Below, in pieces: positions 1-64,000 of a stretch of 64,000 nucleotides of DNA (its first letter is position 1; each line of letters starts with the position of its first letter). The stretch is from Proteromonas lacertae. Taxonomy: Eukaryota > Sar > Bigyra > Opalinata > Proteromonadidae. The DNA lies in assembly GCA_002245135.1 (NCBI GenBank), contig NGBS01001160.1, positions 310,001-374,000 of the forward strand. The letters run 5' to 3'. A program made the position numbers and the translations under genes. The notes beneath the pieces are model-generated. The model did no database searches, was not told the origin of the DNA, and was given only the letters and a program-made list of their open reading frames with translations.

Positions 1-1
1 A

Positions 2-505
2 TCACCTCCTCCAACTGTTATAACAACAACAAATGCTGCTACTACTACTACACCACCAATATTTGATGAAACAATAATGTATGAGAGAAAAGAAGAGATT
101 GAAGTTTACGAAGAAAATAATAAAGATAGTAGAATATATTCAATATATTATCAAGATGATAATACTATTGTTATTCCACCTATAAATAATCCACCAGCTA
201 CATTTTGTAGTAAAGATAGTTCATCTTCAGAGTCACATTATAAAAAACTAAAATCCTTGAAAATTCAATTTGATTGGCCTGATGGGCAAGTGCTGGATTA
301 TTTAATTGATGTTGAATTGTCAAATCCAATAATGACAAGAAGGTTCAGACATAAACATCATAATACTCCTTCAATCACTGATAATAACACTTTTGTATAT
401 CCAGATCCAACAAGAATGAAACAAGAGAAGAAAAATACGACAGAATATAGTTATTCATCAAATTATTTAAAGAAAGTAGATTATATACGAAAATTACAAG
501 TATAG
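2..505 (+). CDS. Unknown protein, C-terminal part (cut by window edge)
   Basis: The frame is open from the first bases of the window to a TAG at 503-505, so only the C-terminal ~167 residues are visible. The part before the first Met (77-79) is rich in Thr and Pro. The rest is polar and acidic, then turns basic (a run of Arg/Lys/His around nucleotides 345-365), with no signal peptide or membrane segment. I recognise no family. The Met at 77 could be internal, because the frame continues upstream in the same compositional style. No function is proposed. Confidence 0.55.
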   Translation, partial: SPPPTVITTTNAATTTTPPIFDETIMYERKEEIEVYEENNKDSRIYSIYYQDDNTIVIPPINNPPATFCSKDSSSSESHYKKLKSLKIQFDWPDGQVLDYLIDVELSNPIMTRRFRHKHHNTPSITDNNTFVYPDPTRMKQEKKNTTEYSYSSNYLKKVDYIRKLQV

Positions 506-831
506 AAACATATTTTATAATTCTATAGGATAAAACTCGTGATAAAGAAATCCATGGCAATAAATCGAATATTTCTTAGCAAATGTAAAGTAATCAACTA
601 TTTAGTGTCTGTTTTATTTATAATTATTTGTTTTTATTCATTCAGTCATTCAAAATAATAGATTAAAATCAATTTACGAGTTTAAGGCTTGAGGATTCAA
701 ACGTCATTCATAAAAAAACGGCTTTTGATCTTTCACATCAATCGAAGTTTATATATATAGTTTTACAATTTTTTTCTGTTAAATTAAACCTTATACTCCC
801 AATATCCTCAATTTTGCATCAATAAATACAA
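506..831. other. Intergenic stretch, no feature recognised
   Basis: This is 326 bases of A/T-rich sequence between the unknown gene and CFAP20. I see no open frame with protein-like composition, no RNA gene and no repeat. It must contain the 3' end of the first transcript and the CFAP20 promoter, but no motif stands out. Confidence 0.5.
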
Positions 832-1495
832 ATGTTTAAAAATCAATATCAATCTGGATTTTTATCAATCTTATATAGCATAGGGTATTGTTATTGTTAT
901 TAGTATATTCCATAGGAGCAAACCACTTCAAATTTGGGACAAACAAGTTAGAAATGGACATATAAAAAGAATAACTGATCAAGATATTAACTCCAGTGTT
1001 CTAGAAATATGCGGTACTAATGTTAGTACTTGTTTTATTACATGCCCTGCCAATCCAAACAAAACTTTAGGAATTAAACTACCTTTCCTTGTAATGATCA
1101 TTAAGAATGTATTTATTTATCGTTTAATTTATGTTTTTACATAGATGAAAAAATACTTTACTTTTGAAGTTCAAGTTTTGGATGATAAAAACGTAAGAAG
1201 AAGATTCAGAGCCTCAAATTACCAATCGACCACACGTGTCAAACCATTTATATGCACAATGCCAATGAGATTGGATGATGGATGGAATCAAATTCAATTT
1301 AATCTTTCTGATTTCACCCGTAGAGCTTATGGTACAAATTATATTGAAACATTGCGTGTACAAATCCATGCCAACTGCAGAATACGAAGAATTTACTTCT
1401 CTGATCGTCTTTATTCAGAGGAAGAATTACCAAATGAATTCAAATTATTTACTGCTGTAAAGAAACCTGATGATGCAACTGGAACAATGTCATAA
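832..1495 (+). CDS. CFAP20: CFAP20 / BUG22 ciliary protein
   Basis: Three exons (832-884, 916-1108, 1145-1495) join in frame across introns of 31 and 36 nt. The protein is about 198 residues, close to the usual ~193. It starts [18 protein letters not shown] and matches animal CFAP20 nearly residue for residue through [20 protein letters not shown] and [20 protein letters not shown]; only the last ~20 residues diverge. CFAP20 is an inner-junction protein of axonemal doublet microtubules (tubulin-binding, in cilia and centrioles), so this organism very probably builds a flagellum. Exon 3 begins with an in-frame Met that is not the start: conserved residues lie upstream across both introns. Confidence 0.97.
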
Positions 1496-1659
1496 ACAAT
1501 ATAATATTAACACATACTATATTATTTTTTTAAATTTTGTATTAAACAAAACAAACAACAAATTCATATAGTATTTTGAAATTATTAGGTAATAATATGA
1601 GATAGTTTCGATGAAGCAATTAAGATTATAGAATAAGGGTGATTTATATATCACTTTCA

Positions 1660-1875
1660 TCATCTTCTACTTCTACTTCTTCCTCTTCTCCTTCACCTTC
1701 CTCAACTTCAACCTCTTCAACTTCAACTTCCTCACTTCAACTTCTTCCTCTTCTTCTTCTTCCTTCTTCTTCTTCTTCTTCTTCTTCACCTTCCTCAACT
1801 TCTACTTCCTCTTCTTCTTCTTCTTCTTCCTCACCTTCTTCTACTTCAACTTCCTCATATTCCTCTTCTTCACCT
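1660..1875. repeat. TTC/TCC microsatellite coding the acidic kinesin tail
   Basis: Repeated TTC, TCT and CTTCA units read on the minus strand as GAA, GAG and GTT (Glu and Val). This low-complexity tract spans the predicted stop of the kinesin gene. It is prone to slippage in the cell and in sequencing, which matters for where the protein really ends. Confidence 0.85.
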
Positions 1876-4800
1876 TCTTCACCTTCGCCTTCTTCCTTTT
1901 GTTGAATTGGTTGACGTTGTCCATCTTCTACACTATATTCAACATTAGGTTCATTATCATAACTAGTGACTTGAGTTGATTGTTTGCTCTTATTATTCCA
2001 ATTAGTTGTTGAATTCTCTGCTCTTAATGTTCCATCTTCACCTGTAGTTGTTACTGTTGTACTATATGTATTACCTCCTAATCGATCACCTTGAGTTGGT
2101 GCATATTCTTGCTCAGAATCATCTGAATCTTCTAATTGAGCATTTTCATCAGGTAATGGTGTATCAAAATTTTCAGTTAAATCAAATCCTTCTGCATTTT
2201 CTTCTTCATACACAGCACGTGGTGATTCACTATCACTTCTATGAGATGTATGTCTTAAGGATGATGTCATTGGTGATTGTCTTAAACCTCGACCGTTATT
2301 ATCGTATGATACTTGAGGTCTCTTTGGTAATTTTACACCAGCAGTATCTGATTCTTCATCTGAATCTAACATAGTTGCACCTAAATCTTCAGCACCTTCA
2401 TCATCTTCATCAGTATTACGATAATTTCTTTCGTTATCACTATCATCACTATCGAATTCATCATTAGTACTACGTTTCATCTTTAAGGTTGATCTTAATG
2501 GAGTTTTTGCTCTCATTGTTGCTGTTGTAGACATTCTCATTGAGGATGACATCTTTCTGGAAGATGATAAATCATCATTAGGTGCAGTTGTTGTTGAGGA
2601 TAATACTGGAGCTCTAGTTTGTAAGGTTTCTACTTCTTTATGTAATTCAGACTTTGTACTGTCTACTTGGTCAATCATATTAGATAATTCAATAGTATAT
2701 CTCATCAACATCTTTTGTCTTTCAACTGAATCAGCACTATTTTCACTACCACTTAACATTGATTGATATTTATCTTTTTCGCCAGCTACTAATTCTAAAG
2801 CTCTTGTCTTTTCAGCTAATTCTTTTCTAATTGGTCCACTTGGTCCTTCTAATATTTCTAATCTTTGAATATTGGTTAAGTTACCCATACATTGTTCTAA
2901 ATCTTCATATGTAGTTTGACAAGATACTACTTCAGTCTTTACACCATCTTTCAATGTTTGAATGCTTTCTTGACATCTTATTATCTTTTGTTTTAATTCT
3001 TCAATGGTCTCATCTTTAGCTTTAGTTTCTTGTTCCAATTGTTTTACTCTTTTATCAGCTTTAATGCATTCATTAGTCTTCATTTCTAATTGACCTTCTA
3101 ATTCATTTACTCTATCAGATAAGTTCATTATTTGTTCATCTAATTCACTAGTGTCTTGTTGTTGTTGTTGTTGTTCTTGATGATGTGGTGATCCTCCTAA
3201 CTTTGGTGTAGAAGTTGATCTTGTAGATGTTGCAGTTTGTTCTAATTTCGTAGTAGAAGTTGATCTAGTTGTACTATTAGGTGAAAAGTAACCATTATTA
3301 GATGGTGAAGTACCTGTATATATATTTTGACGTTGATGTAATAATGTATAGCATGATTCTAATTCCCTTCTTAATGATTCAATTGTAGCTTTATCACTTA
3401 CTATATTCTTCTTTGGTGGGACATGGTTGATTTCATATAAACCTTCAGCAAACTGTAATGTTTGACATGAATCATTTATACTAGTCATATCAGCTGTAAC
3501 ATTACACATAAATACTACACCATAATTACCAATCAAGGAGTTCTTTAACATTTGGGTTAATTTACTATCACGGAAAGGAACATGAGCACTCTTATTCTTT
3601 AAAGCTGTTATGACTTTTAATAAACTAGATACTGACTTATTAATAATAGAAGTTTCTCTTAATAATTTACCACTATCTTTAGCAGCTGCATTAGCGGATG
3701 TAGATGATTCTAAAGTAGCTACAGGTTGTGGACTCTTATCAAAACTACCTAAATCACCAATCACTAATTTACCTGTACTATAGATTGTACCTTTCTCATT
3801 TACTTTACTTACTGTGCACATTACAAAACAATGTGATTTTGTACTAAATTGATTCTCAGTGGTTGGTATTACAGCTCTGTTGTTATTTCCAGTTGCTAAA
3901 TATTCAGCTAATGTATTAGAATCTTTGATTTCATACTCTGGTAATCCTTTTAATACAGTTTCTTCATTAGAATCAGTTTGTATAGTGATTTTAGCTTTAT
4001 CATTACCAATCAAATCATATAATTCATCACTATATAATTCACACATACTGATTTTTACTACATATTCAGTTCTTTGTGGTTCAGTACGTTCTAATATATC
4101 ATTTATTAATCTATAAGTTAAACCAATATCTTCATTAGGTCCCATTAATGTATATGTCTTACCAGAAGAAGGATGACCAAAACCATAAATTGCATAATTA
4201 TATCCACTAATTACTGCATTACTGATAAATGTGCATCTATCATGTATATCTTGCTGGGTGGAATCTGGTCCAAAACAGTAATCAAAATGATAATCATCAC
4301 TTATTTGATATTTCTGATTTCTTACATTGATTGAATAACTGTCGAATGAATGTAATACTATATCATCATGATATTCAGGTTTTATTCTACAATAAACTAT
4401 CAAATTTCCTTCTTTCAATTGGATTTCTTGACATAATCTATTGTTTTCTTCTCTGCATTTCTCTAATTGTCTTTCATGATAGAAATTTAATCGAATTACT
4501 GCATCATTCACTTGGGCTAAAGTGTCTTGATAATTGTGTAATATTTCATTTACCATGTGTCTGAAGGTTTGATAGGTTTCGGATACACTTTCTCCGGTTT
4601 GTGGGTGAGATTGTAAGAACTCTTCGATAATTGGTTCACAGGCATTTAAGTTGTTTAAAGCAGCAACGAAACTTTTCTTGATTTCCCAAATGTTGTTATT
4701 TTCATCTTCTTCATATTCAGTAGATCTTGGTTCTAAGTTGATAGATGATGATTTGAAGAATGGCTCTGGTTTGGCTGTTGGTATAGCCTGAGATGATTCA

Positions 4801-5246
4801 AGATTGTCTTGTCTTTGTCTTCTAGAGGGGGAGGAAGTGACAGATGATCTTTTTGACTTTCTTGTTGAATCCAATTGTTCATCTTTTGTGGTCTCTACAG
4901 AATTTGATCTCTTTGGTGGGGATGTATTGGTACCTTCTTGGACAGTTTGGATTTTTTGGATGGGTTGTTGCTGATTGAAGACTGATGTACGGAAAGATCC
5001 TTGATTAATTTTATCTTCAATAATCTTCTTCAAACTGACGAAATTTTCACGAAGGTTGGTCACAAAATTATTATAACTTTCGATATTCACCTCAGCTATG
5101 GAATCTAACAATGATTCCTCCAACAATGTACTAGATTGCTTAAATAATTCTCCCAACTCTTGTGTGACAGGCTTAAATGCAGGATCGTTTATTGTATAAA
5201 CGTCCTCACCGTTTCCTTGGCTATTTCTGAATGAACCGTTCATCAA
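1737..5246 (-). CDS. Divergent kinesin-14-like motor protein
   Basis: One 1169-residue frame without an obvious intron. Residues ~1-250 are low-complexity and helical. Residues ~255-280 form a short coil running directly into the motor (NLIVYCRIKP), the neck-before-motor layout of kinesin-14. The motor spans ~281-625. Its nucleotide motifs are unusual: P-loop GHPSSGKT (~357-364) in place of GQTGSGKT, switch I NQFSTKSH in place of NxxSSRSH, and switch II DLGSFD in place of DLAGSE, so ATP turnover may be altered. Conserved C-terminal motor sequence (HVPFRDSKLTQML) is intact. Long coiled coils and an acidic Asp/Glu/Ser tail follow. The frame ends at a TGA at 1737-1739, but 30 further in-frame acidic codons run on to a TAA at 1644-1646. 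The central motor position fits KCH-like kinesin-14s; the subfamily is not certain. Confidence 0.88.
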   Translation of the reverse strand: MMNGSFRNSQGNGEDVYTINDPAFKPVTQELGELFKQSSTLLEESLLDSIAEVNIESYNNFVTNLRENFVSLKKIIEDKINQGSFRTSVFNQQQPIQKIQTVQEGTNTSPPKRSNSVETTKDEQLDSTRKSKRSSVTSSPSRRQRQDNLESSQAIPTAKPEPFFKSSSINLEPRSTEYEEDENNNIWEIKKSFVAALNNLNACEPIIEEFLQSHPQTGESVSETYQTFRHMVNEILHNYQDTLAQVNDAVIRLNFYHERQLEKCREENNRLCQEIQLKEGNLIVYCRIKPEYHDDIVLHSFDSYSINVRNQKYQISDDYHFDYCFGPDSTQQDIHDRCTFISNAVISGYNYAIYGFGHPSSGKTYTLMGPNEDIGLTYRLINDILERTEPQRTEYVVKISMCELYSDELYDLIGNDKAKITIQTDSNEETVLKGLPEYEIKDSNTLAEYLATGNNNRAVIPTTENQFSTKSHCFVMCTVSKVNEKGTIYSTGKLVIGDLGSFDKSPQPVATLESSTSANAAAKDSGKLLRETSIINKSVSSLLKVITALKNKSAHVPFRDSKLTQMLKNSLIGNYGVVFMCNVTADMTSINDSCQTLQFAEGLYEINHVPPKKNIVSDKATIESLRRELESCYTLLHQRQNIYTGTSPSNNGYFSPNSTTRSTSTTKLEQTATSTRSTSTPKLGGSPHHQEQQQQQQDTSELDEQIMNLSDRVNELEGQLEMKTNECIKADKRVKQLEQETKAKDETIEELKQKIIRCQESIQTLKDGVKTEVVSCQTTYEDLEQCMGNLTNIQRLEILEGPSGPIRKELAEKTRALELVAGEKDKYQSMLSGSENSADSVERQKMLMRYTIELSNMIDQVDSTKSELHKEVETLQTRAPVLSSTTTAPNDDLSSSRKMSSSMRMSTTATMRAKTPLRSTLKMKRSTNDEFDSDDSDNERNYRNTDEDDEGAEDLGATMLDSDEESDTAGVKLPKRPQVSYDNNGRGLRQSPMTSSLRHTSHRSDSESPRAVYEEENAEGFDLTENFDTPLPDENAQLEDSDDSEQEYAPTQGDRLGGNTYSTTVTTTGEDGTLRAENSTTNWNNKSKQSTQVTSYDNEPNVEYSVEDGQRQPIQQKEEGEGEEGEEEEYEEVEVEEGEEEEEEEEEVEVEEGEEEEEEEEGRRRRGRS

Positions 5247-5340
5247 AATTCACAACAGCTCTTTTCAAAATAATTTCTAATGCTTCTAAAACGGCTATAA
5301 AAATCATTTTTGAAATTTCATACTTCCCTATTACAAAAAT

Positions 5341-6316
5341 ATGCAATTTCAGATTTCTAAGATTTTCAGTAGATCATTTGGAACCAATGTAACAATAGAT
5401 ATGATCAAGCATTTACGTAAAATAACAAATGCTCCGCTAATGGATTGTAAAAAAGCATTGATGGATGATGATGTAAATGGTGATTACGATAAGGCCATCA
5501 GTTGGCTGCATAAAAAGGGTATTGCTGCAGCATCAAAAAAAGATACAAGAGATGCATATGAAGGTGTGGTTATTTTAAGATGTAATAAAGAAAATGGAAT
5601 GTTATTAACAGTATTTTTATACCTTTATCTTCTCATAGATCAATTCAGAAACAGATTTTGTAGGGAAAAATCAATTGTTTTTAAATCTTTCAAATTCAAT
5701 TGCAGATATTGCTTTTCAATCCAAAGTTCAAACAACTGATGATTTATTATCACTAAAATTACCATCAGGTAATAAAATAATCGATGAAGTTAAAGATCTA
5801 TCATTCAAAGTAGGAGAAAAAATCCAAATTGATGATATTAAATACATCAATAAAACAAATGCAAATTACATCAGTGGTGCTGTTCATGGACAATTGCAGC
5901 CAAATATAGGTAAATATGGTGCTTTAATATCATTAAATATACAACCAATGAATGTAAAAGAGAATGACACAAATTTTGAAAAGGTTGTTCATGATTTATG
6001 TTTGCATATAATTGCTGCTTATCCTTTATTCATTTCTAAAGATAAAATACCTCAAGATTATTTAGAATCGAAGAGAAGCAATTTCTTATATGAATTATCA
6101 GAGAAAGACCAGAATGAAAAAGTAAAACAAATGGCTGTAAATAAGAAGATGGAACAAATGTTTAATGATATTTGTTTGATGAGTCAAAAACACTCTTTAG
6201 TTGCTAAAAACCCACTTGTTAGTAGTTATCTCAAGAAAGTTGGTAAGAAAATGAATAGTACAATTGATGTTGTCGATTTTCAAAGGGTTCAGATTGGTAA
6301 AAGAACTCATATTTAA
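5341..6316 (+). CDS. TSFM: Mitochondrial elongation factor Ts
   Basis: Two exons (5341-5610 and 5639-6316) join across a 28-nt intron to give 315 residues. The N-terminus MQFQISKIFSRSFGTNV looks like a mitochondrial presequence. Next come the UBA-like domain (MIKHLRKITNAPLMDCKKAL) and the diagnostic core spanning the splice (T-I-N-S-E-T-D-F-V-G-K-N), equivalent to the NxETDFV motif of EF-Ts. The C-terminal dimerisation-type region follows. EF-Ts recycles EF-Tu-GDP during organellar translation, so this cell has a mitochondrion that makes protein. The gene is divergent from the kinesin, with under 100 bp between the starts. Splicing is required: the unspliced frame loses the ETDFV motif. Confidence 0.93.
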
Positions 6317-6471
6317 TTTATTTATTAATTCTGTAAAATATTTTCTGAATTTGATATATTGTGTAGTTTGAAACATATGTTGAAAGTTCAACCTAATTCA
6401 AATATGCTAGCTATGAAATTATGTTGGATATAAATAATTTTACAGTAATAAAGACACAAATGTCTTAAAAA

Positions 6472-9400
6472 TTAAATTACACTTGATATAGCTTCATACA
6501 CATCCACCAGTGATAGATCATACTCATTATCTTCCTTATCTAACAAAATTATATAAATAGGAGTATCAAATACAAGAACTTTCTGGATTTCTATCATAGA
6601 AATACACATCCTTCAATATCTGCTTTAATAATCTGATTTCTCTCTCACTAAGTGTGATTTTTTCAACTTCATCAAATAAATTCTTCTCACTAATGATTTG
6701 ATCACTATTAATACAATATACAAACGTAATTTTATACATTACAACTTGTGTATTTCTACCTCGTAATATCATAGCACATTCATCAAAATCAGTGTTAATC
6801 AAGTGAGGTGTCATTAATTTCAATAGGGCTAAGGCTATTCTTATCAAATATGGTGCTCCTTCTACAACAAATCTATCCATTATTACACCACAAATTGAAA
6901 CGGGGAAACATTGGAGAAACATGGATTGTAACCAATTAAAAAGGAATATATCCACTTTAATGCCAATAGTCTAATAGTAACATAATAATATTACAATATA
7001 TAAAAATACATTAAAATGATTATGTAATTTCTTCAAATGACTACCAAATATAGAATCAAAAACATTATAATATTCTTGAATGAGATTCAACTTCAATGAA
7101 TAAAATGCTATAAAATGTTCACTAGCAAACAAGTTCGCCAAACATTGAAATACCAAGTAATTAGATGGAATATGCAATGTCAATAATGCACAAACATGGC
7201 ACATTCCTTGTACATAACCAATATCAGGTCTAAAATAAGTATAAGCTTCTAGAACTTCCTTTGTCCTAATATGAAGTGGTTGATTTTGTGCAAACAAATC
7301 CAAAGATTCGAATATTCTTTTCACATCTGTTGGTATTAATTGTATGGATTTTTCTTTATCAATATCATTGGGATCTAAATCTTCTTCTAATTCTCCTTCT
7401 TCTTGGCCTATATGTCGTATAAAAGTGTCCATTTGTGCTCTTGTTCTGTATAATACATAAGTATCTGGTGTTATCTTTAAATGATTACCAATTGCCTTTG
7501 GCCAGAATACTCTTCTTAAATCTTCAGGAATACCTGACTTTATGAATGGTAATAATGATGTTGTTTTTCTATTTAATATATATTACAGGTTGTTATACTT
7601 CACAGAAAACCAATCATTTGCTATAGATTGATACCATCTTCTAGTTTCTGGACATATTAAACACTTCCTTTGTAGATATTTTCTTCTTGCGATAATATCT
7701 TGATTAATTGGTGGTAGTGGATGATAAGTTGGAGCTGATACTATATTTATAATAAATAATATAAATAATACAATCAGGTTTAGCTTTTACAATAACAGAA
7801 AAATTCATTAAACAACAAATATCAATAATAGTCTGATCATTACATTTATATTTCTCTTTATCATATTGAATCAATGTTGGAACTAATAAAATATCAACTC
7901 CTGAACTCAATGGAAAACCTAAACAACCATTTGTATTACTTCCCCATGCATATAGATCATTGTTTTCACATAAAGCAATATTATGAAAACTACCACATTG
8001 TATTTTTACAATAGGATTTGATTTATAGATATGATCAGGGAAATAGACTTCTTGTGGTTTATAACTTAATGATTTATTCTTTCCTATTCCAAGTTGGCCA
8101 AATTCACAACTACCCCATGCATACAATTTCTTAGTAGTTGTTAAAGTTAAAATATGATTTTGACCAGCTGAAATTGATTGAACAATTCCTGGTAAACCAT
8201 AAATACGTGTAGGACTATACACATCTTGTAGGTTCTTTTGTCCACATTGTCCATCATTATTTCTACCAGTACAATAGACTACTCCATCACCATCCACAAA
8301 ACAACTGAAATCACCACCACATGTGAAGAGAATAAATGGATGTTCTATCTTCTTATTATTTATAACATTATTATTTTGTAATATAGTAGGAACACATCGA
8401 TCTGTATGATCTTTTAAACCTAATTGTCCATGGTTATTTCTTCCCCATACATATATATCATTCTTATTAGTTTTAACTATATTATGTGCATTACCACAAC
8501 TTATTGATATTATCTGTTTATCGATTAGTGCTACTACTAATTGTGGTATTGGATAGTCTTTATATTCACCAACACCAAGTCTGCCATTATTACCAATACC
8601 CCATGTATAACATTCACCAGTCTTTGTTAATACTAAACTATGTTCTAATCCACAACTTATTTGTGATATTAATATATGATCTAATGATCTTAATAACATA
8701 AAATATGGAATTATTACTGGCATATCTCTGCTACTACCTGGTACATCTTCCAAACCACTACAAATATCAGATAAACTACCCCAACTATAACTGAATAAAT
8801 CACCTTTATCTGTGAGAAATAATAAGAACTCTGAACCACCTTTTACACATATTGGATTTCGATCTGTTGGGAATTGTATATGTGAATAGGGTAATATATT
8901 ACTACCATCATTAAATGGTAATTTACCCCAGCCATAGAGATTGGTCATTTTATTCAATAGATTCTCTTCATCAAATATCATAGTGTATAACTTAGAAGAT
9001 CTCATACTATTCTTAGCTGCATTGATAAATGAATTATTATCATCATTTTCTTTAACATTTTCTTTCTCTTCTAATGATAATGGTGATGATGTTAATTGTT
9101 GTTGTTGCTGTAATTGTAGTGTAGAAGATGGAAGTAATTGTTGTTGTTGTTGTTGTTGTTGAAGAGGAGATTCTAATGATAAGACATCATTTGTATGATC
9201 AACTAATACAACATTATTATTTTCAGGATTTAATAATTCAAATGAATTGGGTAAAGGAACTAGTTGAGGAGATGATTGAAATGGTACAGTTGCAGATTGT
9301 GATCTTGGAGAAGTAAATGGTACAAAATGTCTTGGTGAATTACTGCTATGAAAAGACTTACGTGTATTGATTGGATTTGGTTTAATAGATGATTTTGGTA

Positions 9401-10363
9401 AGATATTTTCTAAATTTGAATTGAATTCTTTTTGTTTTTCACTGTAGTCTATTATCTCTTGCATTAAGTGTTCTAATTGTTCAAATGAAATTGAATTTGT
9501 TTTTGATTCTTCTTCTGATTTTTCTTCTTTTGCTACAAACATGTTTGAATTGTTTAATGGTTTATTTAAATAACATTGTGTGGTTGAATATAGAAATTCA
9601 CCAATTATTGATACTAATGATTGAACTAATGCAGGAAACATGTTATTTTGATGTTTTTCTTGTTCTTTAAATTGATCTTCAATCATTTGATCTATATTTT
9701 TAAGTGTTTCTCTGAAGATGTTCAAGCTTTTCATCAAGCCTATTTAGAATAATAACAATAAAACACAATACTCTGGATTATCTCCTTTACATATTTTCAT
9801 GCTATTCAATGCATCAACCTTTTCTTGAATTACTATACGTTTTTGAGTTAGCAGTTGTTGTATTTGATTTAAAAAAGGATTGAAAAGTATATCAACTTGA
9901 GGCAAAACGAAATGTTCATATTGTTCAACAAATGGTTTAAATACCATTTCTTGGAATGATGATGAAAACATGTTTAAAGACTCTAGAGAATGTTTTAATG
10001 TTGGATCAGAAGAAAGATTCATTTCTTCTGATTGTAGATGAATTATATCTATTAATTCACTTAAATTCTTCGACCATTCATAAGATAAAGCAAGAAATGA
10101 TTTTACATGATCTTGAAAGGAACTAACACGAGATTTTATTTTATTGAATGTATTCTTTGCTGTTTCCGGTGTTACTAAATTGTTTTTGATAGGCTACAAT
10201 AAAATCAGGAAAGAAATACAATAAGATCAGGAGACTTAGCTCTTAATAAATTGTCACAATAATCTTCGATCACTGCTCCATTTACTGGAAGAGCAACCCA
10301 ACCAGCATCTATAACTATTATAATAAACACTATACCATTATCGCCATTGGATAAAGAAGTCAT
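6472..10363 (-). CDS. BAR-like / RCC1-repeat / TBC fusion protein
   Basis: Eight predicted exons (introns at 10309-10335, 10194-10219, 9740-9766, 7741-7771, 7569-7598, 6971-7009, 6540-6573) give about 1225 residues. The N-terminal ~250 residues are long amphipathic helices resembling a BAR-type dimer, the weakest assignment here. A Ser/Pro/Gln-rich linker follows. Seven-bladed RCC1-like repeats run over ~450-820 (repeated Y-A-W-G, GxxNxGQLG and CGxxH units). A TBC RabGAP domain fills the C-terminus. It has GIPEDLRRVFW, the arginine-finger motif I-P-T-D-V-K-R and the glutamine-finger motif GYVQGM, so it should be catalytic. The RCC1-TBC junction is a 31-nt intron with matching phase, and there is no stop or start between them, so I read one gene. 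If the last intron is not used, the protein stops at 6566. Likely role: Rab inactivation at a curved membrane. Confidence 0.8.
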
Positions 10364-10617
10364 TTTAATAATGACACAAAAATGACATGTCAAAATGTCA
10401 GAATTACGAAAAAGTATAAGATCCATATTTTGTGCTACAAATAATACATTAAGAAAGATAAATGTACATTTAAAACATTGAAACAGATTTTGTTGAAGAA
10501 ATAAGAAACAATTAAAAAAATGATTAAAATTCACTATATAAATCCTCATAAAACATCTATTATCAAAATTTTAATGGTAATATGTATTAATAAATATTAA
10601 ATAAATAAAATTCTCTT

Positions 10618-10895
10618 CTACTTAGCTCCAACTCTTTTAACTCTTGACATTCTTTCATCATTCATTTTCACTATTAATGAAAACATATCTTTTCCTGAAT
10701 AACCATTTTGAAGCAACGTCAATACCTATAATCACAAAAATAAATTATACGGCTCTCTCCATAGATTCTGGCATTTCCAACCCACTTTTTTCCATTAAAC
10801 TAATATATTCGGCTATATAATGTAATGATAATATATATATACAGTCCATTTTTTTAAATTGTTTATTGACCTAAATCTGACATTACATTTGTCAT
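10618..10895 (-). CDS. Small 64-residue helical protein, unknown
   Basis: Three tiny exons (10871-10895, 10751-10812, 10618-10725) join in frame across 58- and 25-nt introns to give 64 residues starting MTNVMSDLAEYISLMEKSGL and ending KRVGAK. The composition is normal for a folded, mostly helical, soluble protein with a basic end. It is too fragmented for a plain open-frame search. I recognise no family. Its start lies only 22 bp from the start of the divergent TMEM62-like gene, so the two share a promoter region. Confidence 0.6.
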
Positions 10896-10917
10896 TGTTT
10901 TTCTTTTCAATTATCTC

Positions 10918-13087
10918 ATGATCAAGGTGATTATATTGGTTTTAATTTTGTCCATTACTTTTTCAAGTGCAATTAATCCTGCATGGGATGATAATCAAAG
11001 GAAAGATGATATTGTTTATGGTATTTTATTAAATGTAATACATAGATCGATCAACCAATTGTAATGTACTTTCTGCAGATTACTGATATACATATTGTAA
11101 GGCCTGATGAAGGTAAACAAATATCTAATTTTAATACTTTCTTTGAGAAAGTATTGCCAGAAATAAACCCATTAATGGTTATATCTACAGGAGATTTGAC
11201 TAATGGAAAGAAACCTATGTTGCAGAGTATTTTTTAAATAATTTTCATAAATAGCTGGTCAAATTCTTGAAGAATGGGAAAATTATAGAAGCATCATTCA
11301 AAATCACGGATACTATAACGAATCATTCTGGTATGATGTAAAAGGCAATCATGACTGTGTAAGAACAGGAAAGAAAGATAATTTCTATGAATATTCAGTA
11401 ACAGGTTATTACAATCGTTCAAACATCTATGATTTCTATAGAAATACATCCAATGGTGTATATCATTTCATAGGTATTGATACAGCCAGTCCTAGATGTG
11501 GATCATTGTTTCTATCTTCGATGGGTCATATAACTAGAAAACAGTTGGATAAATTGGATTTACTATTAGATAAACCAGCTAATCATACATTTGTATATGG
11601 TCATCATCCTCAAGGTATGATTGATATGAATATATTGAGTTCAAATGGAGAATCAATGAGTGAAATATTAAAGAAACATAAAGTGTCAATATATATAATA
11701 GGACATTTACATAATGTAGTTGGTCCATTTATTGCTGTATGTATTATTGTTTTTATCATTGTTTAATAGTATCACAGAAAGTATTCGCCTTACTGGGAAA
11801 TGGAAATGAGAGATTTTAAACAATATGCACAGTATTACTTTATATAGCTTTATTTTGTGTTTAGTTTTCGTATTTATGGAATTGATAATGATCTTATATC
11901 TTATGTTGATACAAACGTTGAAGAGTTCTTATCAAAGCCAATAGTGTTGATATTAAATCCAAAAGTATATATATATATATAATATTATATAATTAAAATA
12001 GGATACTAAGTTTCAAAGTGAAGTTGAACCGCTTTATAGAATGAAATATTCAAATATCATTAGGTTTATTGTATTTGGACATTGGAATATTACTTCAATA
12101 TCAATGTATATATCTTTATTGTTATAATAATATTAAATAGTAATATTGATGGAAAGAACATATACCAATCAAGATCCTTTAAAGATGTTTTAACTGATAA
12201 TATTTATTCCATACCCTACAACTCTTCAACATATTCAGCAGGTGAACATACTTTGCAAATAGTAATAACTGTTAATGACACAAAATCATTTACATCTGAA
12301 AGGATATTTACATTGAGTGGTGATTCAAAATTGTTTTCTCCTTCTTTATCTACATTTGTGCTGACTTTTCCATTATCATCTCTCACATATTATTCATTTT
12401 GGATTGTGGTTATTTTTATGTGGTTAATGCTACCAGTGTTTTATTATATGAATTATCGCCTTACAAGTAAAAGAAATAAAACTTTCACTCCAAAAGTATC
12501 TTATAATTTTAATCATTTATTTATTATTATAGGAAATAATAGAGATAAGAAATTCAATACTAGTAGATTATTTTAATCCTCCAAAATTTATAATGAAATA
12601 TAATTATTTAAATGAATTGTGCAACTTTTTTACATATCGTATGATGTTGTTTTATAACTGTAAATGGAAATGTTACTATTATTACTTCGTAATTTGTTAT
12701 GTACCAATATTTCCAATAGTATTTCAACAGACTTTTACAACCGATATGTATTTATGGAGTGTTTGGGGTAGTATATTTGTAGTTCAAGGTCAGTTGATGA
12801 ATTCCTTAGATTCACACATTTTATATTGTATATTTATGATAGTATTTTGGTTTCCATCAGTTTTATATTTGTGTTTATTTAATAATTATCGTGATTTAAA
12901 AGAATTAACTTCATTACCATTAAAGATTTCATTGTGGATTGTTAAGGTAATTCTATTATTCTTTGTTGTAGTTGGTTCATTAATTTTAATGTTTATATTT
13001 ACAATTTCGCTATTCCCAGATTCATTATATTCTCCACTATTATATAATTCAATGTATGTATTACTTTGCATTATTATTTTAAAATAA
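10918..13087 (+). CDS. TMEM62-like membrane phosphoesterase, copy 1
   Basis: About eight exons with seven short introns. A signal peptide (IKVIILVLILSITFSSA) leads into a calcineurin-like metallophosphoesterase domain with its metal motifs in order: ITDIH, STGDL, KGNHD, GHHP and GHLH. A beta-rich segment and a C-terminal block of about five hydrophobic helices follow (about 12360-13080). This layout, a lumenal phosphoesterase plus a multi-pass membrane domain, is that of the TMEM62 family, whose substrate is not established. Two paralogues lie at 45.8-50.0 kb on the other strand. Every exon joins in phase and all metal ligands are present, so this copy looks functional. Confidence 0.88.
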
Positions 13088-13204
13088 ATAAAAATAAAAA
13101 GTATTTGTTATGTGTTTTAAGAATTTCAAAAACATATTCTTTCATTTATATTTTTCTTTCACATAAAAATAAAATCATTCATTAGAATAGAATATATTAA
13201 AAAA

Positions 13205-14683
13205 TTACAATTCACCTTTACTATGATCATCTGCTTTAGTCTTCTTATTTCTTTTATTCTCTTTAGGTTTGCCTTTCTGGATCTTTGTTTCTTTTTCTTT
13301 TGTTTTTTCATCTATTTTCTTATTAACTTTATCATTTTCAACTGGTTTTACTTCATTTTCCTTCTCCTTCTTATTAATATTATCTTCATTCTTCAATGGT
13401 CTTACTTTATTCTCTTTCTTCACTTCATCATCATCATTATTTTTTACTGGTTTTTCTACATTTTGCTTCTTATTAACTTCATTAATCTTTTTTGGTTTTT
13501 CTTCTTCTCCTTTCTTCACTTCATTTTCTTCATTATTCTTCTTTGACTTTCTTGGTACAGGTATCTTCTCCTTTACTTCATTACCATCAGTAGTAGAAGT
13601 AGCATTTACACTTATACTGGTAGTATTAGTTGTAGCTTTAATATCACTCTTATTAATAGTTGAAGTAGTATTTGTTGTTTTCTTACTATTTCTATTGATA
13701 TAAATATCTTTAACACTCCTTGTTACATTATCCATTATATTAGCAAAATCTTCAGTTAAATCTGTCAATCCACTCTCTACATTCACATATATATCTCTTC
13801 CTCTATAATATAAATCATTTCTAATTATTCTTGCACATTCTGTAGAATTTATATCTTCACGATTATAACAATTTTCCTATTAATAAAAATAACAATATTT
13901 AAATATATACTAAATAATCATAAGTTACTCTACTTAATATAATTGATAATATAATTGTAGTAATCCAAAACAAACTTAATAACTTGAATGGGAATTTTAT
14001 TATTTTTATTATGGTAGAACAACATGATTTTTTATGAGATTTGTGTTTTTTTGATTGTTTTTGATCCTGTTGTGATAATCTTCTGCCTTCCATTGAGTGT
14101 TCACGAATTTCTGATAGTGGAATACTTAGGTCATCTTGTAGGAAAGAAGCTTCATATGAATCATCTACTAAATCGCTGAGAACTTCATCATCATCTTCTT
14201 CTTCTGATTGTTCAGCATCTAAATCTATTACATCCGAATTATTTTCATCATTACCATAATCAGAGTCAGTTTCTTCATCTTCCTTGTTTATCTTCTTCGT
14301 TAGGAATCACTATTATAACTATATTTTGCTCCAGATGGTGTTGCAAAAGATGAGTCTTCTTCTGCAATTGTTACATTAGCCTTTAAGGTAGATTCTTTGT
14401 TTTCTTTCTTTTCTTCACGTGTGAATTTACTTTTCCTATAGGGCTGAATAATGACGTTTGGTGTTATAAAAGGATTGAAGTTAGAACTAAAGGCAGTTTG
14501 ATGTCTAACAGGATTTGGTTGACTATATGCAATTGGATGATCATTATAAATCTGATTTTCTTTTTTTGAAGAAGTTAAATCTTCTATTCTCTTCATTGAT
14601 GAATAAAAATGACAGTTATTATTTTTACCTCCAAAAACAAGCAAAGCTTGAATGGTATTACATAGTAAATGACATTTTGACAT
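13205..14683 (-). CDS. Single-pass membrane protein with Lys-rich tail
   Basis: Three predicted exons. The N-terminal part is polar; it runs through an acidic patch (about 14180-14290) to a basic stretch (KQSKKHKSHKKSCC). One clear membrane helix follows (FPFKLLSLFWITTIILSIIL, about 13930-13990), then a region with N-glycosylation sequons, then ~130 residues of Lys/Glu/Asn low complexity ending SKGEL. A 34-nt intron after the membrane helix is well supported. The first intron (near 14265-14310) has a weaker acceptor and is my guess to join the acidic exon. No domain recognised. The basic-before-membrane pattern suggests type II topology with the charged tail outside or in the lumen. Confidence 0.65.
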
Positions 14684-14789
14684 TCATTTTTCTTTTCAAA
14701 AAATGAAGGTGATAAAGAGTTCAATTTGTGGTAATGGGTATGAAATTAATATAAAATATGAATAATATGAATATAGATTATGTAGAGAG

Positions 14790-16863
14790 ATGGTTTCAAA
14801 AGGCTTGAGTGATTTGAAAGTGTTAATAGGTAAAGAAATAGTAGAAAGTATGAAATGTGTATTGATTAATGGAAATGAAACATTTAAGAAATTATTAGAA
14901 GATGAAAAATTTGAAGGAGAGTTAGTTTTATATGAAGGTTGTAGTGTAGAAGGATTTATGGAGATAGAGAAGTATTATAGTGGTGGATATATGGAATTGG
15001 TAGATGAAAATGTGATGGATGTTTTATTAATGAGTATTTATTACAATGACAGTGAAATAATGATTAATTGTATAAAATACATAAAGAATCATTTAAGTGA
15101 TGAAATAATATTAAGAATCTTGGATTTATATGATTTATTTAATAAAGAAGAGATTGGTGAATTAATAAAGATAAGTGAAGAATATTTGAAAGAAAATGGA
15201 TATAAATTTTTAAATAATGGTATGAGTTATAGTTATTTTTATTAATATTAAAATAGAAAGATTGTTATGCGAATTGAGAATAGAAAATCTAGAGATAATT
15301 TTAGAAAGTAGAGACTTGATAATAAAAAATGAAAATTGGTTGTTAAATAGATTAATGGAATGGTATGAAAATGAAGAGAAGAAAATGCAGAAAGAAGAAG
15401 AAAAGAAAGAACTAAAAGTAAAATTTCATAGATTGCTGTTAAAATCAGTTCATATTGACAATTTAAAGATAAATGAGATAGAACCAGGAATATTAAATCA
15501 ACTAAAAATGATAGATATGAGTGATTATTTAAAGGAAATTGATAATAGAGTTGATTATATGAATTTGAATAGTGAAGAATTGGATGATAAAAGAATAGAA
15601 GAAACAGTATTGAAATACTGTAGAAATGAAGAAGAAATGATAAATAAAGAAGATTTAAGATTGCTGAACAATGAAAAGATAATATCAATATTATTGAAGA
15701 ATGAGAATATTAGAATGAAAGAAATTGGATTATTAATAGTGATAGATAGTGAAAAAGATTATAAGAGTATATATAATTATATTCTTTTCTTTATTAAGAA
15801 TAGTATCAAAAAGAATAAAAAGAAATATACTACTTCAATTGGTTAATCAATATACAGAAAAGAGAAATAATCGAATAATCAAATGTTTTTGTTTATTTGT
15901 AGATGATAAAGAATCAATGTATACTATAAAGCATCTATGCGGAAAAGAAGTATTATATGAATTGTTGAATTACGATTGTTATTTTTCAAATAAATCCAGA
16001 AAGTTATTGATGAAATGTATAAACAGATTAAATAAATATGAGGAAGAAGAGGAAGATGAGGAGGAAATAATAAAAACATTTGAGGGAAAAGAAATCACTG
16101 AGTTTTCATATCCACAATCATTTTATTGTTTTTGTATTTATGAAGAAATCTCAATAATTCCTTCATTTGATGGAGATAAATGTGAATTTTCAATAAATCC
16201 TTCTTTACTTGATGGAATATTGTTAGATAAAGAAAGTGGAATAATTCATGGAAAAGTAGATAAAGAAATAGAAAAGAGAGAATATGAAATAAGTTGTAAA
16301 AATAGTCAAAATATAAAGAAAATCAGAATATCTATAGAATTTGAAGAAGTTCAATTTACAGAATTAAACAAAAGTGATAAAATATCAATCTCAAATAATG
16401 GAAAAGTAATAACAAATACAAATACAATTTATGGTTATAATCATTGTTATTTGAATTTGAAAATGGAAAGTGGTGTTTATCATATCAGATACAAATTCTG
16501 TCAAAATAATTTTAGTTGTATTTATATAGGATTATCAACTAATAATACATATTCTGGTGATTGTATTTTTAATCAATCAACAACATGTAATTATTATGCA
16601 AGTGAAGGTAAAAGTCAAGATATTACTAAATATTGTCATATTGGAAGAGTTGTTACTGAAAATCCAAATTTTAATATTACCTGGTAATGGTTCAATTTAT
16701 GATGTGATTGTTGATATGAATAAGAGAGAATTTTGGATAAGTCATAATGATTCATCTTCCTATTTTACTTGTTAAAGATTTACCTTCTCCAATATATTCA
16801 TATGCTGTTCCATTTTGGCATAGTACTTCAATTGAGTTATTATCTGTAACTTATCAGAATTAA
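14790..16863 (+). CDS. BTB/BACK protein with Ig-like and SPRY-like tail
   Basis: The N-terminus looks like a BTB domain (ETFKKLLEDEKFEGELVLYE, then EGFMEIEKYYSGG). A 37-nt intron (15220-15256) leads to a BACK-like helical region (ILESRDLIIKNENWLLNRL), and a second 37-nt intron (15767-15803) to the rest. Around 16150-16330 is a putative Ig segment of the He_PIG type (FSINPSLLDGILLDKESGII). The end (about 16420-16860) resembles SPRY (IVDMNKREFWI, then YSYAVPFWHSTSIEL). The last part is spread over three frames. An intron at 16741-16777 repairs one shift well; the other can be repaired by a weaker intron at 16608-16647 or is a one-base error. BTB/BACK proteins usually act as Cul3 adaptors, but nothing here proves it. 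Confidence 0.68.
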
Positions 16864-16972
16864 TTAATGATTGATATATTTGATATATATTCTTATTTTG
16901 AGGTTGTTTTTAGTGTTTTTATTTTTGATCAAACAAGCATTCAAGCTTTTTCGAAGATTTTGTTCTTCTAAC

Positions 16973-18170
16973 ATGAATCAGGATAATCAAAATAAAAATC
17001 AAGATAAATTTGAAATTGGTAAAAGAATTTATACTGAAGAGTATGGAGGATCTAAACAAAGTTGGCTTAATTTCTTTGTTGCAAAGATTACTTTGAATAT
17101 AGTGTGTGGGTGGTTTCATATAATATTTTTATTGTTTGTATTTTCATTCTACAGCAAGATAGTCTTAAGTATATTTATTGCTGTCTATTTTATTAGCATT
17201 ATTCATTATCTTGGTAGGATCAGTATTTGTTAAACCCAAACTGCATTGGGATGCATTTATTAATAGTTGGATGTTTAAAACTTGGAGAGAATACTTCAAT
17301 TTGTATTTTATAATTATTATTAAACTCTTTTAGCTCATATGTTTTGTTAGAAAAATTTCCAAAAGGTGAACATGTTTTATATGCTGAATTTCCACATGGA
17401 GCGTATGTTTATAGAATTATTTAACAAACATAGTATTCCTTTAAGCTTAATGGTAACTCAAAGTATTTATGATGATTTACATGATATTCCATCACTTATA
17501 TCTTTTTTAAAGAATTACCATTTATAATAATATTTTCATTAATTTCTCTTTTAAGGAACAACAACTAAAAGTGCATTAATGACTCCCGGTTGGAGACATT
17601 TCTTCTCATGGTTAGGTTGTGTAGAAGCTAAGAAAGATGTAATTATTGATGCTTGTAGAGACTATTCACCAGCTATTGTAGTAGGAGGAATAGCTGAGAT
17701 GTTTGAACCACAACATGATTCTGAAAGAATTATTATTAAAAATAGATATGTATATATATCTATAATACTTATTATTATTATTAGGGTTTTGTACAATGTG
17801 CAATATTAGCAGGAGTACCCATTGTTCCAGTATATCACTTTGGACAAACACAAATGTTTCAATTTGGACCTCATTTCTTGCAAGGTATATCTCGTAAGTT
17901 ACAAACATCTATTGGTATTCATCATAATAAATATGGATTACCATTCCCATCACAAGTTGAATTAATGCCTGTAATTGGTAAAAGAATTATGGTTAAAAAA
18001 GTATATAATATAAATATAGTAAATAATCATATTAGATGAGTAAGGATGATGAAGGATTTAGAGAATATGTTCAGGAAATACATAATCAAGTTGTAGAACA
18101 ATTACAGGAAATGTATGATAAATACAAGACTATATATGGTTGGGAGAATAAACCTCTTATCATTGAGTAA
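16973..18170 (+). CDS. DGAT2/MOGAT-family acyltransferase
   Basis: Six or seven short exons. Start at 16973 (MNQDNQNKNQDKFEIG); a hydrophobic hairpin (about 17070-17220) should anchor it in the ER membrane. Next come NSWMFKTWREYF and the catalytic motif FPHG (HPHG in animals, EPHS in plants), then PGWRHFFSWLG, VVGGIAEMFEPQHDSE, NRKGFVQ and VPVYHFGQ. These are the ordered signature blocks of diacylglycerol and monoacylglycerol acyltransferases. The C-terminus ends IYGWENKPLIIE. The family transfers acyl-CoA onto acylglycerols, or onto alcohols in wax synthases, for storage lipid. Around 17462-17554 I infer one long intron (~92 nt) or two introns with a tiny exon; this is the least certain part of the model. 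Confidence 0.87.
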
Positions 18171-18328
18171 ATAGAAAGTATTAGTTAAAATACTCTTATC
18201 TTAATTCTGTTTTTGTTAGATTTAAAACTATAAATACATATACACTTCATTAATAATAAGGATATTTTTAAAGTATTAATTTTTATATATTACAAAATCT
18301 AAAATGGTTTTGTTATGAGTATCCACTT

Positions 18329-20009
18329 CTAATGATATTTTGGAGGTGCTACAACATCTTCAATACCATCCAAAGTAGAATTTCTTCTACCTCTCCCTCC
18401 TGAACCAGCAAAAGGATCTAATGAATCAAATGTAGATGGTACTCGATGAGGTTTAACATTAACAGGAGCTGCTGGAGTAGTATTCATTCCAGGAGCAACC
18501 ATATGTGGAGCACCCATTCTTACAAAATTATCTAATGGATCATAACTATTACTAACACCGCCAGCTGCATTATTCATTGACATACTCATACCTCCACCAT
18601 TCATTGACATACCACCACCACTATATCCTTGATTCATTGACATTCCTTGATTATAACCACCCATATTCATTCCTTGATTCATATTCATAGCACCACTACC
18701 TGGATATCCTTGATTCATGTTCATATTCATATTCATATTCATATTCATACCACCTCCACTATATTGTTGATACATCAATCTCTCAGCATCCATACTCGAT
18801 TGTCTTCTTCTTCCTCCTTTCTTAGTCTGTTTCACCATTCCAGGCATACAATATACATTTAGACTATCATATCCATTGGATTGTTGCATCGTCTCTGTCT
18901 TTGGTTTTGGAGCCATTGACATATTCATACCACCACCATTATTAACCATATTTATTCCTGGATAACCTGGTATTAACACTGGATTAATATTATCAATAAG
19001 TGATTCTAATCCTTGTTGTAACTCTGATGACTGTAATCCTTTATCTGGTACATCACTTATCATATCCATTAAATCATTTACATCAGTCTGCGGCTTTTCT
19101 TCTTCAGTTGGTTGATCAGTAAAATCGAAATTCATTAAATCAACATCACCTCCACTTTCTTCTTCTGGTGCTGGTGGTATAGATTCTGTTTCATCTGCTA
19201 CACTTTCAGTTTCTGTGTCTGTATCATTATCACTCACTGGTGTATCAACTACAGATGGTGGAGCTAGTTTTTTTACAACGGGAGCTGTTCGTCTTTGCAC
19301 TGGTTTAACTGGAGCTGGTCTAACTGGTACTACTTGTTGTTGTTGTGCAGCTGCAGCTGCAGCTGCATCTGCATCTGCTTTGGCTTTACTGGCCCTGTTC
19401 TTTTTATGTTGTCTATTCCATAATATTCTTTGGCTTGGAGTCATATTTGGTGGAGGTCTATCTTCTTCATCTTCCTCTTCTGCTTGTTGTGCTGGTGGTC
19501 TATCATTAATTTTTATTCCATCTATTGTATTAACTACTTTGGCATGACCTGTAGGTGGTGGTTCCATCTTTGAAGGAATTGGAGCTTCAGGATTAAATGT
19601 TGGATCTACCCATTGCTTTCTTTCATATTTAGCACGAATGAATTTTTCCAATTCTTCCATTGTACTTTGGTCAGTTGGTCTATTGAAAGTTGCTGGTAGT
19701 TTTCTTTCCCAGTAAGAATTTGCTTTTACATTACCCCATTTTTGCATTGTTTTTACTTCCTTTGCTGTCCAGGAATCTAAAGTGGTTGATCTGACAAAAG
19801 AGATGTGTACTCCGAGTTTTCTGTGTATACCTGAACATTTAATACATATAAAAACTCCTAAATTACTTGAAGCCCATCGAGGTGCTATAATATAACATAT
19901 AAGACTTACATTTTGAGTGACAGTCAGCACATAACCTATTTCCTTCTTGTTTTAGCAAGTCTTGTAGAATTTTTTTGAATTTATCTTGCAATGCTTTATC
20001 CTTATTCAT
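18329..20009 (-). CDS. SMAP-type Arf GTPase-activating protein
   Basis: Two exons (19910-20009 and 18329-19884) with a 25-nt intron inside the zinc finger give 551 residues. The ArfGAP domain fills residues ~1-130: zinc ligands CADC and CIKC, the catalytic arginine in PRWAS, then GVFICIKCSGIHRKLGVHIS, very close to SMAP1/2 and yeast Age2. The rest is disordered: Ala/Pro and acidic segments, then ~170 residues rich in Met, Asn and Gly, with repeated MNM units (18590-18770). It turns off Arf proteins on Golgi or endosomal membranes during vesicle formation. The unsplit ORF begins further upstream in the wrong frame; the Met at 20009 gives the family-typical short lead before the zinc finger. 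Confidence 0.93.
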
Positions 20010-20105
20010 ACTACACAGATATCTTATTAAATAAATTCTATTAGATCTGTCAAATTGACCTGATCTTTTGTCAAATGTGGTAATTAGAACCACTCTTTTT
20101 TTAAT

Positions 20106-21862
20106 ATGGCTAATATGCAGCCGCAACAGCCTTATCAGAACCCATTAATGATGCAAAATCAGTAACAATTCTTATATTTATAGTATAGGACTGCACCACG
20201 TCCAATACTTATACCTCAGACAATAAACCCAAATGTCCCTATAAACAATAATCCAAATTTATATTTCCCTGTTCCATCACCTCAAGAACCAATTTTAAGG
20301 GGCAAATACTTCAGAGATGGTAAACTCGCACAATGGAGTGGATTTGTATGTTTTTTAAGTTTATTTTCATAGTGGTCAATGTCACCAGATCCTAATGATG
20401 CATGTGAATTTAAATATATATCAAAATCAACACTTCCTCTACCAAATCCACTTTATACTTCAACGTATATGATATTTGAATAAATTTAATATAGAAGTAT
20501 GCCAAACGAACCAATCACCGGAAGATATAGTGGATACTTCTATATCAGAAACAATGGTTTAGAAAAAATAATAGAACCTCATTTGCATATAATCTTCACA
20601 TTATCACCAACGCAACCTGGTATATACATAGTAGAGGGCTATGGAACTAATCGTTTCGGTTATTTCGTACTAAATGGTAATTACTGTGTGAAAACATATG
20701 ATTTAATATGTATAAAGAAATATACTGTTAAGCCATCGAAGAATACTAATTCATTATCTGTGAAGAGTATAAGATCATTAATGTACAATAAGAAAACAAA
20801 TGGACCACGTTCAATACCAAAAGAGATAATAATAATAAATGACAGTAGTAATACTAAAATAACAACTTCTGTAACAAGTAATAATCAATTACCATCATCA
20901 TCACAATTACAACAAAAACAACAACAACCATCTCAAGCACAATTAATAGATAAAACAGCTATTCCATTAAATTTAAATCCATTAGCAAGTTATTATCCAC
21001 TATTAGAATCATTATTTAAAGATACATTTTCCACTCCATTCCTATATCCATCAGATCCTAAGATGAATAGCCCTACTCAAAGGCCAATGGATTTAACTAC
21101 AATCAAATATAAGTTTCATCATGGTAAATATAATACATCAGATGACTTTGCAAATGATATAAGATCAATATTCCGTAGTATTTGTTCAACGCCACATATC
21201 CATCAAGGAATGTATATAAATTGTTTTATAATTTATTTTATTTTTTTAATAATAGTTATTTAATGGCTGATACTCTTCTAAAAGAATTTGATAAATCATA
21301 TTCAAGGATCAAAGCATCAGAACAGTCATTACTATTAGCTCAAAAGCGTGCTGCTGAAGAACAATCTTTACCTTCACCTCTCTCTACAAACTCAATAACT
21401 TCATCAACTAGAACATCTAAAAGATTATCAAAGAAAAAAAAGATCAATATTTCTAGTATTGAGAATATTAATGAAAATGAAATTATCTATTATAATCCAA
21501 CTCCTTCAGATGATGAAATAATTGCATCTAATGATCTGATGGATGTTAGTACAAATAGATTGAATGCTTTAGATTGTTTAATGAGTAAGTCTTTTCCTAA
21601 TAAGAAAGATATAACAGATCAAGAGTATGAGAATTTAAAGAACGGTCTAAAGAAACTAACTAGACCAGAAGATAGATCTTTGGCTTATCAGTTGTTAATA
21701 GAAGACCCTTATTATGAAGATAAGCGTAATGAGCCAAATATTAAGTTTCAATTAAGAAATTTGGATATAACTACTTTGTTAGAATTACACGAATTTTTGA
21801 AAAATGTTTCAATGAGAAGTATTAATGTTCAACAGATCCGTAAGAAAAACGTCTCTATGTAG
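20106..21862 (+). CDS. BET-like protein: single bromodomain plus NET domain
   Basis: Five exons. Residues ~1-80 are Pro/Asn-rich. A conserved-looking beta-rich region follows (RGKYFRDGKLAQWSGF, later GRYSGYFYIRNNGLEKI and GTNRFGYFVLNG) that I do not recognise. A Gln/Ser linker leads to a bromodomain (about 20990-21300: PFLYPSDPK, RPMDLTTIKYKFHHGKY, DFANDIRSIFR), completed across a ~50-nt intron by YLMADTLLKEFDK. The position of the acetyl-lysine-binding Asn holds TPHIH, so ligand binding may differ. The C-terminus (ITDQEYENLKNGLKKL ... LDITTLLELHEFLK) matches the extraterminal NET domain of BET proteins. BET proteins read acetylated histones and recruit transcription factors. The start is 97 bp from the divergent ArfGAP start. 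Confidence 0.82.
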
Positions 21863-21960
21863 TGTTGATAGTTTATTTTATTTGTTTTATATATGTTTTG
21901 ATTGTTTTACAATCCATTTTTCAAATAGTGTTTGACTACGGTTTGAGACAACGGATTGAA

Positions 21961-24861
21961 ATGTTTTATTTTTATCGATTTCTGGTTGTAATAATAGGAA
22001 TATCATCTGTATTTTCTGCTAACTGGGCAGAAATAAGTGGATCATATGGTCAAAACGTAGCAATTCCTGCCTCTAGTGTTTTCATGCCAAGATCAGGAAG
22101 TGCTGCTGTAGTAATTCCAAAAACACCTCGACCACCTGGAGATAGAAGTGATTCTGATGAATATTATGATAGAGTGTTTTTATTAGGTATATTTCTTATA
22201 ATATTTGTTTCTAGGTGGAGATACATATGATGAAACTACTCTTGAGGGTGATTACACTAATGATGTATTTTATACAAGAGGAAAACAATGGCACATTTAT
22301 CAAAGTCGAATTGAAAAGAATCAATGGGGAGAAAACATGCCAAAAATTGTATCATATGCCCAATGGAAATTGGTAAGTTCCAATAGTTATGTCACACTTG
22401 GATTATCATATGATGACTTAATATCTTGTTTTGCTGAAACTACCTTAGAAAGACCAGAAATACCACTAGGTAATTGTACAGCCACTAAACATATAAGAAG
22501 AACAGCAGCATGGTTACCAAGAAGAGATGGAACTGCTGTTTATTATAAAGATTATGTATATTTTTTTATTAGATTTATTTTGTATAGATATATCTAATGG
22601 GTGGAAGAGGCAGAGGAGGTGAAGACATGCCCAAAGGTTGGGAATATACCCACGGTGGCTTTTACAATGCAAATTTTGGTGATCATAAAATATGGAGAGA
22701 AGAAACACGATTATTGAATGATGTATGGAAGAGTAAAGATGGTAGACAGTGGGAATTAGTAACTCAAGGATGTCATGTAGTAACTAAAGACTTAGTATAT
22801 GGTCCAGGAGATAATACAACACAATGTATTACTAATAATCAATGTAAAGGTAATTCAGAATGTTTAACATTAAGTAATGGTAGTAGACAATGTGTATGTA
22901 AAATGTGGAGTAAAAGAGAAGGTATGTTTAGTATAGTTTATAATGATTATATTTGGGTATATGGTGGTATGACCCAAGTACAGAAACATGTCTGTGGTAA
23001 TAGAACGTGTGGTGGTGATTATAGGAAGTATATGAATGATATATGGAGATCAGATAATGGATATGAATGGGAATATATGGGAAATGCACCTTGGTTGCCT
23101 AGAGCTGGACATAGTGTGGTAATTCATAATGAATTATTGTATTTGATGGGTGGAATTACTGGTGATGATGAGTATAAATATTATATATATATATATATAT
23201 TGAATATATAGTGATGTTGATAATGATCATTTCTTAAATGATTTTTGGGTAAGTGAAAATGGTGTAAATTGGACTGAAATTATCACTCCTCATTCATATA
23301 CACCTCGAGCATATTTTGGTGCTGGTTCTACCTATGGTTTCTTGTATATTTATCATTATTAATAATATATTGATATTAGAGTATTAGCTGCAGGTCATAC
23401 TGATAATTTAAAGCCATTAAGAGATGCATGGGTATGGGATTCAGAAGATTGGGTTCAAGATTATGGTAATGATACTTTTGGTGAATATTATTTAGCTCCT
23501 TATGATGATATAGAAAGAATGCAATCATTGACTACTGAAGAGTATAAGTACTTACACAGTGAAGGAGTTAATACAATAGAACAATTGGCAAGAATATCAT
23601 TAGATAAAAGTAATATATTAATGGAGAAAATTCCTACAATTTGTGATGAAAAGACTAAAGCATATCGTATAGTAAAACAATGTTCATTAAATAAACAAAG
23701 TTATGATGGTGAATCAATGCAATATTGGGATGCTAAAGTAGTTACTGATGCTTATGTATCAGTCGATGATTATGATGTATATGAAAGACAGAAAAGAGAA
23801 AGATTAAGTTTTGAAATGAGTGATAATCAATGTCTATATCCTTTCATTATTATTATTAATATATATATTTAGTATATTCTTTAATTTTATCTTTTTTTTT
23901 TACAGTCACTGATGAAGAAAGAGATATGTATGGTTTATCACCAATTAATGATATTAAAACAGCACCAATAGATACAGTATGTAAATGGCAATTCTCATCA
24001 AGATCACATGTAGTTGGCGTTGTATTGAATGATGATTTATATGTAATTGCTGGATATAAAGGACATGGATTAGGTCCTTCCAATTCAGTGTGGTATAGAC
24101 GTATGTATTATTCTAATTAACATTTGTATAGAACATAAACCACCAAAAGGTCAGTTCACTAAAACACCTCGTAATAAACATGGTGACCATATATTCCAAT
24201 TCAAATGTGATGAAGATGCTTGTTTGTATGAATATAGAATGTGGAAAATGAAGAATGGAAAGTTTGATAAATATATAAGACAATGGACTGTTACTGTGTA
24301 TATATATAATATAATATATTTATAAATTAATTAATATATAGTGATACACTTGATTTTTCAGATTGGGATCTTGATCGAGGAGATTATCACTTTGAATTTA
24401 GAGCAATTGACGCTTCAGGTAATAAAGATACATGTCCAGATGATTGTATATTAGGAAGAACATATTATGAATGGACTTATGTACCTCCTTTCCCATGGTG
24501 GTGGATATTAGTAGCTTTAGCTATAGTTATAGTTTTACTAATGCTCTATTATTGTTACGTTAGATATAGACAAAGAAATGAAGCTTTACAAAGATATGCA
24601 TTAAGAAGATTAAAACCAAGATTTGAAAGGATGCAGAAAGAGAAAGGTGGAGATGCTTTGGATTGGGATGAATTTAGAGATACTGCAAAAGAGATTGCTG
24701 CAGAGAAGTTGGTTGATCCTGCTGTAGAAGAAAGAAGAGCAAATGCATTGTATGATGAACTAACTCCAGAAGAAATAGCAAGACGAAAACAGATGGAAGA
24801 AAGAGAAAGAATGGTAATAGCTAAAAATACACATCCAGTTTTACCTTTAAAAATAACATAA
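21961..24861 (+). CDS. Kelch-repeat type I membrane protein with EGF-like knot
   Basis: About eight exons. An N-terminal signal sequence (YFYRFLVVIIGISSVFSANW) leads to an extracellular kelch-type propeller. Several blades show the pattern of NDVW/NDIW, a Trp a few residues later, PRxGH-like turns and GG (YLMGGRGRGG, WVYGGM, LYLMGGITG, YVIAGYKGHG). An EGF-like insert (CITNNQCKGNSECL ... QCVC) sits inside one blade, and further Cys pairs suggest lumenal disulfides. One membrane helix follows (WWWILVALAIVIVLLMLYYC, about 24495-24555), then a cytoplasmic tail of ~100 residues, highly charged and helical. It is a surface or endomembrane receptor-like protein; the ligand is unknown. The Met at 21961 is chosen because it starts the signal peptide. 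Confidence 0.85.
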
Positions 24862-24969
24862 TATTATTTATTCTTTATATATGTAATATTTTTTATTTTC
24901 TCATAAACAGAAACAAATTTAATAATTAAAATTTTAAAGTCAAAATACTTTTTATTAAAAATATATATT

Positions 24970-27782
24970 CTATAATCTTCTTGCTGGAGAACTATTTGAC
25001 ATTCTACGAGGAAGATAATGTTCATTACTTATTAATGATAATTTGTAATTATAAGCTTCTTCTAAATCAAGAGCTTTCTGTAATCTGGCTTTAATAATAG
25101 GAACAATTGAAGCTAATAATGGTGTGATATTCTCATATGAAACAAGACGTTTGGGACATTCTAATTCACAGCATTTGTATAACTGACACAAATACATATA
25201 AATATCTTCCAATACACTTTTATTCTTGCTTTCTTCAGCTGTAGATCTTAATGAAGATAGAGATTTTGATTTGTATTGTTTAACCATAATATGATATGAT
25301 TTTAATAAATCTTCATACTTCTCTTGATAGTATTTAGTATTCTATCAACAATATAATAACAGAATAATATAATATAGTATATACCTCTTGTAATTCATTG
25401 ATATATTTTTCATCTTTTTTAATTTGAATCTTTAAATCTTCATTTTCATCAGTTACACTATTCAATTTTATCTTTTGAATTGTTGGACTTAGCGTTTTAC
25501 CAGTTTGATTAATACTACTCTTTGTTGTTGATCTTAATTGAGTTTTTAAATCATCATTTTCATCCTTTATTATTGATAATTGGTTTATTTTCTTGATCAA
25601 TTTTGAGAGTGTTACTTTCATTTCATCTTTCTCATGTGTAAACTCTTGAATTTGATTCTTCAAATTCTCATTCTCTTTCATTAATTCTTCTTTTTCTTTA
25701 CTATCTTTTACTATTTTACCTTTTTTCTCCATTGTATCATCATCATCATCATTATTTTCTTCTTCTTCTTCACCTTCATTCTCTGAAATGATTTGTTGTT
25801 GTTGTGGTGGTTCATCATTACTATTGCAGTATAATTCAATAACACCATTATATTTCAATTTCAAATCTTCATATTCAAGATGTAAACTGGCTAATTCATT
25901 CTTTAATTGATTATTCTCTTCCATTTTTACATCCAATAAATTACTCATTTTTTCATTTCTCTTTTGGAATAAAGATACTTTTTCCAATAACACTTCCATT
26001 TCACTATCTCTACTTTGTTTGAAGATTGGAGAACTTGTTTCTATTGCATGATTTAATCCACTATAATATCTTTGAAGTTTCTCTAATTCATCTTTAATAG
26101 TTGTATTTTCATTGCGAAGTGAAAGAATAATATTCTATATATATTAACAATTATTATTATACTTTATATTCTTTTTCTTCATAATCATAAATATTCTTTA
26201 ATCTCATATGTTCTTCACCCAATTTTTCATTTTTTTCTCTTTCATCTCTTAATTGTGTATAACACTTCTTCAATTCTTCGTTTAATGATAATATATTCAT
26301 CATCTCATCATGTTGTATATCTCCATTAAATCCATTTCCTTCTGGTGATGATTGAGTTGTTGTATTGGGAGATAATGTTAATAACTGTTGTTGTTCTAAC
26401 TGTTTAGGTTTAGGTTGGATTTGTTGTTGTTGCTGGATTTGTTGAAGTTGTTTCTAACAATTACAAATATATAATAATAATAATTGATACATTTAATTGA
26501 GTATTGATATTATGTAAATTAGTAATTGTTTGTTCTTTAATCAGCAATTGTGATGATATTTCATTAATTGTAGTTGTCAAATGTTTCTAAATCAATAAAT
26601 CAATAAAAATAACAAATACATTCTGTTGTTCTAAATCTTTAATATGACACTGATGAACACTTTCTTCTAATTGATTTTCATCTCGAGATAAATCACTTGT
26701 ATTGGTTGTAAAACTATTATCTTGTTGTAGTGACTGTATCTGAAACTCTAATTCAGCTTGAATATTCTATTATATATATATATATAATAATAATAATAAT
26801 ACTAGTAATTCAGATATCTTATTCTCATTTTGGTTATTCATTTCTTCCAATTCTTTTATTGTTTGATTTTTCTCTTCTATTATCTTCTATTTTATATATA
26901 TATATATAAATATAAATATAAATATATAAATATATACATCAGATTTAACATCTACATGTTGTTTCAATGTTATTACTTGTTCTTGCAATTCTCTTATTCG
27001 TATATTATCTTTAGCAATAATATCGGATATTTGTTGCTTTAATTTATCGATTTCAAGTTCATAATCGGATGATATTCTTTCTACCTTTGCTTCAAATTCT
27101 CTCTACAATAATTATAATATTTATATACTTGCACAGTTTGACGGTAATTGAATAAATCCGTTTCTGATACTTTTTGATTCATTGGTTGGTGATGATGTTC
27201 TAGAATAATCATGTAATGTTTTGTTTAGCCTTTGATTCTCAATTTCTAATGATTCATTTCTCTTTTGAAGTTCTTGTACTAATTACATAATAAAATGTGA
27301 TATAAATATACATTGTTTTTTGGTTTTGTTTAATTCCATTTTTAGATCCAAATTCTCAGCATGAAATATTTGCAACAACTTTGTTTGTGATTCTCTAGAA
27401 TGATATTCTACCATTTTCCAACACGGCTAATATTTATATATAAACTCGTTCAATATACGAGCACTAGATGAACTTTCAAATGATAATCTTCCTATAATAA
27501 ATAAAAAATTCAAACAATACTTGCTTGATCTTCACCTGGAGTAGTATTTACCTAATGTAATATGATATAATAATACCGATGGTCTTGCTTTTGTTTCTGA
27601 ACAACTTCTATTAATTGGCTTTGATAAACGAATATCTGAAGGTTTAATTGAAGGTGCTGCATAGCTGTTTAAAATAGCTACAGAATGATACATAAATATA
27701 ATATACACTCAGGAGAGTGGATTGTATTATCTAAATTAACAGCTCTCATTCTCAATTGATTAGCAAATATTTTATCATCCAT
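24970..27782 (-). CDS. Long coiled-coil protein, many small exons
   Basis: On the minus strand, a series of 10-13 short exons separated by A/T-only introns encodes an almost continuous coiled coil. The start MDDKIFANQLRMRAVNLDNT (Met at 27782) is followed by a Ser-rich head. Heptad-rich stretches at about 27400-25340 carry poly-Gln patches. The C-terminal exon (24970-25287) has a helical segment (LASIVPIIKARLQKALDLEE) and a short basic end SNSSPARRL. No motor, kinase or other catalytic motif is visible. The architecture would suit a centrosomal, basal-body or Golgi scaffold, which is inference only. Individual exon borders in the first third are uncertain. Confidence 0.65.
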
Positions 27783-27901
27783 AGTAACTGTTGCTAAATA
27801 ATCATATAGAAAAAAGATACATTGGTTATTCATCAACAAAAACAAAAAAAAATAAGTGACTAAGTCAAAATGTCAATAAAAGGTATTAAAAATTAAAAAT
27901 G

Positions 27902-27974
27902 TGGTGGGGGCGGGGCTCGAACCCGCGACCTTTGGCTCATAAGACCAAAGCTCTACCGACTGAGCTACTCCACC
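27902..27974 (-). tRNA. trnI-UAU: tRNA-Ile (anticodon UAU), no intron
   Basis: The minus strand folds into a full cloverleaf of 73 nt. The acceptor is GGTGGAG paired with CCCCACC (one A-C mismatch), followed by a D arm GCTC/GAGC and a 5-bp anticodon stem TTGGT/GCCAA with loop CTTATGA, giving anticodon TAT. The T arm GCGGG/CCCGC has loop TTCGAGC. A-box and B-box promoter sequences match consensus only on this strand. A run of five T follows the 3' end, as expected for a Pol III terminator. UAU decodes AUA isoleucine, a frequent codon in so AT-rich a genome. Confidence 0.9.
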
Positions 27975-28031
27975 TTCTAATCATTTTTTAAAAATTGCAT
28001 ATTTATAATATTCACTGAATAAAAGAAGAAT

Positions 28032-28923
28032 ATGGATCTTTCGCAATCAAAAGAAAACGATCATGTTAGAGATTGTATTGACAATATTGTGATGTGTACT
28101 AACCCTGTGCATATGAATAAAACTATTTCGTTCTTTGGAACAGCGAATTATAAACTTAGAGCATATTATCTACAGTTACATGATGAACCTCTGGTTGAGA
28201 TGAATGATCCTGATGATGATAAGTTTTTTATTGCTTGTCCATACAATCAAGAGAATAATAGTTTCCGTTCTCCTTGGTCTTGTAAATATTATCCAGAACA
28301 AGCTAAAGAATATTATATACCCCCAGCAAAAATAAGAGAAGAAGAGATTCAAGCAAATACTTTGTTTGAAAAGTATGTTAAGCAGTATTATGGTAATGCA
28401 ACATCATCTGTGTATTATTGGCTTTCAGGTGGATACAAGTTTCAAGCTGCTTTTTTAGTTCACAAAAGTATAGTTTTTAAGTCCATCATTGTATTATTAT
28501 ATAGAAACTGATTTAGGTTGTTGGGATTCTATTCATATATGTGAAAAACAAGCTGAAAAAGCAGGAAAAGAAAGTAGATATGAAGTATCTTCATCTGTTA
28601 TTCTCACAATTCGCAAAGACAATTTTGATTATAATATATACTATCATAAACATACTAAATCCAATTATCCAGTAGAAAAATCGACACTCTCTTGTTTAGG
28701 TGAAATGATCGAAATATCTGAGAATAATATACGTTCACAGATTGATGGCGTGTATTTCTCAAGAACTCATTCATTCTTAACAAAATTACACAAACAACCA
28801 AAGAAGAAGAAGATTCCAGTAGGTGGTGTTTCAATGTTTGGTATGATGGGAATGGGTGGTGGTGGTGGTGCACCAAATGGATTGGCGGAATTATTAGCTG
28901 CTAGAAGAAATAAGAATGGATAA
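28032..28923 (+). CDS. CAPZB: F-actin capping protein, beta subunit
   Basis: Two exons (28032-28467, 28505-28923) joined over a 37-nt intron give 284 residues. The conserved CapZ-beta core is clear: FIACPYNQENNSFRSPWSCK, PPAKIREEEIQANTLFEKY, SSVYYWLSGG, then GCWDSIHICE and IRSQIDGVYFSRT. CapZ alpha/beta heterodimers cap actin filament barbed ends. The N-terminal ~65 residues are diverged from animal and yeast forms. After the normal C-terminal helix there is an extra ~35-residue tail: basic, then Met/Gly-rich, ending GLAELLAARRNKNG. In animal CapZ-beta the C-terminus is the actin-binding tentacle, so this tail is functionally interesting. Confidence 0.93.
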
Positions 28924-29056
28924 GAAAAAATGTAATTGTTTGTTGTTATTATTATCAAGAAATTTTATATACTTTTTAGATATATATACTCTAAATTGTG
29001 TTTTTTTGAATTGATCAATATAAACAAAATTAACATTCAAAAATAGAATATAACCA

Positions 29057-29655
29057 TTATATCAATTTAGGGAAATCAACTTTTTGACCATTTATTTGTA
29101 AACTTTGACCAGCTAAACTTCTTTTCACATTTGCTTCAAAACTACTCTTATCATTCAATAATTCCATTCCTGCTTCTCGATTCAATGGATCTTCAGGATT
29201 TGGTTCATAGAATAAAAATAATAAACCAAATACTACAGCATATAAGTCATTCACAGGATTCCACTCTTTTCGTAAGATATTTAAACATACATTACCTTGT
29301 AAATCGATATTCGGATGATAAACTTTTGTTTCACATATCACTTTTGGAGGGTCATAAGGGTAAGTTTCAGGAATTGTACAACTGAATTTATATCTACTAA
29401 TTAACACTTTAATTATACGTAGCTTTATTCCAAAGACCATTCTGGGGAGTTATATACATCATTAAACTCAAAGGATTCTCTTTGTTTGGCAGTTCAACTC
29501 GACCAAAATCAAGATGGTCAACAGTCGTTAAATCTATTTCAGTATATTATATCAAACACATTTATACCACTCATCACTCTACTAATTGCAGTTTTGGCTG
29601 TTGATCTCCCAGCATTTGCACCACGACCTCTTCCTTTAGATGCTGTTGTCCACAT
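29057..29655 (-). CDS. UBE2M: NEDD8-conjugating enzyme UBC12 (UBE2M)
   Basis: Three exons (29568-29655, 29419-29533, 29057-29396) give about 180 residues. The second intron is only 22 nt (29397-29418; a 25-nt version is also possible). The core matches UBC12: YPYDPPKVICETKVYHPNID followed by LQGNVCLNILRKEW with the catalytic cysteine, then FLFYEPNPEDPLNREA. The HPN motif and LNILR next to the active Cys separate it from ubiquitin E2s. UBC12 transfers NEDD8 to cullins, activating cullin-RING ligases. The N-terminus (MWTTASKGRGRGANAG) is basic and Gly-rich, unlike the hydrophobic MIKLF start that animal UBC12 inserts into DCN1, so docking may differ. The Met at 29655 is the only one in frame upstream of the E2 fold. 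Confidence 0.93.
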
Positions 29656-29849
29656 TATTATAATTTCAAAGAATTAATAAATAATATGCAAAAATAGAGA
29701 AGTTAATGTAAATTTAAAAAAATCAGATTAGAATTTCAAATCTGGTTTGATTAATTGTGAAACGAACAAATATTTAACAAATTAAAAATAGAACGAACTA
29801 GTTAACTTATGTTTTTATTTAAATATTGCTAATGACAAGAAGGCCAAAA

Positions 29850-30920
29850 TTACATATCACAATGATATTTAACTACATCTAATGATTTTTCACTGTATGA
29901 GTGTATTATTGGAGGAATACTTCCATCAATATTATAAATAGTATTATTCACTGGTACTGCGTAAGATTTAACATCGAAACGAACTTCAAGATGTAAAGTC
30001 CAAGCAACACCAAAGCCATTTAAACTAACATAAAGAGGAAGAGTTGAAAAATCATATAAATACAACATTAGATTAAATAATGCTTGATCAGTAGTTTTAA
30101 AATATCTTTTTAACATAAAATTAACCAGTTTATTATAAAAATATGTTATTTCTTTTTCACTACCATAGATTGCACCTCCATTTATCAATGCATTATCTAA
30201 ATATTTATATGCATATTTAAATCCATATAACCATACTATATCATAATACGAATTAGCCATTTTAAAGTTGTATGTTTGTTCTACTAAATATACTCCTTCT
30301 CCTATATTCCAATCAAAGGGATTTGCTTGGAAATAGATATCTCTCACATCACAACTTAGATAATATTTGTATTTATAACCATATATATTTAACCAAATGT
30401 TGATTAAATACAATCTTATAGTTGAGTATTTATTATAATAATCTCCCTCATTTATGTGTGATAGAATATAAGAAGAATTTACTGGATATTTGGTATTATT
30501 TTGAGAATAATAAGGAAATGATTTTGTTAAATTAACATATTCTATTGAATATTTTCTCAAAAAATGAAAACTTTCTTCTTTACTATTTTCATCAATTAAC
30601 AATAAAACATCTCCTTTATAATATCTTCTTAAACTCATTATAAAATATTCATATTTATCATATTCATATCCTAAAGCTACACCTATCACAATTGAATTGT
30701 AAATGGCATTATATTTCCTTTCTTCATATTCTAAATATTTTGCATGCATTTTGCTTTCATTTTCACTTTGAATATGGATTTTTACTTCATCTTGAGTAGG
30801 ATATTTTGGTATTGAAAATTTGTATGGCTTTATTATTTCATATTCTACATATTCGTACAAATAACATTCAACTGGATAAATTATATAGAAAAAAATCAAA
30901 TATACATAAATAAATTGCAT
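29850..30920 (-). CDS. Secreted/Golgi glycosyltransferase-like protein
   Basis: A single 356-residue exon with an N-terminal signal (YVYLIFFYIIYPVEC). A catalytic-looking core has a D-x-D type motif in YYLSCDVRDIYFQANPF, then a nucleotide-sugar-transferase-like segment (INGGAIYG) and TTDQALFN. Several N-glycosylation sequons point to passage through the ER. It is clearly homologous to the gene at 57604-58698, which shares the CDARD/CDVRD-FQxNPF motif and a YNIDGS-P ending. Family: a protist/fungal glycosyltransferase group with a GT-A style DxD; the substrate is unknown. It starts the glycan gene cluster of 29.8-34.4 kb, and its promoter carries the GAAACGGGTA motif 15 bp upstream. Confidence 0.78.
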   Translation of the reverse strand: MQFIYVYLIFFYIIYPVECYLYEYVEYEIIKPYKFSIPKYPTQDEVKIHIQSENESKMHAKYLEYEERKYNAIYNSIVIGVALGYEYDKYEYFIMSLRRYYKGDVLLLIDENSKEESFHFLRKYSIEYVNLTKSFPYYSQNNTKYPVNSSYILSHINEGDYYNKYSTIRLYLINIWLNIYGYKYKYYLSCDVRDIYFQANPFDWNIGEGVYLVEQTYNFKMANSYYDIVWLYGFKYAYKYLDNALINGGAIYGSEKEITYFYNKLVNFMLKRYFKTTDQALFNLMLYLYDFSTLPLYVSLNGFGVAWTLHLEVRFDVKSYAVPVNNTIYNIDGSIPPIIHSYSEKSLDVVKYHCDM

Positions 30921-30934
30921 TTTTAATAATTTAT

Positions 30935-30944
30935 GAAACGGGTA
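30935..30944 (+). promoter_or_regulatory. GAAACGGATA-type promoter motif, site 1
   Basis: GAAACGGGTA (one mismatch to the shared motif) lies 15 bp upstream of the start codon of the minus-strand glycosyltransferase at 30920. Confidence 0.45.
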
Positions 30945-31002
30945 TATTTTTAATCATTAGTTTAAAGCCACATATAAATATATTAAATTATTAACAGACA
31001 GA

Positions 31003-32031
31003 TTAATTCATAAAATCATTTACTCTCTTTATTATAAAGTCTGTAAAATTATTCATGTCATTAAAATTTTCAACCATTTTCTTTTTGTTACAAGTAATAT
31101 TAATATTAATTTTGAATTTCAAATAATAGTTCCCATTTTCATGTGACACAAATGCATAATTTATCAATTTCAAATATCCAGAGAATCTTTTATCAGGATG
31201 TTTTCCTGATATATATATGACAGGTGTATTCATCGATATACAGGGTAAAATCGTGTGTAAATTACTTGTTAAAACCAAAGTTGATTTTTCATATATTTTT
31301 AATAATCTATATGCTTCATTGAATCTATCATAATGAGCGGTAGAATGTTTGAAATTCTTATTTAAATACATTATTTCACTAAAGTTGTAATACTTTAATA
31401 CTCTTTCATTCAAAAAATCCCATATTACATTTCCATCAATACAATTATCACAATTAACAATACATAATATTGTATCATTGATTTTATTTGCATAGTTATG
31501 ATATGATAAGCCCAACGTAAGTGTTAGACATCCACTAAAATATGCTTTGATTCCTAACGATTTTAGATAATTCATTGTTGATATATCTCTACAACCTATT
31601 GGTTCATGTTTTCTTAAATACCATAATGAAGAGTTGAATTTTTTATGTTGATTATCAATATGATAAGAAATATATAAAGGCATAATTCTCTCGGATGGAA
31701 AATATGTAGAATTTTGTAGATTCCACCATGCATTCATTATCATTTTAACTGGAGGACCATTATAATATCTAATAAAATCTCTATCAATATATATAACTTG
31801 CTTTCTACCACAAAAATATAACGAAGCAATAGATTGTATATAATCACCTAAATTTACATAATCAAATCCAGAATAAACAGAATCATACTCTTCTGTTTTA
31901 TCATCTCCATATTTGTATATCATTATTCCACAATATTCTTTGTTACTATCGCTATAATAATTTTCCTTACACTCAATACACTTTAGAATGATGAGAAAAA
32001 TGAGAATAAATTTTGAATGAAACGGATTCAT
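31003..32031 (-). CDS. Polysaccharide pyruvyl transferase family protein
   Basis: A single 342-residue exon with a signal peptide (FILIFLIILKCIEC). The order of motifs fits the polysaccharide pyruvyl transferase family (CsaB/WcaK type): FDYVNLGDYIQSIASLYFCG, MPLYISYHI, HEPIGCRDISTMNYLKSLGI and YFSGCLTLTLGLSY, then STLVLTSNLHTILPCISMNT. Members attach ketal-linked pyruvate to sugars of surface glycans (also used in fission yeast N-glycans). Together with the flanking glycosyltransferases and the FkbM methyltransferase it suggests a decorated surface polysaccharide or glycoprotein. The start overlaps the shared promoter motif, and the gene is divergent from glycosyltransferase copy 1 with only 16 bp between the start codons. 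Confidence 0.87.
   Translation of the reverse strand: MNPFHSKFILIFLIILKCIECKENYYSDSNKEYCGIMIYKYGDDKTEEYDSVYSGFDYVNLGDYIQSIASLYFCGRKQVIYIDRDFIRYYNGPPVKMIMNAWWNLQNSTYFPSERIMPLYISYHIDNQHKKFNSSLWYLRKHEPIGCRDISTMNYLKSLGIKAYFSGCLTLTLGLSYHNYANKINDTILCIVNCDNCIDGNVIWDFLNERVLKYYNFSEIMYLNKNFKHSTAHYDRFNEAYRLLKIYEKSTLVLTSNLHTILPCISMNTPVIYISGKHPDKRFSGYLKLINYAFVSHENGNYYLKFKININITCNKKKMVENFNDMNNFTDFIIKRVNDFMN
32019..32028 (+). promoter_or_regulatory. GAAACGGATA-type promoter motif, site 2
   Basis: GAAACGGATT lies 20 bp upstream of glycosyltransferase copy 1 (32048, plus strand) and inside the first codons of the divergent pyruvyl transferase (minus strand). Confidence 0.4.
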
Positions 32032-32040
32032 TTTATTGTA

Positions 32041-33267
32041 AATTGGGATGGCAATTTCATTCTATTCACTTTTGTTTTGGTTGTTTATATTCAATTTTAC
32101 ATACTGTTATAATGTTGACATTCCTGACAAGATTATAATAACAGCTGACTCAAATGTGTTTAAAATGGTAGAAAACTTCTATAATGAAGTGATATTGAAG
32201 TTTAAAGTTCCAAATTTTAGTGTGATAGTATGGAATAATTCATCCTATGAATTTTATAAAAAACACAAAATTCCAGTCGAAAACTCTCCAATTCCTACAG
32301 ATGATACAACAGCATATATTTAGTCATATGAAAAAACGTTTGTGATTAAATCAAAATTACGGAATGAGATAATCTTATATTATTTAAAACAAAATTTAAC
32401 AATATTAAACATGGATTCTGATTTATTCTTCTATAGAAATCCTTTAGAATTACTAAACTATATAAATGTTGATGATGATATAGTTTATCAATGTGATAAT
32501 CCTCCTTTGTGTAATGAGATGTGTTATGGATTATTTTATGTAAAACCATCAAAACCATCAATTAAACTATTTGAAAGAACAATAAATCTGGGAAAGATAA
32601 GTCTGCTTACTATGATTTATTCAGAACAACGATTGATGAATTTATTACTGAAATATGGTAGAATTGCAAATTTGAAATATTCAACGTTTTCTAAAGATGT
32701 TTTCCCTCAAGGTAATGAATATTTTGATGGTTTAGGAGTATTTGTAGATGATAAAAATATTCGAAATGTGATTGGATTTCATAATCATCATATTGCTGGT
32801 AGTCATTCCAAAATCTATCGATTTAAAGGAATTGGGAGTATGGAAGAATGATGAGAATGAATATTATTCATCAAAAACAAGAAAATATATAAAATATTCA
32901 ACAATAATTAAATCAAATTATAAAAGTGATTATGAATTATTGATGATATATTTAATGAATTTAGGAAAAGAGTTAAATCGAACAATAATATTTCCTAGAT
33001 TTAGTCATAGTATAAATAATGAAAGATATATTACAAATTTTATAAATTTTTGGAATATGAAATACTTTGAAGAAAGATATGGATTAAACTATCGAGAGAA
33101 TATATCTTTTTTGTTGTTTAATATAAATAAATAGAATAGTTTAGTTAATATTTGAAAGTATTTCTATTGAATGAATTAGTTCCAAAAGAAGTGAAAGAGA
33201 ATGTGAAAGAAATTTGTGATGAAAATGTAGATGAAATGAAATTATTAAATTCGTATTCAGTTTTATC
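32041..33267 (+). repeat. Direct duplicate, copy 1 (partner 42243-43471)
   Basis: About 1.23 kb that is nearly identical to 42243-43471 in the same orientation, 10.2 kb apart, with the TOR gene between. Identity starts at AATTGGGATG just before the glycosyltransferase start and ends at a shared TCAGTTTTATC; the flanks then differ. Two internal patches of about 20-45 nt are strongly diverged although the lengths are almost unchanged. Confidence 0.9.
32048..33267 (+). pseudogene. Nucleotide-sugar transferase-like gene, copy 1, decayed
   Basis: Same gene as the copy at 42251 (signal peptide FYSLLFWLFIFNFTYC, DSDLFFYRNPLELL with a DxD, FPQGNEYFDGLGVFV). It resembles the nucleotide-diphospho-sugar transferase family (PF03407 type). 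Two lesions mark decay. An in-frame TAG at 32321-32323 lies in a 45-nt patch that differs from copy 2. One extra G at about 32828-32829 shifts the frame so that the conserved ending (WKNDENEYYSSKTRKY) moves to another frame. The coding frame of the C-terminal third is otherwise well preserved, so decay is recent. Readthrough or a functional short form cannot be excluded from sequence. Confidence 0.75.
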
Positions 33268-33488
33268 AATAAATTATGTTATAAGAACTATCTCTGTTGA
33301 AGTAGTAAATAATTATATACATTATCTGTTGAAAGACAATATTTGGCAATATAGTTATATTTTCTAAATGTTGTAATTTGTTGAGATAAAAATTGGCAGA
33401 AGGTATTTCTATTTATTTTAATCAAATAATGTTATTTATTAATAGTTTTTCATTCAATTTATTGAATTATTCATTTTTAAAACATTCT

Positions 33489-33498
33489 GAAACGGATA
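33489..33498 (+). promoter_or_regulatory. GAAACGGATA promoter motif, site 3
   Basis: An exact GAAACGGATA 33 bp upstream of the chosen start codon (33531) of the FkbM-family methyltransferase. Confidence 0.5.
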
Positions 33499-33530
33499 AT
33501 TTTTATTATAATTTGGAACTTTTTGTTTTA

Positions 33531-34413
33531 ATGAATTGCTTTGTTTGTATTACTCTATTTATATTAGTACAAGCAACAGATATGTGGATTCCAAATCCTG
33601 TTAATTATAGTATTATAACAGAAGTAGAAGTTAAAGATAGAGGTTATGAAGAAGTAGAATTTCTAGTTAAACTTACCGACACTATTTATGAATATGATAA
33701 AGATTCTCGAAATTACCCGATAATATTAGATGTAGGAGCAAATATAGGAAATTTCACAATAGGAGTTGCACCATTATATTCAAATGCCAAAATCTATTCA
33801 TTTGAGCCATTCAAGTTAAGTTTAGACGTTCTTGTAGATAGAACTAGAGATTATGCAAATGTTGAAGTTGTAAATGAAGCTGTGAGTAATATAACCATAA
33901 TAAATCAACCATTTTATTCATTAACACATTGGACAACTCCTAAAAATACAATATCGTCCTTATTAGATAATCAACCAGGATTTCGAGTTAGTGATTATGC
34001 CAACCTAACCACCTTATCTGATTTTATGAATAGAAAAAGTATAAATAAATATGTTGTAATGAAATATAGATATATCAAAGATATTTTTCATAAAAATAGA
34101 CACAGAAGGTTATGATGGAACAATATTGGAAAACAGTATGAATTTATTCTATGAACATAAAATCAAATATTTATATTTCGAATATGGTAGTATGTGGCCA
34201 GTAGTAAATCCAAATATAAATGTTTTTAGTATTGTAAATGAACTAAAATCAGCTGGATATAATCTTTATTATGAAAGTAAGAATCATTTCATTCCTTTAT
34301 ATGATAAAGTATATTTTAATTATATGAACTATTGTAACATTCTTGCAATTTTAAGAGGTGAATCATTTGAAAGAAAAATGATGAATCGCTTATGTAAATT
34401 CTGTAAATATTGA
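33531..34413 (+). CDS. FkbM-family methyltransferase, secretory
   Basis: Start at 33531 gives a signal or anchor peptide (NCFVCITLFILVQA). The SAM-binding motif is plain: IILDVGANIGNFTIGVAPLY, then SFEPFKLSLDVL. The second FkbM hallmark, FFIKIDTEGYDGTILENS, lies in the next frame. A 25- or 28-nt intron (34053/34056-34080) with GT..AG joins both frames correctly (NKYV, then IFFIKIDTEG). It ends LFYEHKIKYLYFEYG and a basic C-terminus. FkbM enzymes O-methylate sugars or small molecules; here the neighbours (glycosyltransferases, pyruvyl transferase) suggest sugar methylation in the Golgi. FkbM families are widespread in bacteria and patchy in protists, so transfer is possible but old, given the intron. 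Confidence 0.82.
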
Positions 34414-34659
34414 AGAATATGTTTATATAATGAAATATATTATTGTCCTATTGACTTTGTTGATGAAATTCTCTTTCTACCACAATATCATAATAATGAT
34501 CGAAATAATTTCTTTTTTACTTACACTCAACATCTTTCAGTAAGATGAAAAACTCGAAAATCTTCTGTTGTATTTGTTTACATTTGGTTTGAAGAATATT
34601 TTTTTAATTTTTGTCATTTACAGTAATTTACATCAAAAATCTATTTCTTTAATTCTTGA

Positions 34660-35571
34660 ATGAATAAGAGGATATATTATTTGAAAGATGTTATAAATCC
34701 TGATGAGGAGGTGAGGCAGTCAGCTACGAAGAAGCTAAGAAATTTTATGGAAGTTACTAGTAGTTATTCTAGCCAGAGAAGAAGTAATGAAGATACGTGA
34801 AGATATATCAAGTGAATTAGTGACTCTTACTAATAGTAGTGATTATTATAAAAATCTAGGGGCTCTATGTGCAATTAAGGCATTATTGGATTTTTGTGAT
34901 CATTCCAACATTATTCCATATGCTAATTATGTTAAAAATATAATACTAAATGGAAATTCAACAACAGATCATCACTCAATAAATGAGTTTGCATGTGATG
35001 TATTGGGAGAACTTTTAACCAAATTCAGTGAGAATTTAATCGATTTTACTAATGAATACACACTTTCATCAATTCGTGATTTGAAAGAAGCAACAACTAA
35101 GAAAAAGCAGTATAATTCATTATGGCTTTTAAAGACATTTATTCAAAATTGCCCTTCACTATTCTATAACCAATTACCTTCATTTTTAAACAACATAACT
35201 AAACCATTAACGGATAATAATTCAGATATAAGAATAACTGCAGGAAAAACACTTTCATGTGTGGAAAAGCTACTAATTGAAAGACCAATCACAATAGAGA
35301 TAGAGAATTATTTCCAAATTATATACGATTTAGGATTAAACTTCAGTAATATAGCTTCATCATTAGAAATGACACATTCTTCATTATTAATATGGAAATG
35401 TCAAATAGAAAATAAAATACCAATTGTTTATAATCACTATGATATAATGTGTGATAATATATTGAAATATGCAGGTCATGCTAATCCACTGGTAAGAGAA
35501 ACAATTGTAGAATTAATTCCGTATTTGGCTGAATTAAATCCTGATTTGTTTTTAACTTATTATGAATCATC

Positions 35572-35610
<39 letters not shown>

Positions 35611-38600
35611 TATGTATATTTGAATAGTATTAATTTAATTATGTTTTCATTAAAGTATTCTGTTGATCCTACACTGATTTATATTTCATTTGGTAAATTG
35701 CTATTATTATTACCTATGAAATTACAACAACCAATGATGATAGAAAGAAAACCAAATATAAATGTTATAATAAAGTTTTTACAACATATTAAATCTGCAA
35801 TAAAAGAACGAAAGTAATATATATTATTATCATTATTGTTATTTAGATCATATTTTGAAGGAGCATTACAAAGTCTAGAGTTATTCAGTAAATCACCAGT
35901 ATCATCACAATATATTCATACTTTTATACCATTAGTATATATATATTTATTTATTTATTATCTATAGTTTACTGAATTACCTTTATCTACTGAATTAATA
36001 TCAACTCTCTGTGTAATAAGTACTAATATTCCATCTATCAAGAAAAGTATTGAAATGTTATTAATTGAAAGATTATCTCGTGTATTAGTACCTATTGATA
36101 TGAATAATCATTCAAAAATTGGATTTTCATCAAATTCTAACACTCAGAATGATATTTCTATTTGTTTGCATACTTTAAAGACATTTCCATTTAGTGAACT
36201 TGATAATATATTATACATGCAGAAAATACAACAATATTTAATATATAATGATTGGAAAATACGAAAATCAGCAGCTTTAGCTATTATAAAGTTGTATATA
36301 ATAGATAAAAACAGTGATAATCCAAGTCAAGATTTGAAAACAATCATGTTTAATATAATAAAATATTTAATTCCATTAGCTTGTACTGATCCAGAAGGTG
36401 ATATTAAATATGTGTTATTAAAAGAGTTAAACAATCCAAAATTCTACAGTTACTTAGTGCAAAGAGAATATAATATTCCTTTATTCCAAACAATCCAAGA
36501 TGATGATTTAACCGTCAGATTATTAGGTTTACATATTATTGAGAAATTACTACCAATTAATCCATTATATATGATCATACATATAAGAAGGTTATTACAT
36601 CAATTATCTTCAGAAATCCAATGTAATATTCAAGGATTAGAAAAAGAAACAACTATAACATTATTAGGAGAAATTATAAAGTCTTGTTCTGCTTATGTTC
36701 ATCCTTATTGTCAACCAATTTATTATATAATGACGAAACAGTTGGAAATATCTGAAAGAGGACCAACAATTACTGTAATATTGAATGTATTGGAGAATAT
36801 ATTGAAGATTGGATATGTTAATATATCTGATACATTTGAAGGATTATTCAGTAAAGCGATTGATTGTTTAAGGAAACAAATATCCAATGAAACAAGTGCA
36901 GCTGCTTTGAGAGTGATTATACAGATTACAATTAAAGAAAAGTATTTATAATTATTGTATTATATAATATTGTATAGTTTTGTAATAAAACCATATTACG
37001 ATTATGAAGACTTCTATCCGTTGTTATTGACAATAGCAAAAAGTTCAAAATATGATTTAAAATTAAGAACATTAGCTGTTACAGTATTAGGTAAGTTAGG
37101 TTTATTAGATCCATACAAATATTCATTATTAGTTGATAAACAAACAACAGAATCAATAGAAATTGATTATTTATCTGCAATATCACCAGTAAAGAAAGAA
37201 GCAATTTATACTGAAGTGATTATAAAGAGTTTATTGAAGTTATTAAAAGACAATTCAGTTTGTTCACATCATCATGAAGTGTTACAATCGTTTAGATTGA
37301 TATTTACAACGATGCCAAAAAGGTATATATAATATATATATTATATATTTACATATTAATAGATGTGAATCTTATTGGAATATTATATTTCCAGCATTAA
37401 TAGAGTTTGGTAATACATGTTTAGAATCAACAAGACCTCAACTATTCCAACTGTTTAGACATTTATTCGTTACAGAACCTATTGTTTCTAGAAGTTATTT
37501 ATCTTCACTGTATGAATTATTCTTTAAATATTGGAATAATACTATCAAAGAATGTTGTGAGTGTATAGTTGATACTTATAAAGTGTTACATTGTGATTTA
37601 TCCATTCATGCAAATAGAATTATTCAGTTATTACAAGAAACTTTAGAAAGTGATAATTCTCCAAACAGAATCACTTCTATTGAGTTATTAAACCTTATTC
37701 ATCCATTGATAAAGACATTATACTCCATAAATTGTGTTGTTTTATTATCACCATTGAAATACATTGAGATGAATATTAATTCATTAAAACCACCCTATTT
37801 AATAGCTCATTTAGGAGTAGTGAATGAATTATGTGAATATGAAGGAGTTGAAAGACATGCTATTTATATAGTTGAAGTGTTACTTACAATAATTGAGAAA
37901 ACAACTTCTAATGAAGTGGTAAAACAGGTAATGGAGTGTTTTATGCAATTAATTTATAATTTGAAAGAGAAATTTTATCTTTTTATTGATTCTATTGACA
38001 GAATATTAAAAAGAAGAAATATAATATACAAACCATATTCAGATTTAGCTGAAACAGTAAAACGAAGAGAAGTTATAATAAAACCACAATTAGTTAAACC
38101 AATACCAAGTGATACAGTATCTAAAAAAGAAACAAAGAAACAGAATCATTTCTTAAATTATCAAAAGTTATATGATGCATGGGTTTGTACTAATAAAGCT
38201 ACACCAGTATAATATATATATATAATATTTTATTTATTTATTCATTTTATAGTCTGATTTTACACATTGGTTAAAGAATGTTCATATGACATTTCTCTCT
38301 GAAAGTCCACAGCCATTATTTCGTTTATGTAGAATCAGTTATTATCCATTTGCAAGAGATATGTTTTTTCTTACATTTGATGCATGTTGGGATCAGTTAG
38401 ATATTCCGCAGAAACAACAATTTAGAGAACAAATAAAGTATCTATTTAGCTGTTCAACTGTACCAAATGATGTATTGATAAATTTATTATCTTTATTGGA
38501 GTATTTTAATAGAACAGATAGGGTATATTACTTTCTATATATTACTCTATTATATAGCAATTATTAATTGAACAGCAAACTATTGTTGATAAAGCAATTC

Positions 38601-38714
38601 AAGCCAAATCAAATGAAAAAGCAGTGAAATGTGCAGAGCAGTTATTCTTAGAGAATCATAATAATGTTGATTCATTAATATTTTTATATAATCAATTGAA
38701 TTATACTGATTCTG

Positions 38715-38752
<38 letters not shown>

Positions 38753-41700
38753 GATTGTTATTATCTATTTATAGGTTGGTGTATTGACAATATTAAAGAA
38801 ATCAAAGACAGAAATCCCAGAAAATGGAAAATGGTATGAGAAATTAGGTAAATGGGATGAAGCTTTAGCAATATATGAAGAAAACCAATTAAAATCCGTT
38901 TTAGATTTATCTGATACATTTGGTAGAATCAGATGTTTAGGTAATAAAGGAGAATATGCAAGAATCATCGAATTAGCAACTCCATTAAGAAATAAGATTA
39001 ATAATTTAGATGATAAACTGAGAAATGAATGGGTTGATACTTTACCTTATATTGTAGAGAGTTATTTATCAACTAATAATTTAAGTGAAGTTGATTATTA
39101 TGCTTCACAATTGTCAGATACAAATGTATAGTTATTATTTATTTATTATTGATATATAGATACATGATTTATACATTAAAGCTAGAATATCATTGTTTAA
39201 TAATGATTTAGATAATTCATTACATTACATTCAATTAACTCGTGAAAAATTAAGTAACAATTTGATACTTTCCTTTGAGAATTACAGTAGACTATACAGA
39301 TCATTGGAAGTGTTAATAATAGTATCAGAATTAGAAGAAGTAATAAAGTTCAAAAGATTTGCACAACACCAAGAAACAGGTGGTTCAGAAGGAGAAATAA
39401 ATCCATTAGTAGAAGAAAAGAAAGAATTATTAAAGACAGTTTGGCATGAAAGATTTGAGCATTTACAACCAAATACTGATTTATATTTTACACTATTAAA
39501 TATTCGTAAAGATATTATATCATATGATGAAAATTTGGATGAATGGTTGAAGTTAGTTTCTTGTTCAATGAGAGAGAAAAAAGATGCAATTACTGAATCT
39601 GTATTACAATATTTAGGTATTGGTAGAATTGATGATGAAGTGTTACATCCTAAGATATTATATACATATTATAAGTATCAATATTCACATGGTAATCAAG
39701 ACGCAGCTTGTATGTATTTGAAGGAATTAATTGAAAGTATTGATGAAGTTGAATACCCTAAAACTAAAGTATATTTGTTAAATATTATTATTTATATAGA
39801 TATCTTGTATTCATCGATATGTAAAATGGCATTTTTCAAACATCTCTGTGAATAATATTGAAGAATTATTAAACATGTCACAAACAGCAATTACATTAGA
39901 TCCTTCCATTCGAAAGGCTTGGCATAGGCTTGCCTTATTGTATTATAAATGTTTAGATGGTGATATAATCAGAGAATTGATATTAGATAAAAGTCAAACT
40001 GTTAGTAGTGCTATTCAATGTTTTTGTACTGCATTAAATTTAAGTGGACAAAAGAAAGATGCTATTACATTTCAAGATTTATTGAGATTAATATCATTGT
40101 GGTTTAAATATGGCAATAAAAGGAAAGTCCAAGAAGCTTTATCAGAGAATATAAAGAAAGTTGCATTAGAATTATGGCTAAATGTAATACCACAGTTAAT
40201 AGCAAGAATGTATGTGAAACAATCAAAAATCTCCAAATTTTTAAACGTTTTATTAGAAAATATTGGTGAGAAATATCCACAAGCAATTATCTATCCAATG
40301 TATGTAAGTAATTCATTAAATAAAGATAAAGATGACACGGATAGACAATATATCATAGATAATGTCTTAGAAACTATAAAAACACATCATTCGCAGTTAT
40401 ATCAAGAAAGTTCATTAGTTTCAAAGGAATTAATTCGTATAGCTGTTGTTTGGGGCGATATGTTATTAAGCGATTTTGATAAAGCATTAGGATTTGCTAA
40501 AGTTGGTAATTATGATAATATGATCAATACTTTCACTATGTTCTTTGATGCAACTTCCTCTAAACCACCAGAAACTACAACAGAGGTGTTATTTATGAAG
40601 AAATATGGAGAAAATATTGAAGAAATAAAGAAATTGTTGAATAAATATAAGCTGAATAGATCCAATGAGAATTTAGAGTTATTAAGAGCAAAAGCTTTGA
40701 CATTACTTCGTGCTGTAAGAGATAGTGAGAAGTATAGTGAATTTAGTTTACAACAAGTTTCACCTAACTTAGCAGAAGCTCATGATTTAGAATTATTAAT
40801 CCCAGTCACTTATTGTGAAATAAAAGAAAAAATCAAAATCAAAAGATTCTATCCAACAATCACAGTGATAAATTCAAAACAAAAACCAAGGAAATTCTTA
40901 ATAGAAGGTGATAATGGTAAATCATATGTATTCTTATTGAAAGGAAATGATGATTTAAGACAAGATGAAAGAGTGATGCAAGCTTTAGGGTTGGTGAATG
41001 AAATAATAGATAATACACGTGATACAATGCATCAAGGATTATTAATCCAAAGATATTCATGTACACCTTTATCTGCATCAGTTGGTATAGTTGAATGGAT
41101 TCATAATACAGATACACTAAATACATTATTATCTGATTATAGAAATGCACATGGAAATGGTATTTATGTAGAAGCAAATCTATTCAAAGATAGTTGTCCA
41201 CATTATGATACTGCTCCAATTATACAATTACTAGAAGCATTTGAATTCTCTCAATCAAGGACTAATGGAATGGAATTAGCGAATATTTTATGGTTAAAAA
41301 GTGAGTCATCTGAAATATGGGTTGAAAAGAGATTATTATATGTAAAGAGTTTAGCTGTAATGAGTATGGTTGGATATTTAATGGGAATGGGAGATAGACA
41401 TTTATCTAATATTATGTTAGATAGAAGATCAGGTAGAATATGTCATATTGATTTTGGTGATTGTTTTGAAACAGCTAGTCATCGTGAAAGATTTCCAGAA
41501 AAAGTTCCATTCAGATTGACCAGAATGTTAGTAAATTCAATGGAAGTGAAAAGTGTAGAAGGTTCTTATCGACTAACATGTGAAAGAGTAATGAAAGTAT
41601 TGAGAGATGGTCAGAATGTTGAATCATTAATGGCTTTATTAGAAGCATTTGTATATGATCCATTGATTAATTGGAGATTAGTACAAGAACCTAGATATAG

Positions 41701-42141
41701 AAATGATTCAGGTAATAATGAAGATAATGAAAATGATGGTAATATAAGTGATAGAGATTCTTCATTAAGTAAAGATTCATTTGCGTTTCATGAATTCTTT
41801 AATAATCCAAGTGATACTAGTACAGGAAGTACATTGAGTTATAGTTCTTTAACTTCGAGAAATAGAAGAATGTCAGTATCAGCTGCAGTATATGATGTTG
41901 CTGATGAAAAACGTATATTATATATATATATGATTTATGTTTATTTTATTAGATCATTCGTTGAAAGAGATGGATCATCAAGCTATAAAAGTGTTGAGTA
42001 GAATTCATTCAAAGTTGACAGGAACTGATTTTCCAAATGCAGGTTTTAGATGTTCAGAAACAAGTGGATAGATTAATAGAGGAAGCAACATCTCCAGTTA
42101 ATTTATGTCAATCTTATATTGGATGGTGTCCATTCTGGTAG
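34660..42141 (+). CDS. TOR: Target of rapamycin (TOR) serine/threonine kinase
   Basis: About 13 exons encode roughly 2,340 residues. HEAT repeats fill the first half, starting [19 protein letters not shown]. Then come FAT-domain blocks ([56 protein letters not shown]), the FRB region ([15 protein letters not shown], 40.43-40.72 kb) and the kinase: [17 protein letters not shown], catalytic loop [14 protein letters not shown] and HIDFGDCFE with the DFG aspartate. The FATC tail reads [20 protein letters not shown] then CPFW. The first intron (34760-34781 or to 34784) is only 22-25 nt; two others are (TA)n-filled. Near 42027-42048 the frame must advance by one base to reach FATC, and no normal intron fits. 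TOR is the growth kinase of TORC1 and TORC2. Confidence 0.96.
35573..35607. repeat. (TA)n run inside a TOR intron
   Basis: An uninterrupted TA dinucleotide run fills most of the 56-nt intron 35572-35627. A similar run at 38718-38750 fills the intron 38717-38774. Such introns can change length freely by slippage. Confidence 0.85.
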
Positions 42142-42242
42142 ATAATATAATGATATTTTAATTCATTTCCTTTCTTTTTGTCTTTATTATTTAAATTAGA
42201 AAAATATATTCGTTTTCATTGCAACGAATATAATATATTATA

Positions 42243-43471
42243 GAATTGGGATGACATTTTCATTCTATACTCTTTTGTTTTGGTTGTTTATATTTAATTT
42301 TACATACTGTTATAATGTTGACATTCCTGACAAGATTATAATAACAGCTGACTCAAATGTGTTTAAAATGGTAGAAAATTTCTATAATGAGGTGATATTG
42401 AAGTTTAAAGTTCCAAATTTTAGTGTAATAGTATGGAATAATTCATCATATGAGTTATATAAAAAACACAAAATTCCAGTCGAAAACTCTCCAATTCCTA
42501 CAGATGATATAACACCAACATATAATATTGATGATCCTAATCTAAATAGAAAGTTAAGACTTCGAAATGAGATAATCTTATATTATTTAAAACAAAATTT
42601 GACAATATTAAATATGGATTCTGATTTATTCTTCTATAGAAATCCTTTAGAATTACTAAACTATATAAATGTTGATGATGATATAGTATATCAATGTGAT
42701 AATCCTCCTTTGTGTAATGAGATGTGTTATGGATTATTTTATATAAAACCATCAAAACCATCAATCAAACTATTTGAAAGAACAATAAGATCTGGGAAAG
42801 ATAATTGCAGTTGTATGGTTTTATTCAGAACAACGATTGATGAATTTATTACTGAAATATGGTAGAATTGCAAATTTGAAATATTCAACGTTTTCTAAAG
42901 ATGTTTTCCCTCAAGGTAATGAATATTTTGATGGTTTAGGAGTATTTGTAGATGATAAAAATATTCGAAATGTGATTGGATTTCATAATCATCATACTGC
43001 TGGTAGTCATTCCAAAATCTATCGATTTAAAGAATTGGGAGTATGGAAGAATGATGAGAATGAATATTATTCTTCAAAAACAAGAAAATATATAAAATAT
43101 TCAACAATAATTAAATCAAATTATAAAAGTGATTATGAATTATTGATGATATATTTAATGAATTTAGGAAAAGAGTTAAATCGAACAATAATATTTCCTA
43201 GATTTAGTCATAGTATAAATAATGAAAGATATATTACAAATTTCTTAAATTTTTGGAATTTGAAATACTTTGAAGAAAGATATGGATTAAACTATCGAGA
43301 GAATATATCCTTTTTGTTGTTTAATATAAATAAATAGAATAGTTTAGTTAATATTTGAAAGTATTTCTATTGAATGAATTAGTTCCAAAAGAAGTGAAAG
43401 AGAATGTGAAAGAAATTTGTGATGAAAATGTAGATGAAAATGAAATTATTAAATTCGTATTCAGTTTTATC
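42243..43471 (+). repeat. Direct duplicate, copy 2 (partner 32041-33267)
   Basis: The better preserved copy of the 1.23-kb duplication that brackets TOR. It begins just before the glycosyltransferase start and ends at the same TCAGTTTTATC as copy 1. See the copy 1 entry for the diverged patches. Confidence 0.9.
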
Positions 43472-43503
43472 TATAGATTGTATTCCAAAAGCTTTATCAA
43501 ATA
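42251..43503 (+). CDS. Nucleotide-sugar transferase-like protein, copy 2
   Basis: A signal peptide (FYTLLFWLFIFNFTYC) leads to a compact GT-A style domain: NRKLRLRNEIILYYLKQNLT, DSDLFFYRNPLELLNYINVD (DxD), GLFYIKPSKPSIKLFERTI. The frame then shifts; a 19-nt GT..AG segment (42810-42828) restores it exactly into QRLMNLLLKYGRIANLKYS, a block typical of PF03407-type transferases. The frame continues through FPQGNEYFDG to a TAG at 43335-43337. Further coding-like sequence (VFLLNELVPKEVKENVKEIC) follows in another frame up to a TAA at 43501-43503, shared with copy 1, so the gene probably has one more exon whose junction I could not define. A 19-nt intron would be at the extreme low end even here. 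Confidence 0.72.
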
Positions 43504-43709
43504 AAACATTCAATGAATACAAACAATATTTTTATGAAGATTCATTTATTCAAGATAAATATGTATGATTTTATATAATATAGTAACCTAATTTATTATC
43601 ATTATTATTATTATTATTTGCTTATTCTCATCAAATCTTCTGTTAATTATCATATTAATAAAAATGTATATTTTCATTTTATGACATTGTCAATGTCAGA
43701 ATTATAAAA

Positions 43710-45733
43710 ATGAATATTTTGAAGTTTAGAAATGATTTTGTAAATGGATTGAGAGGTTATTCTATAATTTTAGTAATATTATTTCATTCTAACATAAAAG
43801 AATTTCATAATTGTTTTATTGGAGTAGATTTCACATTTTTAATATCAGGCTATTTATTAACAAAATCTTCATTATCAAATAAAGAGAATTTGAGAATATT
43901 TGATTTTTATCTAAAGAGATCACTTCGAATTTTGCCTTGTTATTGTATAGTATTATTTGTGATGGTTATGTATGAAATATATAAAGGAATAGTTGAATGG
44001 AGATATTTGAGTGAATATTTGTATAATAATATGTTTGTAAGTAATATTTATTTGAGTAAAGAAAAAGAAGATTATTTCATTTCAATTCATTCTTCTAATT
44101 TAATTCCATATTGGTCTTTATCAATCGAAATGCAATTTTATTTATTATTTCCATTGATATTATCCGTTAATAGAATGAATAATTATGTGTATATAATAAT
44201 GATAATGTTATTGCTATTCTTATCTTTGATGTATGAAATATATAATATTCATCAATATATTATTCTTTTTTAAGTCGATTATGGGAATTTATGTTAGGAA
44301 TAGTGGTGAGTGAATATAGAATGAAAAATGAAAAAGTGATAAATGTTGATATATTAACATTATTATTGATAATAATTCCCTTGTTAAATATAAAAATGAA
44401 TATAAGTATATATCGTTTAATAGAATTATTCATTTGTATGATAATGTTAAAATTTGGTGAAGAAAATAAAGAAGAAGAAGATGTTGAGAATGATAAAAGA
44501 AGAAGAAAGAGTATATTATTAGAGAATGAAATAATAAAATGGTTTGGAAAACATTCTTATATATTATACTTAATTCATTATCCAATTATTCAAAGTAAAT
44601 ACAATGTATATATAAAATTGTTATTGATGTTTGTGATAAGTATAATAATATATGAATTAATAGAGAATAAGATTGAGAAGCTGAAAATATCCAAGATAAA
44701 AAGATGGATGATAGTTATTCTTCCCTTATTACCTCAATTAATAATATATAATCGATTTAGAGAAAAGAATAATTCATTTTCATTATCCACATATAACAAT
44801 AACAATGACAATATATCCTATTTTGAATCTAATTGCAGTTCAATCTATCGATCAATACCACTCCATCTTCATTCACTAAACAAACCAATTAATTATTCAA
44901 ATATTATATTGTATGAATGTTATGTATTGAATTATGTTCTTATCTTAGAAACTTGTAACAATATGCCAATATATGATAATTCAAATGAATTAAACAATCG
45001 ACCAATAGCATATATCATTGGTGATTCATACAGTAAACAATGGATGGGAGTTGTTAAGAAATATTGTTATGAAAGAAATATCACTTTAATTCACACTAAT
45101 ATTCAAATAGAAAAGTTGAAGGAGCATTCAGTTGAAGATTTAATAATGAACAAGAAATTGTTATATGAATATCATTTTGATATGGTATTTATCGCATTTT
45201 CTACAAGATTACCATGTGCAATAAGTGGAAATGATTCAATGATGTTAATATTCAAAAAATTAATAAATATAATTAACACATTTGCAGATGAAATATTTGT
45301 ATTTCAAGGAATTCCATATAATCATGCACCAGGAAGTATTGAAATTGCTATTTGTCATACCTGTTTGTATGAAAGAAGAGAAACTTGTTATACAATACTA
45401 GGATATAATGCTAGTTATAATTCTCCATTTCCTTCACTTTCACTTCCAAATTATCATATAATAGATTTTTACAATCCTCAGTTGTGTTACAATAACATCT
45501 GTTCTTGTGTAATAAATAATAAGATGGTGTATGATCATTTATTTCACATAAATCCATTTATTTTGAGAATGTTTAATGATGAATTTAGTGATTATATGGA
45601 TAAAACAACAAAGAATAAATATAAAAAGATGAGAGAATATAATATGAAAGATAAAAAGGCATTATATACATATGGAGAATTATATCACCTTGATTGTATA
45701 GATGAGGAAGTATTGTATAATTTACAGTATTAG
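43710..45733 (+). CDS. OafA-type membrane acyltransferase with SGNH-like domain
   Basis: The N-terminal half is an acyltransferase-3 membrane domain: FVNGLRGYSIILVILFHSNI (the R/G block with the catalytic-type His), FLISGYLLTKS, PYWSLSIEMQFYLLFPLI and RLWEFMLGIVVSEY, with about ten hydrophobic helices. The two frames (ending 44273, beginning 44291) are joined by a 44-nt intron ending in TTTTTTAAG, or by a one-base change. The lumenal C-terminal half has an SGNH/GDSL-like start, AYIIGDSYSKQW, with a candidate catalytic Ser in GDS. Later motifs are weak. Such fused proteins O-acetylate surface sugars in bacteria and occur in nematodes and some protists. It stands next to glycosyltransferase copy 2, extending the glycan theme. 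Confidence 0.85.
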
Positions 45734-45812
45734 TAATAACCAATTAATGTTATTTTGTTATAATTTAACTACAAAAATATTAAATAAAATCAATTTTACA
45801 TAACTGACTATC

Positions 45813-47869
45813 TTAATAAATTCCATTTTTACTACTACTACTACAAATATGTAATACAAAATCTCTAATGAAACAATACCAATGCAATATTACAAATAAT
45901 GTCCAACTCGATGATAAGGTGGTTAAAAATCCATTCATAAAGAATTCTTTTGAAAAATAAGAAGTTAGAATCACACCAGCAAGAAGTAATATTTTTATTA
46001 ACACACCTAATTGGTAAATGTGACTATTCTTTTCTTGACTTTTTCTTTCCAATAAATACAATTGAGAGAAAAAGATAAAATAAAAATAGCTTTCCAACAA
46101 GAACAATGGATATTCCATTAATTTCCATAATGTACATTCCAATGATTGAGTAAAGTATTGATGTCTGTATGGATAGAACATACCAATTGGAAATGCAATT
46201 GAAAGATTATCATTATCATGATTTAATGTAGCTAATGGAATAAATGGTGGTAAAATAATAAAGAACCATTTGTAGAATATATACATTTTGTTGATGTTAA
46301 ATAATACTGTTCTATAAGTGTAAAACCTCATAAATTTATTCCATATTGGAATAATTCCAAACCATTCAGGTAAATGAAGTGTTTTTACATAATTAATTTC
46401 ATATAACACTTTATCTACTTCCTATAATAACAATAATATAGAATTATATGAAAAAATACATCGAATGTCATTTTCTTTGTTATTTTCTTCTTCTTTAGTA
46501 ACATATAATAAATCATATTAGGATATATAATAAACAATGAAACACAAACAGAATAGAGTAATATATATATTGAAAACATAAACCAAGGCCAACTAACTGA
46601 TTTGATCATTAACGTAATGATATTCTGTTTCCAATGATAATCATTATCTGTTCTCTCAATAATAAACTGTCTATCTTCAGTATAACAAGCTCTTTTAACA
46701 TTACATGAAACAATAGATATTTTATGAACTTTATTATCTTTATACAATGTTGCATTCCATTTAACTCTATAAAAAGTTGAATTATGTAATGTGACAAATT
46801 TAAACAATCCATTATCAATCTTAATAATTACTGATTCTAATTCTTCTAATGAAAATACATAAAATCTAATCTCATCACATATTGATTCATTCGTTCTTTT
46901 AAATGGAAAATAAGCATCAGTTGGATAAGCTAATTACACTAATTGGTGATGATAATACTTCAAATAAACTAAAATCAGTAAATGCAATTCTACCATTATC
47001 TACACCTACTATTCTTAATGCATTATTATACTTCCAATCAATAAGTTCCCATTCCCATTCAGGATAATTACCTCTATGAAAGAATAAATGCTTTCCCATT
47101 GTATCATGAATATGTCCACATAATAACAAATCAACTTTTTTATTATGATACAAATCTCTTAAATTCTCAGATTTATTCTCTGGTGATATTGTATTAATCA
47201 TTCCATCAGGATGATGAGTAAATAAGATAGTGAAATTAGATGGTCTATCTAATATATTACTCATTGATGTAAATCTATTATGATCTGAAGAACCATATAA
47301 ACAGAATGGTTTTATTGGACAATAATAAAGTGGACAGTCAAATCCGATAAATGTGTAATTTCTTAAAGGAGTTTTTACTCCCATTCCATATACTTCACCT
47401 CTTCCAAAGTGACCTGTTACTGAATGTCTGTGATAGTAACTTTCGTTGTGATTTTCTGTGGCTATCGCATCATGATTTCCTCGAACATCAAACCAATAAC
47501 TTTGGTTGTAGTAACCAAATTCTTCTAGAGCAGATCTATATAATTTCCACTCATCTTCTATTTGGACATCTATATGCATGAAAATATGAATTAAATACGA
47601 GGTCCATAATCATTACGACTGTGGCAAGAATCTCCTGTGTTAATCACAAATAGAGGATCAAGAACTGGAAGTACAATCTTCAAGAATGTTCTAAAATTTT
47701 CATATCTGGAGTTAATAGTTGGATCTTGGATGTGTAAATCGGTTATTTGAAGGAAATAGTAATTTTCATCTTGTACTACATTATAATTAATTCTTTGAAT
47801 CATACGCTCAAAATCATAGAATTTGGCATAAACTACTGCAGCAAATAAGATAAACAGCAAATAGTACAT
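45813..47869 (-). CDS. TMEM62-like membrane phosphoesterase, copy 2
   Basis: A signal peptide (YYLLFILFAAVVYA) is followed by a metallophosphoesterase domain with ITDLHI, NTGDSC, VRGNHD, THHPDG and CGHIHD, all metal ligands intact. Introns at about 47574-47602 and before 46410 join in phase. A beta-rich stretch and a multi-helix membrane region complete the TMEM62 layout. Around 46925-46942 the frame must advance by one base to connect SPISVI with AYPTDAYFPFKRTNES; the aligned region of copy 3 (CPITIITSPPNALFPF) shows that both sides are needed. That makes this copy either mis-assembled by one base or recently broken. It is tandem to copy 3. Confidence 0.82.
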
Positions 47870-47940
47870 CAGATTAAAAAATTTCTAGAAGGCTTGTTGA
47901 TGGTTTGATTCAAAAACATTTTGAACAAAAAGTATTATAA

Positions 47941-50005
47941 TTAATATAAGATATTTAATATTATATCCTTAACTACTAAATACCAAATAATGAACTGTGA
48001 AAGACTTAATCCTGAAGTGAAAAATGACAAAAATCCGTTTAATATAAAGTGTCTTTGGTGCATTAATTCCTTATATGGCTTATACAACAATACCAGCTTC
48101 AATATTTGTGAAATGATAAAGAATATATTTCGCTTATACATATATTCTAAATGATACATTCTACTGAAAAACACAATGTATATTATTCCTGGAAGGTAAA
48201 TAGACAAATAATTCAATGAGTTGGTTATATTTGTATCTAAATCTTGAACAAAGTAACTATATTTAAACGGATAAAATTGTCCAAATATTGGAATTGATAT
48301 AGAGAATATCTTTTTACCATAATTTAGAATTGTAAATGGAAAAACTGGTTGAAATAACACAAAAACAAATCTAAATAATCTATATCTTGGATTTACATTG
48401 AATAATATTGTTCGATAGAAGTAATAATATAATAATGAGGAGATGATAGGAATATTACTTAAGAACAAAGGTAAACTTAAAATCTTAATAAATGAAGTAT
48501 GATATAATATCAAATCAACTTTATCAAATTCCAAATCACTTTTTAATTCACCTCTGCTTAGTAATACATAATACATAATGTTAGGAATAATATAGGATAA
48601 TAATAAAACAACAAAATACACTTTCAAATATGTATTTCTTAGTTGATTTGGTGTTCCAATAAGTTTAGTAAATTGAATAGCTTTTCCTTGTGGGAAGTAG
48701 ATATTTTCATCATATGATAATGTAAATAATTGAGTATCATTATTACACTTATTATCAATATTACACGAGATTATAGATATAGAATGATTATAAATAGAAT
48801 GATTAATACTATGATAGTAATCATAGTTTATTACATATAAGGGACTTTCATTGTTTTTATTATTGTTATATTGTATTAACTCATTATCAATATAAATATC
48901 AATAGATTTAATAGGTTTCATTGAAAATAAGAAAAATCTTATTTCATTATAATCAACTGTATGATTTGTATGTCTAAATGGGAATAATGCATTAGGTGGT
49001 GATGTAATTATAGTGATTGGACATTCATATGTTTCATTAAAAGAAATATCTTTAAATCCAATTCTTCTTTGATCAATAGCAATTATACGATAACTATACA
49101 AACATATATGTAATTATTATACTGTTTAATAAAACCCCAATCTAATGCAGCTAAATCCCAATTTGGATATTTATCTTTATTGTAATACTATTCATTAATA
49201 AAAGAACATTAAAATATACAAATAAATTCTTTCCAATTGTATCATGAACATGTCCAGATAATACCAAATCAATTTCATTCTTATTTATAACATCTCTTAA
49301 ATCTTCACTTCTATTTTCAGGTGATAAAGGATTTAAAAACATTATAGGATGATGAGTTAACATGACTTTAAAATCAGCTTGCTTGTTACTTATTTCATCT
49401 AATAATACACATTTATTATGATCGCTAGAACCATAAATACATAATGGTTCGATTGAACACTTTGGAAATGTGGAGAAAAATGTTGAAAATGCATATTTTG
49501 ATGATGGAGTGGTTATATCAAAACCATACATGATTGATCTATTATACTTTCCACTGATTGAATATTTGTCGAAATAACTGTTGTATTCTAATTCAGTAGT
49601 ATATGTATCATGATTACCACGAACATCAAACCAGAATTCTGGATTTGTCAAGTTGTTATCTTCTAATCCATTTCGATATAATTGCCATTGTGATTCAAGC
49701 TGAATATCTATAGATAATTAGATACTATTTAAATACTTGGCTCATAATTATCTTTACTATCACAACTATCTCCTGTGTTAATAACAAACTTTGGATTAAT
49801 CTTTGGAACTACTTCGCTTAAGAATTTTCGCCAGTAATTGTCTTGCTTATCTCCTGATACGCCTCTCAAATGTATATCTGAAATGTGAATAAACCAAAAA
49901 GAATCATCTTCATCTATTCACAATAATGCAATTGACAATACTCTTTAGGTGATAGTAATCATGGCACAAACAGAATGAGAAAAAGAAAAGCAATATAAAA
50001 TTCAT
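47941..50005 (-). CDS. TMEM62-like membrane phosphoesterase, copy 3
   Basis: Five exons. The start at 50005 gives signal peptide MNFILLFFFSFCLCHDYYH. Metal-binding motifs: ISDIHL, NTGDSC, VRGNHD, THHPIM and SGHVHD. After a beta-sandwich-like segment (CPITIITSPPNALFPF) the C-terminus has about five membrane helices and ends IVKDIILNILY. All splices keep phase, with no unexplained break. It sits head-to-tail with copy 2 (71 bp apart), while copy 1 is 37 kb away on the other strand. The lumenal phosphoesterase fold suggests a phosphate-ester substrate in the ER, Golgi or outside; no substrate can be named. The promoter has an exact GAAACGGATA 32 bp upstream. Confidence 0.88.
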
Positions 50006-50036
50006 TACAGAAGAAATAGAATATTCTTTAAATAAT

Positions 50037-50046
50037 GAAACGGATA
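50037..50046 (+). promoter_or_regulatory. GAAACGGATA promoter motif, site 4
   Basis: An exact GAAACGGATA on the plus strand, 32 bp upstream of the minus-strand start codon of TMEM62-like copy 3 (50005). Confidence 0.5.
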
Positions 50047-50132
50047 TATGTGTTTTTTATATTTCACCCTTTATAACACAACCTAATATACTACAAAAGT
50101 GTATAGAAGATGTAATTATAACTTTGTATTCC

Positions 50133-51844
50133 CTAGTAACTAGACGATGACATAGATAACTGTTGATTTTGATTCAATTCTAAAACTCCAGAATTTGTAT
50201 TTATTTGATATATAGGTTGCACTACTTGACGATGATCATACTCTATATGTTTTGTCAATTTGTTTTTCCTATTGAACATTTTATTACAACCCTCAAAAGG
50301 ACATTTGTTTTTAAAATCACCTGTATGAATTCTTTGATGATCAAATACATTATCTTTTCTGGAAGCTGTATAATTACACCCAGGCATTGGACAATGATAA
50401 GGTTTTTCACCTGTATGAGTAAACATATGCTTCGTAAGTCTTGTCTTCTTAAAAGTAGCATAAACACAATTAGGATGTTGGCATTTATAAGGCATATCAA
50501 ATGTATGTAAACACATATGTTTTTGAAGTGCAGATTCACGAGATGTACAATATTCACATCCTTCATAAGTACATTTGAATCGTGCATTTGGATGAGCCAA
50601 CATCTTGATTTGTATTGGATGGAATTGTTGAATAGTTTGTGTTTGTTGTTGTTGTTGAGATGAATCACATTGCTGATCATTTAATAAAGCACTATTAATA
50701 ATAGCATGTGTAGTTGATATAATATCAGATGCAACAGCAGTCACTATAGCTGGAGGTAGCAATGGTTGTTCTTGACTATCAGATATCATTGTGTTATTAT
50801 TATTATTAGTATTGTTGTTGTTGCTGATGTTAGTATTATTTATAATTATTGGTGTAAGATTGTTATTCACAATTGCATTCTTATTTTTAGGTATATGAGT
50901 GTAAATATGAGTCATTAAATCATCTAATCTACTGGATCTATAACTACAACCTTCATAACTACAAACATAAGGTTTATCACCTGTATGTATTCTCATATGT
51001 CTTGTTAAATGCCATTTATTATCAGTTCCAAACTTACATCCTGGAAAATCACATTTATATAAATATTCTCCAGTATGTGTATGTATATGATTTATTAAAT
51101 CGTATTTCCTAAATGCACTATAATCGCAGCCTTCTATATGACACTTATAAGGTTTATCACCTGTATGTATTCTTTGGTGTTTTCTTAAATCATCTTGTCG
51201 ACTTGAACAATAAGTACAACCTTCGTAATTACAGACATATGGTTTATCACCTGTATGAATCCTTAAATGTCTAACAAATACTGATTTAATATGTGTAGAA
51301 TAAGTACAACCAGTGTGTGTACATCTGAAGACTTTATCTGTATGGGATGAACAATGGCCTTTGAATTTTGATGGTATAAATGTCTTATAATTACATCCTT
51401 CTACTTTACACACTAATTCTATTTGACCAGGATGTGTTAATAAGTGTTTATTCAAATCATCTTTTCTTGCTGATCGGTGGCTACAACCTGGATATGTACA
51501 AGCAAATGGCTTGTCTCCTGTATGAGTTCTATAATGACGATCTAAATGTTGTTTTTTATTTGTGCCATAGTGACATCCTGGTACTGTACATCTCAGTATT
51601 TTGTCGTTCACATGATGGTATACATGTGCTTCATATTCTTCTAGTCTATCATGACAAAATGAACAATTTGGTGTTCTACAAATAAAGTAGGAGGGACGGT
51701 GTGGAATTGCTAAATTTTGTGTGCCTTCCATACTAAGCAGAGGATTCATTGATTCTAAACCTGTTGAATAATGAATAGCCTTTATATCAATAGAAGCTAG
51801 TAGAATGAGTATATAAAAATACGTATACCGACTGTAGGTATCAT
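50133..51844 (-). CDS. 13-finger C2H2 zinc-finger protein
   Basis: A short first exon (51829-51844, MIPTV) and a 32-nt intron (51797-51828) lead in phase to the long exon. I count 13 C2H2 fingers in two blocks: nine from FICRTPNCSF to the finger ending IYTH, a Asn/Thr/Gln-rich linker of ~85 residues, then four from FKCTYEGCEY to HIEYDH. Most fingers have the form Y/F-x-C-x3-G-C and the linkers are TGDKPY rather than the common TGEKPY. The fingers resemble each other closely, which suggests growth by internal duplication. The likely role is a DNA- or 5S-RNA-binding nuclear factor (TFIIIA-like spacing); targets are unknown. No other domain is visible. Confidence 0.9.
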
Positions 51845-52158
51845 TATTATTCCGTTAAAACTAATGTAAGCTAATCTTTTGTTAATATTATCTAATTAAG
51901 CAGAAGTATAATTAATTTAATACCTAAAGTTTAAAGATGAAATATTTATTCTATTCCAACCAATATATCAACACTTGTCGAAATATAACCCCGAAAATAC
52001 TACAACCGAATTAATGAGAATTTCGGATTCAAGCCATTTTCATTCAAGCTTTTATAGATAACTTTTTAATTACACAACAAATGAGAGATTTTATGATTTG
52101 AATATATCTGTTTATTACCTTATTTTCAGAAAACAGTATAAATAAATATATTTTTAAT
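51845..52158. other. Intergenic stretch, no feature recognised
   Basis: 314 bases holding the upstream region of the zinc-finger gene and the downstream region of the FYVE/ARM gene. It is A/T-rich; I see no open frame, repeat or RNA gene. Confidence 0.5.
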
Positions 52159-54327
52159 TATAATCTTCTATTAAAGGTTGCCATTATCTCTCTAGCAGCA
52201 TTATTTGCTTTTGGAAGAAGAGATACCAGCATATTCTTCACATTGTTTTCATCAAATTTAGTTTTTACAATAGCTATAGAAATATACATAATTATTTTAT
52301 ACTATCAGATAATATATTATGTACAAATGTAAACATATATTCCAGAGTTTTTTCAGATGGACACGCCATGCAATATGACTTAATCTTCTTTATTACAATC
52401 TCAACCAACTGATTAGTATCAGACGTTTTATCTTTTGGTAATGGTGCTAATACAGGAGATAATACTCTACCACCACCATTAGTAATATTCATCAAAACAC
52501 CCCAAGCATTTTCACAAAATTGATCACTTCCATTCAATAGACTGGATATAATAACATCAATACCTCCATTATGATATACTTCATCTCTACAGGAAGTCTC
52601 TTCATGTGTACAATATAGCAACGAAGTAATTGCAGCTTCTGCTACTTTTTTATCACTATTTTGAACTAGTTTCAGCAATATTGGAATACCACCTACTTTA
52701 CGTAGTTCTCTTTGATTGGATATATTCATAAATAGACTATTCCTTAATGCTATTATATAATTAATATGTTTTATATCCGTTATGGATAATTGTTTTACTA
52801 ATACACTAATACCACTACATTGTCTAAAATGGTCTTGATTTTCTGGAGTTTTTCTCAATAAATTACCAAGCAAAGCAGCAGCATAATTGGATAATTTCTC
52901 ATTATTATTAGTAATCAAAGATGTAATAACAGAAATACCACCAACTTGACCTATTTCTACACAATTTTCATTTACAAAATTTGTTATATTACAAAGTGTT
53001 CCTGTACAATATAATCTGAGTTTATTATATCTATTATCATTTGGTGGACTGGATGTAATATATCGTAAAAGAGTAGTGATTCCACCTGCTGTTCTAACTG
53101 CAATCTGATTAGCTTCTACTTTTTGAACTCCATTCATTAATATACCTGAGATTAATTCTGCTAATTTCAAATGTGATGGTGGAATTAGTGATGATGTAGT
53201 TGATAATACACTTTCTGTTAAAGATATTAATAATTGCACTAAGGTTTGAATTCCATTAATTTCACATAATCTATCTTGATTCTTTTGTTCTACTACTGAT
53301 TGTAACAACATTTTAGCAGATTCTTCTCTTACAATTTTATCAGGCCATCTTATGAAGGATAATAATCGGTTTATTCCATTCTGATGCATTACACACTGTC
53401 TTAAATATAAATTCATACATGGTCTACCATATAATGATTTCTCTTGTGAATCTGATGATGTTTTGGGTGATAAATGTGTTTGTGATGACAATGTTGAATC
53501 ATCCATTTGAACAAATTTTAACCACAGTAATCTATCAGCTTCTTCTGATGTTAATACTCTATACCATTCATGATTCACTGCTTCTAATTGACAGATTGAT
53601 TCTGGAGGTAAATAATCAGCAATTTTTATTCTAATAAAAGCAGGAAATACTTCAATTGGATTGATAAATGTAAAACGTTCATAACAATATTTACATACTC
53701 TTTGCATTCTAGAAGTTGTCCTTCCATATCCTAATTCAGTTAGTGGATGTCTATATGATGTACACTTTGAACAATGTAATTGACCACATCCTCGACAATG
53801 ATGCCTTCGATGAGTAAAAGTGAAGGGTTCTTCACATACTACACAGTGATCCATGTAATTATCTGGAACCCATAGCGGTGCTGGTATGTGTGTGTTTAAT
53901 GAAGCAGATGGATCTGTCCGATTTATTAATCTTAGAGAAGAAGCTTCCATTGGAGTTAGACAATGTCTCTATGAATAAATATTAATAAATTAATTATATA
54001 CCTCCATTACAAAATATGGATAGATTACTGCTCTTGAAGGAAAATCAAGATTTGATTTTTTCATCATCTCATCTTCATCTATTCTACTATTTTTAGATAC
54101 ACAACGATAGCACACTCGTACTGGATTTTCATAACCAAGGCTAGGTAAAGGTGAATAACAATTTGAACATTTTCTACATACAATCTAATTTTAATATATT
54201 AATAGTATACTTCACCACAATTTCTACAATGATGCCGCCGATTTAGGAACGTAAATGAAGTATTACACATACTACACTGCTGAGTGTCATTATCTTGTAT
54301 CCAAGTAGGAATTTGGATTATGTTCAT
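52159..54327 (-). CDS. Tandem FYVE-domain protein with ARM-like repeats
   Basis: Four exons (introns of 26, 33 and 29 nt, the last at 52274-52302). Residues ~1-85 form one FYVE finger ([12 protein letters not shown], then [10 protein letters not shown] and VCRKCS). After ~45 residues a second follows ([39 protein letters not shown]). Both keep the W-x-x-D and R(R)HHCR signatures needed to bind PtdIns3P on endosomes. The remaining ~450 residues are helical repeats of ARM type (for example [40 protein letters not shown]). A double FYVE raises avidity for early-endosome membrane, and the ARM domain probably binds a partner protein. The single-ORF start at 53950 would miss the first FYVE domain. 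Confidence 0.9.
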
Positions 54328-54873
54328 GTATAAATAGCAATATATGGATTATTAAGTAATAAATGATAAATAGAAAGGAAGAAAAATAAACAGATTAAAA
54401 ATCTTAGAAAAGCTTGAGTATGTCAAATTTGTTACTTTACATTTGTCAGTAAATGTAATTTTGTTGTTATTCTTTCATTATAATCATTCAGTTATATAAC
54501 TGATTTAAACAGTTTTAGCTAATTATAAAACATTAATCTAACGTACATTTAATTACATATGCTTTTTTATTATTTAAATGACGATATATTTATCACTTTT
54601 CTTATCATTATTTTTCATGTAGTAAAATTACTAATAATATTCAATTTGTTGTTACAGCATCATTTTTATCTTAGTTATAAAGAGTTATTTTGCAAATATA
54701 TTTTTAGCTTAAATACCCATAGTATTCCGGAAAGTTGCATTTTGAGTAAGTGCTCAACTTTTGAACGCGGCACTTCTAGCCATTTTTAAGCTCTAATATT
54801 GAAATTTCATTGGCTTTTTTTAATTAAACTAAACTATTCTGAGAAGTATTTTATGTTTCTACTACATCATAGA
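54328..54873. other. Gene-free flank left of the foldback element
   Basis: About 550 bases upstream of the FYVE gene. Short open frames here (for example 54559-54789) have random, Phe/Leu/Ile-heavy composition and no homology I recognise. No repeat or RNA gene seen. Confidence 0.5.
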
Positions 54874-55511
54874 TTTGTGCGCCGTTGTCATAAGTGGCCA
54901 TTTGTCAACCAGACACTTTTAAAACAAACTAAATGTATATTCTTACTTGTCTTGATGAAAAATTGTTACTTTTATACTTACTTTGTTATATGACCTACCT
55001 CTGCAGTATACTTTTTTGTTAATATAAATAGTTTGAATATTTGATGCCGTTTGTTTTCTAGAAATTTTTGAAGCAGAACTAAATGCATATTTAGCTAATA
55101 TAGACTGAAATACATTAGCTGAAATGATTAGAATGTAATAATTATTAAATCTTTCTATATAAAAAAGAAATGTAAAAAGTAGGCTTAAGTGAGGCTTGAT
55201 TATGTATTTTCTTTTTTCATTTTAAATGTCTTATGATCTACATTAAGTTGTTCTAATCATTTCAGCTAATGTATTTCAGTCTATATTAGCTAAATATGCA
55301 TTTATTCTGCTTCAAAAATTTCTAGAAAACAAACGGCTCAAATATTCAAACTATTTATATTAACAAAAAAGTATACTGCAGAGGTAGGTCATATAACAAA
55401 GTAAGTATAAAAGTAACAATTTTTCATCAAGACAAGTAAGAATATACATTTAGTTTGTTTTAAAAGTGTCTGGTAGACAAACGGCCAACTATGACAAACT
55501 GCGCACAACAA
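54874..55511. mobile_element. Long inverted-repeat (foldback/MITE-like) element
   Basis: The left arm (about 54874-55134) is the near-perfect reverse complement of the right arm (about 55251-55511), separated by a ~115-bp spacer. The outer ends read TTGTGCGC on the left and GCGCACAA on the right. Inside, blocks such as ACCAGACACTTTTAAAACAA, CCTCTGCAGTATAC and GATTAGAA pair in mirror order, with only scattered mismatches. There is no transposase-like open frame, so if mobile it is non-autonomous. It lies in the only long gene-free stretch of the window. I found no convincing target-site duplication at the borders. Confidence 0.85.
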
Positions 55512-55953
55512 TAGAAGATCATCAGGAACAATTTGATCATCTTAGGTACCAGTCTATTGTACATAATATCTGTACACTAGATCTCCAGTTTTTTCTATTC
55601 TAATCTCTCTATTTAGAGAGAATACTTGAAAACAAATAAAATAAACACAAGCCAGGTTTGAACATTTTTTCATGTTTTATAAAATTTGAGCACCTGCCTC
55701 CTATAGGAAGCTAGGTCTTATTTTTGTTAATTAATTAATAAACACTATTATTTTTTAAACTGTTTGACTTATTTACTATCTGAATAACTATCTTAAGCTC
55801 TATTTCAATCGTTTATCCCATAAAAACAATTTAACTAAATCATTAAGACATATTTATTTATAACTAACTGATAATTGAACCTTTTTCATAAAAAACAAAT
55901 CATTCAAGTAAATTTTGGCAATCTTGATATCTATTCGAGGAAGTCAACATATT
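55512..55953. other. Gene-free flank right of the foldback element
   Basis: About 440 bases of unremarkable sequence between the inverted repeat and the small minus-strand gene. No open frame of protein-like composition. Confidence 0.45.
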
Positions 55954-56221
55954 TTACATCTCCATAGCTTCTACTATTGCTAAATTATCACCTTATTGAA
56001 CATAATTTACTTACATTTATTAAACTACTAGCCATTGGATAAGTTAAGAATTTAGAATTATCTACTTCTCGTTTTATAATCATGAATTTTGATAATTTGC
56101 TTACTAAATCATTTCTTATATCTACAACGAAGTTATCTCTATTGAATTGTAATTGATATACTTCTACTAATCTTTTCATATATTGTAAAACTACTTCTTT
56201 TATATTCAATTTACCTCTCAT
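55954..56221 (-). CDS. Small basic helical protein, unknown
   Basis: Starts MRGKLNIKEVVLQYMKRLVE. The first ~65 residues look like a compact helical, basic domain ending FLTYPMA. From there a plausible intron leads to a second short exon ending IVEAMEM with a TAA at 55954-55956. Without that splice the frame runs to a TGA at 55988. No family recognised. The composition (no low complexity, regular hydrophobic spacing) argues that it is real rather than chance. Confidence 0.5.
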
Positions 56222-56409
56222 GATTTAGCTTTGAATATCTCAGCTTTTATAACCATTCTTTTACATCGATAGAAAATGTTTAAGTGAATAATGGAAGGCA
56301 CAATGAAAGGCACAAACAGTTCTTTATTCATCATCCAAATAAATTAATTAACCTTTAAGATGATTTAAACTATATTCTAGGATAAATCCTATTTGTTTCA
56401 ATGACATTG

Positions 56410-57564
56410 TCATATTATCATTATTATGATTTTGAAAATAGGATATACATATCCATTATACAATGACCGATATAAAGTTGGCTTATTTTTAAACTTATAC
56501 TTATCATCATATCCTTCATCATATGTATTAGGATTAACATTATGAAATAATGAAAATAACAAGAAATGTTTATAATTTAATGAATAACTATAACACATAA
56601 AATCAGTTATAAAAAATGTTCCTATACATTCAATGATTAAACATTTTGATGATAAAATCCATATCATATTCGTTAAACCAGATCCATGAACACTTATTAT
56701 TATTTTAGATTTCATTATTGATTCAATTTGTTCTTTAGGGACTTTTATCTTCAAAATATATTTCATTGTAATTATATTTCATTGATTTGATCATTTCTTT
56801 TATCATCTCTAGATTCGTTATACTTCTGATTCTTCCTTTCACTTTTCGACTTATTATTGATATTAAATTTTCTTTTTCTTTTACATTTTCTTTATTTATT
56901 TTATGTATTTATCCTCATCTCGATATGTCGACCTTTATTATAATTACGAAATATTCCTACCAAATCACCAATTTGCACTTCGAATATAAATATGAACAGT
57001 TTTATAACATAATAAATGATTTTTGGATTTTCTTAATAGTTTAGATATTTCTGATTGAAATGATATCTTAAATGGTTTATTATAATTATTTATCATCATT
57101 TTCAACATCATATTATTATAGGGAATTGTAGATTGTGGATTAAAATCAGCCATTATAAGATGATTCATTGGAGGATATTTATTATCATTTTGAATATTAT
57201 ATAAAAACATATTATCCAAAAAATGAGATATCATTTGATTAACATGTGATGTTGTTAAATAAATTTCTTCATTTGAATATTCATAGGATGGATTTCCTAT
57301 CAGAAAATTCGGACCAAAAATAAATCTCCAATGATGATTATGTAAGTTATTTATTATTAAATTGTATTCATTCATTTCTTTTATTGACATTATTAATCTT
57401 CCCCAATAATCATCTTCTTTTCTTGTTATACAAATATTGTTAGCAGTTATCCAATAATTTCCAGATTCTTTTACCAAGTCTTCATGAAAATCAATTGAAC
57501 TATATTCACAGTATATATATTTAGAGAGAATGAGAAAAATCAATAAAATATTCATTTTAATCAA
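56410..57564 (-). CDS. GT61-type (EOGT/XYXT-like) glycosyltransferase
   Basis: A signal peptide (KMNILLIFLILSKYIYC) and N-terminal region lead to the conserved C-terminal core of family GT61: IISRKVKGRIRSITNLEMIK, then SKIIISVHGSGLTNMIWI. That HGSGLTN block is the family signature. Four frames are used. A 31-nt intron can bridge the first shift and a 43-nt intron the second (joining NYNK to ENVKEKEN). The third shift, at about 56733-56742, is one base and is not explained by a normal intron. The enzymes add xylose, GlcNAc or similar sugars to glycans in the ER/Golgi. It is divergent from the next glycosyltransferase, with 39 bp between starts and one shared promoter motif. Confidence 0.78.
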
Positions 57565-57574
57565 ATCAAATCAT

Positions 57575-57584
57575 GAAACGGATA
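57575..57584 (+). promoter_or_regulatory. GAAACGGATA promoter motif, site 5
   Basis: An exact GAAACGGATA lies between two divergent glycosyltransferase genes, 11 bp from the start of the minus-strand GT61 gene (57564) and 20 bp before the plus-strand gene (57604). Confidence 0.5.
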
Positions 57585-57603
57585 CATATTTAATTAAAAA
57601 GAA

Positions 57604-58698
57604 ATGTTAAATTTACGACTAATCTTTACATTATTTTTCATAACTTACTTAAAACCGCAAACTTCACTTTTTATTTTTAATTATTTGTTAGTTATATTGT
57701 TAAATGTAAAAAGAATAGAATGTAAAGAAATAGAAGTGTATGTTACTCCTCATAGGGAATTTAAGAAGTATGATGAAAAACTATATATTAGAAACAATAT
57801 ATCATATCTAAAATATGAATCTGATGAAATAAAATCAAAAGATTGTGTTGTGATATCTTTAGCTTATAGCTATACATATAAGGATATTAGCACATTTATT
57901 CTATCTCTTAGAAAGTATTATGAAGGTGACACTATTCTTTTCATAAAAGAAGAAGATTATTCTTCCTATTCTGAATATATTGATAAATATAAATTAGAAT
58001 TGATTAATATTACATATAATTCTCCATTTTATTCAAATAATAATTCGCTATACAAATTTAATCAATCAGAATTATCAGATATTCCACTTTATTCATACAA
58101 AAATTACTGGCCAACATTTCGTTGGTTCATTTTCGACAAATGGCTAAGTAAATATGGATATCTATATAAGTATTATTTAATTTGTGATGCAAGAGATGTA
58201 ATATTCCAAGACAATCCATTCAGATGGAATATTAGTGAAGGAATATATTTTGGTGAACAAACAAGAGGATTTGAAATTAGTCAAAATCAACCTAATACTG
58301 AATATATGTTTTATTACAAATATGGATATAAATATGTTGATAATCTATTATTAAATGCAGGAGTAATGTTTGGTAAAAGAAAGACAATAATTGATTTTTA
58401 TCAACAATTTACAGGTTTTTTAAGAGAAAGATATATAAATACAATTGATCAAGCAGCATTGAATTATTATCTATATTCATATGGATATAAACACTTTCCA
58501 GTGTATATATGTCAAAATGAAAATGGTCCAATTCGAACTTTGCATATAGATTTCATGCTAAATAAATCAAATGCTTATCCTAAAAGTGATAATTACATAT
58601 ACAATATAGATGGATCAAAACCTATGTTAATTCACCAATATGACAGAATGATTAATAAATATGAAGAATATATTAAATATCACACAAAAATAGTATAA
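57604..58698 (+). CDS. Secreted/Golgi glycosyltransferase-like protein, paralogue
   Basis: A single 364-residue exon, paralogous to the gene at 29850-30920. A hydrophobic N-terminus (LRLIFTLFFITYLKP plus a second hydrophobic stretch) suggests a signal anchor. Shared motifs, in order: ISLAYSYTYKDISTFILSLR, YLICDARDVIFQDNPFRWNI (DxD region), LLLNAGVMFGKRKTI, TIDQAALNYYLY, and the ending YNIDGSKPMLIHQYD. Sequons are frequent. The DARD motif and Asn-Ala-Gly strand fit a GT-A nucleotide-sugar transferase; don and acceptor sugars are unknown. The intronless structure is unusual in this window. Confidence 0.78.
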   Translation: MLNLRLIFTLFFITYLKPQTSLFIFNYLLVILLNVKRIECKEIEVYVTPHREFKKYDEKLYIRNNISYLKYESDEIKSKDCVVISLAYSYTYKDISTFILSLRKYYEGDTILFIKEEDYSSYSEYIDKYKLELINITYNSPFYSNNNSLYKFNQSELSDIPLYSYKNYWPTFRWFIFDKWLSKYGYLYKYYLICDARDVIFQDNPFRWNISEGIYFGEQTRGFEISQNQPNTEYMFYYKYGYKYVDNLLLNAGVMFGKRKTIIDFYQQFTGFLRERYINTIDQAALNYYLYSYGYKHFPVYICQNENGPIRTLHIDFMLNKSNAYPKSDNYIYNIDGSKPMLIHQYDRMINKYEEYIKYHTKIV

Positions 58699-58728
58699 TA
58701 GTAATTGTTATGTTTTTATTCTTGTTTA

Positions 58729-61700
58729 TTAAATGCATAAATATGCAATTATTAATAATTCTATAACAATTATCCCTATCATTATCACAGCAACTCCATT
58801 TGAGAAATATCTTACAGGAGATCTAATAAAATTAAGAAATGTCTGAAGTGTCTATAAACAAAAGAATATAACAAGAATAATAATACATTTGATTTTCTAC
58901 TAAATAATTCCATTTTAATCCAAAACAAATTTCTTATTTTACTCAATATTAAAATCATCCTATTTCCATATTGATTTTTACTATCTTCATTTTCTAATAA
59001 TTCATTCAAATATTTATTTGCCAATGAATAATCAATGCCAACACCATATCCATTACTATACATATAACTCAAACTATAAGCACTTTCCAAATTACCAAAT
59101 TTATAAGCATGTAAATACATTTCCAATGCTTTTTCATAATAACTATGTGTTATATTTGTTTGCTTATCAATGTATCCTTTGTAATAAAGATCTCCAAGTC
59201 TAACACAATTGATAATATTACCTTTAATACATGATCTGTTCAAATAACTTTCACTTAAATTGAATAACATTTCTTCATTATTAATCAAATTCTGATTGAT
59301 TATTAAGTACTTATTTGATAAAATAAATCCACTATTGTGAATTGAAACATCAAAACCAAGTTCACTACTTTCAATATAATGTAATAAACTACTTACATAA
59401 TCACCATCAATATATCTTTCAAATCCTCTTCTTATAATCTCAGATATTTTACTGTGATAATAAGCAGTCGATTTCAAAAATCTATACATAATGATGTAAA
59501 ACAAACACAATATACTTAAGTGAATTTTCAGCATTTCTTTTAAAAAATTTTCCTTTATACAACTGTTCTCCCATGACAAAACAACCTGAAAATGATTGAT
59601 ATTCTAATGCAGCTCTTAACATATAGTTATATGCTTTATCATAATCACATCTAGTTCCAACACAATTCAAATACATAAAACCAGCATTGTATAATGCTTC
59701 TCCACTATTATACTCCACAGCTTTTTCAAAATATTCAAGAGCTTTAGTGAAATTTTGTTCTACATCTTCTCCTTGATAATAAATATATCCCAAACCATTA
59801 AAAGCTCTTGTTAAATTCTATTAATCATATAAATATGTTTATACCTTCTTTGCAGCTTTGTTATAATATTCCATTCCAGCAGTTACATTCTTTTCTACTC
59901 CTTCTCCCTAAATGATAATAAATAATCTAAATACTTTAATTAATAATCCAGCTAAAGCTACTTCACCAACTCCATTTCCTAGATTTGCAGCTTGTCGATA
60001 ATAATTATAAGCAATATTCTGATTTCTAATTAAACCTCTATTCCCAAAATAATATAAATCACCTAAAGTCAACATTGAATCAACATCACCCTATTATTAT
60101 TATTATTATATTCACAATTATTTGTATATACATTTGTAGCTCTAAATTTATGATATTGAACATATTCATCATCTTCTCCTCTTTGACCTTTATCAATATC
60201 TTTCACTGTATCTTCAGTAATCAAATCTACCTCATTGCGAGGTTGTTCTCCAACTGTTTCAAAAAGATTTCTTGATTCTTTTGCTACTTCATAATAATAA
60301 AAGAGTGTAGTTTCAATAGCATTAGGTTTATTCTCATAATAATTTGCTAAATAAAGATAAGCTCCATTATATCCCTGTAATGCAGCATAGTAAATACTTC
60401 CAATATTTATTGGTATATTATCTATAAAACTATGGAAAATTAGTTATACACAAAACATATTTCAATTTAGTCAATAACCAAACTGATCTTCCATCTCCAT
60501 TATTTGCTGCTGTTTTAATCAATTTATATCCTCTTTCAATATCTGGTTTAACCCAATACGTTTCAGCTGATAATATATAAAAGAAATATATATATACATT
60601 TAATTCCACATTCTCCATATAATAATATTTCACCTAATAATCCAATTGCTGGAGTAAAATTGTATGAAACAAGACTTTCTAATTCACTCAATACATATTC
60701 TGGATCATTACAGGATTTATACTTTTCTTTGACTGTCTATTATATTACTATAATATTGAGTTTTATACATCAAATGATTCTATTTGCTTTGGTAATAATG
60801 ATGGTTCAACATTGAATTTGTTTGTACAAAGCTGTATGTTTGATAATTCATCAGAATGCTTAGATCTATCCAATCAAAATGTAAGAAATAAATACAATTC
60901 ATATTGGTAATTACAATTTATCATCGAATAAGATAATACACTATTATAAACATGAATATATCCAATATATCCAGTTATTCCTAACATATATGGACTTCCT
61001 CCAATCATCATTGGATCTCCATTTGGTATAACATTTGGTATTATGAAAGAAACATCTCTCTTTCCATTTACATAGCTTGTAATTAAATATGATGAATTGT
61101 TATTGTAAATATCAACAGTAAGAGTATAGTAATACCATTGATATGGTTCAAATATATAATTTGAATTACTTCCTGTATCATATGATTCATTATTTGTTAA
61201 TCTAATAATAGACTGCCATATATCTGGATAAATAAAGAATTCAGAAATTGTTCTATAGGTTGTACCATTACCTTTGTAGAACAATATCTTATAAATTGAA
61301 TCAGCTGGTTTATTCAAATACAACCAAAATGACATTGACCAACCATGATTATCCTATATATATTATTATAATCATCATAATAATACAGGAAAGGTAGTGT
61401 TTGGTAATGCTATATACTGATTTCCATTAAATGTAATTATACCTTCATTACTGTAAATCGATGGGTATGGACAAATTATATCTGATTTTGATGAATTATC
61501 AGATGATAGAATGTATTGATTTGCAGATGTGATAGTCAAAAGATTAGGTGATGTATAAACTACAAAGTATGATATAAATATATCAATATACTATAGGTAT
61601 TTGTGATATTTTGTAGAATAAAATCAATATAATATTGATTCTCATTCAATATTCTTATTTCTTTATATCCTTTCTTTGGTATAACATATCCTTGACAAAA

Positions 61701-62430
61701 AACTTCATTTTCATATTCCTTATAATATTTCTCTGTTATATTCACTACAGTAATATGTAAATTTTCACCACTTTTAAATGAAGAAACAACTTCATTATTT
61801 CCATTAAGGAATTGTATTTTCAAAGTATCATTATCATCCCATACTCCTATATAGTTTATAGCAAATGTTGGATTTAAATCAACAGTATTTTGAAGTGCTA
61901 ATCTGTTATCAATGTCACTCTTAGTGAATGTATCATAATGAGTAACATTACATTTGAAAGAAATAGTGATTATATCATAATCTGTTAAAGTTGTTTTTGA
62001 TCTAGTATTTTTTATGCTAATATCACCTATTTTTGCTTCTTTATTGGGAAAATCTTCATCACATGCAATTCCTGGATAGGAAGCAATAAGATTTTGATTA
62101 TCAGCTAAATCTAATAATGGAATATAATAATTTGTTTGATTTTCTAAATAATTACTGGGATATTAAGAATACTTATATCATGAATTCTAAAGAATGCTTT
62201 CTCAGTACATTCAACTGGAACTCTTAAATTCCATGATATATTCATCGCTTCATATGCATTAACTTTCAATGGATGAATTAATTGAATATTCAAACTAGTA
62301 CTGTTTGTTATATCTAAATTAGTGAAATCACTGTTTGAAAAAGTAATTTCATCGGCCTATTATGTTATAAATACATGAAGCATACTATACAACAAGCAAA
62401 TAAAAATAAAACAATTATAGAACAACACAT
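58729..62430 (-). CDS. SEL1L/HRD3-like receptor with LamG domain
   Basis: A large gene with many short introns; I model one transcript from the signal peptide MCCSIIVLFLFACC (Met at 62430) to a TAA at 58729-58731. The order is: beta-rich N-terminal part (62.36-61.56 kb); a LamG/concanavalin-like jelly roll (61335-60890: WYYYTLTVDIYNN, IGYIHVYNSVLS); ten or so Sel1 repeats (about 60.76-58.93 kb: ALEYFEKAVEYNSGEALYNA, RLGDLYYKGYIDKQTN, AYSLSYMYSNGYGVGIDYSL); and a C-terminal membrane helix (GVAVIMIGIIVIELLIIAYL). Signal peptide, Sel1 repeats and C-terminal anchor are the plan of SEL1L/HRD3, the ER adaptor that passes misfolded glycoproteins to the Hrd1 ligase. The LamG domain is not part of known SEL1L. 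Internal exon borders are approximate. Confidence 0.78.
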
Positions 62431-62456
62431 TTCAAAATTTTCGTTGAATGAAAATA

Positions 62457-62466
62457 TATCCGTTTC
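62457..62466 (-). promoter_or_regulatory. GAAACGGATA promoter motif, site 6
   Basis: An exact copy on the minus strand, between the divergent SEL1L-like gene (start 62430, 27 bp away) and DIS3 (start 62490, 24 bp away). Confidence 0.5.
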
Positions 62467-62489
62467 TTAATAATTAAAAATCATTTTAA

Positions 62490-64000
62490 ATGGAGAGAAC
62501 AGAAAGATATAGTTATCCCAGTTTTGTCACTATTAAAAACAGCAAAGGTGTTTTACGACCTAATGAATATTATGTATTAATATGGGTTACTTTTGAAATA
62601 GCAAAGAGATGACTTGTCTTGCAACTATAAAGATTGTTCAGAATGTAAAAATTCACCAAATGAAATTGATGGATGTATATTATATGAATAATAGGTTTAT
62701 AGATTTTGATTCAACAAAGCCAATTTTGTTTTTAGATTCAGATTTCGTTTTATTTTATCATATTATTGAATCAATGAATGACTTATTTGTAAATTCTATA
62801 TTATTGACAAGTGTTATTACAGATTGTAGATATCGTTCTAGTTCAAGAGTATTAAAGTGTTTATGTGTGTATAATGTATAGTTATATAATAATCTAATGA
62901 ATGCAATTCATAATCCTAGCAGAGATTATTTCTTAGTTTTTGAAAATCAATATAATAACAAGATATATCATTTTTATTTTCTTATTTTTATTTCTTTTCT
63001 TTTAACTCAATTATTCAAGGAAATATGTTTTGGAAAAGATCCAATTGAATTGAGAAAACATCAATTTGAAACAGGAGTTGCTTGGTATATCAACCATATT
63101 CAAAAACAACTTCCAGAGATGAAATTCATTGTATTATCTATGAATGAAGATATTCACATTGATAATGCTATAAAATACAATGTATTAGTATTGATGATAG
63201 TATTTGAATAGATTGCAGAATATGTATCTACTTTTGTAAATATTCCAAAAGAAATAAAACAGTTGTATTTTATAAATGTTTGATATATTTGTTAAATAGA
63301 GCAGATGAAATAGTTTATGAAAGGAAATGTTACTTAGAATCATTACAGAATAAAGAACAAAATAAATATGAAGTAAAGGATGGTGAAGTCTATACTGGAA
63401 TTATAAATGTAAGTAAACATCATCCGATAGAAGCGATAGTGAAATTAGATAGAATGACAATGAATTTATCAGAAATATTGGTATTATTTTAAACTGTTAT
63501 TAAATAGATTCCAAATAGAGAAGCAAGATCAAATAGTATAAATGGTGATAGAGTAAAAGTGAAATTATATTCTAAAGAACATTGGAAATCAAAACATTCT
63601 AAAGTAATAATACCAACTGAACAAATATCAGTTGTTGATGAAGAGATTGAAAGAAGAATAAATGGAAGAGAAGATGTAATGTTAGAGAATAATCAGGATA
63701 TATTACCTACTGGATATGTTGTAGAAGTTACAAATACTGATAATAGAAGATCATATGTTTGTACAGTTGATTCATTTTCAATTACAAAGAAAGAGTATTT
63801 GATGTATGTTTTATTTATAGTTTTCTCGCTGTTCCAATGGATATAACAATACCGAAGATAAGAGTTATTTCAAGTAATGGTTCATTATTAATAGGTGAAA
63901 GAATTGTAGTAATAATCGATGAGTTTTTAGAAAATACATTTTATCCAATTGGTCATTTTACAAGAGTTTTAGGGAAGATAGGAGATTCATCAACAGAAAT
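62490..64000 (+). CDS. DIS3: Exosome nuclease DIS3/RRP44, 5' part
   Basis: Start at 62490; the gene runs off the window. The first exons give the Cys-containing CR3 motif (YYQRDDLSCNYKDCSEC), then a PIN domain (FDSTKPILFLDSDFVLFYHI ... RYRSSSRV ... GVAWYINHIQ). After that come the first cold-shock region (EVYTGIINVSKHHPIEAIVK), the second (ILPTGYVVEVTNTDNRRSYV), and the start of the segment before RNB (IGERIVVIIDEFLENTFYPI, GHFTRVLGKIG). At least five short introns are needed, for example the 28-nt one joining EIDG to FDSTKPI. DIS3 is the processive 3'-5' RNase and endonuclease of the exosome core. PIN acidic residues appear partly replaced (see findings). RNB itself is outside the window. 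Confidence 0.9.

What the first reader, a model, noticed from the sequence alone, without database searches (positions are those of the whole stretch)
30935..62466. A shared GAAACGGATA motif close to secretory-gene starts
GAAACGGATA occurs exactly at 33489, 50037, 57575 and 62457 (minus), with one-mismatch forms at 30935 and 32019. All six lie between genes and 10-35 bp from a start codon. They serve two glycosyltransferases, the GT61 gene, glycosyltransferase copy 1 and the pyruvyl transferase, the FkbM enzyme, TMEM62-like copy 3, and the SEL1L-like/DIS3 pair. At my rough estimate of base composition, well under one exact copy would be expected by chance in 64 kb. Housekeeping starts such as CFAP20, EF-Ts, UBC12 and CapZ-beta lack it. 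It may be a core or stress-responsive element of ER/Golgi genes. A weaker relative (ACAACGGATTG) precedes the kelch receptor.
Basis: partly seen in the sequence, partly recalled or inferred. Interest (0 to 1): 0.75.

Follow-up and report, generated by a model that had tools for sequence, protein, structure and literature searches.

The report
A genome-wide promoter-type DNA signal
A short DNA signal that looked special to a few secreted-protein genes is real, but it is one form of a longer 16-base signal that sits just ahead of many kinds of genes across this unidentified organism's genome, so it is probably a general promoter signal rather than a secretion switch.

Summary
The four exact GAAACGGATA copies are where stated and are not chance (0.02 expected in shuffles). 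The decamer is one variant of a rigid 16-bp composite element, GAAACG-NN-TATATTTT. The window's own 50.2-Mb genome holds 509 exact copies against 1 for the reversed control. The 18 wider spacings tested together give only 108, about 6 each. Sites lie in AT-rich stretches close upstream of start codons, in either orientation: 19 sense and 18 antisense among the 37 of 65 unique sites outside the window that have an assignable start. The secretory link is local. In the window 8 of 9 adjacent starts encode hydrophobic N-termini. Elsewhere only 9 of 37 do, against 32 of 271 control starts (p = 0.066). Genes nearby include histone H3, CFAP97, a CAF1-family nuclease, a tyrosine phosphatase and a lysine methyltransferase. 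Other forms lie near 'housekeeping' starts said to lack it. Best reading: a binding site for a sequence-specific promoter factor, used by perhaps a few thousand genes of mixed function, orientation-tolerant and lineage-specific. The factor, the transcription start sites and the organism's name are unknown.

The parts
33489..33504 (+). Composite element, GAAACGGATAATTTTT, 32 bp (from the decamer end) upstream of the FkbM-like ORF start at 33531(+)
50037..50052 (+). Composite element, GAAACGGATATATGTG, antisense to the metallophosphatase (TMEM62-like) gene whose likely start is at 50005(-), 31 bp away
57575..57590 (+). Composite element, GAAACGGATACATATT, between divergent starts at 57555(-) and 57604(+), 19 bp from each (measured from the decamer)
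62451..62466 (-). Composite element, GAAACGGATATATTTT (full consensus), between divergent ATGs at 62430(-) and 62490(+)
30935..30950 (+).
32019..32034 (+). Composite element, GAAACGGATTCATTTT, 19 bp upstream of the start at 32048(+); also overlaps codons 2-4 of the pyruvyl transferase ORF starting at 32031(-)
42201..42236 (.). Head-to-head pair AAAACGAATATATTTT(-) and GCAACGAATATAATAT(+) upstream of the second glycosyltransferase copy, start 42251(+)
29759..29774 (+).
5288..5303 (+). Weak variant AAAACGGCTATAAAAA between the divergent kinesin (5243, -) and EF-Ts (5341, +) starts; low score, may be chance

Best explanation
The feature is a double-stranded DNA binding site, consensus (T)GAAACG-NN-TATATTTT (NN mostly AA or AC, then GA and GG), recognised by one sequence-specific promoter factor or a rigid complex in a lineage-restricted way. 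It lies in the AT-rich gap immediately upstream of start codons, typically 10-60 bp away, facing either way and sometimes lying between two divergent genes, and it marks or opens the promoter, as general regulatory factors do in yeast. Shown here: the sequence, its genome-wide excess, the fixed 2-bp spacing (against spacings 3-20), an enrichment of start codons nearby on both sides, and the indifference to orientation. Inferred: that a protein binds it, that it acts in transcription, and that it marks or opens promoters. It is used by a functionally mixed subset of genes, roughly 4,000 sites by extrapolation, and is not specific to secretory genes.
For: Genome-wide: 535 exact decamers against 81 for the decamer read backwards; 509 GAAACGNNTATATTTT against 1; 774 GAAACGNNTATATT against 13. 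Rigid: 108 matches summed over spacings 3-20 against 509 at spacing 2. Flanks of 69 de-duplicated exact sites keep T at -1 (78%) and TATTTTT after the decamer, 54-72% per position. GC is lowest at the site and rises on both sides. ATG at 5-35 bp: 552 against 155 GTA downstream, 528 against 223 on the other side, baseline ratio about 1.5. In the de-duplicated sites ATG stands at 2.06 times the mean of five same-composition triplets at 20-40 bp sense and 1.72 at 0-40 bp antisense, against 1.15-1.18 at 100-300 bp. Starts are found on either side equally, 19 sense and 18 antisense of 37. Neighbour genes are of mixed function. A weight-matrix scan of 200 kb of contig C139 plus the window gives 26 hits above 14 bits against 4.6 in Markov controls.
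Against: No protein, footprint, 5' end or expression datum was available. Raw ATG counts per 31 positions do not fall with distance (619 at 70-100 bp against 552 at 5-35); proximity shows only after normalising by composition. One of the five control triplets, TGA, rises near the site as much as ATG does, about 40% of it as part of ATGA, so the GTA ratio flatters the effect. Pattern counts include repeated gene families (24 of the 93 exact sites held were near-copies). Of 65 unique sites outside the window, 28 had no ORF of 40 or more codons starting within 90 bp. Coding sequence was detected less often beside sites than at random positions. Some exact copies lie inside genes, e.g. probably L084. 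The extrapolation to about 4,000 sites rests on one 200-kb contig stretch.
Confidence: 0.6

Rival explanations
1. A directional core promoter: TATATTTT is a TATA box bound by TBP, and GAAACG at fixed spacing just upstream is a TFIIB-recognition-type element, together placing the transcription start about 30 bp downstream.
For: Rigid 2-bp spacing between a GC-containing hexamer and a TATA-like octamer; AT-rich 3' half conserved in flanks; sense ATG/GTA ratio stronger than antisense (552/155 against 528/223).
Against: As many genes start on the antisense side (18) as on the sense side (19). Six of 21 sense starts lie 11-21 bp after the decamer, too close for a transcription start 25-30 bp downstream of a TATA box: e.g. 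the secreted-type protein of L053 at 14 bp, window 57604 at 19 bp. Start codons are predictions from ORFs.
Confidence: 0.2
2. A secretory (ER/Golgi) or stress-responsive element.
For: In the window 8 of the 9 start codons adjacent to the six named sites encode hydrophobic N-termini (10-residue hydropathy peak 2.27-3.32; the ninth 0.35). Outside it the share is 9 of 37 against 32 of 271 controls, p = 0.066; one of the 9 is a doubtful antisense ORF at C139 196644.
Against: 28 of 37 sites outside the window are next to starts without such an N-terminus. Named genes nearby are of nuclear, ciliary, cytosolic and other families. In contig C139 2 of 16 matrix hits with an ORF start are hydrophobic. 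The window is a local cluster of secreted-type enzymes.
Confidence: 0.07
3. A chromatin or replication element (nucleosome-positioning, boundary or origin site) that sits in intergenic AT-rich gaps without directly driving transcription.
For: Orientation-free, AT-rich surroundings with a symmetric GC dip; these data do not separate it from a promoter factor site.
Against: Normalised enrichment of start codons on both sides points to gene starts rather than to intergenic DNA in general; gene 3' ends were not tested.
Confidence: 0.1
4. A remnant of repeats or mobile elements: the motif is over-represented because it is carried by copied sequences.
For: Ten families of near-identical loci hold 34 of the 93 sites, several of them on small contigs.
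Against: After removing near-copies 69 different contexts remain, and the excess is in a 16-bp pattern with two free positions, not in a longer repeat.
Confidence: 0.03

Closest known systems
Phytophthora INR+FPR 16-nt core promoter block (PMC3599244; abstract and section 8 read)
   Same: About 16 nt, two halves nearly always separated by a 2-nt gap, promoter-proximal, in a minority of genes (about 13% there), lineage-restricted.
   Different: Different sequence (the paper's commonest INR is TCATTCT, followed by a T-rich FPR), defined by mapped transcription starts. Here no starts are mapped and orientation is free.
Entamoeba histolytica GAAC and GAAC-like core elements (PMC5842622; passages read)
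   Same: Non-canonical protist promoter element with a GAA core; bound by TBP and TRF1 in vitro there.
   Different: AATGAACT and GAACTACAAA do not match GAAACGNNTATATTTT; the paper gives 56% of 4,000 genes with the GAAC-like box.
Yeast general regulatory factor sites (Reb1, Abf1, Rap1; recalled, only titles and abstract starts seen)
   Same: Long, well-conserved, orientation-tolerant sites in promoters of functionally mixed genes, often between divergent genes.
   Different: Different sequence; the factor here is unknown and nucleosome depletion is untested.
Trichomonas M3 / Myb recognition element (consensus recalled; passages of PMC5366954 read mention Myb recognition elements but give no consensus)
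   Different: The extended consensus with TATATTTT at fixed spacing, and A after GAAACG in 70 of 100 listed matches, do not fit the recalled M3 consensus.

Membership tests
TATA + BRE-type directional core promoter | TATA-like octamer at fixed spacing from an upstream GC-containing element | tested here: met
   509 at spacing 2 against 108 over spacings 3-20; spacings 0 and 1 not tested
TATA + BRE-type directional core promoter | One orientation relative to the gene, transcription start about 25-30 bp downstream | tested here: not met
   19 sense and 18 antisense of 37; sense start codons as near as 11-21 bp; transcription starts themselves not mapped
Yeast-type general regulatory factor site | Orientation-tolerant, promoter-proximal, many unrelated genes | tested here: met
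Yeast-type general regulatory factor site | Bound by a known factor and flanked by a nucleosome-depleted region | not testable with these tools
   no binding or chromatin data
Phytophthora INR+FPR | INR (TCATTCT-like) followed after 2 nt by a T-rich FPR at the transcription start | tested here: not met
   The element's sequence, in either orientation, is GAAACGNNTATATTTT / AAAATATANNCGTTTC (paper)
Entamoeba GAAC element | AATGAACT or GAACTACAAA | tested here: not met
   Consensus differs (PMC5842622 passages)
Myb recognition element | (C/T)AAC(G/T)G core recognised by a Myb-domain protein (recalled) | tested here: inconclusive
No protein tested
ER-stress or secretory element | Enriched at signal-peptide genes | tested here: inconclusive
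   9 of 37 against 32 of 271, p = 0.066; other thresholds 10 of 37 against 46 of 271 (p = 0.17) and 6 of 37 against 25 of 271 (p = 0.24)
ER-stress or secretory element | Induction by ER stress | not testable with these tools
   no expression data

The most novel reading that the evidence does not exclude
An undescribed bipartite core-promoter module, a GAAACG box rigidly coupled to a TATA-like box, that works in both directions and defines a promoter class of several thousand genes in a eukaryote lineage with no close named relative among the proteins searched.
Probability: 0.2. Interest if true: 0.6.

Novelty: new member of a known kind. Interest (0 to 1): 0.42.

Why it matters
Promoter signals are known for only a handful of divergent protists (my own knowledge). 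A 16-bp element with about 500-fold excess over its reversed control, a rigid gap and start-proximal, orientation-free placement gives a handle on gene-start annotation and on finding the factor that reads it. It also corrects the local reading: an apparent secretory code was one form of a general signal seen in a cluster of secreted-type enzyme genes.

Tried and rejected
Secretory specificity: tested with a hydrophobic-N-terminus measure against starts picked the same way at 688 random AT-rich positions, 271 of which had an ORF start; not significant at any of three thresholds. AT-rich random frames also look hydrophobic, so a plain eye count would mislead.

Coding-side classification: the first version (6-mers trained on the same ORFs) was overfitted and dropped. 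The codon-usage version showed coding pointing away from the site about twice as often as towards it on both sides (away 22% and 24%, towards 12% and 10% of 68 sites), but coding was detected less often next to sites than at random positions (32-34% each way), perhaps because first exons are short.

ORF-based gene starts in the background contig were too noisy for de novo motif discovery. GAAACG alone is not over-represented (46 seen, 38 expected in 264 kb): only the composite is.

Raw ATG counts at 70-100 bp are as high as at 5-35 bp, so only composition-normalised ratios are used; the triplet TGA rises near the sites together with ATG.

Organism: the TOR kinase domain has one 96% and one 61% unnamed hit, then 50-55% to fungi, animals, plants and others among the best 120. 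The FYVE-ARM protein has 92% and 52% unnamed hits and one weak further hit. The glycosyltransferase at 57604 has one unnamed hit at 71%. 18S searches did not complete.

Literature: the searches for GAAACG with promoter and motif (20 of 92 listed), protist core promoter terms (20 of 53) and CGTTTC with promoter terms (10 of 602) listed no title that describes this element. Only those listings were seen, and many subscription papers are not held.

Spacings 0 and 1 of the two halves were not tested. Letter variation inside GAAACG was looked at only with TNNNACGGATATATTT (91 against 8; mostly TGAA, also TGTA, TAAA, TATA and others).

Pfam scans: one search printed 34 coding-like pieces beside sites; I sent 22 of these, plus 8 first-exon pieces (one of them beside a one-mismatch site in C139, and one locus, L062, twice), 30 in all.
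Full report
What is there. The four exact GAAACGGATA copies are at the stated places and shuffled sequence gives 0.02. The site at 32019 overlaps codons 2-4 of the ORF starting at 32031 on the minus strand while also lying 19 bp upstream of the start at 32048. The window is a eukaryotic stretch of 27% GC from a 50.2-Mb assembly in 1181 contigs.

The decamer is part of something longer. Genome-wide it occurs 535 times against 81 for the decamer read backwards. I fetched 88 of the 100 listed places (one more lay in the background contig). Together with the window, 93 exact sites were held; 24 were near-copies of others and 69 unique contexts remain. Their flanks are not random: T before the decamer in 78%, and TATTTTT after it (54-72% per position). 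Searching the genome with the two bases after GAAACG freed and the 3' half fixed gave the key result: GAAACGNNTATATTTT has 509 exact matches and the reversed control has 1. In the 100 matches listed of 509, the two free bases are AA 39, AC 23, GA 12, GG 12 (many of the GG on small, repeat-like contigs), AT 4, AG 4, TA 4, GC 1, TC 1. The gap is rigid: all spacings from 3 to 20 together give 108 matches, about 6 per spacing, with a control of 59. Spacings 0 and 1 were not tested. GAAACG alone is not in excess (46 against 38 expected in 264 kb).

Where it sits. GC content is lowest beside the site (about 0.22) and rises to about 0.28 by 120 bp on both sides. Among 774 copies of GAAACGNNTATATT (control 13), ATG occurs 552 times at 5-35 bp downstream against 155 GTA, and 528 against 223 on the other side, where the ATG/GTA ratio of window and contig C139 is about 1.5. 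These count site-ATG pairs and include repeated families. The de-duplicated sites show the same more weakly: against the mean of five triplets of the same composition, ATG stands at 2.06 at 20-40 bp sense and 1.72 at 0-40 bp antisense, and at 1.15 and 1.18 at 100-300 bp. One of the five triplets, TGA, rises with ATG there (43 and 71 counts against 45 and 70), about 40-50% of it as ATGA. Raw ATG counts do not fall with distance (619 at 70-100 bp), because the sequence further out is less AT-rich. Of 65 unique sites outside the window, 37 have an ORF of at least 40 codons starting within 90 bp; 19 of these starts are on the TATATTTT side and 18 on the other. So the element is near starts but not oriented. 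That argues against an RNA element and against a plain TATA box, and 6 of 21 sense start codons 11-21 bp after the decamer leave no room for a transcription start 30 bp downstream.

Which genes. In the window, 8 of the 9 starts next to the six named sites encode hydrophobic N-termini (peak 2.27-3.32); the ninth, at 62490, does not (0.35). Pfam supports the pyruvyl transferase, one nucleotide-sugar transferase and the metallophosphatase; it gave no hit for the FkbM-like ORF, for the products of 30920, 57555 and 57604, or for the piece thought to be DIS3, and below-cut-off hits for Sel1 and EF-Ts. Outside the window the pattern does not hold: 9 of 37 against 32 of 271 control starts (p = 0.066), with p = 0.17 and 0.24 at two other thresholds. 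Of 30 protein pieces beside sites sent to Pfam (22 of the 34, and 8 others), 18 gave no family. The 12 with a match: histone H3, CFAP97, CAF1 nuclease, lysine methyltransferase, tyrosine phosphatase, BTB and EGF next to plausible nearby starts; a maltose-acetyltransferase cap beside a one-mismatch site; UFD1 and a chaperonin starting or matching some 160-220 bp away; an Hsp70 piece (L084) and a filamin piece below its cut-off (L090) whose frames run up to the site, so that the site there may lie inside the gene. In 200 kb of contig C139, 19 sites pass a 14-bit matrix score; of 16 with any ORF start of 18 or more codons nearby, 2 are hydrophobic. Within the window the second glycosyltransferase copy has a head-to-head pair of weaker forms, a good form lies about 100 bp upstream of the gene called UBC12, and a weak one, possibly chance, at the kinesin/EF-Ts divergent pair.

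How many. C139 has 19 hits where Markov controls scaled to 200 kb predict about 3.4. Extrapolated to 50.2 Mb this is near 4,000 sites. That is an estimate from one contig.

What it most likely is. A DNA site read by one factor or a rigid complex over about 16 bp, placed in promoters in either direction, in genes of mixed function. Functionally this is closest to the general regulatory factor sites of yeast (recalled); architecturally it resembles the 16-nt, 2-nt-gap block of oomycete core promoters (PMC3599244, abstract and section 8 read). It is a member of neither on sequence. The Entamoeba GAAC elements (PMC5842622, passages read) differ in sequence. Whether the TATATTTT half is bound by TBP is open. 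The literature listings I saw show no report of this element.

Limits. 

Noticed in passing
window 42201-42236; C139 186531-186571 (locus L027): Two head-to-head arrangements of the element (GAAACG ends facing, 4 and 9 bp between the decamers), one upstream of the second glycosyltransferase copy.
   Followed up: partly
window 32048-32851 and 42251-43337: Two nearly identical glycosyltransferase genes, both with the element or a weaker form of it just upstream.
   Followed up: no
L029, L034, L046 and their near-copies, mostly on small contigs: Repeated sequence families (for example a protein starting MSSNINNGSNFITLDD) carry the element at the same place; the small contigs look like copies of a repeated region.
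   Followed up: no
whole assembly G000: Three proteins of the window have their best matches (71-96%) only in unnamed read assemblies, with one relative at 52-61% for two of them; no close named relative was found, so the organism belongs to a lineage poorly represented in named databases.
   Followed up: partly
C139 129226(+) and 167177(-): A second repeated context, ctttttatGAAACGatatttt(t/c)aactgaaaga, occurs twice within 40 kb.
   Followed up: no
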